DNA from: Candidatus Cloacimonadota bacterium
GTDB lineage: Bacteria; Cloacimonadota; Cloacimonadia; JGIOTU-2
Reading direction: 5' to 3'
Assembly (NCBI GenBank): GCA_016932035.1
Contig: JAFGDR010000040.1
Coordinates: 78,791-142,790 of the forward strand
Length of the DNA: 64,000 nucleotides
A program made the translations under genes and the position numbers. The notes beneath the pieces were generated by a model that was given only the letters and a program-made list of their open reading frames with translations, was not told the DNA's origin and did not search any database. Every line of letters starts with the position of its first letter. The first letter of the stretch is position 1. Shown in pieces: positions 1 through 64,000 of the stretch.

Positions 1-1212
1 AATATTATTAGGATCTATACCACGTTTTTCTGCATAATTCGCAAGTGAATATGCGGCAGCAATAGCCATCTCATCCGTAACTTTTTTTGCACGGACCATG
101 AGTGCTCCTTTGAGGATACCCGGGAATCCAAGTGAGTTATTGACCTGGTTCGGGAAATCACCCCGTCCGGTAGCAACGATGAATGCGCCAGCTTCTTTTG
201 CTGCATACGGATAGATCTCAGGCACCGGATTTGCACAGGTAAACACAATAGATTTGTCTGCCATTGAGCTGATCCATTCTGGTTTTACCGTATCTGGTCC
301 CGGTTTTGAAAGTGCGATCAGTACGTCTGCACCTTTGCATGCCTCTGCAAAATCATTGATCCTGTTTGGATTTGTTTTTTCGCAGAGCTCCCATTTTCGA
401 TAGAAACGCGTATCAGCCTTGATATCCTCTCTTCCTGCATGCAATCCGCCCTTTGAATCAAACATGATTAACTTTTTAGGGTCACCACCGGCAGCAATAA
501 TGATTCTAGCAATGGTTGTATTGGATGCGCCTGCCCCAAGCATCGTGATACGAACATCGGAAAGTTCTTTCCCTGCAAGTTTCAGTGCATTGATAAGACC
601 GGCAAGTGTCACACATGCAGTGCCCTGTGCATCATCGTGCCAGACCGGGATATCACACTCTTCTCGAAGTGTATCCAGAACTTTATAACAATTGGGCTGT
701 GAAATATCTTCGAGATTGATTGCACCAAAACTCGGTTGGCACATCTTCACAAAATCGATGATCTTGTCAGGATCGTGCTCGCCTTTGTCATTATAACTGT
801 CTACACACAATGCAACAGCATCAACACCTCCCAGATATTTCATAAGAAATGCCTTTCCTTCCATCACTCCGAGTCCTCCCGGAGGAGTACAATCGCCATC
901 ACCAAGCACACGCGTGGAATCACTGACAACTGCGACGAGATTACCCCTATTCGATAGTTCAAAAGACGCGTCATTATCATCGCGAATTGTCGTTGAGATC
1001 TTCGATACACCAGGGGTATACCAAACATTGAACCAGTTAAAACCAAAAACCGCTGCTTTTGGCACGGTCTGGATCTTTCCATTGTAAAAGCGGTGTGAGA
1101 GTTCAGCGAGTTTTTTCAGGAAAAATGTTTTAGCTTTAGCTTTCTGTTCTTCGGTGAAGTCGTCTGGAAAGACTTCATCCAGATTTTTCAGTGAGAATTC
1201 GACTTTTTTCAT
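1..1212 (-). CDS. NAD(P)-dependent malic enzyme (partial, C-terminus off the left edge)
   Basis: Decarboxylates malate to pyruvate (or the reverse) in the cytoplasm. 404 codons are visible and the frame is open to base 1, so some C-terminal residues are missing. The N-terminus carries the malic domain (VWYTPGVS, KGxAFLMKY, WHDDAQGTA) and the second half carries the NAD(P) Rossmann site (MLGAGASNTTIA), followed by VFTCANPVPEI and ATGRGDFPNQVNNSLGFPG, all typical of the bacterial malic enzyme family. Start ATG at 1212 is preceded by TGGAGGA at good spacing. It lies 35 bases downstream of the efflux genes on the same strand. Together with fumarase, fumarate reductase, SucCD and Kor in this window it completes a malate-to-2-oxoglutarate route. 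Coenzyme preference cannot be told from what is visible. Confidence 0.93.
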   Translation of the reverse strand, partial: MKKVEFSLKNLDEVFPDDFTEEQKAKAKTFFLKKLAELSHRFYNGKIQTVPKAAVFGFNWFNVWYTPGVSKISTTIRDDNDASFELSNRGNLVAVVSDSTRVLGDGDCTPPGGLGVMEGKAFLMKYLGGVDAVALCVDSYNDKGEHDPDKIIDFVKMCQPSFGAINLEDISQPNCYKVLDTLREECDIPVWHDDAQGTACVTLAGLINALKLAGKELSDVRITMLGAGASNTTIARIIIAAGGDPKKLIMFDSKGGLHAGREDIKADTRFYRKWELCEKTNPNRINDFAEACKGADVLIALSKPGPDTVKPEWISSMADKSIVFTCANPVPEIYPYAAKEAGAFIVATGRGDFPNQVNNSLGFPGILKGALMVRAKKVTDEMAIAAAYSLANYAEKRGIDPNNI

Positions 1213-1247
1213 CAGTTGTGTTCCTCCACATCCATATTTATAAATTA

Positions 1248-2378
1248 TTAATGCATTCTGAATCTACGACCAAAATTCTGCTCACCTTGATTCGGATTAT
1301 ATTTTTCAACAAGAGAGACCGTATCACCTTCTGCCACACCTTCGATAATTTCAACCTTCTGCAAGTCGTTGATGCCAGTCTTCACTATTGATGGTGTTAT
1401 AAGTGTATCCAATGTAACGACATAGACAACGTCATTTCCATTATCATCCTGGAATATTGCCTGGATCGGAACGGTAACCACACCTTTTCGCGTCTGCCCG
1501 ATAATCGTAACATTTGCACTCATGCCGGGACGTAAGTCTATAAGTTCATCATCGATGGACACCTTCACCTCGAATATGCGGATATTATTATTACCGACAG
1601 TTGCCATCGGAGAAATATGTATGATCTTACCCTTGAATTTCTTATCAGGGAATGCATCGATCGTTATCTTTGCTTCTCTACCAAGTGCCACTTTGCCGAT
1701 ATCGACTTCATTGATATCAGTGAGAATGATCATCTGCGAAAGGTCTGCGATCGTTATGAGAACAGTTCCACCTGAATAGGATTCACTGGACACGACCATT
1801 TCACCCTCTTCAACATCTTTGTGTATGATCATCCCGGATACCGGAGCGGTGACTTTGAGATTCTTCTCAGTAATGCCCACTTCTTCTACCAATTGATGCT
1901 GCTCGAGTGCAGAGTCATAATCGATTTGAGCTAATTTCAAGGCATTTTGAGCATCACGCCAAACCTCATCGGATATAAGACTTTTATTATAGAGTTCTTT
2001 ACTGGATTCATAATCTTTTTTTGCATTCTCAAGGTTGATCTCAGTAGTTTTCAGGTTGCTTTTGATGCGTGAAAGTGTTTGCGCCTGCGACATATCGGGC
2101 TCGATCTCAGCAATAATATCCCCTTCATAGATATACTGTCCTTCTTCAACGTACATTTTAATAATACGACCACTCAGTTTGGACTTCACATTCACTTCTT
2201 TTACGGGTCTGATCTCACCCACTTCATCGAGAATGATAGAAATATCATCAAGCTTTGCTATCGCAGTAGGAGTTTTTTTCTGCTCTGCTTCCGGTGCTGT
2301 CTTCTTTTTCCCAAATAGTGAAAACGCAACCACAGCAACAATGATAATTATGATTATGATCCAAATAAATTTTTTCAT
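1248..2378 (-). CDS. Efflux periplasmic adaptor (HlyD/MacA-type membrane fusion protein)
   Basis: 376 aa. An N-terminal membrane anchor (about residues 3-22, rich in Ile/Val) is followed by the usual adaptor architecture: a lipoyl-like half (GRIIKMYVEEGQYIYEGD), a long alpha-helical hairpin (about 100-165), the second lipoyl half (VTAPVSGMI), and a beta-barrel/membrane-proximal region (GMSANVTI, VPIQAIF). It joins an inner-membrane pump to TolC. It sits 11 bases after the tolC-like gene and shares its strand. No RND or ABC pump gene lies beside it; the next gene is malic enzyme. Probably MacA/AcrA-like, with the substrate unknown. Confidence 0.9.
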   Translation of the reverse strand: MKKFIWIIIIIIIVAVVAFSLFGKKKTAPEAEQKKTPTAIAKLDDISIILDEVGEIRPVKEVNVKSKLSGRIIKMYVEEGQYIYEGDIIAEIEPDMSQAQTLSRIKSNLKTTEINLENAKKDYESSKELYNKSLISDEVWRDAQNALKLAQIDYDSALEQHQLVEEVGITEKNLKVTAPVSGMIIHKDVEEGEMVVSSESYSGGTVLITIADLSQMIILTDINEVDIGKVALGREAKITIDAFPDKKFKGKIIHISPMATVGNNNIRIFEVKVSIDDELIDLRPGMSANVTIIGQTRKGVVTVPIQAIFQDDNGNDVVYVVTLDTLITPSIVKTGINDLQKVEIIEGVAEGDTVSLVEKYNPNQGEQNFGRRFRMH

Positions 2379-2389
2379 ACCTGCCTTCT

Positions 2390-3631
2390 TTAATACCTGT
2401 TTAAAAGTTTATCATTATTTATAAGATGAATATTTTCCTGTGCCATGATCAGCAAATAGTATTGGCTGATCCTGTTGCTCATACTCTGGAAACGCTCCTG
2501 GCGTGCATTTTCAAGTTCCGTCAGATCTGCTTGCCCGAGACGATATTTCTCGTTCACCAGGTTGAAGTGCATCTCGGAAAGAGCTTCCTGCTTCTGAGCA
2601 AGTTCATAACTCTGCTGAAGTTGGTTATAGTATTTTACTGCCTGCAAGAAATCCTGCTGCTCCTGTTTCTTTGTATGTTCATAAAGCAGTTTTGCTTGTT
2701 TATAACTGTAGTGCGACGTCTTATTCGAAGGAAGATTAGTCAGTGGATTCAGAAGCGGGTAGGAAAGGGCAATCGTATATTGGATTGGAGAACTTTTTGA
2801 ATTAAAATCGAAGAGTCCACCTTTTTCCCAGTCGAGAGATTTATTCACGGAAAAGCTCAGGGTCGGGATGAACTCAAGCCAGTTCTGAATGTAGTTCATT
2901 TTGGATTGCTTTAAGCTTTCTTTGTAGGAGTTGACCGAAAGGTTGTTGTCTATATCAAGACTGTATTTCTGGTCCTGCATAATTTCATAGTCGATATCAT
3001 CAAATGTGTAACTGTCTTTGTAATCAACACTTATCATGAAACAGAGATCCATCTTGCTGTTCTCGAAATTATAATTATTTTTAAGGGAATCGATCTGAGC
3101 CCGTGATAGGTCTATCTCTGCCTGCCTCATGTCAATTTCGGATACTTTACCGTAATCCCGTAGTGTTTTGGTTTCATCATAGTTCATCTGTGCTATTTTC
3201 AGTGCCATTTTCGATACATCAAAAAGCTTTTCCTGTAGAAGAACATTCAGATATGAGGAAATAATATTGTAGATCAGATTCTTGCGGGTGATCTCGAGAT
3301 CGATCTTGCTTTTCTTCAGCGACGAAAGACCATTTGTGATGCTGAAGTAACGGTAGTCATCACTATAAATGGTTTCTGAAATATTGATACTTCCTGATTT
3401 TGTTGTCGTACCTGCTGCTTCTGTTTGTGAGATTGAATAGTTAGCATTGGGAAGAATGTCCAGAACAGATGAATATAAACTCTGTTTGGACTTTTTCATC
3501 GAATAGGTTTGATTGGTGATGTCATAGGAGTTTTCCAAACCAATCTGGATAACCTTGTCGATGGTAAAACTTTCTGCAAAAGCTGTGCCTGCAAAGACAA
3601 GCATCAAAGCGCATAGAAATATTTTTTTCAT
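2390..3631 (-). CDS. TolC-family outer membrane efflux protein
   Basis: 413 aa with a signal peptide (MKKIFLCALMLVFAGTAFA). The body is two internally related helical repeats with long coiled-coil segments. The second repeat contains the family hallmark of an asparagine/glycine turn before the last helix pair (NLVNEKYRLGQADLTELENARQ, shown here only to place it near residues 355-378). It forms the outer-membrane exit duct of a tripartite exporter with the adaptor gene 11 bases downstream. Length is typical of short TolC/OEP proteins. There is no obvious lipobox, so it is probably an integral barrel trimer without a lipid anchor. Confidence 0.9.
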   Translation of the reverse strand: MKKIFLCALMLVFAGTAFAESFTIDKVIQIGLENSYDITNQTYSMKKSKQSLYSSVLDILPNANYSISQTEAAGTTTKSGSINISETIYSDDYRYFSITNGLSSLKKSKIDLEITRKNLIYNIISSYLNVLLQEKLFDVSKMALKIAQMNYDETKTLRDYGKVSEIDMRQAEIDLSRAQIDSLKNNYNFENSKMDLCFMISVDYKDSYTFDDIDYEIMQDQKYSLDIDNNLSVNSYKESLKQSKMNYIQNWLEFIPTLSFSVNKSLDWEKGGLFDFNSKSSPIQYTIALSYPLLNPLTNLPSNKTSHYSYKQAKLLYEHTKKQEQQDFLQAVKYYNQLQQSYELAQKQEALSEMHFNLVNEKYRLGQADLTELENARQERFQSMSNRISQYYLLIMAQENIHLINNDKLLNRY

Positions 3632-3655
3632 GGAGACCTCTCTTGTCTATTTTCT

Positions 3656-4228
3656 TTAGAAGATTATAAGCAAAATCAGGTTTAAAAAACCAAAAAGCAA
3701 TCCGAAAAAAGCCCCTATGATTACTAATGGTTTCGTGAGATAATATTTTGCTTTATCTTCGATAAATTTCATTTTTTCATCAGATAAGAGATCGAAAACT
3801 TTCTCTTTGACCTGATATTTTTCGGCTAAGTCAGGAATAAAATTCCTGAACAGTTCTTTTAAAAAAAAATCGGTTGTGACCTCAAGGAAAGAAAAAACCG
3901 GTTTATATATAAATGGAGGAAGATTCTGAAGGAAGGATTTCTCTTCGAGCCAATGCTGGATCTTTTTCTGAGTATCAAGAAGGAATTCTTCCTTTTTTAC
4001 ATTCACTGCACCGCCAGGGAAACGCTCTATATAGGTTTCATATTTCTCAGTAACAATTTTTGCTATTTTATTCCTGAGGAATACAAGTATTCCAACAATT
4101 GGTAGTTCTTTCCCAAAGACTTTTGGCTTTTTCCTCGGATGGAAAAAGATCAGGAAAAGGAAATAGAAAAAACCAATTCCCCACAGAATATTAAGAATAA
4201 AAATGATAATAATAAGATACCAGGGCAT
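3656..4228 (-). CDS. DUF445-like membrane protein
   Basis: 190 aa. A hydrophobic N-terminal segment (about 5-28) is followed by FFHPRKKPKVFGKELPIVG and RNKIAKIV, which resemble the start of DUF445/YheB-type proteins (a 'P.kp..ifG..lP..G..p....iA' pattern). A soluble helical middle and a C-terminal membrane hairpin (about 168-190) follow. It is shorter than most family members. The start codon shares one base with the stop of the upstream TPM-domain gene (TAATG), so the two are translationally coupled. Function is unknown; the family is thought to act at the envelope. The assignment rests on pattern memory. Confidence 0.6.
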   Translation of the reverse strand: MPWYLIIIIFILNILWGIGFFYFLFLIFFHPRKKPKVFGKELPIVGILVFLRNKIAKIVTEKYETYIERFPGGAVNVKKEEFLLDTQKKIQHWLEEKSFLQNLPPFIYKPVFSFLEVTTDFFLKELFRNFIPDLAEKYQVKEKVFDLLSDEKMKFIEDKAKYYLTKPLVIIGAFFGLLFGFLNLILLIIF

Positions 4229-4977
4229 TAGAAACCTCTACCGACTCCTCCCCCACCACTCATACCTCCGCCAAACCCTCCAAAGCCTCCGAATCCACCG
4301 CTGCCGCTACTCCAGCTTCCGCCAGAACTTCTACCTCCCCGCATTCCTCCAAGAAAGAGAAATGGCAGGAATCCCATGCGACTGCCGAAGATCAACATAA
4401 GGACTATAAATCCTATAATAAATTTAATAACACGTCTTGGATCATCTTGCCCATCTATGGGATATGGTCCTTCTGGAACTCCATCGAATTGCACACCATA
4501 ATGCCTGCCAATGACAGAGGCAAGCGCAAGATACCCTTGCAATACACCCTGGTTCCAGTTGTTATTCCTGAGATAAGGAACCATATACGTATCTGCGATC
4601 TCGCCTGCAAGTCCGTCCGTAATAAAACCTTCAGCGCCATAGCCAACTTCAATCTTCAATTTCCGTTCATCGATAGCAACAAGGATAAGGCAGCCTTCGT
4701 CATCTTTTGAGCCAACTCCCCACGTTGCATATAATTTATTAGCATACGTATAATAATCCTCACCTTGCAGATCTTTTACGATTGCTACTGCAAGCTCGAA
4801 GCCGGTTTTTTGCTTGATCTCAAGCGCAAGGCTGTTGAGCTGCTGTACGGTACTGCTCGAAAGCACACCCGCAAAATCATTCACCCATTGTGTCGGTGTG
4901 GGATACGTGACTTTCGCTGATATCAGAAGAGGTATGAGTAGCAGTAAACCGATGAGAACTATTGATCTTTTTTTCAT
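4228..4977 (-). CDS. TPM-domain (YgcG/Psb32-like) membrane-anchored protein
   Basis: 249 aa. Signal peptide (residues 1-21), then a TPM domain (about 30-150) with the family start 'WVNDFAGVLSS' and the motifs GFELAVAIVKDL, GSKDDEGCLILVAI and GYGAEGFITDG. Next comes one transmembrane helix (about 185-205) and a Gly/Ser-rich tail of GGFGG repeats (about 212-249), the usual C-terminus of this family. The TPM fold has been linked to acid-phosphatase activity and membrane-protein quality control in other organisms; a precise role here is unknown. It is co-transcribed with the DUF445-like gene, overlapping by one base. A TTGACG element lies about 60 bases upstream at 5036-5041. Confidence 0.88.
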   Translation of the reverse strand: MKKRSIVLIGLLLLIPLLISAKVTYPTPTQWVNDFAGVLSSSTVQQLNSLALEIKQKTGFELAVAIVKDLQGEDYYTYANKLYATWGVGSKDDEGCLILVAIDERKLKIEVGYGAEGFITDGLAGEIADTYMVPYLRNNNWNQGVLQGYLALASVIGRHYGVQFDGVPEGPYPIDGQDDPRRVIKFIIGFIVLMLIFGSRMGFLPFLFLGGMRGGRSSGGSWSSGSGGFGGFGGFGGGMSGGGGVGRGF

Positions 4978-5186
4978 TTAACGTATATACTTTTTTTATA
5001 ATTTGGTTTTACAAAAAATGAAGCTGAAAAATTTACGTCAACTATTATATTGGATTTGCCATGACAGGCATTCATTATAACAAGTATATGTAAACAATCA
5101 AACTGCTCTTTATGCTGTTTGTAAGCTGATACAATGACAAGATATTCTATTTATTTTTATCCAATAATTATTTCCCCAGATCCTTA

Positions 5187-6210
5187 TCAATATCGATACA
5201 CAGTCGCATTATCTTCGGGAAGTTTTCTCCACATTTTATCTGTTATGATAACAACGATAGCCGCAACATCGATCAGAATGCTCAATATGATCATGAAAGA
5301 TGATCCGTTCATTCCAGCGGGAAAAGAGAGCACGGTAGCAGTGGAATTGAAAGAGGTATGAAGTAGTGTTGTCAAAAGCAGACTGCCCTTTGAATGATTG
5401 ATAACCATGTAATGAGAAACGTTATCCCAATATTATAATAAAATCTCACGATGAATCCATCGATCCCGCCAGCATAAATTCCACTGAGATGTAACGGCAG
5501 ATGCCAGACAGTCCATATTATTCCAAGAATAAGTGTTGCAACAAGCGGTGAGTATCGATACTGCAATCGTGGAAGGGCAAATCCTCTCCATCCGATCTCT
5601 TCCCGTAAAGGTCCCCTGACAAGAGTAACATATCCACATGCAATGAACACTGAAGACACACCCCCGAAAGACAGTTGAGGAATAAGTTCACGTAATGAAA
5701 TACCGGCATGCAACGTACAGATAATTGCCGTTAACACGATGAATATGGGAATCATTATGAGGACTACGATATACGATTTCAAATTTACTCTACCAATATA
5801 GAGTTTGTTCAAGAGTTCCTTAATCCCTTTTCGGGGATGTAGTCCTCCGCTTATGATAAACGCAGTGATACCTGCATTGATTAAAACGAGCAGCAGCAGG
5901 AAAATGGATGCGGATGCCCTGATGTGCAGGTACAATACTATCAGAGCTGCAGTGATTAGGGCTGCGATGGAAAAAACTACCCAGTACTTTTTCCTATCTG
6001 TTTTTACAGGTTCCGGTTTTATAATTTGTGAAATGATCATGGCAGCAAATGCTGGTCCGGTACCGCCTATTGCCATAAGAAGAATCTCAGTAGCCATATC
6101 CTTGATCGTTACAAACAGCGGTATGAAAAAAATTAACCACGTAATAATGAAGGTCAGTACAAAGTATGATATCAACTGATATTTTTTGATGAAACCATTA
6201 AGTAAGCCAT
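5187..6210 (-). pseudogene. CPBP-family intramembrane metalloprotease, frameshifted
   Basis: The main open frame (5372-6175) has the CPBP core: LREEIGWRGFAL (EExxxR motif) and IWTVWHLPLHLSG (the FxxxH-type motif with W in place of F). It then runs into an early stop after ITWL. The missing C-terminus, including the third motif LLHTSFN (HxxxN), continues in another frame at 5187-5408; one lost base near 5400 would restore 'ITWL.NHSKGSLLL'. At the other end, in-frame residues FIKKYQLISYF upstream of the TTG at 6175 match the usual CPBP N-terminus but have no start. An ATG at 6210 with an AAAGG site lies in a different frame. Two separate shifts suggest a decaying gene rather than one sequencing error, though assembly error is possible. 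These proteases act in prenyl-protein processing or bacteriocin immunity. Confidence 0.8.
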
Positions 6211-6325
6211 GCAGTCACACCTTTCGCACGAAATCAGTTTCGTTTTTTTATTATTTTTTGTAACGTGGTTTTACTAACCAGAACCGATGCTTTTACGTCA
6301 ATATTATTACATGAACATTGAACGA

Positions 6326-6356
6326 TAAAAAAAGTCCGCATCAAAAGACACGGACT
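6326..6356 (-). terminator. Rho-independent terminator of the first Asp-box gene
   Basis: On the minus strand a stem AGTCCG/CGGACT (6333-6338 with 6351-6356) is followed directly by a run of Ts. It lies 22 bases past the stop of the 6378-8345 gene. The stem sequence is shared with the terminator of the neighbouring paralogue. Confidence 0.8.
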
Positions 6357-6377
6357 GAATGAATGAAGAAGAAAATA

Positions 6378-8345
6378 TTAACGGACGATCAACATTTTTC
6401 CTATTGGCGATATCATAGAACCAGTTAGTTTATAGAAATAAATACCATTCGCAACATCACTCCCAGCAGCGTTCTTGCCATCCCAGTCCGCATAACCACT
6501 TTGAGGTATTTCACGCGTTAATGATAGCAATCGCACAAACTGACCTTTTGTATTGTAGATTACGACCTCAGCATCTTCCGGGATTATTCTTTTACTGCTG
6601 AACGAAATCCTTGTTGAAATTCCGAATGGGTTTGGATAATTTTCGCATATGATTTGATGTTGCTCGGATTCCGGATTTGTACCAAGAAAACTGAAATCCA
6701 TTTGAACGATACATTCGTTTATCTGACCACCAGTACATGGTCCCTGTCCCTGAATATATGAACCAAAATCATTGTCATCCATATACATAATGACAAATTT
6801 CCCATCACTATCATCGACATCCCGAATGACCTTTTGAGTATATGGATAAACAGTAATTTGGTCCGCAAAATTATAATTTGGATTATAAATATCAGTAAGG
6901 TAAAGCGGCTCCGACCAGGTTTCTCCATTATCATTGGATGCGGAAATCGCAATGAGCGGATGGTTAAGATATTCATCATAACCGGGAATGCCGTTCAAGG
7001 CAAAGTAGTGATACGTACAGTCTGTCCAGAGCTGCATCATCCATTCATTGTCTAAAGAAAAGGATTGTGCCTGTACACTGCCCCACGGATAAGGAGTATC
7101 ATAGAAATAATGACCTTGAACATATTGGAGAAGCGTATCACTCGTTACAGGATCGATTCCCCAAGGTACATCATGTCCAGAACCACCAGTATCCATCCAC
7201 GGAAAAGCAGGTACATTTCTAAAGATAAATTCATCACCGTCCCATACAAATTCTGCCTGAGGGAGAAATTCTATCTGAAAATAATAGTATCCATCGGCAT
7301 CTTCCATGGTATATTCCTGCAAATAAGGAAAATGAACATTTCCCTCATTATCGATGATCGCTGTACTCTTATATCCGCCGGCTCGTGTGTAGAGTTTATC
7401 AGGTATGTCTCCATTGGGGAGTTCGAACTGCGGCAGATTATCAACGTCGTAAAATGCTGATCCTGGACCATCGTCATGTAAATTCGCAGTATCCCAGGTG
7501 GCACCATAATCGAAGGACTCCCAGACAAATGCACCCTCCTGTACGGGCATATTACCCAGATCTCCTTCTAACCAAAATGCTAATCCGATAATTGCCACAT
7601 GGCCTGGATTTACATAGTCTATTGCAAAGGATGCACTCGGTCGGCACGACACGTCACGCCAGCTATATAAGGGACACACTTCAGTCCAGTTTGCTTGATT
7701 GATAAGCAAATCGAGATCCACAGGTTGGACATTTTCAATATCAAGATAGAGAATGCGTATATCTTCACACGGATGATCAAAATTATCGTGAGTAGCATTA
7801 TATGATATATGATAGTATCGTATCCAATCATCACCAAACGGTGACGGTCCTCTATGAATTTGAGGCCAGATATACTCATCCGGTGGTGTTGAATAAAAAA
7901 TGCCTTTGGGCCAAGGTTCGATTGCATCTGGATTATGGTAAGTTATAACGCATACAGTCTCTAAATCAAGCTCATGCCACGTAACAATTGGGCGTCCGCT
8001 TGCCGGGTGTATGTTTATATCTCCATAACCTTGATAATGATTGGGAGGTGAGAAGGGTCCAAGACTATTTACAGTGCCATTAGCATTTAATAAAGCACCG
8101 TATTGTAAACGATTGGAATCAAATGTTTCTTTTGCCATAAATGTTAGATATGTTCCATCACCACATTCAGTTTGAGGTGCTATCGGGTATGTATTCAAGC
8201 CACCGGGCAGATAATCATAATACGATGTCATGATCGTTGTGGGATAGGTAAGGAATTGGTATTGGGGAACTTGATTGTTCTCAGCAATTACAAGCTGTGA
8301 GCTCAAAAATAATATCACAGCAAACATAAAAATCACTCTTTTCAT
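6378..8345 (-). CDS. Secreted Asp-box (BNR-repeat) protein with type IX-like sorting tail, copy 1
   Basis: 655 aa with a signal peptide (MKRVIFMFAVILFLSSQLVIA). The body contains two textbook Asp-box motifs (SxDxGxTW): SFDYGATW and SNDNGETW, as found in sialidase-like and other beta-propellers. The C-terminal ~85 residues form a sorting domain (NYPNPFG, RISFSSK, VVIYNTKGQFVRLL, NGIYFYKLTG, GKMLIVR). The product should be exported and probably attached to the surface. It is a full-length paralogue of the 8476-10533 gene, sharing 'FVWESFDYG.TW', 'GGSGHDVPWG', 'FGSYIQGQG' and others. No catalytic sialidase arginine triad could be assigned, so the substrate is unknown. A GGAGG site precedes the ATG. 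A TTGACA lies about 75 bases upstream, just after the preceding terminator. Confidence 0.85.
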   Translation of the reverse strand: MKRVIFMFAVILFLSSQLVIAENNQVPQYQFLTYPTTIMTSYYDYLPGGLNTYPIAPQTECGDGTYLTFMAKETFDSNRLQYGALLNANGTVNSLGPFSPPNHYQGYGDINIHPASGRPIVTWHELDLETVCVITYHNPDAIEPWPKGIFYSTPPDEYIWPQIHRGPSPFGDDWIRYYHISYNATHDNFDHPCEDIRILYLDIENVQPVDLDLLINQANWTEVCPLYSWRDVSCRPSASFAIDYVNPGHVAIIGLAFWLEGDLGNMPVQEGAFVWESFDYGATWDTANLHDDGPGSAFYDVDNLPQFELPNGDIPDKLYTRAGGYKSTAIIDNEGNVHFPYLQEYTMEDADGYYYFQIEFLPQAEFVWDGDEFIFRNVPAFPWMDTGGSGHDVPWGIDPVTSDTLLQYVQGHYFYDTPYPWGSVQAQSFSLDNEWMMQLWTDCTYHYFALNGIPGYDEYLNHPLIAISASNDNGETWSEPLYLTDIYNPNYNFADQITVYPYTQKVIRDVDDSDGKFVIMYMDDNDFGSYIQGQGPCTGGQINECIVQMDFSFLGTNPESEQHQIICENYPNPFGISTRISFSSKRIIPEDAEVVIYNTKGQFVRLLSLTREIPQSGYADWDGKNAAGSDVANGIYFYKLTGSMISPIGKMLIVR

Positions 8346-8420
8346 GGTTCCTCCTTTGAGAATACTATTCCCAAATTGTATCGCATATCAAATACGTATT
8401 ATTTAATAATTCTTGTCAAA

Positions 8421-8451
8421 TAAAAAAGTCCGCATTTTTCAATGCGGACTT
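8421..8451 (-). terminator. Rho-independent terminator of the second Asp-box gene
   Basis: Perfect 10-bp stem AGTCCGCATT/AATGCGGACT (8427-8436 with 8441-8450), a 4-base loop and a T run on the minus strand. It lies 25 bases past the stop of the 8476-10533 gene. A TTGACA-like element for the next gene follows at once. Confidence 0.88.
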
Positions 8452-8475
8452 GTAATCGAAATATTGCTCTTTACA

Positions 8476-10533
8476 TTACCTTGTTAAGATCATCTTTCCG
8501 ACAGAGTTTTTTGACCCTGAAAGTTTATAGAAGTAGATACCATTTGTGACATTATGACCGGTATCAGCTTTTCCGTTCCACTCAGCATAACCACTTTGTG
8601 GGCTTTCAATTGTCAGATCGAGTGTTCTTACGAGTTGGCCTTTTGTATTATAAATATGTACTTCTGACTGCTGATCGAATCCCTGCTTGCTGCTGAACGA
8701 AATCCTTGTTGATGCAGCAAATGGATTGGGATAGTTATTCATTTTCACTATATTGACAACCGGGTCATCAGTACTCCACAGCGTAAAATCGATCTGGATC
8801 CTGCATTCGGTGATCTGGCCACCATTAAATTGACCCTGCCCCTGGATGTAAGAACCGAATGAATTATCATCCAGGTAGAAGAGAGTTACTTCTCCCCAAT
8901 TATCACCAATATCTTTTATGTTATGAGAAATGTAGGGATAGACAGTTATCTGGTTAGAGAAATCAAAATCAGGATAATAAATATCAGTCAGTTCGATTGG
9001 TTCTGACCAGTTCTCACCGTTATCGATTGATGCAGAAAGGTACAGTATCGGGTGTTCGGCATATGCTTGATAATCAGGATCACCATCTTCTGCAAGCTGG
9101 ACATAGGTGCCGTCAGCCCAGAGCTGAAGCATCCAGTTATTTTCAAGATTGATTGCTTGTTTTTGTGCATTTTCATGGAATATGTTTGAATCACCGGGAT
9201 ATTTCGAGAATCCAACTGTATAAATGTACATAGTATCTGCGCGGATCTCACCCCAGGGTACATCATGCCCGGAACCCCCTTCATCCATAAAGGGGAATGC
9301 CGGCACATTTCTGTATTCGAACTCAACACCATCCCAAACCAGTTCTGCCTGTGGAAGGAAGTGGTTGAAATAGTAGCTTGATCCATCTTCTGTATATCCG
9401 TAGGATTGCATATACGGAAAGTGAAGATCTCCATTGGAGTCAAAGGTTGCAGTGCTGTGGTAAGCAGTTGCACCCACTTCGAGATTAGGAAGAATAGTTC
9501 CTGACTGGTTTGTGAATTGTGGAAGATTTGCTACAGTGTAGAAATAATCTGTCGGTCCATCGGAATGTAGGTTATCCGTGCTCCAGGTTTCTCCATAATC
9601 GAAGGATTCCCACACAAATGCACCTTCATCTACGGGCATATCTTCTAAATCTCCGGAAAGCCATGCGGCACATCCTATAAATGCAACATGTCCTGGAATT
9701 GTTGGATCAACAGCAAATGATTGGAATGGGCGGCAATCCTTATCTCTCCATGAGGTAAAAACTGTTGTCTGATTCCAATTCGCTGTATTCATGATGGTTG
9801 AGAAATCTGCATACAGGGTATTTTCAATATCTGCGTAAAGAATGCGTACATCTTCACAGGGATTTCCGAAGGGATCGTCTGCTGCATTATTAGAAAGGAG
9901 ATAAATTCGAATATAATTATCACCCATTGGAGAAGCACCCTTATACAAATAAGGCCAGCAGTATTGATCCGGAGGTGTGTTATAGAAAATCACAGAGGTT
10001 GACCAGAATCCCGGGATATTCAGCAGAGCATAGTCATCATAGGTGAAGGGAAGTTTGGGGTCTGTGCCAAAATCCTCATGCCATGTTGCGAAACAGTTAC
10101 CGGATGCAGGATGAACCACAATGCTTCCGTAGCCCTGATAATAATCATAGGTTGAGATCGTCCCCCATGCCTCAGGAGTGTTACCATTTCCATAGTAAGC
10201 ATAGTATTGACGTCTGTTTGCAGTAGTGGTTGGTCTTCCGAAAAAACCGAGATAGGTCCCGGAACCATTGCCGGTTTGAACATCGATTGGGTAGCTACAA
10301 TAACTCCCCGGCATGTAGTCATAATAGGATGTCATAATATCATTTGGGTAAACGATAAAATCATAGTCCGGCACCGGATAATTATCTCTTGCACCTGTGT
10401 ACGTTTTCATTTTGTTGATATCATAATTTTGAACAGGCTGCGGCTCGTTGCCGCTTGGTCGCATGATATCAGTTGCATTCAGTGATGCTGCTACCAGGAG
10501 CAGCACAGCGAACAAAGTAGTAATTTTTTTCAC
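8476..10533 (-). CDS. Secreted Asp-box (BNR-repeat) protein with type IX-like sorting tail, copy 2
   Basis: 685 aa with a signal peptide (MKKITTLFAVLLLVAASLNA). Asp-box motifs SFDYGETW and SIDNGENW sit at the same places as in the 6378-8345 paralogue. The C-terminal domain has NNYPNPFA, RISFSSK, VHIYNTKGQLVRTL, NGIYFYKLSG and GKMILTR, the type A sorting pattern. A short linker after the signal peptide is absent from copy 1. The two products are clearly homologous along their whole length yet well diverged, so the tandem duplication is not recent. The gene starts 16 bases after the small DUF6485-like gene with a GGAGG site, so both are probably on one transcript. Export and surface display are inferred; the ligand or substrate is unknown. 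Confidence 0.85.
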   Translation of the reverse strand: MKKITTLFAVLLLVAASLNATDIMRPSGNEPQPVQNYDINKMKTYTGARDNYPVPDYDFIVYPNDIMTSYYDYMPGSYCSYPIDVQTGNGSGTYLGFFGRPTTTANRRQYYAYYGNGNTPEAWGTISTYDYYQGYGSIVVHPASGNCFATWHEDFGTDPKLPFTYDDYALLNIPGFWSTSVIFYNTPPDQYCWPYLYKGASPMGDNYIRIYLLSNNAADDPFGNPCEDVRILYADIENTLYADFSTIMNTANWNQTTVFTSWRDKDCRPFQSFAVDPTIPGHVAFIGCAAWLSGDLEDMPVDEGAFVWESFDYGETWSTDNLHSDGPTDYFYTVANLPQFTNQSGTILPNLEVGATAYHSTATFDSNGDLHFPYMQSYGYTEDGSSYYFNHFLPQAELVWDGVEFEYRNVPAFPFMDEGGSGHDVPWGEIRADTMYIYTVGFSKYPGDSNIFHENAQKQAINLENNWMLQLWADGTYVQLAEDGDPDYQAYAEHPILYLSASIDNGENWSEPIELTDIYYPDFDFSNQITVYPYISHNIKDIGDNWGEVTLFYLDDNSFGSYIQGQGQFNGGQITECRIQIDFTLWSTDDPVVNIVKMNNYPNPFAASTRISFSSKQGFDQQSEVHIYNTKGQLVRTLDLTIESPQSGYAEWNGKADTGHNVTNGIYFYKLSGSKNSVGKMILTR

Positions 10534-10549
10534 GTGAACCTCCTTTTGG

Positions 10550-10741
10550 TTAACGTTTGTTCATTTTAATAAAATATTCGATACTACGATCGTAGGTTCT
10601 TTCCTGCTCTTTTGTGAAATAACAGGCAGGAAGCTCTCCCCTTTTTCTGTGATAGGCAATGCATTCGCAGCACATACCTTTCTTGTCACACGGGTACGTG
10701 CAATTGCACATATGCATGTTTTCACTTTTTTTACATTCCAT
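10550..10741 (-). CDS. Small Cys-rich cytosolic protein, DUF6485-like
   Basis: 63 aa from the ATG at 10741, chosen because GGAG lies 8 bases upstream; an upstream ATG at 10774 has no such site. Eight cysteines lie in two thirds of the chain: [28 protein letters not shown] and ELPACYF (first residues of each given). The pattern 'CxCTY..C.rkG.CCeCv.yHr..gelPaCyf' matches a small family known from anaerobes. It probably binds metal or an iron-sulfur cluster, but function is unknown. It precedes the second Asp-box gene by 16 bases. Confidence 0.72.
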
Positions 10742-10800
10742 AGACGCTCCAAGAATTTTCAACACGACATACAATATTTCGTGTATTTCGTGGTTCCTAA

Positions 10801-12585
10801 CTAATTAATGAAATTCCATTGAACACCAAAACCAACACCAAAGGGATTAACTTCATTGAGTCTGAACATAAAGTAATTTGAGTCAAGAATATTAAATATG
10901 TTTGTGAGTTTCAGGTAGATCATAAAACGCTTGATACTCAACCCAACTTCAGCATTGCAAAAGAGTTGATGGTCGATCTTCGTTCCTTCAATATCGAGGG
11001 TATTACCAAGGTATGATAGATCAGCATTGGCATAAATAAAATTTTTATGTGTAAAATGACGTTTATTTGTCCACTCGACCTTTGCTCTATATGCCGGATA
11101 ATTTACCAGTGAATCAGGGCGTTGTGAAAACATCCCGGAAAATCGAAGATGAGAATCAATCGTCAGATAATTAAAAGCCAGTTCGCCAGAAAGATTTCCC
11201 CCATAAATATGATAGTTATCAAATTCTTTATAATATGGAGAATCAGCACTGGATGAAGAAAGCCACTGCCATTGACCGTCATTCCTGAACTCCTCATAAA
11301 ATGCTCCAATTCTCAGCTTGAGAGGATTTGAATGTATATCTATTGTACCTTCCGTAAAGATGACTTTTGTTTTATTATTCAAAGCATATTGCCCGTCATA
11401 ATAGAAGTTCTTCTCTTTCCTTCGGGCACCGACAGACAGTGAAGAATGAATGGATTCTGTGATTGGAATATCAAATATAAGCTCCGGCATGATAAATGTC
11501 GTGTCCGGTTTTTGTGAAAAGATCACATCATTGATGATCTTGATAGAATAGAAATCTGCAAAAATACCCGGTGAATTTATTTCCACCCGTACCAAATAGT
11601 CATGCAGCCAACCATCATAATACACATTATCCATATCCTGCACATCTGCTCTCAATAGAAGTTTTGTGGCATATTCTTCCATCGGCAGATTGATACCGAT
11701 ATTAAATTGGTATCTGTTCAGCGTATTCTTGAACTGTCCTGTAACATTCTCCCGGTTATACTGATGGAGAAAAGATACATTGAATATCTTATCAAATAAG
11801 CTTGCTGATGCGATATTGCTGATATTCTCTGTTTTTTGAAAGTATTTTTGGGCAGTACCCGGATATTCCGGATTGAAAACATTATACGTTTCAAGCGCTG
11901 AGAACATTTTAAAGAATGAATATGAAAAGGTGTGAGATGAAAAGCTCTTTGTGAGTAGATTTTTCTGAACATGAAAAACGAAATTATCAAAATAACTCTT
12001 CTTTCCCCATGGACTCGTGTGTTCCCCACTATGAGCATAGAGCTGAAGATCAGCAAGTTCCAGAAATCTATTCTTAATAAATCCGATCCGCTTATCTTCG
12101 TTATTGTAATCTCCGTTTCCATATTGCACATCTGTAAGAAGAGCTCTGATGGAGTTTTGTAATGGTGAAAGGTTATAATTATCATTTCTTTGCTGAAGAA
12201 CAAAATAGTTCAAAAGCGGATAGAATTGCTTCTTTGGTTGTGCATAATTATCCAGCCGGACATTCAAGAAATCAATCGAGCCCTCATGATCAGGTACAAC
12301 ATATCGATTATTCCCAAAAGAGTAGTACTCATCAGTTAAAAAGGATTTTGTTTCATATGAAAAGAATGTATCCTGTAGAGAAACGATATATTCTTCGAGT
12401 TCTTCGATCGGCATGATGTCGAGGGTATCTGTTTTTGCTGTTGTGATGGTACTTTTCAGAGAATCGATAGACGTGGAGTCAGGAATAAAGATCCTTTTCT
12501 CTTTTCCGGGTTTTGCTTCCTGTGCATAAAGGGAAAAAGCACATACAAGTAAAACCACTAATAAAATATATTTTTTCAAATCCAT
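10801..12585 (-). CDS. Putative porin / outer-membrane beta-barrel protein
   Basis: 594 aa with a signal peptide ([21 protein letters not shown], cut before QEAKPGK). After a charged linker the chain is an unbroken series of alternating-hydrophobicity beta-strands ending '[12 protein letters not shown]', with an aromatic near the C-terminus as expected for a BAM substrate. A phrase '[20 protein letters not shown]' near residues 315-334 and '[17 protein letters not shown]' near 390 resemble the barrel part of putative porin/TonB-like proteins, but no plug domain is seen. It overlaps the end of the SDR gene by 10 bases and has a clear AAGGA site. Substrate unknown. Confidence 0.7.
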
Positions 12586-13589
12586 TGATGTTCCTTATAC
12601 CATTGATAGGTTCTGTTAACTCCCTCTTGCAATGAAAACTGCGGTTCATACCCGAGAAGGTTCTTTGCCTTCTGTATGCTGCACAGCCAGTAGCATTGCT
12701 TCATTTCTTTGACTTTTTGCACATTAACAATTGCTTGCCTGTGTGTGATATATTTTAACCCCTCGTTCGCGATGGCAAGTAAGTAACTTAGGAAAATAGG
12801 GATATGTACCGTAACTGCTTTTCTGCCAACTGCTTTCTCAACCGCTGTAATAAAATCTTTAAGAGCATAAATATTCCCATCACCTGCGAAAAAGATCTGG
12901 TCGTCTGCTTCAATACTCGCTGCGGCTTCGATGATCATGTTTACAAGATCATCAATATAAACAAGACTGAGATACTTTTTCTTGAATCCGGCAAGGGGTG
13001 CGATGTGTTTTTGTACCATCTTAAAGTATTGTAAAAAATCCATATCATACGGTCCATATACACTTGGCGGACGAATAATAACCCACGGTACCGAGCACTC
13101 TTCCCGTATAACCTTCTCAGCTTCCAGCTTGCTCTTACCATAATATGAAACAGGGTTACAGACAGAAGTCTCGGTTTTTGGATCTAAGCCATCGGCTGGA
13201 CCTGCGGCAGCTTGTGTGCTGAGAAAAATAAATTTTTGGATATTGGTTCCTTCAATCGCTCGGAGCACATTCCTTGTTATACCGACATTCGCATCATAAT
13301 AACGTTTTTCAGAGATCTCACGAACTTTTGCTGCAATATGAAAAATAATATCCTGATCTTTACATGCATCCCGAACTGATGGAACAGAATGATAGTCTGC
13401 ATAGGTGAAGGTTACCGGCAAATCCTCAAGCGATTTTAGGTTCGATGTTTTTCTGACAAGGCAGGTAACCTCGTACTGCTTTTTCAGTAATGCACGTACA
13501 AGATTACTACCGACAAAACCATTTGCTCCGGTTACCAGTGCCTTCTTTTTCATGAGCATAGAAAGAAAATTCTGCTCATTTTTTGTCAA
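12576..13589 (-). CDS. NAD-dependent epimerase/dehydratase (extended SDR)
   Basis: 337 aa from a TTG at 13589, picked because TGGAG lies six bases upstream; the ATG codons at 13559 and 13553 have no such site. The Rossmann motif GANGFVGSNL (GxxGxxG) is near residue 21 and the catalytic YGKSK (YxxxK) near residue 160. DIIFHIAAKVRE, PSVYGPYD and a C-terminal LGYEPQFSLQEGVNRT close the fold. It probably modifies a sugar nucleotide or a sterol/flavonol-like substrate (dihydroflavonol-reductase-like subgroup), and the substrate cannot be read from sequence. The 10-base overlap with the porin gene points to coupled translation. Confidence 0.88.
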   Translation of the reverse strand: MTKNEQNFLSMLMKKKALVTGANGFVGSNLVRALLKKQYEVTCLVRKTSNLKSLEDLPVTFTYADYHSVPSVRDACKDQDIIFHIAAKVREISEKRYYDANVGITRNVLRAIEGTNIQKFIFLSTQAAAGPADGLDPKTETSVCNPVSYYGKSKLEAEKVIREECSVPWVIIRPPSVYGPYDMDFLQYFKMVQKHIAPLAGFKKKYLSLVYIDDLVNMIIEAAASIEADDQIFFAGDGNIYALKDFITAVEKAVGRKAVTVHIPIFLSYLLAIANEGLKYITHRQAIVNVQKVKEMKQCYWLCSIQKAKNLLGYEPQFSLQEGVNRTYQWYKEHQWI

Positions 13590-13689
13590 TTGAAACTCCA
13601 GAAAGTTTATTCAAAAAAATTTGACAATAATTTGCCACAATTCAGTTTGCCTATAAATTATAGAAAAAACAACATTTGTGGAGATAGAT

Positions 13690-16185
13690 ATGAAAAATAC
13701 TTTTTTATTTGTACTCGTTCTTGCACTTCTGATTTCAATACCGCTTTTTGCTGAAAAGGTAATCATTCGCATCGACAATCCGGGGCAAGCCATTGCTTCT
13801 TATTTTCTAGATAATGGTTATGATATAGCATCATATTTCCCCGGAAAATATATCGATATTATGATCGCAGAAGAGAAACTTCCTGAGATTACAGCTCTTG
13901 GATATGATTTTAAGATCACGAATACCGAATCTGCATGGAAACAGAATCTCGTCACACGAGCTAAAGATATTTATGGATACCGTACTTACGACGATCTCGA
14001 AACCGAACTCCTTCAGCTTGCATTTTTAAATCCTTCACTCATTACATTCTCAACGATCGGAGAATCACGTGGAAAATACTACTCAACCTGGGGAAACACG
14101 AACTATGATGACTACCAGCACGATATTTTCTGCCTGAAGCTCTCGGATAACGTGGGAGTTAATGAGGATGAAGTAAATATCATCTTTGACGGAGGACATC
14201 ATGCAAGAGAGCCTATTGGTGTCGAGCTGGTCATGCTGATCCTGAACTATCTTGTTGATAACTATGGTACTGATCCTGATGTGACCTATTGGGTAAATAA
14301 TGCACAGATCTGGTTTGTTCCATTGGTAAATCCTGACGGGCATAAGATCGTGATCAATCAGGATGATACTTCATGGAGAAAAAATATCAGAGACAATGAC
14401 CTGAACGGACAGATCACCTGGGGAGGATACTCCTATCCTGACGGTGTTGATCCAAACCGAAATTATGGACCTCTCGAATGGTTTGGCGGTGCAGGCACAA
14501 GCGGACCAACAGGTGAGACCTATTGCGGACCGGAACCGTTCTCTGAGCCGGAAACCAGCGCACTCAGAAATCTTCTCGCACAGTACAGATTTGATATTGG
14601 CATGTCCTATCATAGTTACAGTGAGCTCATCATGTGGCCACTTGGTTATAATATGTCATGCCAAGCGCCTGATGAAAGTGCAATGGCAAACCTTGGTCAG
14701 GAAATGGCTGTTACGGTTCCCTCACAATATGGCGGACACTATACACCCCAGCAGACAAATGCCCTTTATCCCTGCTCAGGTACAACAACTGACTACGGTT
14801 ATGGAGTAGAAAGAATTTTCTATTTTATTACAGAACTTGGCACGACCTTTATTCCTGATGCGACAACAATGAACAACATAATCAACAATAATCTCTCAGC
14901 AGCCCTCATCCTGATCGAACGAATGTTTGATAGAGTTGTGACCGGTATTGTAACCGACAGTCTGTCCGGTGACCATCTCGAAGCAGAAGTTTTCGTGCAT
15001 GGTGTGGATGATACGGGTACGGAGGTCGAATCTTATATGAGCGGTCAGCATTTTGGTCGTTACTATCGTATTCTGATCCCTAACACATATGACTTCACGT
15101 TCTCAGCTTTTGGATATGAACCAAAAACCATCGACGATGTTCAGGTTGTTACCGGTTCTCAAACCGAACTGGATGTTCAGCTCGTTCCAGCTCCCACAAC
15201 AAACGTACATATCAATCTTGAAGATGAAAATGGATTGGCAATCCCCAATGCAGATGTATGCGTGCTTGATACCCCTCTTGATACTGTTTATACGAATACT
15301 ACCGGTCATGCTTTGATAGAGGATGTTCCGTATGGAGACTACGATGTTCAGATCTCATCACCTGCTTTTGGTACATTCACCTATCAAATGGATGTTACAC
15401 AATCACAATATATATTTAACTTTGTTATGGTCGAGCCCTTCTTTATCGACGATCTTGAACTCGGTGCAGGCAAGTGGACTACTACTGATGAATGGGGGTT
15501 GTGCTCCACTCAGAGTTATAGTGGGACCAATTCACTTACCGACAGTCCTGTAGGTGAATATGGTAATTACGAACTTTCTTATGCAACTCTTAATGAAGCA
15601 ATTGATCTGACCAGCGCACTCTCTGCGCATGTTGAATTCATGACGAAATTTGAGATTGAATCTGGTTATGATTTTGTCTACTTCCAAATATCAACAAATG
15701 GTACGACCTGGACTGACCTAGACAGCTTCACGGGCAATCTTTCATCATGGCAGCTCAAGAGCTATGACCTCATTGATTATCTCGGTCAAACCGTTTACTT
15801 CAGATTTAAACTCGATACGGATACATACGTAACTGAAGATGGTATCTATATCGATGATTTTAAGATTTATCGATTTGAAAATAATTTCTCAAATGATGAT
15901 CCTGCAATACAGAACATCTTTGCACTGTATCAGAACTATCCGAATCCCTTCAAAAATTCCACCCGTTTATCCTTCTCGCTTCCTGCAAATACAGAACAGG
16001 CAGAGATCTCTATCTACAACCTGCTCGGACAGCTTGTTGACAGGATCGAACTCACACCTGAAGATATTATGAACAGGAACATTACCTGGGATGCAGAAGG
16101 AAATGAAATCCCTTCCGGTGTGTATTTCTACAAACTCTCAACCGAGAAGAACGAAACGATCAAAAAAATGGTTTTAATGAAGTAA
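13690..16185 (+). CDS. Secreted M14 zinc carboxypeptidase with type IX-like sorting tail
   Basis: 831 aa from ATG 13690 (GGAG six bases upstream; the GTG at 13678 is less likely). Signal peptide residues 1-20. An N-terminal propeptide-like region precedes the peptidase domain (about 95-410) with all zinc and catalytic motifs: GGHHAREP (HxxE), MSYHSYSE (third zinc His) and ITELGTTF (general-base Glu). Two carboxypeptidase-regulatory-like beta domains (about 420-570), a jelly-roll (about 575-735) and a sorting domain (YQNYPNPF, IYNLLGQLVDRI, SGVYFYKL, KMVLMK) follow. It should degrade peptides outside the cell. TTGACA at 13621 is the likely -35 element, and a strong terminator follows the gene. 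Confidence 0.93.
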   Translation: MKNTFLFVLVLALLISIPLFAEKVIIRIDNPGQAIASYFLDNGYDIASYFPGKYIDIMIAEEKLPEITALGYDFKITNTESAWKQNLVTRAKDIYGYRTYDDLETELLQLAFLNPSLITFSTIGESRGKYYSTWGNTNYDDYQHDIFCLKLSDNVGVNEDEVNIIFDGGHHAREPIGVELVMLILNYLVDNYGTDPDVTYWVNNAQIWFVPLVNPDGHKIVINQDDTSWRKNIRDNDLNGQITWGGYSYPDGVDPNRNYGPLEWFGGAGTSGPTGETYCGPEPFSEPETSALRNLLAQYRFDIGMSYHSYSELIMWPLGYNMSCQAPDESAMANLGQEMAVTVPSQYGGHYTPQQTNALYPCSGTTTDYGYGVERIFYFITELGTTFIPDATTMNNIINNNLSAALILIERMFDRVVTGIVTDSLSGDHLEAEVFVHGVDDTGTEVESYMSGQHFGRYYRILIPNTYDFTFSAFGYEPKTIDDVQVVTGSQTELDVQLVPAPTTNVHINLEDENGLAIPNADVCVLDTPLDTVYTNTTGHALIEDVPYGDYDVQISSPAFGTFTYQMDVTQSQYIFNFVMVEPFFIDDLELGAGKWTTTDEWGLCSTQSYSGTNSLTDSPVGEYGNYELSYATLNEAIDLTSALSAHVEFMTKFEIESGYDFVYFQISTNGTTWTDLDSFTGNLSSWQLKSYDLIDYLGQTVYFRFKLDTDTYVTEDGIYIDDFKIYRFENNFSNDDPAIQNIFALYQNYPNPFKNSTRLSFSLPANTEQAEISIYNLLGQLVDRIELTPEDIMNRNITWDAEGNEIPSGVYFYKLSTEKNETIKKMVLMK

Positions 16186-16210
16186 CTCAACGCGAGCTAC
16201 TTATACATGA

Positions 16211-16241
16211 AGAGGCGTACGAAAGTGCGTCTCTTTTTTTT
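16211..16241 (+). terminator. Rho-independent terminator after the M14 peptidase gene
   Basis: AGAGGCGTAC and GTGCGTCTCT pair over ten positions (two G-T pairs) around a GAAA tetraloop, followed by eight Ts. It begins 25 bases after the stop. Confidence 0.9.
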
Positions 16242-16266
16242 ATTATAAATGAAAGAATCAATTAAA

Positions 16267-16285
16267 TTTTGTACATGTACTAAAA
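16267..16285 (+). promoter_or_regulatory. Operator-like palindrome 1 of the TetR gene
   Basis: TTTTGTACATGTACTAAAA is a near-perfect palindrome ending eight bases before a TTGACA box (16293-16298). Its reverse complement shares TTAGTACAYGT.C.AA with the second site at 16379. Two matching palindromes in front of a TetR gene are the expected layout for autoregulation. Confidence 0.55.
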
Positions 16286-16378
16286 ATAAAACTTGACAAA
16301 ATTATTAATTCACATTCACCTATGGCAAAATTATATGAATGTTTTATGAATTTCGATGTATCGGTTATATATCAATAA

Positions 16379-16395
16379 TTAGTACACGTCCTAAG
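16379..16395 (+). promoter_or_regulatory. Operator-like palindrome 2 of the TetR gene
   Basis: TTAGTACACGTCCTAAG, an imperfect palindrome that matches the upstream site in opposite orientation. It ends five bases before the AAAGGA ribosome site of the TetR gene, where bound repressor would block early transcription. Confidence 0.5.
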
Positions 16396-16413
16396 AAAAG
16401 AAAGGATTTTTTT

Positions 16414-17040
16414 ATGATCAAAGAAATGAAACAGCAGCTTATAAAAGATGCTATTGTCAACGAGACAAAAAAGCAATTCCTCGAAAAAGGGATTAATAAA
16501 ACCACGCTCCGGGCTGTAGCAAAAGAACTCGGTATTGCGGTAGGTAATATTTACTATTATTTTAAATCAAAAGATGACATCTGCGGTATCATCTGGTGCG
16601 ATTTCACCCATGAATATCTTGATCAGTTCGATGCACAGCTCGAAGCCGATGAACTAAAAACCAAATCAGGACTTAATAAACTGCGACACTATTATGAACA
16701 CCTTTTCAATTATTTCGAGAATAATCCGCTTTATGCAGATATTATTGCATTCTCAATGGGAGAAAAACCACGCTACCTGAGATTGCCAAAAGAGATAAAA
16801 AAGATTGCAAAAATCGCACGAACACGTATCCAGAACACACTTGTTTCTCTCTACAATGAAGGGATCAAAGACGGCAGCATTAAAGCAGAGATACCCAATA
16901 TATGGTACGAAGCATGGAGCTTTAATATTTCTTATGTTGCCATCATTATCAATATCATCCGTTACCATGAGATCGGAGAAGATGTATATGATTATTACGT
17001 AAGTATGTATATGAATAGATTAGCAAAAAACGGAGGTTAA
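16414..17040 (+). CDS. TetR/AcrR-family transcriptional regulator
   Basis: 208 aa from ATG 16414, which has AAAGGA eight bases upstream; the earlier ATG at 16339 lies upstream of an operator-like site and lacks a ribosome site. The N-terminal helix-turn-helix reads TKKQFLEKGINKTTLRAV..ELGIAVGNIYYYFKSKDDI (about residues 15-55), a classic TetR DNA-binding domain. The all-helical C-terminus would bind a ligand; its identity is unknown. Two palindromes at 16267 and 16379 are candidate operators. The next gene, a secreted beta-helix protein, starts one base after the stop, with its GGAGG inside the end of this gene, so the pair forms an operon and the secreted protein is probably under this regulator. 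Confidence 0.9.
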   Translation: MIKEMKQQLIKDAIVNETKKQFLEKGINKTTLRAVAKELGIAVGNIYYYFKSKDDICGIIWCDFTHEYLDQFDAQLEADELKTKSGLNKLRHYYEHLFNYFENNPLYADIIAFSMGEKPRYLRLPKEIKKIAKIARTRIQNTLVSLYNEGIKDGSIKAEIPNIWYEAWSFNISYVAIIINIIRYHEIGEDVYDYYVSMYMNRLAKNGG

Positions 17041-17041
17041 C

Positions 17042-18460
17042 ATGCTACACAAAAGGGCTTGCTTGTTCATCCTTTGCATGACAAGTATTTTATTTGTTTT
17101 TACAACCGCCCAAGGGGAGATCATTTCTGTACCCGATGATTTCACAACCATTCAACAAGGCATCAACAATGCTGTTGACGGTGATACTATCCTCGTCAAT
17201 CCGGGCACGTATTATGAAAACATTAATTTCTCAGGTAAGAACATTACACTCACAAGTCATTACATCTTTAGTAAGAACCCTGATTTTATTTTTGATACGG
17301 TCATCGATGGAAGTACGGCAACCAATCCGTATGAAACAAGCACCGTTATTTTTAAGAACAATGAGACAGAGCAGGCGATTCTGCAGGGATTTACTATCAA
17401 GGGTGGAAGTGGTACACGCTGGGTCGATCCGCAATATCCTGCTTGGACATGGTTCAGCGGGGGTGGTATTTTCATGTATATGGCTTCCCCCACCATAAAG
17501 AATAATCTCATTACCGAAAATATTATCGCTACTTCAGGCAGCTATGGTGGCTTATCTGGCGGAGGTTTACTCTGCTTCAGAGGAAACCCGGAAATATCGA
17601 ACAATATTGTATCGCATAACGAAGCAGAATACGGTGGAGGTATTGTTGTCGACTATTCCGGTGCAATGATCAAAAACAACATCGTTGCGTATAATTCAGC
17701 AGGACTTTCCTATGGCGGAGGAGGATTCTATTGCATCAGGAATGACACTGAGCCGATCATTATCGAGAATAATACGATCGTGTATAATCATTCGGATTCC
17801 AATGGAGGTGGGATACGTATGTACAGCAGTTCGGGTTACATCAGAAATTGCATTGTTTGGGGTAATACACAGAATTCAGGAGGAACGGTTCATGGTGGCA
17901 CAAACTCCACGATCTCCTACTGCGATATCGATGCTGTTATCTCAGGTATAGGTAATATTAATGAAGAGCCTGTCTTTGCCGATACACTCTTTCATCTTAC
18001 CGAAGATTCTCCGTGCATTGATGCCGGTGATCCTGAATTCCTTTATTATGATAAAGAAGACACTGGCAACCCCGGTTTCGCTCTCTACCCCGCAATGGGT
18101 ACCATAACAAATGATATGGGCGCTTATGGTGGACCGGGTTATTTTGTGCCACCCTTGAGTGATGATGATCCGCCAGTTATAGAAAACATGAACTTTAGAG
18201 TATTTCCTAATCCATTCAACAATTCAACAACAATATCAATGTCCATTTCTTGTCCTCTTGAATTTACAGAAGTTACAATATATAATATGAAAGGACAGCT
18301 TATTCAGAGATTACAATCTTCATTACTTCACGAGAATCCAATTGAAATAACCTGGAATGGAAGAAATAGTTCAAACAATATGATTGCACCTGGCGTATAT
18401 TTTGTTCAGGCAAAAAGTAAAAATCATTTGTATACTCGAAAAATCCTTAAACTCGAATAA
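17042..18460 (+). CDS. Secreted right-handed beta-helix protein with type IX-like sorting tail
   Basis: 472 aa with a signal peptide (about 1-26). The start 'IISVPDDFTTIQQGINNAVDGDTILVNPGTYYENI' (residues 27-60) is the usual opening of NosD/pectate-lyase-like beta-helices. Gly/Asn-rich coils follow (GGGIFMY, GGGLLCF, GGGIVVD, GGGGFYC, GGGIRMY), about five to seven turns. The C-terminus has RVFPNPFNNSTT, VTIYNMKGQLIQRL and PGVYFVQAKS, ending in a basic residue pattern. It may bind or cleave polysaccharide, but no catalytic residues are assignable. Cotranscribed with the TetR gene. The helix opening closely matches part of the 35346-38078 protein, so the module has been shuffled between exported proteins. 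Confidence 0.85.
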   Translation: MLHKRACLFILCMTSILFVFTTAQGEIISVPDDFTTIQQGINNAVDGDTILVNPGTYYENINFSGKNITLTSHYIFSKNPDFIFDTVIDGSTATNPYETSTVIFKNNETEQAILQGFTIKGGSGTRWVDPQYPAWTWFSGGGIFMYMASPTIKNNLITENIIATSGSYGGLSGGGLLCFRGNPEISNNIVSHNEAEYGGGIVVDYSGAMIKNNIVAYNSAGLSYGGGGFYCIRNDTEPIIIENNTIVYNHSDSNGGGIRMYSSSGYIRNCIVWGNTQNSGGTVHGGTNSTISYCDIDAVISGIGNINEEPVFADTLFHLTEDSPCIDAGDPEFLYYDKEDTGNPGFALYPAMGTITNDMGAYGGPGYFVPPLSDDDPPVIENMNFRVFPNPFNNSTTISMSISCPLEFTEVTIYNMKGQLIQRLQSSLLHENPIEITWNGRNSSNNMIAPGVYFVQAKSKNHLYTRKILKLE

Positions 18461-18506
18461 TGATATATTTCGCGTGAACACACCCGGTCTGAGGAGGTCT
18501 TTTCAG

Positions 18507-18540
18507 GAAAAATCTCACTAAATGTGAGGAGGGATTTTTC
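18507..18540 (+). terminator. Terminator hairpin after the beta-helix gene
   Basis: CTCAC/GTGAG (18514-18518, 18524-18528) is extended by GAAAAAT/ATTTTTC on the outside with a small bulge on the 3' side. The T-rich 3' arm serves as the release tract. It separates the TetR operon from sucC. Confidence 0.6.
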
Positions 18541-18660
18541 ATCATTCTATATAAAATAATACAAGAATCTGAAAAAAATACATATAATTTCCAAATCACT
18601 TGACAAGCAATATGCAGAGTTCTTACGAGCACACTAAATTTTTTAGATTGATAAAATCAT

Positions 18661-19830
18661 ATGAATATTCATGAATATCAAGCGAAACAGCTTTTAAAAA
18701 ATTACGGTGTGACAATCCCCCACGGCAAGATGGCCGAAACTCCAGAGCAAGCATTAGAGGCAGCACGGGATATCGACAGTCAAAAATGGGTGGTCAAAGC
18801 ACAGGTCCATGCAGGTGGTAGAGGAAAAGGCGGCGGTGTAAAAATCGCATCTTCGATTGAAGAGATTAACACCATTGCAGAGAACATGCTCGGCATGAAA
18901 TTAGTCACTCACCAAACAGGTCCAAAAGGGATACTCGTTCAGAAGATCTATATAGAAGAAGTCGCCCCTATAAAGAAAGAATATTATCTTGGATTGGTTC
19001 TTGACCGTGGATCAGAAATGCCCGTGATGATCGCTTCGACCGAAGGTGGCATGGAAATCGAGAAAGTTGCCGCAGAATCCCCGGAAAAGATCATCAAAGT
19101 CATCATCGATCCGCTGATCGGTTTTAGAAATTTCCATAGCAATGCATTGGCTCATGGTCTTGGACTGGATAAAGAACAAGCACGTTCTTTATCAAAATTC
19201 ACGAAAGCATTATACAAACTTTATAAAGAAAAAGATGCGAGTCTCATAGAGATCAATCCACTTGTGTTAAAATATGATAATACGTTCATAGCTCTGGATG
19301 CAAAGATCAACTTCGATGACAATGCTCTTTTCCGTCATCCAGATATCCTCGAGATGCGAGACCTTTCTGAGGAAGAACCTACAGAGTTGGAAGCAAGTAA
19401 TTTCAATCTGAACTACATTAAACTCGACGGAAACGTGGGCTGTATGGTCAACGGTGCAGGCCTTGCGATGTCTACTATGGACATCATAAAGATCAAAGGT
19501 GGAGAACCTGCGAATTTCCTCGATGTCGGTGGAGATGCATCAGCAGAAACGGTCGCAAAAGGTTTCGAAATCATCCTGAGAGATAAGAATGTAAAAGCGA
19601 TCTTTGTGAACATATTCGGTGGAATTGTCCGTTGTGACAGGATCGCCAATGGTATCCTCGATGCAGCAAAGAAAATAAATGTTGAAGTGCCAGTTGTGGT
19701 TCGACTTGATGGAACTAATGCAGAAATTGCTGCAGTTATCCTTAAAGAAGCACACATTTCAAACATCATCACTGCGTATGACCTCGCTGACGGTGCAGAA
19801 AAAGCAGTGAAAGCAGCTCAGGAGTTTTGA
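18661..19830 (+). CDS. sucC: Succinyl-CoA synthetase (ADP/GDP-forming), beta subunit
   Basis: 389 aa, the usual length. It opens [17 protein letters not shown], the standard SucC start. The ATP-grasp domain carries [26 protein letters not shown] and LIEINPLV. The C-terminal flavodoxin-like domain has [27 protein letters not shown] and [13 protein letters not shown]. It joins succinate and CoA using a nucleoside triphosphate, or runs in reverse to make one. TTGACA at 18600-18605 is a possible promoter element; no strong ribosome site is seen. It is the first gene of a long operon, with sucD starting three bases after its stop. It links fumarate reductase to 2-oxoglutarate synthase in the same operon. 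Confidence 0.96.
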
Positions 19831-19832
19831 TC

Positions 19833-20702
19833 ATGGGAATTCTCGTAGGCAAACATTCAAAAGTAATTGTTCAGGGCTTCACCGGAAAAGAAGCAACCTT
19901 CCACGCACAGCAATGCATCGATTACGGCACTCATATTGTCGGCGGTGTTACTCCCGGGAAGGGTGGACAGATCCATCTTGACAGACCGGTTTTCAGCACA
20001 GTTAAAGATGCAGTCGAACATACCGGAGCTGACACATCGCTTATCCTTGTTCCGCCTTCTTTTGCAGCAGATGCTATCATGGAAGCTGCTGATGCAGGCA
20101 TCAAAGTTATTGTCTGCATCTCTGAGGGAATCCCAACACAGGATGTCATGTACGCAAAAATGTATGTGACTAAAAAAGGTGCCGTTCTTATTGGACCGAA
20201 TTGTCCGGGCATCATCACTGCTGGTGAGGCAAAGATCGGCATTATGCCGGGAAATATTTTTAAGAAAGGTAATGTCGGCGTTATATCAAAATCCGGCACA
20301 CTTACCTATGAAGCTGCAAACCAGGTTGTTAAAGCTGGATTGGGTATCACCACTGCAATCGGCATAGGTGGTGATCCTATTATCGGATCAACATTTGTCG
20401 ATCTGCTCAGAAGGTTTGAAGAAGATCCCGAAACTCATGCTGTGGTTATCATCGGCGAAATTGGCGGTGACCTAGAGATCCAAGCAGCTCATTTTATAAA
20501 GGAACACATGAAAAAACCGGTTGTAGCTTTTATCGCAGGACAGACCGCTCCAAAAGGAAAAAGAATGGGACATGCAGGAGCAATCATTGCAGGCAGCAAA
20601 GGAACCGCTCAGGAAAAAATGTCCGCCCTCGAAAAAGTAGGTGTTCGTGTTTGTAAATCTCCAGCAGATGTTGGAATGGCAACCAAAGAAGTTTTATCAT
20701 AA
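19833..20702 (+). CDS. sucD: Succinyl-CoA synthetase, alpha subunit
   Basis: 289 aa from ATG 19833 (GGAG eight to ten bases upstream, inside the end of sucC; the TTG at 19827 is not needed). The CoA-binding Rossmann domain reads [12 protein letters not shown] and [18 protein letters not shown] and [10 protein letters not shown] follow, and the phosphohistidine loop GHAGAIIAG lies near residue 245. It works as a heterodimer or heterotetramer with SucC. It is nine bases upstream of the fumarase alpha gene. Confidence 0.96.
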
Positions 20703-20711
20703 GGAGTTTTC

Positions 20712-21557
20712 GTGAGAGAAATCAATGTTAATGAAATCATTCCTGTTGTAAGAAAATTGTGTATCGATGCCAATTACTATATCGGCGAAGATGTTCTCGA
20801 CAAGATCAAAGAGTTTTATGAGAAAGAAGAATCCCCGACAGCAAAAGAGGTGCTTTCCATCCTTCTTGAAAACTATGAACTTGCAGCAAAAGAAAAAATG
20901 CCATCATGCCAGGATACAGGTGTTGCTGTTGTATTTATCGAACTTGGTCAGGATGTTCACCTTGTTGGTGGAGATTTTTATGAAGCCATTCATGAAGGTG
21001 TTCGACAGGGTTACAAAGACGGATATCTGCGGAAATCTCTTGTTCATGATCCTATCATAGACCGGGTTAACACAAAAGATAATACACCAGCTCTCATCTA
21101 TACAGATATCGTTCCCGGTGATAAGATCAAGATCACTGTTGCACCAAAAGGTGGCGGATCTGAAAACATGAGTGAAGTTAAAATGATGAAGGCCGCTGAT
21201 GGCATCGAAGGTGTCGTCGATTTCGTGGTTGACCGTGTCCGTCGATCGGGCGGAAATCCCTGTCCACCAATCGTTGTTGGAGTTGGGCTTGGCGGCAATT
21301 TTGAGCAAAGTGCACTTCTTGCAAAAAAAGCTCTTTTGCGTCCTCTTAATGAAAAACACCCTGAAGATAAATGGTCTAAAATTGAAGAAGAAATACTGGA
21401 AAAAGTCAATAACCTTGGAATTGGACCTCAAGGATTTGGTGGAAGAACAACAGCTCTCGGTGTATCCATCATGCATAAACCCTGTCACATTGCATCGATG
21501 CCTGTTGCAGTAAACATTCAATGTCACGCTGCCCGTCATAAAAGCTCAGTTATATAA
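20712..21557 (+). CDS. Class I fumarate hydratase, alpha (N-terminal) subunit
   Basis: 281 aa from GTG 20712, with AAGGAG six bases upstream. It is the iron-sulfur half of a two-subunit class I fumarase. The cluster cysteines are visible in MPSCQDTGV (about residue 63), NPCPPIVVGVGLGG (about 182) and HKPCHIAS (about 259). NTKDNTPALIYTDI and APKGGGSENMS are also family signatures. It interconverts fumarate and malate with a labile [4Fe-4S] cluster, which suits anaerobic life. The partner beta subunit follows 12 bases later. Tartrate dehydratase is the main alternative within this family; the TCA neighbours favour fumarase. Confidence 0.92.
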   Translation: MREINVNEIIPVVRKLCIDANYYIGEDVLDKIKEFYEKEESPTAKEVLSILLENYELAAKEKMPSCQDTGVAVVFIELGQDVHLVGGDFYEAIHEGVRQGYKDGYLRKSLVHDPIIDRVNTKDNTPALIYTDIVPGDKIKITVAPKGGGSENMSEVKMMKAADGIEGVVDFVVDRVRRSGGNPCPPIVVGVGLGGNFEQSALLAKKALLRPLNEKHPEDKWSKIEEEILEKVNNLGIGPQGFGGRTTALGVSIMHKPCHIASMPVAVNIQCHAARHKSSVI

Positions 21558-21569
21558 GAAGGAGTACAC

Positions 21570-22124
21570 ATGGCACAAACGATAAAATTACAAACTCCTC
21601 TGACAGATGAAGATGTTTCCAAACTTTCTATTGGTGATAAAGTACTCATTTCCGGAACGATCTACACTGGACGTGATGCGGCACATAAACGGCTAGTCGA
21701 GCTTGTTGAAGCTGGCAAAGAACTACCTTTTGATATAAAGGGACAGATCATATATTACGTTGGACCAGCCCCAGCTCCTCCCGGAAAGCCGATCGGCTCT
21801 GCAGGTCCCACAACGAGTTACAGAATGGATCCCTATGCCCCCGTGTTGATGGATGTCGGTCTTAAAGGTATGATTGGAAAAGGTCCTCGCAGTCAATCAG
21901 TAATAGATTCAATGAAAAAGAACAAGGCAGTGTATTTGGCTGCTATCGGCGGTGCGGCAGTTGTTGTAGCAAAAGCTATCACAGATGCCAAAGTAATTGC
22001 TTATGATGATCTCGGCACTGAAGCGATTCGTGAACTCACAGTTGAAGATTTCCCGTGTATCGTAGCCAATGATATTTATGGAAATGACATTTATAAAGAA
22101 GGTGTAGAAAAGTATAAGAAGTGA
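21570..22124 (+). CDS. Class I fumarate hydratase, beta (C-terminal) subunit
   Basis: 184 aa. Family motifs are LSIGDKVLISGTIYTGRDAAH near the start, GPAPAPPGKPIGSAGPTT in the middle, and RMDPYAPVLMDVGLKGMIGKG (about 85-105) plus AAIGGAAVVVAK. It supplies the substrate-binding swivelling half of the enzyme. An AAGGAG site precedes it. The operon is interrupted after this gene by a small repeat-flanked four-helix-bundle gene before korD. Confidence 0.92.
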   Translation: MAQTIKLQTPLTDEDVSKLSIGDKVLISGTIYTGRDAAHKRLVELVEAGKELPFDIKGQIIYYVGPAPAPPGKPIGSAGPTTSYRMDPYAPVLMDVGLKGMIGKGPRSQSVIDSMKKNKAVYLAAIGGAAVVVAKAITDAKVIAYDDLGTEAIRELTVEDFPCIVANDIYGNDIYKEGVEKYKK

Positions 22125-22126
22125 AG

Positions 22127-22158
22127 CTTGAATTTGGAAACTTGAAATTTGATTCAAG
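22127..22158 (+). repeat. Left flank repeat of the four-helix-bundle gene
   Basis: CTTGAAT at 22127-22133 and ATTCAAG at 22152-22158 are inverted; between them lie GGAAACTTGAA and a second CTTGAA arm. The heptamer GGAAACT is the reverse complement of the unit repeated on the other side of the gene (22561-22592) up to phase, so the small gene is flanked by inverted copies. Confidence 0.5.
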
Positions 22159-22169
22159 TATAATTTATT

Positions 22170-22520
22170 ATGAAAGAAGTTTTTGAATTAGATGTATATA
22201 AATTATCAGAGGAGTTATCGGATTTGATCTGGTATGCCTACGATAACTGGTCAGATAAAGCAAAAATGACTTTTGGATATCAAATCATCAGAGCTGCTGA
22301 TAGCATAGCAGCAAATATTGCTGAAGGATATGGTAGATATACTCCAAGTGATAGAAAATTATTTTATCGATATGCAAGAGGTTCATTCGAAGAGACAAAA
22401 TGTTGGCCTCGAAAAGCCATAAGAAGAAAAATTATCACAGATGCAAATGTCATGAAATTTACTGAAATCATAAATGAACTTGGACCAAAACTTAATGCTT
22501 TTTTCAAGAGTACAAAATAA
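22170..22520 (+). CDS. Four-helix-bundle protein (23S rRNA intervening-sequence / S23-type)
   Basis: 116 aa. The pattern FELDVYKLSEELSDLIW, FGYQIIRAADSIAANIAEGYGR, FYRYARGSFEETKCW and INELGPKLNAF is that of the S23/IVP family, also related to the Avd accessory proteins of retroelements. Members are often encoded inside inserts in 23S rRNA genes or as free-standing genes; their function is unsettled. Here it sits between fumarase beta and korD in a metabolic operon, with GGAAACT-type repeats on both sides. No reverse transcriptase is nearby, so it is not a diversity-generating system. It has no strong ribosome site. Confidence 0.85.
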   Translation: MKEVFELDVYKLSEELSDLIWYAYDNWSDKAKMTFGYQIIRAADSIAANIAEGYGRYTPSDRKLFYRYARGSFEETKCWPRKAIRRKIITDANVMKFTEIINELGPKLNAFFKSTK

Positions 22521-22558
22521 TGAATAATATTAATCAGCAACAAATTTTTAAATCATCG

Positions 22559-22592
<34 letters not shown>

Positions 22593-22617
22593 AAACATCA
22601 TCCCCAAGGAGTTTTTA

Positions 22618-22878
22618 ATGAGATATTGGGAAAAACCTTTTGGGAAAGAAAAACCCAAAACAATATGCGGAGAGATCCACATCATTAGTGATCGATGCAA
22701 GGGTTGCTCCTTCTGTATCGAGTATTGTCCCCGTGATGTACTTGAACTTTCCACAGAGTTCAATCTCAAGGGATATCACCCTCCAGTTGTAGCAAAACCT
22801 GATCAATGTACGTTTTGCGGATTATGCGAAATGATCTGTCCGGATTTTGCAATATTTGTAACTGAGAAGGAGGAGTAG
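22618..22878 (+). CDS. korD: 2-oxoacid:ferredoxin oxidoreductase, delta (ferredoxin) subunit
   Basis: 86 aa. Two [4Fe-4S] motifs are CKGCSFCIEYCP (about residues 26-37) and CTFCGLCEMICP (about 63-74). This 8Fe ferredoxin-like subunit passes electrons from the TPP site of KorAB to free ferredoxin. AAGGAG precedes the ATG. Its TAG stop overlaps the GTG start of korA by one base. It is the first of korDABC. Confidence 0.93.
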   Translation: MRYWEKPFGKEKPKTICGEIHIISDRCKGCSFCIEYCPRDVLELSTEFNLKGYHPPVVAKPDQCTFCGLCEMICPDFAIFVTEKEE

Positions 22879-24035
22879 TGTTTCAAGAATCACGACTACA
22901 CGGCGAATTTTTTATGCAAGGTGATATTGCCTGTGCAGAAGGTGCACTGGCTGCAGGCTGCCGTTTTTTTGGCGGTTATCCCATTACTCCTGCTTCAGAG
23001 ATAGCTGAACGCATGGCTATGAGACTTCCGCTACTCAACGGTGTGTTCATACAATACGAAGATGAAATAGCCTCGATGGCTGGTATTCTGGGCGCTTCAT
23101 GGGCTGGTGTTAAATCAATGACCGCCACATCAGGTCCCGGTATTTCTCTTATGAATGAGAATATTGGTCTTGGAATGATGATGGAAGCTCCCTGTGTGGT
23201 CATTAATGTCCAAAGAGGTTCACCTTCAACTGGTCTTCCAACAACCTGGGGTCAATCCGATATGATGCAGGCACGCTGGGGTTCACACGGCGATTATGGC
23301 AGCATCTCTCTTGTACCAAACTCACCCCAGGAATTCTTCGACCTGACAGTTACTGCTTTCAATTTTGCTGAGAAGTACAGATTACCGGTTTTCATTCTGG
23401 CAGACGCCCTTGTTGGTCACATGACTGAGAAAGTGGTCATCCCCCCCGTTGAAGAACTAACAATCATCAATAGAAAATATACAACCAAGAAACCCGGAGA
23501 ATACCTTGCATACGATTATGGCAAGGATCTCGTTCCTGACTTTGCAAAAGCCGGTGACGGATACCGGTATCATACAACAGGTCTTACACATGATAGACGC
23601 GGCTATCCGGACATGACCGTTGAATGCCAGGAAGAACTTGTGCCCAGGCTTGTAAACAAAATCAAGAATAACATAAATGATATTTCTCTGACTGAAGAAT
23701 ATGATATTGAAGGTGCAGATGTTATAGTAATTTCCTATGGCATCACATCCCGAACGGTTCTTCCTTCAATCACCGCAGCAAAAGAAAAGGGCATAAAAGT
23801 TGGATATTTACGTTTGAAAACCGTATGGCCTTTCCCAGAAGAAAAGATACGCAAATTGTCCGGGAACGTTGCTGGTTTTGTGGTTCCCGAGATGAACCTT
23901 GGACAAATATCTCTGGAAGTTGAACGATGTGCATGCAACAATTCAAAAGTAAAGCTCGTTCCTCATCCCGGAGGTGGTATACATAAATTTGAAGATGTTC
24001 TGAAGGCAATCGAAGAGGTCGCACATGGCAAATAA
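22878..24035 (+). CDS. korA: 2-oxoglutarate:ferredoxin oxidoreductase, alpha subunit
   Basis: 385 aa from a GTG overlapping the korD stop, with GGAGG six bases upstream. Motifs: FMQGDIACAEGALAAG, FGGYPITPASEIAE, YEDEIASMAGILGASWAG and TATSGPGISLM in the pyrimidine-binding domain, then GHMTEKVV and a C-terminal ISYGITSRTV and LRLKTVWPFPEEKI domain. Gene order DABC next to sucCD and fumarase makes 2-oxoglutarate the likeliest substrate (succinyl-CoA + CO2 + reduced ferredoxin to 2-oxoglutarate, or reverse). Other 2-oxoacids cannot be excluded by sequence alone. Confidence 0.92.
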   Translation: MFQESRLHGEFFMQGDIACAEGALAAGCRFFGGYPITPASEIAERMAMRLPLLNGVFIQYEDEIASMAGILGASWAGVKSMTATSGPGISLMNENIGLGMMMEAPCVVINVQRGSPSTGLPTTWGQSDMMQARWGSHGDYGSISLVPNSPQEFFDLTVTAFNFAEKYRLPVFILADALVGHMTEKVVIPPVEELTIINRKYTTKKPGEYLAYDYGKDLVPDFAKAGDGYRYHTTGLTHDRRGYPDMTVECQEELVPRLVNKIKNNINDISLTEEYDIEGADVIVISYGITSRTVLPSITAAKEKGIKVGYLRLKTVWPFPEEKIRKLSGNVAGFVVPEMNLGQISLEVERCACNNSKVKLVPHPGGGIHKFEDVLKAIEEVAHGK

Positions 24036-24984
24036 TACAGCAAAACCCATTATAGAAGAAAAACCTCATCCAATGGAAGATCTCCTGAGGATGGACAGAA
24101 TGCCTCATATTTGGTGTTCAGGCTGCGGACTCGGCTCTGCAGTCACAACCTTTGTGGAGGGCTTAAAAAAAGCCGGTGTATCCTATGATAAAACAGCAAT
24201 CGTTTCAGGCATAGGTTGTACCGGTCGTGTTGCAGGCTATCTACGGCTTGATTCTTATCATACAACACACGGAAGAGCAATTCCTTTTGCAACTGGTTTG
24301 AAACTGGCAAATCGTGAATTAACCGTCGTTGTATTTTCCGGCGATGGTGACCTGTTTGCAATCGGTGGCAACCATCTGATACATGCAGCAAGAAGAAATG
24401 TTGATATTAATGTTATTTGTGTAAACAATTTTATATATGGTATGACCGGTGGGCAGAATGCACCTACCACTCCTCTCGGCGCTTATAGTTCCACCGCTCC
24501 TTACGGCAACTATGAAATGCCCTTCAATCTTGTGGGACTGGCAGCTGCTGCTGGAGCAAGCTATGTGGCCAGATGGACGACCATGCATGCACGCCGTTTA
24601 ACAGATTCTATCGCAAAAGCGGCTAATAAAAAAGGTTTCTGCTTTATCGAGATCGTTTCCCCATGTGCAACAGTCTTTGCACGAAAAAACAAGGGTGGTT
24701 CCGGGCTCGATCTTCTCAAAGAATTTCAGACACGAGCTATTATCGATCATGAAGCAGATCCCACACAAATACCTCTTAGCATGGATAATGAGATCGTTTG
24801 CGGTGAATTTGTTAATAAGGATAAACCTACTTTTTGGGAAAATGTTCAAACCGGAATTAAAGCAAAATTAGAAAAATTTTCAAACTGGGAGGAGCTGCAA
24901 AGCAATTCCACAAAAATTCCCCATAAAAAATCTGTAACCTATACATCCAGCAGAGATACTTACAATTCCAGGAGCAACACATGA
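24025..24984 (+). CDS. korB: 2-oxoglutarate:ferredoxin oxidoreductase, beta subunit
   Basis: 319 aa, overlapping korA by 11 bases. TPP/magnesium motif: FSGDGDLFAIGGNHLIHAARRN, near residues 95-115, then VICVNNFIYGMTGGQ. WCSGCGLGSA and SGIGCTGRVAGYL near the N-terminus are typical of the beta subunit. It holds thiamine diphosphate and forms the active site with KorA. The C-terminal 40 residues after residue 280 are an unconserved extension. Confidence 0.93.
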   Translation: MANNTAKPIIEEKPHPMEDLLRMDRMPHIWCSGCGLGSAVTTFVEGLKKAGVSYDKTAIVSGIGCTGRVAGYLRLDSYHTTHGRAIPFATGLKLANRELTVVVFSGDGDLFAIGGNHLIHAARRNVDINVICVNNFIYGMTGGQNAPTTPLGAYSSTAPYGNYEMPFNLVGLAAAAGASYVARWTTMHARRLTDSIAKAANKKGFCFIEIVSPCATVFARKNKGGSGLDLLKEFQTRAIIDHEADPTQIPLSMDNEIVCGEFVNKDKPTFWENVQTGIKAKLEKFSNWEELQSNSTKIPHKKSVTYTSSRDTYNSRSNT

Positions 24985-25523
24985 GTGAACTCAGAGTTAA
25001 GATATCAGGATTCGGCGGACAGGGGATCATACTATCTGCGTTTATTCTTGGGAAAGCAGCATCAATATATGACCAGCAATACTCCTCCATGACCCAAGCA
25101 TACGGACCGGAAGCACGTGGTGGTGCCTGTAGCTCGCAAGTCGTGATTTCCCCAAAAAGCGTTGAATATCCGTTGGTTGATACTGCAGATGTACTCCTTG
25201 CAATGTCGCAAGAAGGTTATGATACATTTCTCCCAATCCTAAAAAAGGGCGGCATTCTCTGCTATGATACTGACCTGGTTGAAAAGATGCAATCTCATAA
25301 AGACATAATCGCAAAAGGGATACCCGCTACTCGTCTCGCTGAAGAACTCGGCAAGAAGATCGTTGCAAACATTGTTATGCTCGGTTTTGCTACAAAACAG
25401 GCAAAGATCGCTACTCCCGAGGCAATGAAGGGAGCAATTACCGATTCGGTACCCAAAAAATTCACTGACCTGAACATGAAAGCATTTCAGGCAGGATATG
25501 ACTATGACGAGGATAAATCATGA
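24981..25523 (+). CDS. korC: 2-oxoglutarate:ferredoxin oxidoreductase, gamma subunit
   Basis: 180 aa, overlapping korB by four bases (ATGA). The typical gamma pattern is ISGFGGQGIILSAFILG near the start, then YGPEARGGACSSQVVIS and VLLAMSQEGYD. It completes the four-subunit enzyme and helps form the CoA site. The stop overlaps the hdrC start by four bases, so the Kor and Hdr genes are translationally coupled. Confidence 0.93.
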   Translation: MSELRVKISGFGGQGIILSAFILGKAASIYDQQYSSMTQAYGPEARGGACSSQVVISPKSVEYPLVDTADVLLAMSQEGYDTFLPILKKGGILCYDTDLVEKMQSHKDIIAKGIPATRLAEELGKKIVANIVMLGFATKQAKIATPEAMKGAITDSVPKKFTDLNMKAFQAGYDYDEDKS

Positions 25524-25927
25524 CATTAAAGATCACTCGCGAACGAATAAAAAATTCCCTAGTTGATAAAATTGAAGAAATTTCAGGGCAAAATGTTTTC
25601 GATTGCTACCAGTGCGGTATCTGTTCATCAGGCTGTCCTGTTACAGATTACATGGATTACCCTCCGAATCAGGTAATGCGTCTTGCACAATTTGGTTGCA
25701 TAGATGATATCCTCAACTCAAAAACCATCTGGATATGCTCGACGTGTCTGCAATGCTCGACGCGCTGTCCCAAAGGTATCGAGGTTGCCAAAGTTATGGA
25801 AGCACTCCGAACGATCAATCTGAGGCAACGTGAAGGAACCCTCAAACCGGAAGAACTCAAAACCAAAGAACTGAAAGATCTTCCGCAAATTGCGTTGGTT
25901 AGTGCGTTCCGTAAGCTTACAGGATAA
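25520..25927 (+). CDS. hdrC: Heterodisulfide reductase subunit C-like iron-sulfur protein
   Basis: 135 aa. Two [4Fe-4S] motifs: CYQCGICSSGCP (about 31-42) and CSTCLQCSTRCP (about 75-86), with PPNQVMRLAQFG between them, as in HdrC. In the Hdr-Mvh complex it carries electrons from HdrA to HdrB. The start overlaps korC by four bases, which ties this bifurcation module to the ferredoxin-using enzyme. There are 35 bases to hdrB. Confidence 0.92.
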   Translation: MTLKITRERIKNSLVDKIEEISGQNVFDCYQCGICSSGCPVTDYMDYPPNQVMRLAQFGCIDDILNSKTIWICSTCLQCSTRCPKGIEVAKVMEALRTINLRQREGTLKPEELKTKELKDLPQIALVSAFRKLTG

Positions 25928-25962
25928 ATTATTTGCATGAAAATTATTAAAGGAATCAACAT

Positions 25963-26841
25963 ATGAAACTTGGATATTTCCCCGGTTGTACTTTGAAAAC
26001 CAATGCCAAGCATTTTGAAGACTCTGCAATGGAAGTCATGAAAGTGCTTGGGCATCCCTTGGAAGAGATGGCAAACTGGATTTGTTGCGGTACCGTATTC
26101 TCTATGACGACAGACGATCTCATGCTCCAACTTGCTTCGATAAGAAATCTACTTCGTGCTGAAAATCAAGGTTATGATGAACTTGTTGCACTGTGCAGCA
26201 TGTGCTATAATACACTGAAAAGGGCTAAAGAATTTATTCTTAATGATGAGGAAAATCTACGAAAAGTAAATGACTTCATGTATAGAGAAGATTCCGCATT
26301 CAAGGGAACGACCGATGTGGTGCATCTTCTGAGTATATTGAAGGACAGAATTACGTTTGATGCAATACAAAAAAAGGTCACGAAACCTCTCAAAGATTTG
26401 AAGATCGGCGCATATTATGGCTGCCTTCTTGTTCGTCCGAAAGAACTTGCAATCGATGATTATGAAGATCCAATTATCATGGAAGAACTGGTAGATAAAC
26501 TTGGCGGTGAAGGTGTTGTATTTCCCTACCGGCTTGAATGCTGTGGAGCATATCAGACGATCACCGAAAAGGATGTGACGATAAAAAGAACGTATGAGAT
26601 CATCAATTCTGCTCGTGAAGCAGGATGTGAAGCTCTTATAACAAGCTGTCCATTATGTGCATTCAATCTCGATCAAAGACAAAAGGAAACATCTGAAGAA
26701 TTTTTAGAATTTTCAACCATGCCCGTATTTTATTTCACTGAACTCATGGCTATTGCATTAGGGGTGAAATGGAACAAGGAATGGAAGAAACTGCATTATG
26801 TCAATCCCGAACCCTTGCTAAAAGAAAAAGGTTTAATATAG
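25963..26841 (+). CDS. hdrB: Heterodisulfide reductase subunit B-like protein
   Basis: 292 aa. Both cysteine-rich CCG repeats are complete: FPGCTLK ... WICCGTV ... LCSMCYN, and YYGCLLV ... ECCGAY ... SCPLCAF. These bind the two noncubane [4Fe-4S] clusters that form the disulfide-reducing site in methanogen HdrB. Bacteria without coenzyme M/B often keep this gene for other acceptors. The fumarate reductase genes downstream suggest it hands electrons to that enzyme or to an unknown disulfide. Confidence 0.93.
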   Translation: MKLGYFPGCTLKTNAKHFEDSAMEVMKVLGHPLEEMANWICCGTVFSMTTDDLMLQLASIRNLLRAENQGYDELVALCSMCYNTLKRAKEFILNDEENLRKVNDFMYREDSAFKGTTDVVHLLSILKDRITFDAIQKKVTKPLKDLKIGAYYGCLLVRPKELAIDDYEDPIIMEELVDKLGGEGVVFPYRLECCGAYQTITEKDVTIKRTYEIINSAREAGCEALITSCPLCAFNLDQRQKETSEEFLEFSTMPVFYFTELMAIALGVKWNKEWKKLHYVNPEPLLKEKGLI

Positions 26842-26850
26842 AGGATTATA

Positions 26851-28806
26851 ATGAAAAGAATCGGCGTTTTCATCTGCCATTGCGGTATTAACATCAAAGA
26901 TACAGTTGATGTCGAAAGACTTACACAAGAACTTGAAACTTATCCTGGTGTTACCTACATAGAAAATTACATGTTTATGTGCTCTGATCCGGGTCAGAAC
27001 AATATCAAAAATGCCATCCGCGAACATAAGCTTGATGGTGTAGTTGTTGCTGCCTGTTCTCCAACACTGCACGAATCGACCTTCCAGACAGTACTTAAAG
27101 AATCTGGCTTAAATGAATTTCAATTGGAAATAGCAAATATTCGCGAGCAGTGCAGCTGGGTACATAATGATATTGAGCAGGGAACACATAAGGCAAGACT
27201 TATCGTAAAAACTGCAATTGAAAAACTCAAACTGAACGAGTCTCTCTATCCGGTATCTGCGCCTGTTACAAAAAAGGCTCTGGTGGTCGGTGGAGGAATT
27301 TCGGGCATTCAAGCAGCTCTCGATATTGCAGATGCCGGTTTTCAAGTGATCATGGTCGAAAAGAAGCCCTCGATTGGCGGACACATGATTCAACTTTCGG
27401 AAACCTTCCCAACCCTCGACTGCTCTCAATGTATTCTCACCCCTAAAATGGTTGCTCTGAGCAAACATAAAAACATCAAACTCTATGTGAATAGTGAAGT
27501 TGTAAGTGTTGATGGTTATATTGGAAATTTCAATGTGAAGATCAAACAAAGGGCATTATACGTTGATCCTGATAAATGCAATCTTTGCGACGACTGCACA
27601 GAAGTATGCCCTGTATTGGTTCCAAACGAACAAGAGGAAGGGCTGGCGTGGAGAAAAGCCATCTATATCCCCTTCCCTCAAGCAATTCCTGCAACGTATA
27701 CACTTGATGTTGACCACTGCCTTGGACTTGAGCCGATCGCATGCGGTAAATGCCGCGAAAAATGTACTGCAGGTGCAATTAATTATGATGCTAAAGATAA
27801 AATAATTGAGGAAGAAGTAGGTGCTGTAATTGTTGCCACAGGTTTCGATCTGTATCCTGTTGAAAATATTCCCGAATATGGTTATGGAAAATATCCAGAT
27901 GTAATCACAAGCTTGCAGTTCGAAAGAATTCTTTCTGCAACTGGACCAACTGGCGGAGAAATTTATAGACCATCTGATGGCAAAGTTCCCAAAGAAATCG
28001 TATTCGTACAGTGCTCTGGTTCTCGCGATCCCGAACATCACCTCTCATATTGCTCAAAAATCTGCTGTATGTACACACTAAAACATGCCAAACTCTATAA
28101 ACATAAAATACATAATGGGCAGCCCTATATCTTTTATATCGACATTCGTGCCGGAGGTAAGAGATATGAAGAGTTTGTCCAGCAGGCAGTTTCTGAAGAA
28201 GGTATTGTCTATATTCGCGGTAAAGTCGCAAAAATATATAAAGAAGGCGACAAAATGATCGTTATGGGTATGGACACACTCAGTGGTAAAAAGATCGAGA
28301 TTAAAGCAGACCTTGTCGTGCTCGCCATGGGTATTGTGCCGAGTGAAGGTTCTCACGATCTTGTAAAAACACTGAAAATAAACACAGATGACAAGGGATT
28401 CCTTTCAGAAGCTCATCCCAAACTTCGTCCGGTTGAAAGCCTGCAGGCGGGATTTTATCTTGCAGGAACGTCTCAGGGTCCACGTGATATTCCTGACTCG
28501 GTTTCCCAGGCATCTGGTGCTGCCTCGAAGGTTCTTGCACTCCTGTCAAGCGACAAGATTTATCATTCACCAATCATTGCTTCTGTAGATAAAGATCTCT
28601 GTTCTGGATGTACCATTTGTGTAGGAACCTGTCCCTATGGAGCACGAGAGCTTGATGAAGTTACCAAAGTCGTTGAAGTCAATGAAATTCTCTGTGAGGG
28701 CTGCGGTGCATGCATTAGTGCATGTCCATCTGGTGCTGCCCAACAGAAGAATCTGACAGATAACCAGATCGATAACATGATAAAAATAATAGCGAGCGGA
28801 AAATAG
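26851..28806 (+). CDS. hdrA: Heterodisulfide reductase subunit A-like electron-bifurcating flavoprotein
   Basis: 651 aa, the full HdrA layout. An N-terminal cluster domain (IGVFICHCGINI, CSDPGQN, ACSPTLHE) is followed by an FAD Rossmann site VVGGGISGIQAALDIA (about 143-158) and LDCSQCILTPKM. An inserted ferredoxin domain has CNLCDDCTEVCP and CGKCREKC, then a thioredoxin-reductase-like second half. A C-terminal 2x[4Fe-4S] domain has CSGCTICVGTCP and CEGCGACISACP. The FAD is the bifurcation site that splits hydrogenase electrons between ferredoxin and the HdrBC branch. No F420/NAD subunit is attached. The MvhD gene follows 32 bases later. Confidence 0.94.
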   Translation: MKRIGVFICHCGINIKDTVDVERLTQELETYPGVTYIENYMFMCSDPGQNNIKNAIREHKLDGVVVAACSPTLHESTFQTVLKESGLNEFQLEIANIREQCSWVHNDIEQGTHKARLIVKTAIEKLKLNESLYPVSAPVTKKALVVGGGISGIQAALDIADAGFQVIMVEKKPSIGGHMIQLSETFPTLDCSQCILTPKMVALSKHKNIKLYVNSEVVSVDGYIGNFNVKIKQRALYVDPDKCNLCDDCTEVCPVLVPNEQEEGLAWRKAIYIPFPQAIPATYTLDVDHCLGLEPIACGKCREKCTAGAINYDAKDKIIEEEVGAVIVATGFDLYPVENIPEYGYGKYPDVITSLQFERILSATGPTGGEIYRPSDGKVPKEIVFVQCSGSRDPEHHLSYCSKICCMYTLKHAKLYKHKIHNGQPYIFYIDIRAGGKRYEEFVQQAVSEEGIVYIRGKVAKIYKEGDKMIVMGMDTLSGKKIEIKADLVVLAMGIVPSEGSHDLVKTLKINTDDKGFLSEAHPKLRPVESLQAGFYLAGTSQGPRDIPDSVSQASGAASKVLALLSSDKIYHSPIIASVDKDLCSGCTICVGTCPYGARELDEVTKVVEVNEILCEGCGACISACPSGAAQQKNLTDNQIDNMIKIIASGK

Positions 28807-28838
28807 CTCGTAAAGATACATGTGGAGTAGAAGATCGC

Positions 28839-29255
28839 ATGAAAGATTTTGAACCAAAAATAGTATGTTTCTTATGCAAGTGGTGTACCTATTCCGGTGC
28901 CGATCTCGCTGGCACATCAAGAATGAAGTATCCGCCAAATGGTGTCGTGATCAAAACACTCTGTTCATCACGGGTTGATCCTCAACACGTAATGCTGGCT
29001 TTTAGCGAGGGATGCGACGGTGTGTTCATAGGTGGTTGTCATCCTGGTGATTGTCATTATCAGAGCGGTAACTATAAGACCAAACGAAGAGTTATTCTGC
29101 TAAAAAAGGTACTCGAACAGCTAGGTCTTAATACAAATCGGCTTCGTCTCGAATGGATTTCTGCAAGTGAAGGAAAGAAGTTTGCAGAAACCATGAAAGA
29201 ATTCACTGAAGAAATAAAAAAACTCGGTCCGATTCCAAAAATCGGCTGTAAATAA
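28839..29255 (+). CDS. mvhD: Hydrogenase delta subunit MvhD-like [2Fe-2S] protein
   Basis: 138 aa. Conserved cysteines FLCKWCTYSGAD, a lone Cys in IKTLCSSR, and GGCHPGDCHY define the MvhD family. The protein links the [NiFe] hydrogenase MvhAG to HdrA. In this operon it lies beside hdrA, while mvhG and mvhA are about 2.6 kb further on, with the fumarate reductase genes in between. A 98-base gap follows before frdB, with a GGAGGAG site at its end. Confidence 0.93.
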   Translation: MKDFEPKIVCFLCKWCTYSGADLAGTSRMKYPPNGVVIKTLCSSRVDPQHVMLAFSEGCDGVFIGGCHPGDCHYQSGNYKTKRRVILLKKVLEQLGLNTNRLRLEWISASEGKKFAETMKEFTEEIKKLGPIPKIGCK

Positions 29256-29353
29256 ATATTCTGAAAGCCACCGAAAGGAATCAAAAATGTTATTTCCTGA
29301 TTTACTAGATATTTTCAAAATATTTTTAAGTATAAATAATAGGAGGAGTCATA

Positions 29354-30040
29354 ATGCCTAAGAACGTTCCCATGGTGAAAGTATATATTTTAGGGGAAGG
29401 TTTTGATGTACCAGAGGGCTCGACCATAATCGGTGCTCTTGAGTATGCAGGATTCCAGCTGACAGTTGGTGTTGGTTGCCGCGAAGGTTTCTGCGGAGCT
29501 TGTGCGACACTGTACAGAGAAAAAGGCGACTATAAGCTGCAAGCGGGTCTTGCATGCCAGACGGTTGTCACCGATGGTATGAACATAGCTCAAATACCTT
29601 TTGTTCCTGCAGAAAAACCAATCTACGATATCAATAAAGTCGATCCTGATATCGAAGCATTCAAAACACTCTATCCGACACTTTTCAGGTGTGTTGGATG
29701 TAATACCTGTACAAAGATATGTCCTCAGGATATTGAGGTTATGGATTATGTCCAGGCACTCATTCGTGGAGATGTCGCCAGAGCAGCAGACCTTTCTTTT
29801 GACTGTATTCGATGCGGACTCTGTGCATTGCGTTGTCCGGCTGAAATCGTACAATATAATGCAGCAATTCTTGCTCGTCGCCTCACAGGCAAATATCTTC
29901 TTCCAAAGAGTCCCGATCTTGAAGCCAGGGTAAAGGAAATTGCTGAAGGACTCTATAATAATGAGCTTGAAAAACTCACCACCTCAAACACAGAGACCAT
30001 TAAAAAGCGATATTATGATCGTGAAATCAAAACCGGATAA
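29354..30040 (+). CDS. frdB: Fumarate reductase / succinate dehydrogenase iron-sulfur subunit (soluble type)
   Basis: 228 aa. N-terminal plant-type [2Fe-2S] domain CREGFCGAC with a fourth Cys about 20 residues on (GLACQT), then a helical ferredoxin domain with CVGCNTCTKICP and CIRCGLCALRCP. Classic FrdB binds [2Fe-2S], [4Fe-4S] and [3Fe-4S]; here both C-terminal motifs look complete for [4Fe-4S]. It lacks the HdrB-like CCG region that makes methanogen TfrB about twice as long. That part exists as a separate hdrB gene upstream. No cytochrome b or membrane-anchor gene is near, so the enzyme should be soluble and not quinone-linked. Confidence 0.87.
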   Translation: MPKNVPMVKVYILGEGFDVPEGSTIIGALEYAGFQLTVGVGCREGFCGACATLYREKGDYKLQAGLACQTVVTDGMNIAQIPFVPAEKPIYDINKVDPDIEAFKTLYPTLFRCVGCNTCTKICPQDIEVMDYVQALIRGDVARAADLSFDCIRCGLCALRCPAEIVQYNAAILARRLTGKYLLPKSPDLEARVKEIAEGLYNNELEKLTTSNTETIKKRYYDREIKTG

Positions 30041-30065
30041 ATTTTAAACATTTAGGAGAATAGAT

Positions 30066-31733
30066 ATGTATCCAGAATATATGCGCAAATCGATCAGAAA
30101 GGTCGAAAAGACGCGACCCGAGAGACTGAAACTTGCACGTTCAGGCAAAGCAATCTTCCCTATGATGTCCGCAGAAGAACGACAGGAAGTGCTTGATAAA
30201 TTTCATCCTGACTATAAGAAAGATGCTCGAAAAAAAGTGCGAATAGGACCAAATAAAGGGGATAATATCACAACAGAAGTTGTTGATCAACTCGAAGCTT
30301 ATTCAAGAATTAAGCCTGATTATTTCGACTTAAAGAATCCTGACTATGAAACAGATGTCCTCGTTATCGGTGCCGGCTCAGCAGGTTTTTCCGCATCCCT
30401 TCTTGCAGCGGAAAACGGAGCTGATGTTCTGCTTGTAACAAAACTGAGAATTGGTGACTCTAATTCAATGATGGCGCAGGGTGGTATTCAGGCATCCGTT
30501 CGACCTGATGATAATCCCGTACTCCACTATCTCGATGTTATGGGTGGCGGACACTTTGACAATATCCCAGAGCTCGTTAAAGCTCTTGTCGCTGAAGCTC
30601 CAGATGCGATACATTGGCTTCAGGATCTCGGGGTTATGTTCGACAGAAATGAAGATGGAACAATGCTCACGAAACCCGGTGGCGGAACATGCAGACCGCG
30701 TATGCATTCTGCTCGTGACTATACCGGTGCAGCTATCTGTAGGACAATCCGTGATGAGGTGCTGAATCGTCCAGATAAGATAAAGATTTTGGAACATCAA
30801 CCAGCAGTCGAACTTATTAAAGATGAAAATGGGAATGTCGCCGGCGCTGTGTTGTATCATTTAGAAAACAGGAATTATTACACGGTTAAAGCTAAAGCGA
30901 TCATTATTGCAACCGGTGGCTTTGGACGTCTGCACGTTAAAGGATTTGAAACGACCAATCATTACGGTGCTACGGCAGACGGACTTGTCGTTGCTTATCG
31001 CGCAGGTGCAAAACTTTTATATATGGATTCAGTCCAATACCATCCAACCGGTGCTGTGTATCCACCGCAAATTCTCGGATTCCTCTGCACAGAAAAACTG
31101 CGAGGTCTCGGTGCTCAACCCGTAAATAAGAATGGTGAATTATTCGTTCATCCACTCGAACCTCGTGATATTGAGGCGTCTGCATTCATTCGTGAATGCA
31201 CAGAACGTGATCTTGGTATTCAGACACCGGGAGGTCAAGTCGGTATCTGGTTGGATTCTCCACTGATCGAAAAGCTGAGTGGACCCGGTACGATCAAGAA
31301 GAACCTTCCGGCTATGCTTAGACAGTTCGAACGTTTTGATGTTGATATCACACAAGATCCAATACTGGTATATCCAACTCTCCATTATCAAAACGGCGGT
31401 ATCGAAATTAATGATCACTGCGAAACAAACGTGAATGGTCTTTTTGTTGCTGGAGAAGCTGCTGGAGGCATCCATGGACGCAATCGTCTGATGGGAAATT
31501 CTCAGCTTGATCTGATTGTATTTGGGCGACGTGCCGGTATTTACGCAGCGGAATATGCTAAAAAAGCGAAGACCGGAAAACTAACACTCTCGCATATCAC
31601 TGAATATGACCAGGAAGTGAAAAAAATCGGTATTGACAGAAAACACATCTCACCGATGGTTCTTCCTGATTATACCCCTGCTTCTGTGAAAGAGCGTCAA
31701 TACACAACTGAATATCAAGGAACTCTAAGATAA
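30066..31733 (+). CDS. frdA: Fumarate reductase / succinate dehydrogenase flavoprotein subunit
   Basis: 555 aa. FAD Rossmann motif VIGAGSAGFSASLLAAENG (about 100-118), the active-site region HSARDYTGAAI, IIATGGFGRL, YHPTGA, EPRDIEASAFIRECTERD, and the C-terminal HYQNGGIEINDHCETNVNGLFVAGEAAGGIHGRNRLMGN pattern (positions about 437-475), which carries the conserved arginine and His. The N-terminal ~85 residues are an extra helical lead. It interconverts fumarate and succinate. It is 25 bases after frdB and sits inside the Hdr-Mvh gene group, so its electrons probably come from or go to that complex. Confidence 0.9.
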   Translation: MYPEYMRKSIRKVEKTRPERLKLARSGKAIFPMMSAEERQEVLDKFHPDYKKDARKKVRIGPNKGDNITTEVVDQLEAYSRIKPDYFDLKNPDYETDVLVIGAGSAGFSASLLAAENGADVLLVTKLRIGDSNSMMAQGGIQASVRPDDNPVLHYLDVMGGGHFDNIPELVKALVAEAPDAIHWLQDLGVMFDRNEDGTMLTKPGGGTCRPRMHSARDYTGAAICRTIRDEVLNRPDKIKILEHQPAVELIKDENGNVAGAVLYHLENRNYYTVKAKAIIIATGGFGRLHVKGFETTNHYGATADGLVVAYRAGAKLLYMDSVQYHPTGAVYPPQILGFLCTEKLRGLGAQPVNKNGELFVHPLEPRDIEASAFIRECTERDLGIQTPGGQVGIWLDSPLIEKLSGPGTIKKNLPAMLRQFERFDVDITQDPILVYPTLHYQNGGIEINDHCETNVNGLFVAGEAAGGIHGRNRLMGNSQLDLIVFGRRAGIYAAEYAKKAKTGKLTLSHITEYDQEVKKIGIDRKHISPMVLPDYTPASVKERQYTTEYQGTLR

Positions 31734-31828
31734 TTTCTAATGTATAATTAGATTAGTATTTTTATGATTTATAAATTTGAGTTATGTTCAATCTACGTTA
31801 ATTCGTGGTTAGTAACCCTGGAGGTTTA

Positions 31829-32842
31829 ATGGCAAAACCGAAAGTTGCTTTTTATTGGTGTGCATCCTGTGGAGGATGCGAAGAAGCGATTGTTGATCTG
31901 CATGAAGATATCTTGAAAGTAGCAGAGCTCGTTGATATCGTGTTCTGGCCTTGTGCAATGGATTTCAAGACCAATGACGTCAAAAATATGCAGGACAATG
32001 AAATAAATGTTTGTTTTATTAATGGAGCGATCCGAACAGATGAACAGGTAGAGATGGCGCATCTATTACGTAAAAAAGCTCAGATCATTGTTTCTTTTGG
32101 TTCATGCTCGCAGCTTGGAGGAATACCTGGTCTTGCCAACTTCTGGGATAAAGAATCGATCTTTGCATCATCCTATGGTGGCAGATGCCCTTCAGTTAAT
32201 AATCCTGATGGTGTTGTACCACAAGAAATCTCTGAAGTGCCTGAAGGCGAACTAACCCTTCCAGCATTCCACAACACAGTAAAAACGACTGATCAGGTTA
32301 TCGATGTTGATTATTATCTTCCCGGCTGTTCTCCTGCTCCCTACCTCACTATGCGTGCGATCAATACAATTCTATCTGGTGATCTACCTCCAAAAGGAAC
32401 CGTACTTGCACCGAATAAAGCACTCTGCGAAGTATGCTCAAGAAATGAAACAAAGCCGGAGAAACTATCCATAGATAGAGTAAATCGTGTTTCATTGGTA
32501 GATGTTGATCCTGAAAAATGCTTCCTAGCACAAGGTATTATCTGCATGGGACCAGTCACACGCTCAGGATGTAACGGAGAAGCAGATGGGCGTTGTGTTG
32601 CCGCCAATATGCCGTGCAGAGGTTGTTATGGACCAACAACAGAAGTTCACGATGTCGGCGCCAAGATGATCGCAGCTCTCGCTTCGGTCGTTGGACTCGA
32701 TGGCGAAGAAAACATGAGTGAAACTGCTGTTCAAAAATTACTCGATCAAATCGTTGATCCTGCAGGCACGTTTTACCGATTCTCACTTGCAAAATCCTAT
32801 TTCCGCAGGAAGATTATGACTGATCCAAAAGAGGAGAAATAA
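31829..32842 (+). CDS. mvhG: [NiFe]-hydrogenase small subunit (MvhG-like)
   Basis: 337 aa from ATG 31829 (GGAGG just upstream; the GTG at 31805 is less likely). The N-terminus KVAFYWCASCGGCEEAIVDL holds the proximal-cluster CxxC. FGSCSQLGGIPG and YYLPGCSPAP supply further ligands; the C-terminal cysteines in ALCEVCSRN, KCFLAQGIICMGPVTRSGCNG and CVAANMPCRGCYG bind the other clusters. There is no Tat signal, so the enzyme is cytoplasmic, as expected for an Hdr-coupled group 3c hydrogenase. A 95-base gap separates it from frdA. Confidence 0.92.
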   Translation: MAKPKVAFYWCASCGGCEEAIVDLHEDILKVAELVDIVFWPCAMDFKTNDVKNMQDNEINVCFINGAIRTDEQVEMAHLLRKKAQIIVSFGSCSQLGGIPGLANFWDKESIFASSYGGRCPSVNNPDGVVPQEISEVPEGELTLPAFHNTVKTTDQVIDVDYYLPGCSPAPYLTMRAINTILSGDLPPKGTVLAPNKALCEVCSRNETKPEKLSIDRVNRVSLVDVDPEKCFLAQGIICMGPVTRSGCNGEADGRCVAANMPCRGCYGPTTEVHDVGAKMIAALASVVGLDGEENMSETAVQKLLDQIVDPAGTFYRFSLAKSYFRRKIMTDPKEEK

Positions 32843-32848
32843 CCAATC

Positions 32849-34309
32849 ATGGGTACAAAAGTTACAATAGATCCAATCACCAGACTGGAAGGTCATGGTA
32901 AGATAGAAATATTTTTAAATGATGAAGGCAATGTTGATAATGCATACCTTCAAATACCTGAATTAAAGGGATTCGAACAGTTTTGTATCGACCGTCCTGT
33001 CGAGGAACTTCCTCGTATTACACCACGAATTTGCGGCGTATGCCCCATGGCTCATCACATGGCAGCCACAAAAACCGTCGATGCTGTCTATCATGTGCAG
33101 CCAACTGAAACAGCAAAAAAACTCCGCCAGCTTGTGTATGATTGCTACATTTACGAAGATCACATGCTTCACTTCTTTTTTCTTGGTGGTCCAGACTTCG
33201 TTGTTACACCATCAGCACCGGCAAAGGAACGAAATATCCTTGGAGTGATTGCAAAAGTCGGACTTGAGATTGGCACCCGGGTTATCAAGAACCGCAGACA
33301 GATTCGAAATATTGTCCAATACCTCTCAGGAAGGATCATTCATCCTGTAGGAGGACTCCCGGGCGGTGTTTCAAAAGGACTCACTGAAGAAAAAAGACAG
33401 GAGTTTTTGAAAGTTGCAATTGAAGCTCGTGATTTTGCAAAAGAAAGTATCGAGATTTTCAATAAAATTGTGCTGGGAAATAATGCCTATGTCGATCTTG
33501 TAGTCGGTGATATTTACAAACACAAGACCTATTACATGGGTTTGGTTGATGAAAATAATAAAGTTAATTTCTACGATGGCAAAGTTCGTGTTGTCGATCC
33601 CGATGGGAAAGAATTTGTGAAATTCGGACCAGACGAATACCTTAAACAGATCGCAGAGCACGTCGAGCCCTGGAGTTATATGAAATTCCCCTTCCTCAAA
33701 ACAATTGGCTGGAAGGGCTTCAAGGAAGGTAAACAAAACGGCATATACCGCGTCGCACCTCTTGCTCGTCTGAATGTTTCTGAAGGTATGGCTACACCTA
33801 TGGCTCAGGAAGAGTACGATCGCATGTATGAAATCCTTGGCGGAAAACCGGCTCATAATACGCTGGCATTCCATTGGGCACGTTTGATCGAAGCTCTGTA
33901 TGCTTCAGAACACATCGTAGAATTACTCGAAGATAAATCAATTACCTCTCCCGACATCAGAAATATTCCAACAGAAGTTCCAACTGAAGGTGTCGGCATC
34001 GTTGAAGCTGCACGAGGAACGCTCATCCATCATTATAAAACTGATGATCATGGCATGGTAAAAGCAGTGAACCTGATCGTTGCAACAGTTGGCAACTCGG
34101 CAGCAATGTCACTTTCCATTGCAAAAGCTGCAAAAGCACTTATCAAGAATGGTAAGGTTGATGACGGCTTATTGAATATGGTCGAAATGGCATTTCGCGC
34201 CTACGATCCGTGTATGGCATGTGCTACTCATTCATTACCCGGTTCTACTCCCCTTATTATAAATATCAATCAAGATAATTCGGTTATAAAAACAATCCGA
34301 AGAGATTGA
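32849..34309 (+). CDS. mvhA: [NiFe]-hydrogenase large subunit (MvhA-like)
   Basis: 486 aa. Both active-site motifs are intact: RICGVCPMAHH (about 61-71) and DPCMACATH near the C-terminus. The ~22 residues after ATH (SLPGSTPLI...) would be cut off by a maturation protease, whose gene follows immediately. Other family phrases: TRLEGHGKIEIF, HPVGGLPGGVSKGL and GVGIVEAARGTLIHHY. It oxidises H2 or reduces protons and feeds HdrA through MvhD. A group 3c assignment is inferred from the Hdr context. Confidence 0.94.
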   Translation: MGTKVTIDPITRLEGHGKIEIFLNDEGNVDNAYLQIPELKGFEQFCIDRPVEELPRITPRICGVCPMAHHMAATKTVDAVYHVQPTETAKKLRQLVYDCYIYEDHMLHFFFLGGPDFVVTPSAPAKERNILGVIAKVGLEIGTRVIKNRRQIRNIVQYLSGRIIHPVGGLPGGVSKGLTEEKRQEFLKVAIEARDFAKESIEIFNKIVLGNNAYVDLVVGDIYKHKTYYMGLVDENNKVNFYDGKVRVVDPDGKEFVKFGPDEYLKQIAEHVEPWSYMKFPFLKTIGWKGFKEGKQNGIYRVAPLARLNVSEGMATPMAQEEYDRMYEILGGKPAHNTLAFHWARLIEALYASEHIVELLEDKSITSPDIRNIPTEVPTEGVGIVEAARGTLIHHYKTDDHGMVKAVNLIVATVGNSAAMSLSIAKAAKALIKNGKVDDGLLNMVEMAFRAYDPCMACATHSLPGSTPLIININQDNSVIKTIRRD

Positions 34310-34311
34310 AC

Positions 34312-34773
34312 GTGAAAACGCTCGTTCTTGGACTTGGCAACACAATCATGTCTGATGATGGTGTTGGGATTTTCATAGCACGCAGAATAAAGGAACAATT
34401 ACCAGAAATCGATGTCATCGAAGCAAGTGCAGCAGGTTTCCGCGTTATCGACGAAATCATTGGATATGATACATTGATCCTGATCGACTCGATCAAAACA
34501 AAAAACGGAAAGCCCGGCAACTATTACAAACTCGGAATTGAAGAATTCAAAACAACCCTTCACCATAGCTCTCCTCACGACATGGATATGTTCTCTGCGC
34601 TTGAACTGATGAAAAAGCACGATGCTGATCTCCCGGATGAAATAGTCATCTATGCAGTTGAAGTCGAAGACACCTTGAGCTATTCAGAGCAATGCACAAA
34701 AAATGTTGCTGCTGCTATTCCAAAATTGACCTCAATCATAATCGAAGAGCAATTTCCAGACAGCAAAATTTGA
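34312..34773 (+). CDS. Hydrogenase maturation protease (HyaD/HycI family)
   Basis: 153 aa from GTG 34312 (the TTG at 34306 overlaps the mvhA stop). The start KTLVLGLGNTIMSDDGVG is the family signature with the conserved Asp that senses nickel, followed by VIEASAAGFRVIDEI with the usual Gly/Asp pocket and SPHDMDMFSALEL, giving the His ligand. It removes the C-terminal extension of MvhA once nickel is in place. It is the last gene of the operon. The hyp accessory genes are not in the window. Confidence 0.9.
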   Translation: MKTLVLGLGNTIMSDDGVGIFIARRIKEQLPEIDVIEASAAGFRVIDEIIGYDTLILIDSIKTKNGKPGNYYKLGIEEFKTTLHHSSPHDMDMFSALELMKKHDADLPDEIVIYAVEVEDTLSYSEQCTKNVAAAIPKLTSIIIEEQFPDSKI

Positions 34774-34808
34774 CATAAAAACACGCACATAGATTTTACG
34801 CAACACGT

Positions 34809-34884
34809 GGGGCTATAGCTCAGCTGGGAGAGCATTTGTCTGGCAGACAAAGGGTCACGGGTTCGAGTCCCGTTAGCTCCACCA
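34809..34884 (+). tRNA. tRNA-Ala (anticodon GGC)
   Basis: Full cloverleaf with encoded CCA: acceptor GGGGCTA/TAGCTCC, D-arm GCTC/GAGC, anticodon stem TTTGT/ACAAA with loop CTGGCAG (anticodon GGC), T-arm ACGGG/CCCGT with TTCGAGT loop. It lies 35 bases downstream of the hydrogenase operon. Its 3' end abuts the hairpin that opens the GIY-YIG element. Confidence 0.97.
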
Positions 34885-34916
34885 GTCTTCGTTTTGAGCA
34901 AAGCAAAAACGAAGAC
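34885..34916 (+). other. 11-bp hairpin directly after the tRNA
   Basis: GTCTTCGTTTT (34885-34895) pairs perfectly with AAAACGAAGAC (34906-34916). The 5' arm begins at the base after CCA. It has no T run, so it is not a plain terminator. A smaller hairpin GTTCC-TTCA-GGAAC follows at 34929-34942. Confidence 0.8.
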
Positions 34917-34942
34917 TGCAGCGGAGGAGTTCCTTCAGGAAC
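34893..34942 (+). repeat. 50-bp direct repeat, left copy, of the GIY-YIG element
   Basis: It runs from TTTGAGCAAAGC to CCTTCAGGAAC and matches 48 of 50 bases with 35256-35305; the two differences are at positions 14 and 47 of the repeat. It overlaps the post-tRNA hairpin. Confidence 0.93.
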
Positions 34943-35015
34943 GAAGCCGTGCTGATAATTATTGAGAATAAACCTACTCAAAACTACGCCCCGGTAAACC
35001 AAAAGGAGTGATATG

Positions 35016-35255
35016 ATGTTTTATGTATATATCCTAAAAAGCCTCAACTTCAAAGATAAATTCTATATTGGTTATTCTACAAATCTAAAATCACGAATTG
35101 AAAAACATAATAATGGACATGTTCCTTATACTACCAAACACAAACCCTGGAAAATCAAAACATATGTCGCATTCGAAGAAAAAGAAAAAGCAACTAAGTT
35201 TGAAAAATATCTTAAAAGTCATTCGGGAAGAGCATTTATTAAAAAGCATCCCTAA
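35016..35255 (+). CDS. Small GIY-YIG nuclease-domain protein
   Basis: 79 aa from the second of two adjacent ATGs (AAGGAG seven bases upstream). The domain is FYVYILKS then FYIGYSTNLKSRIEKHNNG, with Tyr (GIY-like), Tyr-Ile-Gly and the conserved Arg of the fold, and a C-terminal KATKFEKYLKSHSGRAF that holds the usual Glu (KFEKYLK). It is a stand-alone single-domain member of the UvrC/YhbQ-like group. The stop codon is followed immediately by the right copy of a 50-bp direct repeat, and the left copy lies between tRNA-Ala and the gene. This layout suggests a nuclease-driven mini-element. Activity is inferred. Confidence 0.9.
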   Translation: MFYVYILKSLNFKDKFYIGYSTNLKSRIEKHNNGHVPYTTKHKPWKIKTYVAFEEKEKATKFEKYLKSHSGRAFIKKHP

Positions 35256-35305
35256 TTTGAGCAAAGCAGAAACGAAGACTGCAGCGGAGGAGTTCCTTCA
35301 GAAAC
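35256..35305 (+). repeat. 50-bp direct repeat, right copy, of the GIY-YIG element
   Basis: It begins on the base after the GIY-YIG stop codon. It has 48/50 identity with the copy at 34893-34942. The outer hairpin arm present on the left is absent here, and the GTTCC/GAAAC stem is weakened by one change. Confidence 0.93.
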
Positions 35306-35345
35306 TATACTGTGCATGTAAGTGATATTGGAAGTTTTCTCTTGT

Positions 35346-38078
35346 CTATCTGAGAATTACTACCTTACAAACCTCTTTATCAACTCCATCAATCGAAAGT
35401 TTTGTAAAATAAATTCCTGAACCAAATCCTTCTACTTGGTTTGTACATGTATAATTCCCCGGATTTTTATTTGTGTTTTCAATGGTTGAAACTAGCTGCC
35501 CTTTTATGTTAAAAAGCTGTATCTTCACATTACATGGTTTGTTAATGGAATAACTCACGGCGAGTGTAGCATTCTGCGAACCGACAGGATTGGGAAAAGC
35601 CATCAGCATATTGCCGGTCACTTCCTGCGGTTCATCGATCGCGACAGTCTGGTGGAAATAGTACGCACCCATATCTGCAATGGTACCATCAGGATCAAAA
35701 GAAGTATTGGGACTCCCAACATCGATACAGGGAGATTTGGTTGAATCGGCAATGGGGAAATGTTCCCAGCTTAAGTGATAGTTCCCGTTAGCTGCATCGA
35801 CAAACAAAGGATCAGCATCAATATTTCCTACTTGCCAGTAAACAAGCCCGTTGTTATTGATCACAATGCCAAATTCACCACCTGCAACATCAGAGTACTG
35901 TATCTCTATCGTATTAGGATCATAGTTTTCACTGAAATACACCTCCTGAGGGTGATCGTTCCACATGATCGTATTGGTGAGAATTGGCGCTGAATTATTA
36001 AAACAGAATAGACCTCCACCCTGGTAATCTGAAACATTTCCTTCTATGGTTACATTCTCGAGTACGGGGAGTGACTTATTGCAGAAGATTCCACCGCCAT
36101 AATATGTGCTGTTATTTTTTGCGATCGTAACATTCTTGAGATAGCTTGATGAGTTAAAGAGTAATATTCCCCCGCCGGACGTAGAGCTGTTTTCTACGAT
36201 CCGAAGATCATATAAACCGGGCGATGCATCGTTGCAGTGAATTCCACCACCAGTACTTGAATGTCCATTCCTGATAGTAAATCCGCTCAAGATTGCAGTT
36301 GAGTCTTCTCCCCCGGAAAATCGCACAACACAATCCTGCTCATTTCCATCAAGGATCGTCTGATCGATATACGAGGTATCTCTCGTTGTCAAATATTTGG
36401 AAGCAAGAGTTATATTCTTCCCGTTAAAATTAATGTTCTCGTAATAGACACCGGTATTAACGATTATCGTGTCACCCTCATCTGCGAAATCGATACCCTG
36501 CTGAATCGTACCGAATCCGACATTCTGCGTTATATTGAAAATATCGGCAACCGATACATTCACGTACTGCTCTCTTACAAGTGTATCAGATGCATTATTA
36601 ATATCAGTAACAGTTAAAGAAACAGAGTATGAGCCCAAGTCTGGATAGGTGTAGGAAGGATTTTGTTGGTATGAATCGATGATGCCGTCATTTTGAAAAT
36701 CCCATTCCCATGTAACAATTTGATTTGGTGCATCGCTGAGGTCATTAAACTGAACAGCATGAGGTACAAATCCGCTCGCGGCATCTGCATCGAAGTAGGC
36801 ATAAACCTGATCATTTTCCGGATACTGCCTTCTCAAAGAGGGATCACCCTGAATGATCATGCCATAGAACCATGCGCGTTCCCAGCCGGAATAAGCAGCT
36901 GTATCAACATTGTCCACCCACCAGAGACGTAGTGACTCGCCAATGGTTTTATCTTCTGAGAATGGCTGATAAAAATCATCGAATTCAAGCATGCTTCCTG
37001 TTTTTGTCGAACCTATTGTTGCAAGACCATGATCACTGCAATAAATATATAATCCCCCAAGATTATTGTCCGATGTGTATCGTGAATTTGAGCATGCAAA
37101 CAGGTTATAAAAGTGCGCATTAGGATAAATATCAGCGACCTGGAAATTATAAACAATTTGGTAGCTGTTGCTATTATTATAATAAAAGTAGTGCGATTCG
37201 GGACCAGAATGGACGTGTACCTGAATCAATTCATAATTTGAGATCAACCTGTTATTCAGGTAATCGCTGGCAATTGTCTGCTCTATATCATCGACAAGTT
37301 CCACAGATGGATATGCAAGGAGCATCGACTGCTGATATTGGCTTCCCCAGTATGACCAGTCATCATCGATATATGCCAGTGATGTATTATAACTCGAAAT
37401 AATCCCGTCCCTGAAGAGATGATTGCGCTGAAAATAGGCATCAAGAATTTCTTTTTCAGTTTGATCAACCATATTCATATTGCCGGCAACAATCCTTCCC
37501 AGCCCGATTTCAGGATGCATCTCCCCTATGTGAAAATCAAAAACACCATCTTCGTCTACATCGCCCCATAGACCGTTTGTATCTGTGAAGAAAAGGTCGC
37601 ATGGAAATTCGACCCAGTCCTCATCGGGATCTTGGGTTCCATTATCATTCCAGTCCTCAAACATCTCATACCATGCAACGGGCAGATTTCCGATAAGAAC
37701 GACATTGATTACTTCATCTAAATGATAGTAGGTCTGGATCTGTAACTTGAGGTCTGCCGGATATACGCCGTCATAGAGAAGCACAAAGGTGTTGAAACCA
37801 TCATCTATCAGATCCTGTTGAAAGACAAGAAGTGATTGCTCGATTTCATAATAAAGATCGGGAGTGATGACGATCAGGAATCCCTCTCCTTCCATGTTGC
37901 CCTTTGACCTGCTTATTTCATAAGAAATAGTCTCACGGGGTGGATTTTTTGCAAACCAGTCCTTGTATGTATCATACTGAGCATTGGGATCGAGATCTCG
38001 TGTGACCGGAATGTCTTTATTTTGTGCAAATGCAGCCGTGCAAACAAACAACAATACAATTATGATAATCTTTTTCAT
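35346..38078 (-). CDS. Secreted C25 (gingipain)-like peptidase with PKD, beta-helix and sorting domains
   Basis: 910 aa from ATG 38078 (AAGGG upstream). Signal peptide 1-19. Residues ~65-430 resemble the peptidase C25 domain: FLIVITPDLY, VVLIGNLPVAWY, CDLFFTDTNGLWGDVD, EIGLGRIVAG, then a possible catalytic His in VHVHSGPESH and Cys in FYNLFACSNSRY, followed by LATIGSTKTGSM. A PKD domain (VTWEWDFQNDG, SYSVSLTVTD) spans ~440-520. A beta-helix (GTIQQGIDFADEGDTIIV) spans ~525-820. The C-terminal sorting tail has AFPNPVGSQNA, IQLFNIKGQLVSTI and SGIYFTKLS. It is probably a surface or secreted cysteine protease; the catalytic assignment needs a structure or alignment. Confidence 0.8.
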   Translation of the reverse strand: MKKIIIIVLLFVCTAAFAQNKDIPVTRDLDPNAQYDTYKDWFAKNPPRETISYEISRSKGNMEGEGFLIVITPDLYYEIEQSLLVFQQDLIDDGFNTFVLLYDGVYPADLKLQIQTYYHLDEVINVVLIGNLPVAWYEMFEDWNDNGTQDPDEDWVEFPCDLFFTDTNGLWGDVDEDGVFDFHIGEMHPEIGLGRIVAGNMNMVDQTEKEILDAYFQRNHLFRDGIISSYNTSLAYIDDDWSYWGSQYQQSMLLAYPSVELVDDIEQTIASDYLNNRLISNYELIQVHVHSGPESHYFYYNNSNSYQIVYNFQVADIYPNAHFYNLFACSNSRYTSDNNLGGLYIYCSDHGLATIGSTKTGSMLEFDDFYQPFSEDKTIGESLRLWWVDNVDTAAYSGWERAWFYGMIIQGDPSLRRQYPENDQVYAYFDADAASGFVPHAVQFNDLSDAPNQIVTWEWDFQNDGIIDSYQQNPSYTYPDLGSYSVSLTVTDINNASDTLVREQYVNVSVADIFNITQNVGFGTIQQGIDFADEGDTIIVNTGVYYENINFNGKNITLASKYLTTRDTSYIDQTILDGNEQDCVVRFSGGEDSTAILSGFTIRNGHSSTGGGIHCNDASPGLYDLRIVENSSTSGGGILLFNSSSYLKNVTIAKNNSTYYGGGIFCNKSLPVLENVTIEGNVSDYQGGGLFCFNNSAPILTNTIMWNDHPQEVYFSENYDPNTIEIQYSDVAGGEFGIVINNNGLVYWQVGNIDADPLFVDAANGNYHLSWEHFPIADSTKSPCIDVGSPNTSFDPDGTIADMGAYYFHQTVAIDEPQEVTGNMLMAFPNPVGSQNATLAVSYSINKPCNVKIQLFNIKGQLVSTIENTNKNPGNYTCTNQVEGFGSGIYFTKLSIDGVDKEVCKVVILR

Positions 38079-38098
38079 CAAGCCCTTATCGAGAATTT

Positions 38099-38207
38099 TT
38101 ACCTCAACACAACCACTTTTGAGATTGCTGAACTTCTCCCACTAATACTCAGATCGGTAAAATAAATACCCGGAGATAAATTGTCAACTGTGGTGGAAAT
38201 TGAAATC
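38099..38207 (-). pseudogene. Relic of a sorting-tail (type IX C-terminal domain) gene
   Basis: In the gap after the radical SAM gene the minus strand encodes STTVDNLSPGIYF in one frame and TDLSISGRSS..KVVVLR-stop in the next, joined at a run of five Ts. Removing one T gives the exact end of a type A sorting domain (PGIYFTDLS ... KVVVLR). A stop lies just upstream at 38208-38210. Nothing else of the gene remains, so this is a decayed remnant, perhaps of a former neighbour of the C25-like gene. Confidence 0.75.
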
Positions 38208-38237
38208 TATTCGGCTTAATCTATACCTACAATAACT

Positions 38238-39104
38238 TTAAAATAACTCTTCCTGCTCGCTCTTCTTCTCATACACCTTCATCTTCCGTGAAATGTCATA
38301 CTTCGCACACAATTCATCTAAATATTTGTAAAGTTCATCTGCACTGGGAACTGCACACTGATATTGCTCTCCATACCTGATCTCATACTTAGTTCTCAGT
38401 CCGGGAAAGAGCTCATCTAATTTTGTATAAAAATATTCCCGTTGCCCACTCCGAAGTGACATACCAAACCACGGAAGAATATACGACGCGCCGCTTTCTT
38501 TTGCTTTCCCAACAATTGCTCTCACATTATCTTTTGTGTCTTCAATAAACGGAAGAACCGGCATGAGAAGCACGCCTGTATAAATTCCATTCTTGTGTAA
38601 CTCTTTCATTGCAGCAAATCGTTCAGATGCAACTGGTGCACCTGGTTCGAGCTTTCTGCACAGGTTATCGTCTGCAGTTGTTATTGTGAAACTTACTGCT
38701 GCATATTGCTTAGCTATTTTTCCCAGGATATCAATATCGCGCGTTACCAATGTGCTTTTAGTCAGAACATGAATGGGAAATCTGTTTCTATGGATTACGT
38801 ACAGTGCTTGTCTGGTCAGTTCTCTCTCTTTTTCGATCGGCATGTACGGATCGTTCATCGAGCCGAATCCAATCGTTCCTTTTATCCTTTTTCGTGGAAG
38901 TTCATCCTTGAGGATGTCGATGGCATTTGTCTTAACAAGAATATCAGCAAAATTCTCTATCCTGTAGCAATCACTTCTGGAATCACAATAGATACATTGG
39001 TGCTGGCATCCGCGGTAAAGGTTCAAATTATAACGCAATCCGAACCACGTATCCGGCTGCCTCACATGATTGAGGATTGTTTTTACTTGTATATCTTTGA
39101 TCAT
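38238..39104 (-). CDS. Radical SAM protein of the SPL/COG1533 type
   Basis: 288 aa. Cluster motif CQHQCIYC (CxxxCxxC, about residues 34-41), preceded by LNLYRG, then GFGSMNDPYMPIEK, IHVLTKSTLVTRD and VSFTITTADD. This matches the spore-photoproduct-lyase-like family whose members in non-sporulating bacteria have unknown roles. The C-terminus carries two more Cys (YQCAVPS, ELCAKYD). It ends with a charged tail. It is 40 bases after the TPR lipoprotein gene of the MCE operon on the same strand. Confidence 0.88.
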   Translation of the reverse strand: MIKDIQVKTILNHVRQPDTWFGLRYNLNLYRGCQHQCIYCDSRSDCYRIENFADILVKTNAIDILKDELPRKRIKGTIGFGSMNDPYMPIEKERELTRQALYVIHRNRFPIHVLTKSTLVTRDIDILGKIAKQYAAVSFTITTADDNLCRKLEPGAPVASERFAAMKELHKNGIYTGVLLMPVLPFIEDTKDNVRAIVGKAKESGASYILPWFGMSLRSGQREYFYTKLDELFPGLRTKYEIRYGEQYQCAVPSADELYKYLDELCAKYDISRKMKVYEKKSEQEELF

Positions 39105-39144
39105 CAGATTCTTCGCAAAAATTCCCTATCGAGTGATAATCTTC

Positions 39145-39996
39145 TTATTCGAGAATATTTTTTATCCTTGCTTCTGCAACAGCGCTCATCTCTTCATCAT
39201 CAATAATGACATACATATCACGCGCGCGAATGTAACAACTCAATGCCATCTCCGCATCCATCAGATTTTCGTAGGCAACACCGATTGCATAGACATCATC
39301 GGCAAGTCCGCCCGTGTTCTCAATAAGCTGGTCGTATTCATGAGCAATCTCAAAGAATTCGATTGCTTTTATCCATTGCTTTTCTTTGCTCAGCGCATAT
39401 CCAAGTGTATATGCAGCATAGGGAATGATCTTGGGGTCGTCGAGTTTGTTCTTTTTGAACATCGAACGTAAGGCGGGTATGTTACGCTTAACTTTGTCAA
39501 ATTCCTGGTTATAGGGCTGTTCTGTTTTTAGCAATGCCAGCAGCCTGTATGAAAGAAGCTCTGTCTGCATCTCTTTTTGATTTGTCTCGACTGCCAGTGA
39601 AAGCGTTATGACCCTGCCATACTCTTCTTTATCAAATGCCACTTCCATCTGCAAAAGGTAGAGCAGCGGAATCAGGTCGGGTGCATCATTGTGCGCGATG
39701 ACAGACATCTTCATATACCAGTCATCGTACTGCTCCATGTTATCAAGATAATAATACTGCCGGGCAACACTCAGCCCTGAAATAATGATGCCCTTCAGGT
39801 TGTCCACGCTTGAATAAAGATCATATGCCTTCTCAAAAAGGAGTTGTGCCTGGAAATATTTCCCGTCGGCTTCTACTTTCTGAGCGCGTTTCGTGATCTC
39901 ATTTGCATCCTTTGTGGATTGCAATTCTACATATTTCGGCAAACTCGAACAGGCAAGAAGTCCAAAAAGTCCTATAAAAAGTATTATTTTTTTCAT
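39145..39996 (-). CDS. TPR-like lipoprotein of the MCE operon
   Basis: 283 aa. The lipobox FGLLACSS places the lipid-modified Cys at residue 16. The rest is alpha-helical with repeat pairs such as AQLLFEKAYDLYSS, YGRVITLSLAVE, WIKAIEFFEIAHEYDQ and AEMALSCYIRARDMY, reading as 5-6 TPR hairpins. It overlaps the mlaD-like gene by four bases (ATGA). It may take the place of a periplasmic lipid carrier or an outer-membrane docking lipoprotein, since no MlaC or MlaA gene is nearby. That role is inference. Confidence 0.8.
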   Translation of the reverse strand: MKKIILFIGLFGLLACSSLPKYVELQSTKDANEITKRAQKVEADGKYFQAQLLFEKAYDLYSSVDNLKGIIISGLSVARQYYYLDNMEQYDDWYMKMSVIAHNDAPDLIPLLYLLQMEVAFDKEEYGRVITLSLAVETNQKEMQTELLSYRLLALLKTEQPYNQEFDKVKRNIPALRSMFKKNKLDDPKIIPYAAYTLGYALSKEKQWIKAIEFFEIAHEYDQLIENTGGLADDVYAIGVAYENLMDAEMALSCYIRARDMYVIIDDEEMSAVAEARIKNILE

Positions 39997-41039
39997 TGGT
40001 CTAAATCCATGAGTCTAATCTTTGTATTTTTTTGCTGGGTTGGTGCTTCCTCTTTGATTCCTCCGCGCAGGAAGGGATTATTGTTGAGGGCTTCCAGTGT
40101 TTTCTGAGCTGTTTGAAGTGATATCTTGCTCTTTGCAACAATATCCGCAAATTCCGGCATCTGCTGGTACATGAAATCCAAAATTTTGTTCATAGAGACA
40201 AGATTCTGGTTCAATGTCAATAGCATATCACGCATCGGGTAGATCAGGTTTTCCCTGCTGGGATCGATCAACTTGACCGCAAGATCATCGGGATCTTTGT
40301 AATTAGCAAGCATTTCATCTAGCTGCGCAGCAGTGCCTTTGAAATCATCGGTAAGGTCTGCCACATTACTGAGAATTCTGAACAATGCACCATCTTCGGG
40401 ATTATTATCTTTTTGCAAGGAGGTCAAAATTGAGTTTATATTTTCCAGTGATACATCCATTTTGTCCGTCATATTTGCAAGGTTATATACCATACGGAAG
40501 AGCGCTCCCTGCTCGGGATTGTCATCCTGAGTAAGATTATAGAGAAGTTGATCCACATTCTTCAACACGGATTCCATCATATCCCCGCTCTTTTTGACGA
40601 ACCCTTCTTTCAACAACCTTTTGCCTTCAGGAGTATCCAGCGACGGGATGAACTCCCCTTCTGCTAGCACTTTGCTCCAATCTGGTCCTTGCAAAAATTC
40701 CATGGTGCTTCGTCCGGTAACGGGATTCGTTGCCTTGAAGATTGCTGAATTCTCGACAATCTTGTTTCGGAATTCTTTATACACGATCAGTTCAGCATCG
40801 ATTTGGTTATTTATATTGAGTGAATACTTCTTTAACTTTCCAATTTCATATCCCTTAAAAAAGAGTTTCGTCGAATTCGACAGTCCGGTTGCATCTACGA
40901 ACTGTGTTAAAAAATAATATTTCCTGTCAAAGATCCGTTTCGATATTGCGACCACAACAAGGGTAAAAATAAGTGCCATTACTGCAACAAAGAAAAAGAT
41001 GCCAACGATCTTATCTGTATGCTTAAATTTAAACTTCAT
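39993..41039 (-). CDS. mlaD: MCE-domain lipid-transport protein (MlaD-like)
   Basis: 348 aa. One N-terminal transmembrane helix (about 12-34) is followed by a single MCE domain (YYFLTQFVDATGLSNSTKLFFKGYEIGKLKKYSL, near residues 41-75, with the family's 'f..a.gL..g..V...G..vG.v..i' pattern), then a long helical C-terminus with two near-repeat units that each contain 'TS/YNLTQDDNPEQGALFRMVYNLANMTD' and 'LTSLQKDNNPEDGALFRILSNVADLTD' type sequences (about 187-245). The protein should form a hexamer spanning the periplasm. Neighbours: MlaE permease, a degenerate ATPase and a TPR lipoprotein. Confidence 0.88.
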   Translation of the reverse strand: MKFKFKHTDKIVGIFFFVAVMALIFTLVVVAISKRIFDRKYYFLTQFVDATGLSNSTKLFFKGYEIGKLKKYSLNINNQIDAELIVYKEFRNKIVENSAIFKATNPVTGRSTMEFLQGPDWSKVLAEGEFIPSLDTPEGKRLLKEGFVKKSGDMMESVLKNVDQLLYNLTQDDNPEQGALFRMVYNLANMTDKMDVSLENINSILTSLQKDNNPEDGALFRILSNVADLTDDFKGTAAQLDEMLANYKDPDDLAVKLIDPSRENLIYPMRDMLLTLNQNLVSMNKILDFMYQQMPEFADIVAKSKISLQTAQKTLEALNNNPFLRGGIKEEAPTQQKNTKIRLMDLDQ

Positions 41040-41775
41040 CTTCGACTCCTACCAAGTCCGATAATATATCTAATTTCTTAATGTTCTGTAAAAAGTTTTT
41101 ATCTTCTTTGTATGATATTTTTTGGATAGTCCCCTTTTCGACATGCACAACCTGGTCTGCAACTGCCTTTATGATATCGAAGGAATTGCTTGAGATGATC
41201 ATGGTCGTGCCTTTTTCTTTGAGATCTTTAAGCATCTGTATCACCTTGATCTGGTTCCTGATATCAAGATTGAAGAGTGGTTTGTTGATGATGATCAACT
41301 CGGGATGAGTGATGATAGCGCGAATAAAGGAGAGTATCTTTTTCGAAGTATAGGAAATGAATGCCGGTCTTTTTTCAAGCACTTGAGGTACATCAAAATA
41401 GGTGCATAAGTCCTTTATCTCTTTCATCACTTTGGATTTTATAAACTGCATTGAATAGAATTGAACCGGCAAAAGCAGATTTTCAAGCACGGTTAGATTT
41501 GAGAGAAATGCACCTTCTTGGAATACAAAGGATAACCGTTTCTTTGTTTCGATCAGTTCATGTTCCTCTTTTTCATAAAGATCGACTCCATCGATAAGCA
41601 ACGTTCCTCTTAGAGGTTCATAAAAACCACCAAGTACATTGAGCAAAATCCCATTATAGTAACCATACGATCCTATGATAACGCATGTGTTTTTGTCTTT
41701 CACATCGAAAGAAATATTTTCCAGGATGACTTGTTCATCGATTTCAACTGACACATTTTTTATTTCGATATTCAT
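41029..41775 (-). CDS. MlaF-like ABC ATPase homologue with lost catalytic motifs
   Basis: 248 aa from ATG 41775 (an upstream ATG at 41790 overlaps mlaE more). The fold and order of an ABC ATPase are clear (MNIEIKNVSVEI, GGFYEPLRGTLLIDG, FVFQEGAFLSNLTVLENLLLPV with the Q-loop, and the C-terminal half). Yet every nucleotide-handling motif is altered: Walker A reads GSYGYYNGI (no GK[ST]), the signature reads ISYTSKK in place of LSGGx, Walker B ends IIINKP in place of hhhDEP, and the switch region reads ISSNSFD with no His. The frame is intact and overlaps both neighbours, so it is expressed but unlikely to hydrolyse ATP. Confidence 0.88.
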   Translation of the reverse strand: MNIEIKNVSVEIDEQVILENISFDVKDKNTCVIIGSYGYYNGILLNVLGGFYEPLRGTLLIDGVDLYEKEEHELIETKKRLSFVFQEGAFLSNLTVLENLLLPVQFYSMQFIKSKVMKEIKDLCTYFDVPQVLEKRPAFISYTSKKILSFIRAIITHPELIIINKPLFNLDIRNQIKVIQMLKDLKEKGTTMIISSNSFDIIKAVADQVVHVEKGTIQKISYKEDKNFLQNIKKLDILSDLVGVEDEV

Positions 41776-41779
41776 GATA

Positions 41780-42565
41780 TTAGAGTACATAGAATAAAAC
41801 GGTTATGACAATATCAAAAACCACGACTGCGATAACCGATGACACTGCTGCTTTGATCGTACGCTGCGGCACTTCTGTTGTTGCGGTGGATACCTTCAAA
41901 CCCTGGTAACATGAAATGAGCGCAATAGCCATTCCAAATACTATCGATTTTATCACAAAAATAATTATGTCTGCGAAAGATAATTCATAAAGGAACTGAC
42001 TCACGAAATAACCAAAATTGATCGGATAAAATATTGTTGAAAAAAGCCACCCACCAATCACTGCTGCAAGATTAAAATAAATCGTAAGAAGAAACATTGC
42101 AACGACAACACCAATGAAACGTGACACCACGAGATATGAGATCGGTGAAATACCAAAGGATCGCAGAAGATTGATCTCATTATTAACGATCATATTGCCG
42201 AGTTCAGTGGAAATCGCTGTTCCTGACCTTGCTATTACGATAAGTGCAGTAATGATACTGCTCAACTCGCGTATCACCACTGTCACAAGGATCACATATA
42301 CGAGCTGGCTCTTTCCAAAACCACCAAGTATATAGTTTCCTTCAAGAATGATAAGTCCACCGATACTCAGTGCTATGAAAATAATAAGAGGGAGTGCTTC
42401 GTAGCCGGTAAACATGATCTGACGGAGCAGTACAATGAATCCGATTTGTTTCTGGCGGTGAAAGGTAAGTGTTTTACGAAACACCTGCATCACAAAAAGA
42501 TAGAACTCTTTTGTGTTTTCAAACCGTGTACGAAGACCGGCACCGAGAGATCCAAAAAGACTCAA
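41780..42565 (-). CDS. mlaE: MlaE-family lipid ABC transporter permease
   Basis: 261 aa from TTG 42565, chosen by an AAGGAG site 5-6 bases upstream. Membrane protein with five to six helices. Family signatures: IVLLRQIMFTGYEALPLI near residue 45, VLVTVVIRELSSIITALIVIARSGTAISTELGNMIVNNEINLLRSFGISPISYLV (about 93-147; core RSGTAISTELG), and the GLKVSTATTEVPQRTIKA end. It forms the membrane core of an MCE system that moves phospholipid between membranes. First gene of an operon with the degenerate ATPase, MlaD and a TPR lipoprotein. Confidence 0.92.
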   Translation of the reverse strand: MSLFGSLGAGLRTRFENTKEFYLFVMQVFRKTLTFHRQKQIGFIVLLRQIMFTGYEALPLIIFIALSIGGLIILEGNYILGGFGKSQLVYVILVTVVIRELSSIITALIVIARSGTAISTELGNMIVNNEINLLRSFGISPISYLVVSRFIGVVVAMFLLTIYFNLAAVIGGWLFSTIFYPINFGYFVSQFLYELSFADIIIFVIKSIVFGMAIALISCYQGLKVSTATTEVPQRTIKAAVSSVIAVVVFDIVITVLFYVL

Positions 42566-42653
42566 ATATACTCCTTATCGTGCATCCTATATGAACAATT
42601 GAACATGAGAAGTGAGTGTGGCATGGAGTTAATTTTTGTCAATAAATGCATAA

Positions 42654-42682
42654 AGCAAAAGCGTTTACATGAGTAACCGCTT
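42654..42682 (-). terminator. Terminator after htpG
   Basis: On the minus strand AAGCGGTTAC and GTAAACGCTT pair with one mismatch around TCAT, followed by TTTTGCTTT-type sequence. It lies about 25 bases past the htpG stop. Confidence 0.6.
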
Positions 42683-42706
42683 ATATAATTTTATCAATTA
42701 AGAATG

Positions 42707-44521
42707 TTAATTGATCATTAGTAATACTTTATTCGATTTCTCGATAAAGGATTGAAGTTCTTTACCGGTAAGAGGTTTCTGTTCAATAAGACCAAGTTCA
42801 TGGATGTAACTGCAAAGCAGTTGTACCTCTTCGGTCTTACCTTTGTCATTGAGTGTGAGAATTTTTTTCACGGTATCATTTTCACTATTAACAACAAGTG
42901 TATGGTTTGCAAGCATATCTGCACCTTCTGGATTTGCAAACTGGCTCATTTCCTGGAATCGGCGCATATGCTCATTGAACACGACCATTGCAGGAATATC
43001 TTTCACTTTCAAGCTCTTCACTTCGATAGTGATCTTGTCATTATTCAATGCTTTTTCAAAGACACTTTTGATCTTATCTGAGGGAGTTTTATTATCCTGA
43101 TCAACGATCTCCTTCTTATCTTTATTCACGATATTTTCATTAATTTCAGAATCGATGCGGACAAATGAAACATTACCCTTATCCATTTCTATCTTCTGGA
43201 ATACATGTCCATCGAGAATGGTCGGTGCAAAGATAACCTCGACGCCCTGCTCTTTCATCATATTCATATAAGTGACCTGAAGGTCTTCGCTCGGGGCATA
43301 GTATATCTTCTTCTGCTTGCCTTCCTGAGGATTTCTGAGAAGATACTCATCAATAGTAACGTAATCACCTTTCGTGGTTTTGAAAATGAGCTGCCCGATT
43401 AGATTTTCATAGAATTTCTCTTCGGTCAGCATGCCGTATTTTATGAAATGATTTATGTCATTCCAAAGGTTTTCATAACGTTTTCTGTCTTCTTTGAAAA
43501 TATCTTTCAAGCTGTCAGCTACCTTTTTGATGATATACTGTGAAATCTTCTTAACCTGTTGGTCTTCCTGCAAAAAACTTCGGGAAACATTCAAAGGAAT
43601 ATCCGGAATGTCCATTCCACCTCGCAGTAAGAGAAGAAATTCCGGCACAACACCTTTTAGGTCGTCTGCAACGAATACATCATGGCAATACAGCTTTATC
43701 TTCCCTCTATTCAGATCGAAATCGAGCTGGTTGATTTTTGGGAAATAGAGTATTCCTTCTAGTTTGAAAGGATAATCAACATTAAGGTGTATCCAGAAAA
43801 GAGGATCTTCATATTGATGGAAGAGTTCTTTATAGAATTCCTTGTATTCGTTTTCTTCGATGTCTTTCGGTTTTTTATGCCAGAGTGCCTTTTGAATGTT
43901 CACAACTTTCTTATCAAAAACAATAGGGAAGGGCATGAAATTACAGTATTTCTCGATAAGGTCTTTTACCTTCATGTCCTCGAGATAGTCTTCGTTTTCT
44001 TTGTTCAGAAATATCGTGACGGTCGTACCTGGCTCTTTTCTCTTTCCTTCTGAAAGTTCAAAATCCGTACTGCCCTCGCACTCCCAGTATGCCGGAGTCG
44101 AATTCTTCTTATATGAAAGTGAATCGATAGTGACTTTCTTTCCAACCATGAATGAAGAGTAAAATCCCAGCCCAAACTGCCCGATCATCTTACCCTGTCT
44201 ATCTTTATACTTTTCTACAAAATCCTCAGCGCTTGAGAATGCGATCTGGTTGATATATTTCTTGATCTCCTGCTGGGTCATACCGATCCCATTGTCGTTG
44301 ATCTCGAGTGCTTTCTTGCGTTTGTTGATCTTAACCTCGACTTGAAGATCATCTCTTTTCACATCAGGATCCATTGCTTCACGTTTGTTCATTGCATCGA
44401 CTGCATTGGCGATCAGCTCTCGGAGGAAAATATCATGCTCAGAATAGAGCCATTTCTTAATGATGGGAAAAATATTTTCGGTATGAACGGTTAGTTTACC
44501 TTGTTTTTTCTCTTGTGCCAT
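42707..44521 (-). CDS. htpG: Molecular chaperone HtpG (Hsp90)
   Basis: 604 aa, typical for bacterial Hsp90. The N-terminal GHKL ATPase has FLRELIANAVDAMNK, INDNGIGMTQQEI and GQFGLGFYSSFMVGKK. The middle domain has NVSRSFLQEDQQVKKI with the catalytic Arg, and the C-terminus lacks MEEVD, as in bacteria. ATP-dependent chaperone in the cytoplasm. A promoter TTGACA-18-TATTAT at 44551-44580 and a GAGG site precede it; a hairpin terminator follows. It is a single-gene unit. Confidence 0.97.
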   Translation of the reverse strand: MAQEKKQGKLTVHTENIFPIIKKWLYSEHDIFLRELIANAVDAMNKREAMDPDVKRDDLQVEVKINKRKKALEINDNGIGMTQQEIKKYINQIAFSSAEDFVEKYKDRQGKMIGQFGLGFYSSFMVGKKVTIDSLSYKKNSTPAYWECEGSTDFELSEGKRKEPGTTVTIFLNKENEDYLEDMKVKDLIEKYCNFMPFPIVFDKKVVNIQKALWHKKPKDIEENEYKEFYKELFHQYEDPLFWIHLNVDYPFKLEGILYFPKINQLDFDLNRGKIKLYCHDVFVADDLKGVVPEFLLLLRGGMDIPDIPLNVSRSFLQEDQQVKKISQYIIKKVADSLKDIFKEDRKRYENLWNDINHFIKYGMLTEEKFYENLIGQLIFKTTKGDYVTIDEYLLRNPQEGKQKKIYYAPSEDLQVTYMNMMKEQGVEVIFAPTILDGHVFQKIEMDKGNVSFVRIDSEINENIVNKDKKEIVDQDNKTPSDKIKSVFEKALNNDKITIEVKSLKVKDIPAMVVFNEHMRRFQEMSQFANPEGADMLANHTLVVNSENDTVKKILTLNDKGKTEEVQLLCSYIHELGLIEQKPLTGKELQSFIEKSNKVLLMIN

Positions 44522-44550
44522 TTGTTATGTCCTCAAATATTTTTTTAGAG

Positions 44551-44580
44551 ATAATATAAGTGTAAGATGTACTATGTCAA
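44551..44580 (-). promoter_or_regulatory. htpG promoter
   Basis: On the minus strand TTGACA (44575-44580) and TATTAT (44551-44556) are 18 bases apart, the best sigma-70-like match in the window. The start codon is about 30 bases further on. Confidence 0.6.
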
Positions 44581-44595
44581 AGTAAGACTATTGTA

Positions 44596-45162
44596 TTATG
44601 AATCAGTTGAATCCAGATACACATAACATCCGGCTCTTGTTGGATGATCCTTCACAAGTGTTTTATAAGGAACCTTCCTGATAAGCCACATTATAAGAAG
44701 ATCACCTCCGGAAAATAACAGAAAGAGCAATCCTATAATGAAAACAGGTCCGCAATGAAAGATCAGACCTACTATAATTGGAACCACACCGAGTATTACT
44801 GCAGGCGCGAGAAGTGCAATGCGATAATAAATGGCTTTTAGTGGTTTTTTGTAATGAGCATACGGTGTGAGAGAGTGCCATTGAATCCCAATATGGATAT
44901 GTTCAAATCCAGTGTCGCTGAACATACCAAAGACAATTGCATGAAGCCCCTCATGGGCAAAAATCCCTGCTATAATTATTGGTATAACAAGCCACCATCC
45001 GAACACAAGCTTCTGTGCAGCAAAGATCAAACTCGTAACACCATAAATGTAAATATAGAGTGGTATCAGAATGATAATGAGTAAAAGTATGATCGGTATG
45101 CATTTGATGCTCGCAGTGAACATATCCGTAGATATATCTTCAAATGTATCACTCTCATTCAT
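44596..45162 (-). CDS. DUF3267-like membrane zincin metalloprotease
   Basis: 188 aa from ATG 45162; the longer open frame upstream merely overlaps the CDF gene in another frame. Two pairs of hydrophobic helices frame a zinc motif HEGLH (HExxH, about residue 79) in AGIFAHEGLHAIVFGMF. Next come HIHIGIQWHSLTPYAHYKKPLK and RIALLAPAVILGVVPIIVG, as in DUF3267 site-2-protease-like proteins. The start overlaps the stop of the CDF exporter by eight bases. Substrate unknown. Confidence 0.82.
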   Translation of the reverse strand: MNESDTFEDISTDMFTASIKCIPIILLLIIILIPLYIYIYGVTSLIFAAQKLVFGWWLVIPIIIAGIFAHEGLHAIVFGMFSDTGFEHIHIGIQWHSLTPYAHYKKPLKAIYYRIALLAPAVILGVVPIIVGLIFHCGPVFIIGLLFLLFSGGDLLIMWLIRKVPYKTLVKDHPTRAGCYVYLDSTDS

Positions 45163-46054
45163 AGGGTTCAATGTGAATGACCGCATCGAGAATATTGTGC
45201 CCTTTCTTGAGTAAAACTTCCCGGACTTTTTCAGCGGTCTCGTGACCTTCCGAAACCGATTTGTTTCCATCAACAAGCACGTGCATATCGACAAATATAC
45301 CATGACCTCCATCCCGGGTTCGTATCGCATGCGCATCCTTAACTCCCTGCACTTCCATTGCAATCGCTCTGATCTGCTCTTTTTCCTTTGCTGTAACTCC
45401 TGAATCAGAGAGTGTCTTTAAGGTAGGATAAACAATATCCCATGATACTTTCAAAATAATGATTGCAACAACGATCGCCCCTATCCTATCGACCACAGCC
45501 CATTCCGGTTTAATAACAGCTACACCTACCGCAACTAAAGCGGGTATAGAACTAAAAACATCGGATCGATGATGCCAGGCATTTGCTTTCATTGCGGATG
45601 ATTTTACTTTGTCGCCGATCTTTACATTCCATCGGTAAAGCAGCTCTTTCACTATGACCGAGACAGCCGCACCAATAATCGCTATCCAAGAAGGTGTAGC
45701 GATACAGGGCTTGTTCAATGATGTTATCGCGTTGTAGCCCAATCCGACTGCAACTGCTGCCAGTGCAACTCCTATAAATCCAGTAATGATTGTCTCGATT
45801 CGCCAATGTCCGTAGGGATGGTCTTTATCCGGAGGTGCAGACCAGTATTTAACGCCGATCAGGACTGCAAAATCCGTTGCCATATCAGAAAGGCTGTGAA
45901 CAGCGTCTGCTACGACTGCCTGGCTTTTGCCGAGAATTCCGAGGATAAATTTCAATAATGCCAGAAAGACATTCGAGAATAATCCCACCCAGGTTACTTT
46001 TCGTATCTCCCTGTTTTCTTGTTCTACGTCTGAAACGTTAAGCTCGTGTTCCAT
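45155..46054 (-). CDS. Cation diffusion facilitator (CDF) metal/H+ antiporter
   Basis: 299 aa, six transmembrane helices and a cytoplasmic C-terminal domain. Metal-site motifs in helices II and V: ADAVHSLSDMATDF (HxxxD) and NAWHHRSDVFSS (HxxxD). The C-terminal domain has VKDAHAIRTRDGGHGIFVDMHVLVDG with metal-binding His. It exports Zn, Fe, Mn or Co from the cytoplasm; the metal cannot be fixed from sequence. It overlaps arsC by 17 bases and is the sixth gene of the ArsR-led operon. Confidence 0.92.
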   Translation of the reverse strand: MEHELNVSDVEQENREIRKVTWVGLFSNVFLALLKFILGILGKSQAVVADAVHSLSDMATDFAVLIGVKYWSAPPDKDHPYGHWRIETIITGFIGVALAAVAVGLGYNAITSLNKPCIATPSWIAIIGAAVSVIVKELLYRWNVKIGDKVKSSAMKANAWHHRSDVFSSIPALVAVGVAVIKPEWAVVDRIGAIVVAIIILKVSWDIVYPTLKTLSDSGVTAKEKEQIRAIAMEVQGVKDAHAIRTRDGGHGIFVDMHVLVDGNKSVSEGHETAEKVREVLLKKGHNILDAVIHIEPYE

Positions 46055-46505
46055 GCAATTCTTTTAGTGTGCGCTTCAACTCTGGCAAGTTATTTTCTAA
46101 CCACTCGAGAATACGATCTCGCGTTTCTCTGAACGCACATAATTTTTCATCATGTGATCCTTGCGTATTAGAAGGATCATCAAAAGGTGCATGTACAATA
46201 ATCTTACCCGGGAAAAATGGGCATGCTTCTTTTGCACTATCACATACAGTGACCACAACTTCGAACATCCGATCCCTGAAAGTATCTATTGATTTCGATT
46301 CATGATGTGAAATATCTATACCGATTTCTTTCAGTGCTTCTACAGACATAGGTTTGACTTTAGTTTTCTCTGTGCCTGCACTTTGAGCAATCCATGACTC
46401 ATTGTAAAAATGATTCACGAGACCCTCTGCCATCTGCGACCGTGCAGAATTATGCGTACAGATGAAAAAAATTTTATTCTTTTCCGAAGAGTCTTTCGAG
46501 CTCAT
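46038..46505 (-). CDS. arsC: Arsenate reductase / low-Mr protein tyrosine phosphatase-fold (ArsC), copy 1
   Basis: 155 aa. Active-site loop CTHNSARSQMAEG (CX5R, Cys about residue 16). DISHHESKSID and VTVCDSAKEACPFFPG supply the two further cysteines of thioredoxin-linked ArsC, and HAPFDDPSNTQG contains the catalytic DP. It reduces arsenate to arsenite for export. Its start lies 32 bases inside the upstream redox-disulfide gene and has no strong ribosome site, so it may depend on coupled translation. A second arsC is at 52842. Confidence 0.92.
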   Translation of the reverse strand: MSSKDSSEKNKIFFICTHNSARSQMAEGLVNHFYNESWIAQSAGTEKTKVKPMSVEALKEIGIDISHHESKSIDTFRDRMFEVVVTVCDSAKEACPFFPGKIIVHAPFDDPSNTQGSHDEKLCAFRETRDRILEWLENNLPELKRTLKELHGTRA

Positions 46506-46710
46506 AAACTGTCCATATCTTTCCTGTGGATTTCACTGCACCCTCGACAACAAGCGCAGGTGTCATCATAACTTCATATTCCATTATCTTATTGATGTCT
46601 GTTACTTTTTCAACTTCTGCATCGATGTTAAGATTTACAAGTGCAGTCCGCACGTTTTTTTCAAGCTGCCTGCATTTTGCACAGCCAGCACCAAGTATTT
46701 TGATATTCAT
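46474..46710 (-). CDS. Small thioredoxin-fold protein (redox-active disulfide protein 2 type)
   Basis: 78 aa. The active site GAGCAKCRQL (CxxC) lies at residues 10-13 and cis-Pro in MMTPALVVEG, the compact glutaredoxin-like fold often found beside permeases of the ArsP/UPF0718 family. Good AAAGGAG site. It sits between ccdA and arsC, and may relay electrons from CcdA or handle metalloid thiols. Confidence 0.9.
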   Translation of the reverse strand: MNIKILGAGCAKCRQLEKNVRTALVNLNIDAEVEKVTDINKIMEYEVMMTPALVVEGAVKSTGKIWTVYELERLFGKE

Positions 46711-46761
46711 TGTTGCTCCTTTTTCGAATTAAATAATTCTCAATTCATTTTCATTATAATA

Positions 46762-47478
46762 TTAAGAAAACAAGTTAAGGGTATTAAATAAAATATATAT
46801 TCCACCTAAAATTACAAGAACACCGCACACTTTTTTTACAATAATTGCGCCCTTTGTTCTTTCATTCCAATTTAGATATTTTTGTACAACATTCGCAAAA
46901 GTACCTGCAAAAACGATAACCAAACAATGACCCAATGCATATGCAAGGATCAGAATGATCGCATATATAATATTGCTTGCAGAAAGACTGAACACAAGCC
47001 CGAGCATGGGAGCCATATATGCAAACGTGCATGGTCCAAGAGCAATCCCAAATAATAATCCGATAATAAATGCTGCAAGTAGTCCTTTTCTTCTAAACTT
47101 CGGCTGATGGGTGTTTCCAATAAATGGAAAAGAAATTATGTCGAGTAAGTGCAAGCCGATAATAAAGAACAAAATCGCTATGAAGTAATTACCAAAGTTA
47201 CCGATATCCCCCAGCATCCTGCCCATCAATCCTGTGATTAATCCAATCAAACCAATCGTTATCAGAATTCCAAGCGAAAAAAGTAATGAGATTAGAAATG
47301 CTCTCTTGGTCGAAATTCGTCCCTGATCATCAATAAAACCTATAATGAGTGGTATACTCGTAAGATGACAAGGGCTGAGCAATATGCTTAAAATTCCCCA
47401 TAAAAAAGAAGCAAGTAATGAGAGAAAAATCGACGTGTAAAGTGCTTGATTCAGCCAGTTAAATATGCTCTCGATCAT
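46762..47478 (-). CDS. ccdA: CcdA/DsbD-like transmembrane thiol-disulfide transporter
   Basis: 238 aa with six predicted helices. LLSPCHLTSIPLIIGFI and ALGPCTFAYMAPMLG each contain the conserved Cys-Pro region (PCHL, GPCT) that forms the redox pair in CcdA. It would move reducing power from cytoplasmic thioredoxin to the periplasmic thioredoxin lipoprotein encoded just upstream (10-base gap). Confidence 0.9.
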   Translation of the reverse strand: MIESIFNWLNQALYTSIFLSLLASFLWGILSILLSPCHLTSIPLIIGFIDDQGRISTKRAFLISLLFSLGILITIGLIGLITGLMGRMLGDIGNFGNYFIAILFFIIGLHLLDIISFPFIGNTHQPKFRRKGLLAAFIIGLLFGIALGPCTFAYMAPMLGLVFSLSASNIIYAIILILAYALGHCLVIVFAGTFANVVQKYLNWNERTKGAIIVKKVCGVLVILGGIYILFNTLNLFS

Positions 47479-47488
47479 ACGCCGTCAA

Positions 47489-47998
47489 TTATTGAACTCC
47501 CTGATTTTGCAAAACTTTCACCAACTCGTCTTTGGGGAAAAATCCCTCGTGCCGGAAATACTCCTCGCCATTACTATCAAGAAAGATCTGAGTAGGAATA
47601 ACGCGGATCTTGTATTGTTGAGCATATGCATATCCCTCTTTGGTTTTGACATCATGAAATACGACATGTACCTGATCGGGATATTCCTTCCTGACTTCTT
47701 CCAGGATCGGTTCCATCATTTTGCAGGGAACGCAATCCTTAGAACCGAGTTCAATAAAGGTAACTTGAACCTTTGCTTCTTCGGATAAAGTTTGTTCTTC
47801 ATCTTCAAATGTAGTCTGAATGTGCTTTTCTGCCGGAGAAGTGATCGGGTCTTCATTTGAATCTGTTTTTACTTGAACCTTTTCGTTTATCTGAACTGGT
47901 TCAATTTCTGAAAATTTTGAATCAGTTTCTTCTTGAGTACAACTTAAAAGCACGAATACGGCAAACAACAAGATACTTATAGTAATTTTGTTAAACAT
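47489..47998 (-). CDS. Thioredoxin-fold lipoprotein
   Basis: 169 aa. Lipobox VLLSCTQE gives a lipid-anchored Cys near residue 19. An acidic linker (about 25-75) is followed by a thioredoxin domain with GSKDCVPCKMMEPIL (CVPC) and RVIPTQIFLD (cis-Pro). It is anchored in the periplasm, where CcdA can reduce it. The target is unknown; in similar operons it is found together with ArsP-type permeases. Confidence 0.9.
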   Translation of the reverse strand: MFNKITISILLFAVFVLLSCTQEETDSKFSEIEPVQINEKVQVKTDSNEDPITSPAEKHIQTTFEDEEQTLSEEAKVQVTFIELGSKDCVPCKMMEPILEEVRKEYPDQVHVVFHDVKTKEGYAYAQQYKIRVIPTQIFLDSNGEEYFRHEGFFPKDELVKVLQNQGVQ

Positions 47999-48006
47999 AT
48001 TGTTTC

Positions 48007-49128
48007 CTATACAAATAAATAATTTCCATACACAAATCCTGCCAGAGTCGAATAGATCACGATAAGCAGAATATATGACATCGCTCGTTTAAATCCCAGC
48101 AGTTTCATTAAAACGATAATATTCGGTAAACTCAGCGAGTAACCTGCAAGAAAAAGTGAAAGCGCTGGTCCTTTCCCCATGCCAAGCGACATAAGCGATT
48201 GAATGATCGGCACTTCTGTGAGTGTGGCAAAATACATCACGGCACCGAATATGGATGCAAAAAAGGTTGAGAAAAGCCGGTTGCCGCCGACCAAAGAATT
48301 CACAACATTTTCTGGCAATGCCCGTGCAACGACTCCTGCAACAAAAACACCTACAAACAAAAACGGTAAGATCTTCTTTGTGAATGACCAGGTCTCATCG
48401 ATCCAAGCAACCCGGTATTCCTTATCGATCCTCCAAAACACAATATACAATATCACCAGCACATACAAAACAAGGAGTATCGATTTTAGCATAGCATTGA
48501 TCTTTAATCCTCCCGTAATAAGAAAAGCAAGCTGCATGACAAAAAGCAAGATGATCGGAATCGTTGAGACACTGCTTTCAGAAGACATCGTTCCAAACTC
48601 ATTTTGAATATTATTGCTGTGATTCCTGAATAATGCCCCCATAATGAGCCCGATCAAGATCGCCCCTGCTATTGCAAAAAACAGGCGAACGAGTGACATC
48701 TCCCACCCGAGCACTGTGCCAGTAAGAAAGATAGCTGCAATGTTGATAGCTGGTCCAGCATATAAAAATGCAGTTGCCGGTCCAATACCTGCACCTCTTT
48801 TCCAGATACCTGCAAACAAAGGAAGAATCGTGCATGAGCATACTGCAAGAATTCCACCAGAAATCGAAGCTATAGGATAGGATATCCACTTGCTGGTTTT
48901 AGGTCCTAATAACTTCAGAACCGCATCTTTTTTTACAAAAATAGTAATAGCCCCAGCAATAAAAAAAGCTGGAACCAGGCAGAGCAGCACATGCTCGCGA
49001 GCGTACTCATGGAGCATCGAAAACCCATTTATGAAAGCATCGGTAACCACTCTCTTGTCAAAAGGGAGAAAATACAATGCCAGAAATGCTGCGATAAGCC
49101 AGATGAATTTTTTCCACTCTTTGTTCAT
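48007..49128 (-). CDS. UPF0718/DUF318 permease (ArsP-like)
   Basis: 373 aa, about ten transmembrane helices. Signatures: SGGILAVCSCTILPLFAGIWKRGAGIGPATAFLYAGPAINIAAI (about 90-132; core VCSCTILPLF) and a matching second-half ATLTEVPIIQSLMSLGMGKGPALSLFLAGYSLSLPNI (about 300-336). This family exports trivalent organoarsenicals or other soft metalloids. It lies nine bases after the ArsR gene, first structural gene of the operon. The exact substrate is unproven. Confidence 0.88.
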   Translation of the reverse strand: MNKEWKKFIWLIAAFLALYFLPFDKRVVTDAFINGFSMLHEYAREHVLLCLVPAFFIAGAITIFVKKDAVLKLLGPKTSKWISYPIASISGGILAVCSCTILPLFAGIWKRGAGIGPATAFLYAGPAINIAAIFLTGTVLGWEMSLVRLFFAIAGAILIGLIMGALFRNHSNNIQNEFGTMSSESSVSTIPIILLFVMQLAFLITGGLKINAMLKSILLVLYVLVILYIVFWRIDKEYRVAWIDETWSFTKKILPFLFVGVFVAGVVARALPENVVNSLVGGNRLFSTFFASIFGAVMYFATLTEVPIIQSLMSLGMGKGPALSLFLAGYSLSLPNIIVLMKLLGFKRAMSYILLIVIYSTLAGFVYGNYLFV

Positions 49129-49136
49129 TTACACAC

Positions 49137-49460
49137 CTACCCGACTGAGCATAGACAGCTTTGCTGCTGCTTGATCTTATCTTCAATAACTGCAGTAACG
49201 CAGGTGAAGAATTGTGTGACACACGGAACCTGGAGATGAAAGATCGATTCTGTGCCCTTCTTCTGTGAAGTCACAATCCCGATTGTTTTCAAAATGCTGA
49301 TATGTTTGGAAAGCGTTGATTTATCGATATCGAAATATTCCAATAATTCTGAAAAGGATTTGTCGTTATCTTTGAGCAACTCGATCACGATCAGTCGAAC
49401 GGGATGAGCCATCGCCTTGATGACTTCGCTTCTAATTTCGGCTTCTTTATAGGTTATCAT
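49137..49460 (-). CDS. arsR: ArsR-family metalloid-responsive repressor
   Basis: 107 aa from ATG 49460. The open frame runs further upstream, but that part overlaps mntP in another frame. The winged helix reads AMAHPVRLIVIELL, KSFSELLEYFDIDKSTLSKHISILKTIGIV and GTESIFHL. Cysteines at VPC, FFTC and the tail SCLCSVG (CxC) are candidate As(III)/Sb(III) ligands. It heads the permease-thioredoxin-ccdA-arsC-CDF operon. A TTGACA box and a palindrome covering the -10 region lie just upstream at 49478-49513, fitting autorepression. Confidence 0.9.
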   Translation of the reverse strand: MITYKEAEIRSEVIKAMAHPVRLIVIELLKDNDKSFSELLEYFDIDKSTLSKHISILKTIGIVTSQKKGTESIFHLQVPCVTQFFTCVTAVIEDKIKQQQSCLCSVG

Positions 49461-49477
49461 GACATCTTCTTTCTTTT

Positions 49478-49513
49478 TTGGCGAATTTTCCAATAAGGAA
49501 ATAATGATGTCAA
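49478..49513 (-). promoter_or_regulatory. Probable ars operon promoter with overlapping operator
   Basis: On the minus strand TTGACA (49508-49513) is 17 bases from GAAAAT (49485-49490). The palindrome TTGGAAAATTCGCCAA (49478-49493, two central mismatches) covers the -10 position. This is where an ArsR dimer would act. Confidence 0.45.
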
Positions 49514-49519
49514 TTTTTT

Positions 49520-50077
49520 TTAACCTAAATGTTCTATGAGTATCTTGATCCCAATAAGTATTAATACAATTCCACCCAAAATATGAGCACTCTTCCCCCA
49601 TTTGATCCCCATTTTGTGACCAATCAGGACTCCAAAGAATGAAAGAACAAAGGTTATTACTCCTATAAAGATGGCAGGTATGAAAATTGAAAAATCCAAG
49701 AAAGAAAAACTCAGCCCAACTGCTAGTGCATCGATACTGGTTGCAATTGCAAGCCCACATAAAACGACAATACTTGTTGAACCGATCAGCTTTTTCCCGG
49801 GGTGTGAGTAAAAAGCTTCGTATATCATTCTCCCTCCGATAACGAGAAGCAATCCGAATGCAATCCAGTGGTCGAACGTATCGATGTAGTTTCGGAATAA
49901 GTTGCCCCCGAACCACCCAATGATGGGCATTCCCGCTTGAAATATCCCAAAAAATAGAGCAATGATTAAACCCCAGAACAGGAATGACTTTTTTAAGGAA
50001 AATCCGCTTGCAAGGGATACGGCAAAGGCATCCGTCGCTAATCCAATAGACAAAACGACTAACTGAATAATACTCAT
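49520..50077 (-). CDS. mntP: MntP-like putative manganese efflux pump
   Basis: 185 aa from ATG 50077 (AGGA upstream). Six helices; the duplicated motif appears as GLATDAFAVSLASGF and AIATSIDALAVGLSFSF (acidic residue plus Asp in helices I and IV), as in MntP. WGLIIALFFGIFQAGMPIIGW and GGRMIYEAF also match. It exports Mn2+. It lies upstream of arsR on the same strand with its own region; a yybP-ykoY riboswitch was not recognised. Confidence 0.92.
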   Translation of the reverse strand: MSIIQLVVLSIGLATDAFAVSLASGFSLKKSFLFWGLIIALFFGIFQAGMPIIGWFGGNLFRNYIDTFDHWIAFGLLLVIGGRMIYEAFYSHPGKKLIGSTSIVVLCGLAIATSIDALAVGLSFSFLDFSIFIPAIFIGVITFVLSFFGVLIGHKMGIKWGKSAHILGGIVLILIGIKILIEHLG

Positions 50078-50172
50078 GTTTTTCCTGTTGTTTCCTGATT
50101 TGACCACTCAACATTTCTTGTCCATTAAATTGCAATTATTGACCATATAATTCCATTGAATTCAAAAGGTAC

Positions 50173-50892
50173 ATGGATATGCAGAAATTAGATAAACGGT
50201 TAAAAGAGATTTCTGGAGGAAAGGTACTCGATGTTGCAACCGGTGTGGGTCAGTTTATTGCAGCGCTAATGCCTGCCCTGAAAAATTATGACAGCTTTGT
50301 CGGCATTGACACACACGATAAAGCCCTAACTGTAGCGAAAACAAAATTTGAAAACAAACCTGTTGAGTTCATGAAAATGGATGCAACACAAATGGATTTC
50401 AAGGATGAGTATTTCGATACTGTTGCCATTCAATTCTCACTCCATCATATGAAAAATTTGGGTAAGGTGCTGAAAGAGATGCTTCGCGTCCTGAAATCCG
50501 GTGGTAACTTCCTGGTAAGCGAAATGTATGTGGATGGTCAACAATCCGAAGCTCAGCAATCACATATTAAAATACACCACTTGAGTGCTGAACTGGATAT
50601 GGCACAGGGAGATTTTCATGATTATACCTTTACCCGGGATAAAATCAGAAAGATCATGTATGGTCTGAACCTCTCCTCCCTGGAAGAATATGACGTCTCG
50701 TATCTGATGGAAAATCCGAAACACGAAGAACTTATCACAACCATGAAAGACAGAATCGGACAAGCAATGAAGCGGCACAAGGATCTTCCTGATTTCTCAA
50801 GATTTCAGACCAAGTTCGATGACTTCTTCTCCTGGCTGGATGAGCATGGATATGCACCGGCGAGTTCGTTGTTCTTTATTGGAAGGAAATAA
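50173..50892 (+). CDS. Class I SAM-dependent methyltransferase
   Basis: 239 aa. Motif I VLDVATGVGQFIA (about 17-29), motif II GIDTHDKAL, motif III FMKMDATQMDFKDEYFDTVAIQFSLHHM and LRVLKSGGNFLVSEMY. Methyltransferase_11/25-type. The C-terminal third is helical and does not identify the substrate. It is transcribed alone on the plus strand between minus-strand genes, with only ten bases to the convergent isochorismatase gene. Confidence 0.88.
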   Translation: MDMQKLDKRLKEISGGKVLDVATGVGQFIAALMPALKNYDSFVGIDTHDKALTVAKTKFENKPVEFMKMDATQMDFKDEYFDTVAIQFSLHHMKNLGKVLKEMLRVLKSGGNFLVSEMYVDGQQSEAQQSHIKIHHLSAELDMAQGDFHDYTFTRDKIRKIMYGLNLSSLEEYDVSYLMENPKHEELITTMKDRIGQAMKRHKDLPDFSRFQTKFDDFFSWLDEHGYAPASSLFFIGRK

Positions 50893-50902
50893 GTAATAGT
50901 TG

Positions 50903-51553
50903 TTACATTTGATTAATAATTTCTGATATAGTCGTAATATATGCAAATCCAAACCCGAGATTCAGCAGACTCGCCAAATGCATCTCTTCATTGATCGCAC
51001 CTGTGCCGTCAGCTGGGAAGAACACACGATAGTCCCGGTAATACGCATCCCTTGCAGTTGACTCGCAGCACATGCAAGTCATAATTCCTGTGATAACTAC
51101 ATCTTTGATGCCAAGGCATCTGAGCACAATTTCCAGATCAGTATTGTAAAAGGATGAGTACCGATGTTTCAAGACAACTTTTTCATTGGGCAAAGGATAT
51201 AGTTCTTCTACAATATCGCTTTCCGGACTACCTTCTTTGCACATGCCTTCCCACCACCATCCCATAATGCCTGCATCCAGCTTATCAGGATGATGTACAT
51301 GTTTTGAATAGATAATCGGTCGATTATGCTTTCTGAAATGATCAATCAATTTCTTTATATTCGGAAGGATTGCAGCTCCACCGCATGTATACGTAGGTGA
51401 ATTCGGATCAAGGAAAAATTTCTGCATGTCTATGACCATCAAGCAGGCATGCTTGGTATCCAGCTCCATCCGATGCTTATTGAAGGGAGCGATCTTATCG
51501 AGCCACTGCCTGGTTTTAGATTCGAGTGTTTCTTTAGTGACGTAGGGTTTCAT
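50903..51553 (-). CDS. Isochorismatase-family cysteine hydrolase
   Basis: 216 aa. The catalytic triad is visible: Asp in CLMVIDMQKFF, Lys in KVVLKHRYSSF, and Cys in VITGIMTCMCCESTARDAY (positions about 150-168). FFPADGTGAINEEMHLASLLNLGFG closes the fold. The substrate could be isochorismate, nicotinamide or another amide. No siderophore genes are near, so an amidohydrolase is as likely. Confidence 0.88.
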   Translation of the reverse strand: MKPYVTKETLESKTRQWLDKIAPFNKHRMELDTKHACLMVIDMQKFFLDPNSPTYTCGGAAILPNIKKLIDHFRKHNRPIIYSKHVHHPDKLDAGIMGWWWEGMCKEGSPESDIVEELYPLPNEKVVLKHRYSSFYNTDLEIVLRCLGIKDVVITGIMTCMCCESTARDAYYRDYRVFFPADGTGAINEEMHLASLLNLGFGFAYITTISEIINQM

Positions 51554-51596
51554 GTGGGTAAAATCCTATTTTTTTTTGTGGATTGATCTATGTTTC

Positions 51597-52001
51597 TTAG
51601 TCTTCGGCTAACGCAAGCTCAAACATGCCACTGAAATTATCAAAAACAAGTTTGATAAAACAGGGCTTTTCGTTTACATCCTCTACAATGACGGCATTGC
51701 CATTGATCGTATCATTATAGATGAGGAGCGTGTCTGCATTATCAATATCCAGTATGATAGTGCCTGCAGAATAATCAAGAATTGTATATGTAAGAACTGC
51801 TTCATTACTACTGAAAACAAGAGCTTCGCGAGTGCTGTCGGAAAATGCATCACCATTAACTGTATAGGTATAGGCATCCTCAACATTAGTTATTACGGGA
51901 GTGTTCTCTGTAATTTGATTATTATGATGTGAGTTAAATAGATTGCATGAGCAAACTGCAATACCAATCAAAAGTACTAAAACTAAGATACTCTTTTTCA
52001 T
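51597..52001 (-). CDS. Small lipoprotein of unknown function
   Basis: 134 aa. Signal peptide with lipobox GIAVCSCN; the modified Cys is near residue 19. The mature part has alternating beta-strand character (DAYTYTVNGDAF, EALVFSSNEAVLTYTILDY, KLVFDNFSGMFELALAED). Not recognised. It stands alone with over 100 bases free upstream. Confidence 0.75.
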   Translation of the reverse strand: MKKSILVLVLLIGIAVCSCNLFNSHHNNQITENTPVITNVEDAYTYTVNGDAFSDSTREALVFSSNEAVLTYTILDYSAGTIILDIDNADTLLIYNDTINGNAVIVEDVNEKPCFIKLVFDNFSGMFELALAED

Positions 52002-52112
52002 TTTTGACCTCTTAAAATGAATTTAATAAGCATTTGAGGTGTATTAAGTTAAATAGTATTTAAAATGTCAATGTTGTTGGAAGGTTGCTTTTTCATAATA
52101 ATTCATTATCCT

Positions 52113-52835
52113 TTAGTCTTTCCAATCTTTAAGATCACAACCTTCGAGAGTTTCTATTACCTTTTGTGAAAAATGAGCATCAGGTATTCCTCGATCTATA
52201 ACCTGAATTATTCTTTTATATTTCTCACGGATGGTCGTTTTTTTGTATGGGCAAGGAATATTAAAATTCGGCAGACCAAGATGTGAATGAATTTTAACGA
52301 TTTTCTCTTCATCAAGATAAATCATAGGACGAATTATTGTCATAGTACTTTCAGGAATTTCCACTTTCGGTGTAAGTGAACCGAGTTTTTTGTTCTTGAT
52401 GATGTTCATCAAAAATGTTTCAGCCACATCAGTAGCATGATGTCCGTATGCGACCTTGTGTATTCCTTTGCTTGATAGCAGGCTCGAGAGTGCACCCCGT
52501 TTCAGGCGGGAACAGATGTAACAGTTCTCGATTGTTTCATCATCAGGATCGAGAGAATCTTCAAAATAGTGTACGCCTAATTCCTCGCAGTATGCCTTTA
52601 ATGAAGACGTATCATAATCCGCTATCTTTATATGCGCTGCAGAAAGAGAAAATGAAAGATCAGAAAATGTATTCAGGTAGGATAAAATATATAAGAGAGT
52701 TGCACTGTCTTTGCCGCCTGAGAGTGCCACAGCAAGCGATTCCTCTTTGAGCAGTAATTTATAAGTTCTGATGGCACGCAATACATCATTAATAAACCAT
52801 TTTCCATAATTCTTATTGAAAATTATCTTTCTCAT
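52113..52835 (-). CDS. TtcA-like ATP-dependent tRNA thiolase (PP-loop)
   Basis: 240 aa from ATG 52835 (the TTG just before is not needed). PP-loop VALSGGKDSATLLYIL (about 38-53), CxxC motif ENCYICSRLKRGAL, GHHATDVAETFLMN, and C-terminal IPCPYKKTT. This is the TtcA/TtuA class that sulfurates tRNA bases and carries an iron-sulfur cluster on three Cys. It follows the second arsC by six bases. Which tRNA position is modified is unknown. Confidence 0.85.
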   Translation of the reverse strand: MRKIIFNKNYGKWFINDVLRAIRTYKLLLKEESLAVALSGGKDSATLLYILSYLNTFSDLSFSLSAAHIKIADYDTSSLKAYCEELGVHYFEDSLDPDDETIENCYICSRLKRGALSSLLSSKGIHKVAYGHHATDVAETFLMNIIKNKKLGSLTPKVEIPESTMTIIRPMIYLDEEKIVKIHSHLGLPNFNIPCPYKKTTIREKYKRIIQVIDRGIPDAHFSQKVIETLEGCDLKDWKD

Positions 52836-52841
52836 CAATGT

Positions 52842-53297
52842 TTAAGATTCATGATCAAATACGCTCTTTTGTTTCATCTCATCTATAAAATGGAGAATTT
52901 TATCTTTGATCTCATCCCGGAGTATGCGTGTTTTTTTGAGTATTTCATCTCTTGATCCTTGATATTTAGATGGATCATCAAAACTCCAATGAAAGCGTTT
53001 AACAGCTCCGGGAAAAATTGGACATTTTTCTTCAGCTTTTCTTTCGCAAACAGTTATTACTACTGACATATGTTTTCCTTCTTTAAAAAGCTCAAACACA
53101 CTAGTAGTCTTATTATGAGAGATATCAATACCTTCTTCCTTCATAACGTCTATCATAAAGGGATTTATTGTACCCGGAACAAGCCCAGCGGACAGAACTT
53201 CATAATCAGCACCAGCGAATTTCTTTAAATATGCTTCCGCTATCTGACTTCGTGCCGAATTATGAACACAAACGAACAAAACTCGTGGTTTTTTCAT
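52842..53297 (-). CDS. arsC: Arsenate reductase / low-Mr phosphatase-fold protein (ArsC), copy 2
   Basis: 151 aa. CVHNSARSQIAEAYL (CX5R), GIDISHNKTTSVFELF, VITVCERKAEEKCPIFPG with the paired Cys, and FHWSFDDPSKYQG with the catalytic Asp-Pro. It is a paralogue of the 46038 copy, diverged. It lies outside the ArsR operon, next to a TtcA-like gene. An 8-bp inverted repeat with its 3' arm at the ribosome site precedes it. Confidence 0.9.
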   Translation of the reverse strand: MKKPRVLFVCVHNSARSQIAEAYLKKFAGADYEVLSAGLVPGTINPFMIDVMKEEGIDISHNKTTSVFELFKEGKHMSVVITVCERKAEEKCPIFPGAVKRFHWSFDDPSKYQGSRDEILKKTRILRDEIKDKILHFIDEMKQKSVFDHES

Positions 53298-53305
53298 TAT
53301 GACTC

Positions 53306-53335
53306 CTCGTCGTTTAGTTTTAATTATACGACGAG
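53306..53335 (-). promoter_or_regulatory. Inverted repeat over the arsC (copy 2) ribosome site
   Basis: CTCGTCGT (53306-53313) and ACGACGAG (53328-53335) are perfect inverted arms 14 bases apart. On the transcript the second arm runs into GAGGAG ahead of the ATG, with no T run, so it is an operator or an RNA structure rather than a terminator. Confidence 0.5.
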
Positions 53336-53381
53336 TTTATAATTACTTAATTAATTTTTGGTGAATAAGCGGTTAAGATGC

Positions 53382-53861
53382 TCATTTATTCACGAGAAGC
53401 GACTGAGCCCAATCACACGCTTTCTTACGTTGTTCATCATGGTCTTTGATGGGTTCCCTAAAATCAGTTTTACCGATAATGTCATTGCCCTCTAGAAGGT
53501 CTTCCATGTAGACAAGAGTTTTACCGGGACCACCACGATGACAACAGAACAAACCGATTTTCTTATCCTTAAAAGTAATGCTGCTTAGAAATGAACGGAC
53601 TGCTGGTGTTATGGTCGATGCCCATACTGGTGTACCGATAATAATCATATCATAGTCTTCAGGATTTTTATCACAGGGTAACAATTTTGGTTTCTTTTTC
53701 ATGACTGCCTGGCGACCGCCGACAAGATATTTTGTTTTAGTATTCTTGATATCCTTCACGGGGACCAATCGAAGAAGATCAGCACCGATACATTCCGCGA
53801 TACTTTCTGCCAGGTAATGAGTATTTTCCTCAAGAGAATAATAGACAACTAAGCTTTTCAC
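53382..53861 (-). CDS. Flavodoxin-like protein
   Basis: 159 aa from GTG 53861 with AAAGGAG five bases upstream; the longer frame to 53933 overlaps the CWC gene. LVVYYSLEENTHYLAE is the FMN phosphate loop, and PEDYDMIIIGTPVWAST with LFCCHRGGPGKTL the ring-binding loops. Low-potential electron carrier or flavodoxin-like reductase. Its start overlaps the stop of the Cys-rich CWC gene by four bases. Confidence 0.88.
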   Translation of the reverse strand: MKSLVVYYSLEENTHYLAESIAECIGADLLRLVPVKDIKNTKTKYLVGGRQAVMKKKPKLLPCDKNPEDYDMIIIGTPVWASTITPAVRSFLSSITFKDKKIGLFCCHRGGPGKTLVYMEDLLEGNDIIGKTDFREPIKDHDEQRKKACDWAQSLLVNK

Positions 53862-54046
53862 AAAAACTCCTTTTGGGATTCTTGTTGATTCTGTTCGATC
53901 GCCTTTTTTGTCAGACAATCCGGACACAGACAATCATATTGGCCATCAACATCAATTGGTGGAAAGGATTCGCACCAGCATATTCTATCATCATTTGCAT
54001 AGCACGGGAATTCCTTCCCGCAGACCGGGCATGTTTTAATCTTCAT
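53858..54046 (-). CDS. Small Cys-rich CWC-type protein
   Basis: 62 aa from ATG 54046. CPVCGKEFPC ... CWCES ... CLCPDCL gives eight cysteines in the Cys_rich_CWC pattern, likely a zinc-binding fold. It overlaps the secreted protein gene upstream by 11 bases and the flavodoxin gene by four, so the three are probably one operon. Function unknown. Confidence 0.8.
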   Translation of the reverse strand: MKIKTCPVCGKEFPCYANDDRICWCESFPPIDVDGQYDCLCPDCLTKKAIEQNQQESQKEFL

Positions 54047-54506
54047 AATGATATTTCGGTTTTCCCTCTTTATGAATGAACTCAATCGAATATTCTTGTG
54101 GTAATTTAGGTATAAGAAACCAATGCCGAAAAACATTCATGCCACACCCGCCGCCATAATGCTCGATGATCGTAATAATATATGTGTTAGAGAGTGTATC
54201 AATTTCTACATCATACGAAAACGAAGCAACACAATCAGCCCAGCTCTCATCTCCCGTTAGTACGAAACGATTAAAATCTATAACTGGTGGTGTTTCTTCA
54301 AGCCAGGTATATTTTTCTTGAAGCGCTGTGATTATTGAATCATATTGTGATTGTGTATCAATAATCTTTGGTTCGATCAATGAGTCATAACGGCCTAGGT
54401 TTACAGAAAAGATGCCGGTGCGTGTGTAGGTTGAATCAGATTTATCTGCATTCACGTATGGAGAAATCAATAACAAAAACAAACAAAGTGTATAAAAAAC
54501 TCTCAT
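54036..54506 (-). CDS. Secreted protein of unknown function
   Basis: 156 aa with a signal peptide (MRVFYTLCLFLLLISPYVNA). Mature part: YDSIITALQEKYTWLEETPPVIDFNRFVLTGDE (about 58-90) then a beta-rich segment with GGGCGMNVFRHWFLIPK. The pattern of a short helical lead followed by 'P.idF..f.liG' is seen in several small periplasmic proteins without known roles. One Cys pair (C112-like and GGCG) could form a disulfide. Not assigned. Confidence 0.7.
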   Translation of the reverse strand: MRVFYTLCLFLLLISPYVNADKSDSTYTRTGIFSVNLGRYDSLIEPKIIDTQSQYDSIITALQEKYTWLEETPPVIDFNRFVLTGDESWADCVASFSYDVEIDTLSNTYIITIIEHYGGGCGMNVFRHWFLIPKLPQEYSIEFIHKEGKPKYHYED

Positions 54507-54527
54507 TGGATATATATCCTGTTTTTC

Positions 54528-56267
54528 TTAATAAACAAAATTATCATACTGCCCGTAATGAGGAGGTTCTGCTCCAAATTCAATAAATCCAAGATCGGGT
54601 GCTGAGTCGGAATATCGATCGGTAATATTCGGGATATAGGTTCCTGCATTGAGCGCATTTCCATTACCAGAAAGTCGTAAATCTATCGATGATGGATCGT
54701 ACGTTGTTTTATCGTCGGGAATGCTAATGTTATTGAAAATTGAATAATCAACCAGCACACCATGTCCCTCCTGACCTGTTTTATTGTTGAACTCACTCAG
54801 ATCGGACAAGCGAAACCAAGTTTTGCGGTTATCCCTGCTCCACTTGAACATGAGCTCCTGCCCGGGAATTCTGAAATAGCCATTATAGTCGAGGATAGTT
54901 CTTTCATCAGGAGATCCGGTTGCAACAGAATAGGAGGAAGCACCAAGGAAAAGATTGTTCATGATCTGTGCATTCTGCCATATAGGATCAGACCAGAAAG
55001 CCCTTTCAGAACCAACAAATGTATTATTGAATATGCACAATCCAGAGGGCCAATTGTGGAGTTTTAACGGAATTCTCACATTATATAACGCATTCCTGAA
55101 AATATAAACTGGTCCTCCATAAACCGGTTGCGTGCTTATACCAACGTGTGAATTTGTAATTCTATTATTCCATACGCGTACATTATAGTAGCTGAAATCA
55201 GTTTCGATGCAGTCATCTGCTGCATTATAGAGATCGTTATTGTAAAAATCGATGCACATATTGTGCGGTTCATACCAAGGCTCGGGCTCCTCGAGGTTAC
55301 TGATGGTAACACAATCCCAGAAATTGTGAACGGTATTATAGCAAACTACATGCCCTATTCCATCTACGATTACACCGGTGCAGGTCCCGTATTTTTTCTT
55401 TACTCCGTCTCTGTCTGACCATTCATCGACCCGTCCCATGATATGGTTGTTTGCAATTACCCAGTTTCTGGTTTTTGTAAATGAAGCTATCCCATAGTGG
55501 ATATCGAAGATCGTACAATTCTTCACGACAATACCATCAGCATCATTACCTTTTATTGCGGTAAATCCATTTCTTATTGTGAGATTTTCAAAATGTATGT
55601 AACTTTTTCCGGACACATCAAATATCTTACCTTCTGTTCCTTTGCCGTCAAAAATGGCTTCACCCTCTGAAGAACCGCGAATGATGATGGGATTGTTTTT
55701 TGAACCACCAAGAAGAAATTCGTATGTGCCGAAGTAAGTGCCGGGATGAATGAGAACAAGAGTTCCTCCAGTTAACTGATGAAGGATATCACTCAGATTT
55801 GAATAAGAAGGTTTTTGTTTTTCGCCAGGAAAATTCTCCGGATAGAGATGGAGAATTTTTTGTGGACTCATGTTTTCTTCTGGTGATCGAGTACTTACCT
55901 CAATCGTTTTTTCTTTATAAAATCCATCCGGGTCATTGAGTTTCAATTGAACTTCATATAGAGTTGCTGGTTCTAATTGCAGGATACTGCCGGAAAAGAG
56001 ATTTCCTGTTTTGAATGGATCAAATTCCCGGTTAACTATATCACCGTCGATACGTATGAGAGGTAAGGCAAATTTCCAATCACGGGAATCTTTCTTCTTA
56101 TATTGAATCATAACCGAAGCATTGAGATTTTCATCACCTTCTATTATCCACCTGAATGCAAGTGATCGGAATGTTGGAGGGTCGACGATGAACTCATCAG
56201 ATACAATATTATCCTGTGCGTTCAGAATAAGAGGGAGGAGTAAAATTAGGAGTAAAATTCCTCTCAT
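54528..56267 (-). CDS. Secreted right-handed beta-helix protein
   Basis: 579 aa with a signal peptide (MRGILLLILLLPLILNA). A fibronectin-like domain (about 25-130: FRSLAFRWIIEGDENLNAS, LEPATLYEVQLKLNDPDG) leads into a parallel beta-helix (about 160-540) opening with GGTLVLIHPGTYFGTYEFLLGG and followed by coils such as HFENLTIRNGFTAIKG, GIVVKNCTIFDIHYGIAS and NWVIANNHIMG. No C-terminal sorting tail is present, unlike the other secreted helices. It may be a polysaccharide lyase or a binding protein. It starts three bases after the propeller gene. Confidence 0.8.
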   Translation of the reverse strand: MRGILLLILLLPLILNAQDNIVSDEFIVDPPTFRSLAFRWIIEGDENLNASVMIQYKKKDSRDWKFALPLIRIDGDIVNREFDPFKTGNLFSGSILQLEPATLYEVQLKLNDPDGFYKEKTIEVSTRSPEENMSPQKILHLYPENFPGEKQKPSYSNLSDILHQLTGGTLVLIHPGTYFGTYEFLLGGSKNNPIIIRGSSEGEAIFDGKGTEGKIFDVSGKSYIHFENLTIRNGFTAIKGNDADGIVVKNCTIFDIHYGIASFTKTRNWVIANNHIMGRVDEWSDRDGVKKKYGTCTGVIVDGIGHVVCYNTVHNFWDCVTISNLEEPEPWYEPHNMCIDFYNNDLYNAADDCIETDFSYYNVRVWNNRITNSHVGISTQPVYGGPVYIFRNALYNVRIPLKLHNWPSGLCIFNNTFVGSERAFWSDPIWQNAQIMNNLFLGASSYSVATGSPDERTILDYNGYFRIPGQELMFKWSRDNRKTWFRLSDLSEFNNKTGQEGHGVLVDYSIFNNISIPDDKTTYDPSSIDLRLSGNGNALNAGTYIPNITDRYSDSAPDLGFIEFGAEPPHYGQYDNFVY

Positions 56268-56270
56268 AGT

Positions 56271-58130
56271 TTATTTTCTCATTGAGAAAAGAATTTTAAT
56301 AACAACAGCTGCTAGAATGACAAGCCACAGAAAGATCATAGGCACAAGTATAGGTGTCTCGACCTTATATCCCGTTAGCCTGACTTGTTGTTTTTGACTT
56401 TTTTTAGAACTTTCAAATTTAAAGAATGTGCCCAGTTGATGAAAAGCATCCTTCGTAAAAAGGTTTTGGGTTTTCCAAGCAAATCTGCCAGGCATATGGG
56501 TAGGATTCAATGCATTTTCTTTTGGATCGACTTCATATACTTCTTTATATGGAGTATATCTCTCTTCAAATCTTGGTTGCCAACGAGGACGCAAGACAGA
56601 GGAATACCTTCTCTGATATTTATCAATATATCTTGTTGACATTCTCGGAAATAAAGCTCCATATCTACCATAATATCTTATCACAGGTACCTCTCGATGT
56701 ACACCTGCCCTATTGAATTCTCCAAGAGTTTTAGTTTCTGTCTGAACCTGATATTGATATTCTTGCTGAAAATACTTATTTTCATAAATAAATGTCGTTG
56801 GGGTCATTTTCACTTTCTTGGCTGTTATCTTGTTCTTATCTGTTAAATATATGAGGGGCTCGAAGTGCTTTAATCTTTTTCTTTGTATAGGTAAGAACAT
56901 TCCTCCGACATAATCAGAAGTTACATATTCTGAAATTTTAGCATATAATGTATCTTCCGGGTTTATCATTCTCCTGAACTTCAAAAGAAATAAATCTTTT
57001 TGGAATGATACATTCTGATCAGTAATACCTGACAAAACATATGATCCGTCTTTTACCTGAACAATTTTAGCAAGTAATTTCTTTCCGGGTCCAATAAACT
57101 CATTATCAAATTCAATATCACCTTGGCTGTCCAGCTTCAGTATCCAGAAATTACTATTAAAATCACTTGAAAACACAGACTCCCCACAAATCATAAAACC
57201 ATCATCCATTGTGCGAATTACAGACGTTGCAGTCTCAGCACCAAAACCACCAATTGTTCTCTCCCATTCAATATAACCTTCATTACTTAACTTAACTATC
57301 CAGGTATCAACCTTCTTCGTTTCAACATCGATCATGTCCCCCCAAAATGTATATCCTCCATCCTCTGTCTGGAAAAGTTCAACGATAATATCGTCACTAG
57401 TCCCACCAAAAGATCTATCCCATTCGAACTCTCCCTTTTCACCAAGCTTTAATATCCAAAAGTCTGAGTTTCGTGTTACATCCACGGTTCTTGTTCCGCA
57501 TAAAGTATATCCATTTGCTGGTTTAACAATTGAATTAACCGCATCATTGTGTATACCCCCGTAGGTAGTTTCCCATATCAATTCGCCATCGCTATTACAT
57601 TGAACAACCCAGGCATCATCCTTCTGTGAATTATTTTTGTTCTTCTTCCCGGCAACTACAAATCCGTTATTCGGAGCATTACATATCGAATAAAAGCCAT
57701 CATCATCGCCCCCTTTATAGGTCTTGTCCCACACTAGAATTCCCCTGGAATCCAATTTTACCACCCAGGAATATGAAGAATTATCCTTTTGATCTTTTTG
57801 AGTTCCACATATCAAGTAACTCTTATCTTTTAGTTGTAAACATGAATATGGATATTCATTCATGGAACTGTTGCCAATGACATTATACCATTCAATATTC
57901 CCAAAATAATTGAATTTCATTACCCACCCGTCAATATTACTCTCGGACTCCAGCATTGTTCCGATCATAAAAAATCCATTATCTGATGTTGGAATCATAT
58001 CACCTATTTTGTGGGAACCAAAATCCTCATAGAGCTTTTGCCAAAATATGTGAATATCTTGTGCATGCATAGGTGAACATATCATGCACGATAGCAGGAG
58101 TATTGTTAAGAGAACAATCGGAATCTTCAT
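56271..58130 (-). CDS. Membrane-anchored seven-repeat beta-propeller protein
   Basis: 619 aa with a signal peptide (1-23). Seven repeats of about 55 residues each end in 'W(I/V)(V/L)K...G.(I/L)(E/V)W' (WVMKF, WVVKL, WVVQC, WILKL, WIVKL, WILKL, FLLKF), with 'DGGF/Y...G' at each blade, so a seven-bladed propeller at about 25-400. A basic middle (about 430-560) with many Tyr/Arg follows. One transmembrane helix (ILVPMIFLWLVILAAVVIKIL, residues about 595-615) ends the chain. It may display or scaffold surface material. Followed at once by the beta-helix gene. Confidence 0.8.
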   Translation of the reverse strand: MKIPIVLLTILLLSCMICSPMHAQDIHIFWQKLYEDFGSHKIGDMIPTSDNGFFMIGTMLESESNIDGWVMKFNYFGNIEWYNVIGNSSMNEYPYSCLQLKDKSYLICGTQKDQKDNSSYSWVVKLDSRGILVWDKTYKGGDDDGFYSICNAPNNGFVVAGKKNKNNSQKDDAWVVQCNSDGELIWETTYGGIHNDAVNSIVKPANGYTLCGTRTVDVTRNSDFWILKLGEKGEFEWDRSFGGTSDDIIVELFQTEDGGYTFWGDMIDVETKKVDTWIVKLSNEGYIEWERTIGGFGAETATSVIRTMDDGFMICGESVFSSDFNSNFWILKLDSQGDIEFDNEFIGPGKKLLAKIVQVKDGSYVLSGITDQNVSFQKDLFLLKFRRMINPEDTLYAKISEYVTSDYVGGMFLPIQRKRLKHFEPLIYLTDKNKITAKKVKMTPTTFIYENKYFQQEYQYQVQTETKTLGEFNRAGVHREVPVIRYYGRYGALFPRMSTRYIDKYQRRYSSVLRPRWQPRFEERYTPYKEVYEVDPKENALNPTHMPGRFAWKTQNLFTKDAFHQLGTFFKFESSKKSQKQQVRLTGYKVETPILVPMIFLWLVILAAVVIKILFSMRK

Positions 58131-58146
58131 TCCTTCTGTAAATCGC

Positions 58147-58578
58147 CTATGGTCTTTGTATCCCGTGGGTCTGATAAAAATCCTCTATCGCCGTGATCAA
58201 ATCTTCCTTCACAGTTACGATAGTTCGTATAATATCCCTTAATTTTGCTCTTGCGTGTTCATAGGTAAAATCCTCATGATCCTGCATCCTCTTTAACTCG
58301 ATATAAAAATCGTTAAATACCCTCTTGACATCATTGTCAAAGAGAACTATATCAAACCCTATATAGGAAAAATCTGAAGCTACATCACTTTTGTCTATTA
58401 CATCAATATATCGCTCGATGCTGACAAGTTCTGATACATTCTTCGGTTGTTTATGATCTTCAATTCTTTTGACCACCCCTCTGTTCATATCCATCTTATA
58501 AGCATAAATTTTTGAAATCCTTTTGATCTGAGGTATAAGAATTGTGTCGCCGTCAGGTAACGTAAATGTAGCTGGCAT
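58147..58578 (-). CDS. Protein of unknown function (143 aa)
   Basis: 143 aa without signal or membrane segments. The N-terminal half is beta-rich (MPATFTLPDGDTILIPQIKRISKI, 1-24) with a Tyr/Lys patch, the C-terminal half helical (FNDFYIELKRMQ, YEHARAKLRDIIRTIVTVKEDLITAIEDFYQ). Clear charge and codon use support a real gene. It lies 16 bases upstream of the propeller gene on the same strand, possibly as its operon partner. Not recognised. Confidence 0.65.
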   Translation of the reverse strand: MPATFTLPDGDTILIPQIKRISKIYAYKMDMNRGVVKRIEDHKQPKNVSELVSIERYIDVIDKSDVASDFSYIGFDIVLFDNDVKRVFNDFYIELKRMQDHEDFTYEHARAKLRDIIRTIVTVKEDLITAIEDFYQTHGIQRP

Positions 58579-58705
58579 AATATTTCACCTTTTATATTTT
58601 ATTAGCAAAATATAAAGTTTTTTTTAGTGTCTTGGTTTGTAAAGAAATTTTTGAAATATTATTTTTTATATTGACATATTAGCATGCATATTAGGGTTTA
58701 CCAAT

Positions 58706-59635
58706 ATGCAAAATGTTGATGTTATAATACCTACACATAATTGTATTTTCATTAACGAAGCAATTAGAAGTGTACTTGATCAAGGCTATCATAATATCAA
58801 TATATTCGTTGTTGATGACGGATCAACGGATAATACAAGAGAAAAAGTAAGTTTTTTTCTTTCTTCAAATCCTCAAAATATACATTACATATATCAAAAA
58901 CAACAAGGACCTGCTGGAGCGAGAAATACGGGAATCAAAAAGAGTGCTGGAGAATATATCGCCTTTTTAGATGCTGATGATGTCTGGTTACCAGACAAAA
59001 TAGAAAAACAACTCAAAATATTAAGCAGAGATACTGATATTGGTTTTGTCTATTGTGATAATTATTTCATTGATAAAAAAGGAAAGAAGATCAAAGATTA
59101 TATAAGAAAAATTAAACTTGTTGAAGGTAATATTCTTCTTGACTTCTTTTTAGATTTTTTCCTTATCACTTCAGGTATTGTACTTAAAAGATCATGCTTG
59201 GAAAAAGTCGGGCTCTTTAATAAAAATCTCCAGGTTGGTGAAGATTTTGAATTCTTCTTGAGACTTGCAAAAGACTTCAAGGCAAGAGTAGTAAAGGAGA
59301 AACTCTTTCTCCGTAGAGTCTGGACTGAAAGCTTGAGCAAGAAAGACTATGAGTTGAATAGAAATACAGACATACTTACATTGCAGACATTTGTTCAACA
59401 AAATGAAGATTTTCGAAAACAAAACTCCTCTCTTATAAATTTCCGAATCAGCCAGCTATATACTAATCTGGGTTATGCATATTTGAGTCATAAACAAAAA
59501 ATCAAAGCATTACAAGCATTCTTTGAAGCCGAAAAATGTAAACCAAAAACATTCAAGCTTAAATACCTTCTTTTATGTTTACTCCCCATTTTTCTAACGA
59601 AAACGATCCAAAGGATAATTCATGAAAAGAGTTAG
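58706..59635 (+). CDS. GT2-family glycosyltransferase, copy 1
   Basis: 309 aa. The GT-A fold has NVDVIIPTHNCIFINEAIRSVLDQ, VVDDGSTDNT, PAGARNTGIKKSAGEYIAFLDADDVW with the metal-binding DAD, and a C-terminal helical extension. It moves a sugar from a nucleotide donor to a growing glycan at the inner face of the membrane. It has 14 bases in common with the second glycosyltransferase gene. TTGACA at 58671 may belong to its promoter. Confidence 0.92.
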   Translation: MQNVDVIIPTHNCIFINEAIRSVLDQGYHNINIFVVDDGSTDNTREKVSFFLSSNPQNIHYIYQKQQGPAGARNTGIKKSAGEYIAFLDADDVWLPDKIEKQLKILSRDTDIGFVYCDNYFIDKKGKKIKDYIRKIKLVEGNILLDFFLDFFLITSGIVLKRSCLEKVGLFNKNLQVGEDFEFFLRLAKDFKARVVKEKLFLRRVWTESLSKKDYELNRNTDILTLQTFVQQNEDFRKQNSSLINFRISQLYTNLGYAYLSHKQKIKALQAFFEAEKCKPKTFKLKYLLLCLLPIFLTKTIQRIIHEKS

Positions 59636-60539
59636 TGTAGTTATTCCAACCTATAATTGTGCTGATTACATCACTGAGGCTGTTGATAGTGTTCTTAATC
59701 AAACATATAAGGAGATCGAGGTGGTTGTTATAGATGACGGATCAACTGATCAAACAAAACATATACTCTCGGTGTATAATGATAAGATAATGTATTTATA
59801 TCAAGAAAATCATGGGGTTGCGGTTGCACGAAACAAAGGCATAGAGGTATCTAACGGTGATTATATTTCCTTTTTAGATTCTGATAATAAATGGCTTCCG
59901 GATCTTTTGGCAGATAGCGTAGCAATTCTAGAAAACAAACCAGATATTGGTCTTGTGCATAGTGGAAAAATCAGAATTAACGAAAATGGCGATGTTATTG
60001 AGGATCATTCGCAGAAAAAGGGTATAAAGCACCTTTCAGGATATATATATAAAAATCTTCTTTTACGAAAAGCAAACTTTAACCTGTCGTCTGTTGTTGT
60101 TCGAATGAAATGTATCGAAGAAGTCGGCATGTTTGATGTAAACCTTTCAAAGATCGGTTGTGAGGATAGAGATTTTTTTATCAGAATAGCAAAAAAATAT
60201 AAGATACAATATATCAATAAACCTTTATATTTGGGGAGATTTCGAGAATCGAGCATGAGTGCTAATTACACCAATATGATGCGTGGACGATACTATATAG
60301 TGGATAAATATTGTCCTCCGCATAAAGGATTGAACTTTTTCAGAAATAAAGCCCTTAGTGCAATCCACTTGCAAAGAGGAGACAGCGATATTTGGAAATC
60401 GGAATATGAATCTGGCTTGAAAGAGTATTATAGATCCATCCGGTTATTCCCATTTAACATAACATTGTATTTTCGGCTCATAAAAACTTATGTCAAGATA
60501 CTCCTGCATGGTGGTTTAAAAAGAAAAAAATCAACTTGA
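59622..60539 (+). CDS. GT2-family glycosyltransferase, copy 2
   Basis: 305 aa. RVSVVIPTYNCADYITEAVDSVLNQ, VIDDGSTDQT, VAVARNKGIEVSNGDYISFLDSDNKW with the DxD-like DSD, and a CEDRDFFIRIA acceptor-side segment. Paralogue of the preceding gene, overlapping it by 14 bases. Sugar specificity is unknown. Confidence 0.92.
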   Translation: MKRVSVVIPTYNCADYITEAVDSVLNQTYKEIEVVVIDDGSTDQTKHILSVYNDKIMYLYQENHGVAVARNKGIEVSNGDYISFLDSDNKWLPDLLADSVAILENKPDIGLVHSGKIRINENGDVIEDHSQKKGIKHLSGYIYKNLLLRKANFNLSSVVVRMKCIEEVGMFDVNLSKIGCEDRDFFIRIAKKYKIQYINKPLYLGRFRESSMSANYTNMMRGRYYIVDKYCPPHKGLNFFRNKALSAIHLQRGDSDIWKSEYESGLKEYYRSIRLFPFNITLYFRLIKTYVKILLHGGLKRKKST

Positions 60540-60548
60540 TAATAAGTT

Positions 60549-61547
60549 ATGAAAACAACATTATCTTACAGAATGAAGAGATTGATACGAGTTTTTATGA
60601 GTAAAAGTGGTTTTAATCATATCCTTAGGAAGTTCTATAAAAACAAAATAATTATTATAATGTATCATAACTTTTATGATGAGAATCATAAGAAACATAC
60701 AAATGTAGGTCTCGACATTTCTTGCTTTGAGAAGCAGTTGCAATATCTTAGAACATATTACAATCCAATCAGTTTGCATGAGTTAGTAAATTATATTCAA
60801 AATGAGGTGCCTATCCCTGAAAACGCTGCTGTTCTTACTTTTGATGATGGGTATATGAATAATTATACCCTGGCATTTCCCCTGTTAGAAAAATACCAGA
60901 TTCCTGCAACGATTTTCATGACCATGGATTTTATTTATAATAGCTTATGGATTTGGGTAAATGCACTCGAATATATTATTTCAAAAGCCAGTATAAAACA
61001 CTTCAGTATTTCTATTCCTGATCGTGGTCTCGTAACCTTCACTATAGAGAATGAAGAAGAAAAAGCTAAAGTGTACAAGCAGTTGAAAGAAATGTTAAAG
61101 GAATTTCACCCATCAATGATTGATAACATAATATCTGAATTAAAAAAAAATTTAAATGTAAAGATCGGTTATAACGAGGTCATTAATTATCAAATGTTGG
61201 ATGAAAGCACAATAAAAAAAATGTCATCTCCTTTAGTCGATTTCGGTTCCCATACCCTTTCTCATCCGATTTTAACAAGACTTAATACCGAAGAAGTTAT
61301 TCACGAGATTAAGGATTCAAAAGAAATCCTTGAAAGAATTCTGGGAGAAGAAGTTGAGTATTTCTGTTACCCAAATGGTGATTACAATGAAGAAATCGTT
61401 GCAATCGTAAAAGAGCATTACAAAGCAGCTCTTTCAACGGACAGTGGTTTTGTGGACAAAAGTTCTAATATATTTCTTTTACCTCGTATTGCTGCAAAAG
61501 CTGATTTTGACCATTTTGTCTGGTCACTTGTTCATCCAGAAACATAA
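60549..61547 (+). CDS. Polysaccharide deacetylase-family protein
   Basis: 332 aa. NodB-fold motifs: VLTFDDGYMNNY (TFDD, about residue 97) and FGSHTLSHPILTRL (HxxxH), then EVEYFCYPNGDYNEE and a closing His-region. It removes N-acetyl groups from a glycan or acts as an acyl-lipid-linked polysaccharide deacetylase. The N-terminal segment RMKRLIRVFMSKSGFNHIL looks amphipathic, not a clear signal peptide. It is nine bases after the second glycosyltransferase. Confidence 0.9.
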   Translation: MKTTLSYRMKRLIRVFMSKSGFNHILRKFYKNKIIIIMYHNFYDENHKKHTNVGLDISCFEKQLQYLRTYYNPISLHELVNYIQNEVPIPENAAVLTFDDGYMNNYTLAFPLLEKYQIPATIFMTMDFIYNSLWIWVNALEYIISKASIKHFSISIPDRGLVTFTIENEEEKAKVYKQLKEMLKEFHPSMIDNIISELKKNLNVKIGYNEVINYQMLDESTIKKMSSPLVDFGSHTLSHPILTRLNTEEVIHEIKDSKEILERILGEEVEYFCYPNGDYNEEIVAIVKEHYKAALSTDSGFVDKSSNIFLLPRIAAKADFDHFVWSLVHPET

Positions 61548-61564
61548 AATTATGAAAATCTAAT

Positions 61565-63430
61565 ATGCGAGATAAAAACAGATTTGGCATACTGAAACCT
61601 AGTATCGATGCACACACCTTAGGAATTGTCACTATTTCGCAAATCCTTGAACAATGCGATTTTAATGTCATTGTTGGAGATCAATATATCGAAAAAGCTG
61701 TTGATAATATTTCTCATGACACCTATTTTAAAGTCATTGAAAATTGGATCTTGGATAATCACCTTTCTCATTTAGGATTCAGTTATAGACTTGATCCTAT
61801 TGAAGGAGTTGAGCTTTTCAACATATTGATGTATAAGATCATAAAAAGCACTCGACTTCTACAAACGAATAAAAACCTTTCAACAAATCTTTATTTTGCA
61901 GGTTTAAAAAGTGCTTGTGATAAAATTGAAGAGCTGTATAATGGAAAAGTAAGAACTTTTATTGGTGACGAAAGAATTGATGAAGTCATTGCAAAATTCA
62001 ATATTCCTGAATCAAAAATTCCCAAAGCATATATACAGCAATCTCAATATGATAAGATACTGTACGGTTTTTCTCAAAATCTCATTTCAAAAGAACTTCA
62101 TCACCAAGGAAATTTCTCACAGGATTATCATTATCCCGAATATGGTACATTCAACGATTCTCTGATAAAAAGATTATCATTTGCCCAAAAAGTCCACTCT
62201 TTACCTCTTATACGTTGTCATGTTGGACCTTATTTAAAAAATCGGGAAGAAGCTCTAACTCTTTTTTCTGAATGGTTAAAGGATCTCTCCAAGAGCGGGT
62301 TGCTGGATATTGTATCTGTAGGTTCATCACAACTGAGTCAGTCCCATTTTGGTGAAGATTGGGGTGATAGACCTAATGGAGGAGGTGTTCCAATCAATTC
62401 GGAACTTGATCTCAAAGTCACTTGGGAATGTTCTCTTCCAATGCTTGTGAGGTCATATTCCGGAACGAATAATGTCCCGAAAGTAGCACAGATACTTGAA
62501 GAAAATCTTAATATGGCATGGCACGCTCTATCCTTATGGTGGTTCAATCAACTTGATGGGAGAGGATCCTTAAGTCTTAAAGAAAATCTAAAACAGCACA
62601 TTCATGCAATGCAATATATCTCATCAACCGGCAAACCTTTCGAACCGAATGTTCCTCATCATTTCTCATTTCGGGGAAGTGATGACTTGACATATATAGC
62701 ATCTGCATACTTTGCAGCTAAGATGGCAAAGAAACTTGGGATTCAGTGTTTAATTCTGCAAAACATGCTGAACATCCCGAAATATACAACGGGCATTATT
62801 GATTTGATCAGATCACGAGCTCTTCTCAAGATTGTTCGATCACTTGAAGATAAGAATTTTATAGTAATTCTACAGCCACGAGCAGGTTTAAACTATTTTT
62901 CTCCTGATATTGAAAAAGCAAAAATTCAACTCGGGGCAGTATCTGCTCTGATGTCTGATATCGAATACAGGCAAAAAAATTCTCCCCAAATTGTTCATGT
63001 TGTCAGTTATTCTGAAGCTCTTTATCTGGCCGATCCTCAAATTATCAAAGATAGTATAAAGATTACAAAATCTGCATTGCTTCACTACCCGTTATACCGT
63101 GAATCTCAGGGCATAAAGGATTTTATTGATAATAATTATATACATGATGCAGTTGATGATCTTGTATCCCAGGTAAGGATACTTATCAGCAATATCGAAG
63201 AATCGATTCCAAATATATATTCAGTTAATGGATTTTTCGAAATATTTAAAAACGGTTACTTCCCGGTTCCCTTTTTGTGGAGATGTAGGGACGAATTTCC
63301 AAATGCTCTATGCTGGAAGACGAAACTAACAGAACATGGCACCAGACTCATTAACGATAATGGAGAAGAGCTTCGTGTCGCTAGGAGACTTGAAAAGGTC
63401 AAAGAATTAAATGAGGTTAATAATGATTAA
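61565..63430 (+). CDS. Large protein with B12-binding motif and glutamate-mutase-E-like barrel
   Basis: 621 aa. The N-terminus FGILKPSIDAHTLGIVTISQILEQCDFNVIVG resembles a cobalamin-binding domain with DxHxxG (DAHTLG, residues about 17-22). The large C-terminal part (about 190-600) has SVGSSQLSQSHFGEDWGD, NGGGVPINSELDLK, SLWWFNQLDGRGSLS, HHFSFRGSDDLTYIA, GIQCLILQNMLNIPKYTTGI and VILQPRAGLNYFSPD. Several phrases recall methylaspartate/glutamate mutase epsilon chains, so a B12-dependent carbon-skeleton or radical enzyme is possible. Role in this glycan locus is unknown. The stop overlaps the next start by eight bases. Confidence 0.6.
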   Translation: MRDKNRFGILKPSIDAHTLGIVTISQILEQCDFNVIVGDQYIEKAVDNISHDTYFKVIENWILDNHLSHLGFSYRLDPIEGVELFNILMYKIIKSTRLLQTNKNLSTNLYFAGLKSACDKIEELYNGKVRTFIGDERIDEVIAKFNIPESKIPKAYIQQSQYDKILYGFSQNLISKELHHQGNFSQDYHYPEYGTFNDSLIKRLSFAQKVHSLPLIRCHVGPYLKNREEALTLFSEWLKDLSKSGLLDIVSVGSSQLSQSHFGEDWGDRPNGGGVPINSELDLKVTWECSLPMLVRSYSGTNNVPKVAQILEENLNMAWHALSLWWFNQLDGRGSLSLKENLKQHIHAMQYISSTGKPFEPNVPHHFSFRGSDDLTYIASAYFAAKMAKKLGIQCLILQNMLNIPKYTTGIIDLIRSRALLKIVRSLEDKNFIVILQPRAGLNYFSPDIEKAKIQLGAVSALMSDIEYRQKNSPQIVHVVSYSEALYLADPQIIKDSIKITKSALLHYPLYRESQGIKDFIDNNYIHDAVDDLVSQVRILISNIEESIPNIYSVNGFFEIFKNGYFPVPFLWRCRDEFPNALCWKTKLTEHGTRLINDNGEELRVARRLEKVKELNEVNND

Positions 63431-64000
63431 ATTTAACAAAGAATACTGGGAAAATAGGGGTAAAAAGAAATTTTACTATAGAGGGGAAGATTTCTATACG
63501 GTTACACCAATTCCCTATTATTATCAGCGCAGAAAAGCTTTGCTGGAATTGTTAGATAAGGAATTATATTCTTTAGGTCAAAAAAAGAAGTCTATCTCTG
63601 TATTAGATTTTGGGTGCGGAGATGGATTCTTTTCGATTTATACTAAAAAGTTATTACCTAAAAGTTCAATAAGAGGATACGATATTGCCCATAGCATGAT
63701 CAAAAGAGCATGTGTGAAAAGAAATTCCAACTACATATCAGACGTTCATTTCTCTACAAAATTTCCATCTAAAGAAAAATTTGATGTTATATACATCTTT
63801 GCTGTTTTTGCTCATTTGAATGATTCCCAAGTCCATTATTTACTCCATTTACTCCCAAGATTGTTAAAAAATTCCGGGAAGATTTTTCTTTTTGAAGCAA
63901 CAGGAAATTATCCTTTTAGGGGGTCTAAATGGTATAGGAGAACTGAGAATGAGTATTTAGACATTTTTATGAAAAATAAACTTATGATTAATTATAAAAA
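63423..64000 (+). CDS. SAM-dependent methyltransferase (partial, runs off the right edge)
   Basis: At least 192 aa visible. Motif I VLDFGCGDGFFSIYTKKLL (about 60-78), then GYDIAHSMI, FDVIYIFAVFAHLND and LLKNSGKIFLFEATGN, the class I fold (methyltransf_11 type). It overlaps the preceding gene by eight bases. It probably methylates a sugar or lipid precursor in the surface-glycan locus. C-terminus missing. Confidence 0.85.
   Translation, partial: MIKFNKEYWENRGKKKFYYRGEDFYTVTPIPYYYQRRKALLELLDKELYSLGQKKKSISVLDFGCGDGFFSIYTKKLLPKSSIRGYDIAHSMIKRACVKRNSNYISDVHFSTKFPSKEKFDVIYIFAVFAHLNDSQVHYLLHLLPRLLKNSGKIFLFEATGNYPFRGSKWYRRTENEYLDIFMKNKLMINYK

What the first reader, a model, noticed from the sequence alone, without database searches (positions are those of the whole stretch)
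18661..34773. One gene cluster joins the malate-to-2-oxoglutarate enzymes to a complete HdrABC-MvhADG bifurcation module
sucCD, fumarase, korDABC, hdrCBA, mvhD, frdBA, mvhGA and the hydrogenase protease are consecutive, with start-stop overlaps tying korC to hdrC. All cofactor motifs I can read are intact. The set contains each consecutive step from malate to 2-oxoglutarate, plus an H2-driven flavin bifurcator. A working model is: H2 electrons are split, the high-potential half reduces fumarate and the low-potential half reduces ferredoxin, which KorABCD spends on 2-oxoglutarate synthesis. Hdr-Mvh with heterodisulfide is known from methanogens; coupling to fumarate in bacteria would be new as far as I can judge from memory. 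In a syntroph it might run the other way.
Basis: partly seen in the sequence, partly recalled or inferred. Interest (0 to 1): 0.85.

Follow-up and report, generated by a model that had tools for sequence, protein, structure and literature searches.

The report
Hydrogen-linked fumarate reductase operon
A bacterium of the uncultured phylum Cloacimonadota carries, in one operon, a hydrogenase, an electron-splitting (HdrABC) module, a soluble fumarate reductase and the enzymes from malate to 2-oxoglutarate; it very probably uses hydrogen to drive this part of a CO2-fixing reverse Krebs cycle, but essentially the same cluster was published in 2021, and the electron-splitting step is still untested in the laboratory.

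Summary
In detail: 18 genes (18661-34773), gaps of at most 98 bases, encode sucCD, two-part fumarase, korDABC, hdrCBA, mvhD, frdBA, mvhGA and a hydrogenase protease; checked cofactor motifs are intact. One unmentioned four-helix gene lies between fumarase and korD. The working model is partly supported. For it: FrdA is the genome's only full-length FrdA/SdhA/NadB homologue and HdrB its only CCG protein; no membrane anchor or menaquinone genes were found; frdBA lies beside hdr genes across many phyla while the donor module (H2, NADH, others) changes repeatedly; FrdB and HdrB co-occur in relatives (35/36 versus 10/88). FrdB lacks a thiol site, which argues against a thiol shuttle and for direct HdrB-FrdB transfer. 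The novelty claim fails: this cluster and its H2-driven reverse-TCA role were published for Ca. Celaenobacter (PMC8542988), NADH-driven equivalents earlier (PMC6315080, PMC7282089). The genome also has ATP-citrate lyase, aconitase and IDH, so the cycle is probably complete. Reverse operation is not favoured: forward is exergonic except near 1 Pa H2 with extreme metabolite ratios, and the covalent-FAD His is replaced by Asn. No biochemistry of an H2-Hdr-Frd reaction was found in the library searched.

The parts
18661..19830 (+). sucC, succinate-CoA ligase beta
   Evidence: NF001913 578 bits, above cut-off 370
19827..20702 (+). sucD, succinate-CoA ligase alpha (start codon uncertain: TTG 19827 or ATG 19833)
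   Evidence: NF004230 436 bits, above cut-off
20712..21557 (+). class I fumarase, alpha part
   Evidence: NF004885 418 bits, above cut-off
21570..22124 (+). class I fumarase, beta part
   Evidence: NF005310 285 bits, above cut-off
22170..22520 (+). four-helix-bundle ORF inserted between fumarase and korD; probably not part of the pathway
   Evidence: TIGR02436 79.7 bits; absent at this site in congeners
22618..22878 (+). korD, two-[4Fe-4S] ferredoxin-like delta subunit
   Evidence: sequence reading and synteny
22878..24035 (+). korA, 2-oxoacid:ferredoxin oxidoreductase alpha
   Evidence: NF006412 555 bits, above cut-off
24025..24984 (+). korB, beta subunit (TPP)
   Evidence: best match 2-oxoglutarate Fd oxidoreductase beta NF007207, 249 bits, below its cut-off 364
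24981..25523 (+). korC, gamma subunit
   Evidence: NF006323 194 bits, below its cut-off 235
25520..25927 (+). hdrC, two [4Fe-4S] clusters
   Evidence: TIGR03290 76 bits; 8 ligand Cys in 66/66 relatives
25963..26841 (+). hdrB, two CCG (noncubane cluster) motifs
   Evidence: TIGR03288 167 bits; 10 ligand Cys conserved in all relatives; only CCG protein of the genome
26851..28806 (+). hdrA, FAD bifurcation subunit
   Evidence: closest solved relative 5odc_A, 701 bits over residues 3-640
28839..29255 (+). mvhD, [2Fe-2S] link between hydrogenase and HdrA
   Evidence: 8rvu_F 188 bits, 5odc_D 185 bits
29354..30040 (+). frdB, one [2Fe-2S] and two [4Fe-4S] clusters, no CCG domain
   Evidence: 12 Cys conserved in 113-114 of 114 relatives; TfrB model only 40 of 385 bits
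30066..31733 (+). frdA, soluble fumarate reductase flavoprotein with a ~90-residue N-terminal extension (HPDY...GPNKG)
   Evidence: PF00890 254 bits; H326, T342, E343, R367, H440, R474 invariant in 114 relatives; fold matches E. coli FrdA
31805..32842 (+). mvhG, hydrogenase small subunit
   Evidence: 5odc_E 214 bits
32849..34309 (+). mvhA, [NiFe] hydrogenase large subunit (group 3c type)
   Evidence: 5odc_F 417 bits; NF041785 VhuA 414 bits
34306..34773 (+). hydrogenase maturation protease
   Evidence: TIGR00072 105 bits, above cut-off 47

Best explanation
The operon encodes a soluble, quinone-free HdrABC-MvhADG-FrdAB system that oxidises H2, splits the electrons at the FAD of HdrA, sends the high-potential half through HdrC/HdrB and FrdB to FrdA (fumarate to succinate) and the low-potential half to ferredoxin, which KorABCD spends on carboxylating succinyl-CoA to 2-oxoglutarate. 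SucCD and fumarase supply the other steps. It runs reductively as the middle arc of a probably complete reverse TCA cycle. Shown here: gene content, motifs, conservation, co-occurrence, absence of a detectable quinone route. Inferred: complex formation, bifurcation, direct HdrB-FrdB transfer, direction.
For: FrdA is the only full-length FrdA/SdhA/NadB homologue and HdrB the only CCG-domain protein found in a 95%-complete genome. No Sdh cytochrome anchor, MenD or MqnA/D match, so Frd most likely needs a soluble donor. frdBA is within 9.5 kb of hdrA/B/C on the same strand in 51/64 named loci and 20/25 relatives with enough flank; four relatives without local hdr have HdrB elsewhere. Within the class, FrdB-positive genomes have CCG in 35/36 versus 10/88 FrdB-negative (phylogeny not corrected). 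On the FrdA tree the H2 module label changes at least 12 times, and donor types need 30 changes: the recurring element is Hdr-Frd. Ten HdrB ligands, eight HdrC and twelve FrdB cysteines are conserved. FrdB ends in two full four-Cys motifs rather than the three-Cys [3Fe-4S] site of quinone enzymes (the latter from general knowledge). The forward reaction is exergonic: -70 kJ/mol at 1 bar H2 and about -24 at 10 Pa with Fd at -500 mV. AclAB, aconitase and IDH form a cluster elsewhere.
Against: No biochemical or expression data. Both noncubane CCG sites of HdrB are strictly conserved, which would be odd if HdrB were only a wire: an unknown disulfide substrate is not excluded. Some relatives have kor-frdBA-sucCD-fum without adjacent hdr (L043, L045, L046, L056), and 13/64 named loci show no hdr nearby. 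The genome is 95% complete and in 66 contigs, so absences are provisional. Synteny in a pathway operon can reflect shared regulation without a complex. The FrdB model had low confidence, and no complex could be modelled.
Confidence: 0.62

Rival explanations
1. Thiol shuttle, as implied in PMC8542988: Mvh-Hdr reduces a disulfide (CoM-S-S-CoB or a bacterial analogue) and a thiol:fumarate reductase regenerates it; no direct Hdr-Frd contact.
For: HdrB keeps both CCG catalytic cluster sites in all relatives; methanogen TfrAB works this way (general knowledge); the published figure legend includes CoM and CoB.
Against: FrdB is 228 residues and lacks the C-terminal CCG thiol site that TfrB has (40 versus 385 bits); HdrB is the only CCG protein found in the genome, so no second site to oxidise the thiols was found.
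Confidence: 0.13
2. Co-located but uncoupled: Mvh-Hdr makes reduced ferredoxin with another high-potential acceptor, FrdAB is fed by another soluble donor, and the operon only co-regulates reverse-TCA genes.
For: Some clusters keep kor-frdBA-sucCD-fum with hdr elsewhere; 13/64 named loci lack nearby hdr.
Against: Those Cloacimonadota still encode HdrB elsewhere; frdBA is adjacent to hdr in many clusters without TCA genes and with changing donor modules.
Confidence: 0.15
3. Reverse operation: succinate oxidation and reduced ferredoxin are confurcated to H2 in syntrophic propionate or amino-acid oxidation.
For: Methylmalonyl-CoA mutase is encoded; Cloacimonadota are candidate syntrophs (PMC13082233).
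Against: Reverse is endergonic at all conditions computed except about 1 Pa H2 with succinate/fumarate 1000 and Fd at -500 mV; the covalent-FAD His is replaced by invariant Asn133, and loss of that His in E. coli FrdA impairs succinate oxidation (from memory); ATP-citrate lyase suggests reductive use.
Confidence: 0.08

Closest known systems
Ca. Celaenobacter H2-driven reverse-TCA cluster, Ace Lake Cloacimonadota (PMC8542988, 2021)
   Same: Same phylum; cluster with TFR, OGOR, fumarase, succinyl-CoA synthetase, Mvh group 3c and Hdr; ACL with aconitase and IDH elsewhere; group 4 hydrogenase with Mrp as in the window genome.
   Different: That paper calls the enzyme thiol:fumarate reductase and describes heterodisulfide reduction; here FrdB is shown to lack the thiol site and no second CCG protein was found.
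flxABCD-hdrABC-korABCD-tfrAB cluster of tubeworm symbionts and Thioflavicoccus mobilis (PMC6315080, 2019)
   Same: Hdr interspersed with Kor and fumarate reductase; proposed to shuttle electrons directly to both.
   Different: NADH (Flx) donor instead of H2 (Mvh).
Pseudoclostridium thermosuccinogenes succinate operon (PMC7282089; preprint 10.20944/preprints201912.0288.v1, known here only through its citation)
   Same: Fumarase, Hdr complex and fumarate reductase in one operon; fumarate reduction proposed to drive ferredoxin reduction.
   Different: Flx/NADH donor; fermentative succinate production; kor and sucCD not listed in the operon.
Methanogen HdrABC-MvhAGD (PDB 5odc)
   Same: All six subunits have clear relatives here (hdrC).
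   Different: The natural acceptor there is CoM-S-S-CoB; here FrdAB is encoded with it.
Methanogen thiol:fumarate reductase TfrAB
   Same: FrdA-type flavoprotein; TfrA is the best NCBIfam match of FrdA (335 bits).
   Different: Below both curated cut-offs; FrdB lacks the CCG half; FrdA has an N-terminal extension outside the TfrA match.

Membership tests
HdrABC-MvhADG bifurcating complex | HdrA with FAD site and all cluster cysteines | tested here: met
   701 bits to 5odc_A, residues 3-640; cysteines conserved in relatives
HdrABC-MvhADG bifurcating complex | HdrB with two CCG motifs, HdrC with two [4Fe-4S] | tested here: met
HdrABC-MvhADG bifurcating complex | MvhA L1 (ICGxCxxxH) and L2 (AYDPCccCATH) motifs, MvhD and MvhG | tested here: met
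   Motifs as given in PMC6085437; window ICGVCPMAH and AYDPCMACATH
HdrABC-MvhADG bifurcating complex | Coupled reduction of ferredoxin and a high-potential acceptor | not testable with these tools
   needs purified enzyme
Thiol:fumarate reductase TfrAB | TfrB with C-terminal CCG thiol-oxidising domain | tested here: not met
   FrdB 228 aa, NF004898 40 of 385 bits; only CCG protein found in genome is HdrB
Thiol:fumarate reductase TfrAB | TfrA above curated cut-off | tested here: not met
   335 of 718 bits
Membrane complex II (QFR/SQR) | Cytochrome b anchor | tested here: not met
   no PF01127 in genome; control rings in 7 of 14 genomes
Membrane complex II (QFR/SQR) | Covalent-FAD histidine and three-Cys [3Fe-4S] site | tested here: not met
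   Asn133 in 114/114; two full four-Cys motifs in FrdB
SdhE-type quinone-linked fumarate reductase (MFR) | SdhE CCG anchor above cut-off and a quinone | tested here: not met
   HdrB 162 of 500 bits to NF042965; no MenD or MqnA/D
L-aspartate oxidase NadB | Above nadB cut-off, works without an Fe-S partner | tested here: not met
   278 of 452 bits; frdB beside frdA in 79/80 named loci
Flx-Hdr-Frd (NADH-driven) system | Flx donor subunits in the cluster | tested here: not met
   no flx genes in the window operon; mvhGA instead
Flx-Hdr-Frd (NADH-driven) system | Same FrdBA family | tested here: inconclusive
   The same FrdA family sits with flx-like genes in Clostridium lacusfryxellense and in deltaproteobacterial MAGs; P. 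thermosuccinogenes itself was not compared

The most novel reading that the evidence does not exclude
FrdAB is the direct high-potential acceptor of an H2-driven HdrABC bifurcation complex (no thiol carrier, no quinone), the first such enzyme, and belongs to a widespread modular family in bacteria and archaea in which one Hdr-Frd core is plugged into H2, NADH or other donors.
Probability: 0.55. Interest if true: 0.72.

Novelty: new member of a known kind. Interest (0 to 1): 0.5.

Why it matters
If right, one soluble complex would pay for two hard reductive steps of the reverse TCA cycle with H2: it uses the large drop from H2 to fumarate, normally harvested by a membrane chain, to make the ferredoxin that 2-oxoglutarate synthase needs. 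It would explain how quinone-less anaerobes reduce fumarate.

Tried and rejected
L-aspartate oxidase and membrane fumarate reductase for FrdA (family cut-offs, partner gene, missing anchor). Loss of frdBA in congener G006 as counter-evidence: its contig simply ends after mvhD. AlphaFold of FrdB was too weak to use (mean pLDDT 66); the FrdA model confirms the FrdA/SdhA fold but not the role of the N-terminal extension. A direct paper on an H2-Hdr-Frd enzyme was not found, but the library holds only open-licence papers. A 674-residue ORF next to some kor-frd clusters was set aside as UvrB, unrelated (identified by eye only).
Full report
Observation. Searches confirm the gene run 18661-34773 on the + strand: sucCD, two-subunit class I fumarase, korDABC, hdrCBA, mvhD, frdBA, mvhGA and a [NiFe] hydrogenase protease. 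Gaps are at most 98 bases; sucC-sucD, korB-korC, korC-hdrC and mvhA-protease overlap by 4 bases. A tRNA-Ala follows the operon.

Identity of the parts. HdrA, HdrB, MvhD, MvhG and MvhA find the methanogen HdrABC-MvhAGD structures or close relatives as best solved matches. None of the Hdr or Mvh proteins passes the mostly archaeal curated cut-offs, as expected for bacterial relatives. FrdA belongs to the FrdA/SdhA/NadB family (PF00890; fold), passes no curated equivalog cut-off among those shown, and has a conserved N-terminal extension of about 90 residues with HPDY and GPNKG motifs (H47, P48, D49 in at least 112 of 114 relatives). Residues H326, T342, E343, R367, H440 and R474 are invariant in 114 relatives; their catalytic roles are assigned from knowledge of E. 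coli FrdA. In the alignment to M. smegmatis Sdh1 the covalent-FAD histidine falls on Asn133, invariant in the family. FrdB has twelve conserved cysteines: one [2Fe-2S] and two complete four-Cys motifs, no CCG domain.

Whole-genome context. The window's genome (2.44 Mb, 95.3% complete, 0.3% contamination) has no other full-length FrdA-type flavoprotein, no other CCG protein, no succinate dehydrogenase cytochrome, no MenD and no MqnA/D. It has a second, complex-I-like group 4 hydrogenase beside Mrp-like genes, a membrane pyrophosphatase, Rnf/Nqr-type subunits at two places, methylmalonyl-CoA mutase, and a cluster of ATP-citrate lyase (both subunits), aconitase and monomeric isocitrate dehydrogenase. 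Malate dehydrogenase was not searched. Together with the window operon this nearly completes a reverse TCA cycle. With a soluble FrdAB and no detectable quinone route, a soluble electron donor is the simplest reading.

Comparative evidence. frdB accompanies frdA in 79 of 80. Among loci with at least 5 kb on a side, hdrA, hdrB or hdrC lies within 9.5 kb on the same strand in 51/64 named and 20/25 relatives. Donor modules differ: mvhGA (as here; also Neomarinimicrobiota, Edwardsbacteria, Thermoplasmata and others), FlxABC-like genes (Clostridia and others), FrhB-like proteins. On the FrdA tree the H2 label needs at least 12 changes and all five labels together 30 (quick tree, labels depend on contig length). 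In the class, FrdB-positive genomes have a CCG protein in 35/36 against 10/88 FrdB-negative (counted; Fisher p about 1e-20, without correction for relatedness). Of the ten exceptions, six (G006, G007, G008, G101, G115, G116) have contigs that end where frdBA would be expected. Four relatives with frdBA but no local hdr carry HdrB on another contig.

Mechanism. Best reading: H2 oxidised at MvhA, electrons via MvhG and MvhD to HdrA, bifurcation at FAD, low-potential electrons to ferredoxin and KorABCD, high-potential electrons via HdrC/HdrB to FrdB and FrdA. The forward reaction 2 H2 + fumarate + Fd(ox) to succinate + Fd(red) is -70 kJ/mol at 1 bar H2 and -24 kJ/mol at 10 Pa (1e-4 bar) with Fd at -500 mV and equal succinate and fumarate; it turns endergonic only at about 1 Pa with succinate/fumarate of 1000. 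So the reductive direction is expected. The thiol shuttle implied in earlier work lacks a second CCG site; yet HdrB keeps both noncubane sites in all relatives, which I cannot fully explain by direct transfer alone.

Literature. PMC8542988 reports in Ca. Celaenobacter a cluster with TFR, OGOR, fumarase, succinyl-CoA synthetase, Mvh and Hdr, with ACL, aconitase and IDH elsewhere, and infers an H2-driven reverse TCA cycle. PMC6315080 and PMC7282089 made equivalent proposals with NADH as donor. PMC13082233 finds that digester Cloacimonadota lack SucCD and succinate dehydrogenase, which fits the absence of this FrdB from family f3, if f3 is that digester family (inference).

Verdict. Real, well conserved, and very probably functional as a unit; already described as a gene cluster. 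What is added here: FrdB has no thiol site, HdrB and FrdA are the only members of their families found in the genome, no quinone route is detectable, and the Hdr-Frd pair is a recurring module with exchangeable donors.

Noticed in passing
window 22170-22520; L034 about 7500-7793; L191 between hdrC and hdrB: A four-helix-bundle gene (TIGR02436) sits between fumB and korD in the window, with short repeats on both sides (GTTTCCAG repeats downstream); congeners have a diverged copy between hdrC and hdrB instead, or remnants. It looks like a mobile gene that settles in gaps of this operon.
   Followed up: partly
G000 contig C8, L185 6769-14159: ATP-citrate lyase (two subunits), aconitase and monomeric isocitrate dehydrogenase in one cluster.
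   Followed up: yes
G000 contig C31, L186: Group 4 (complex-I-like) hydrogenase with Mrp-like genes, and a membrane pyrophosphatase nearby.
   Followed up: partly
L190 (contig C40 upstream of the window): A second, diverged four-subunit 2-oxoacid:ferredoxin oxidoreductase operon on the same contig.
   Followed up: no
L039, L041, L061: In some Cloacimonadota frdBA is followed by a GlcD-type FAD oxidase (PF02913/PF01565, lactate/glycolate type) and further Hdr/MvhD-like genes, in L041 also PEP carboxykinase.
   Followed up: partly
L057, L058: Two Cloacimonadota carry a different FrdA type that groups with WOR-3 and Aminicenantes sequences on the tree, suggesting horizontal transfer.
   Followed up: no
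window 8476-10533, 13678-16185, 17042-18460, 35346-38081: Several secreted proteins with Por_Secre_tail sorting domains, including an M14 carboxypeptidase, flank the operon.
   Followed up: no
window 34809-34884: tRNA-Ala (GGC) directly after the operon, the only tRNA in the window.
   Followed up: no
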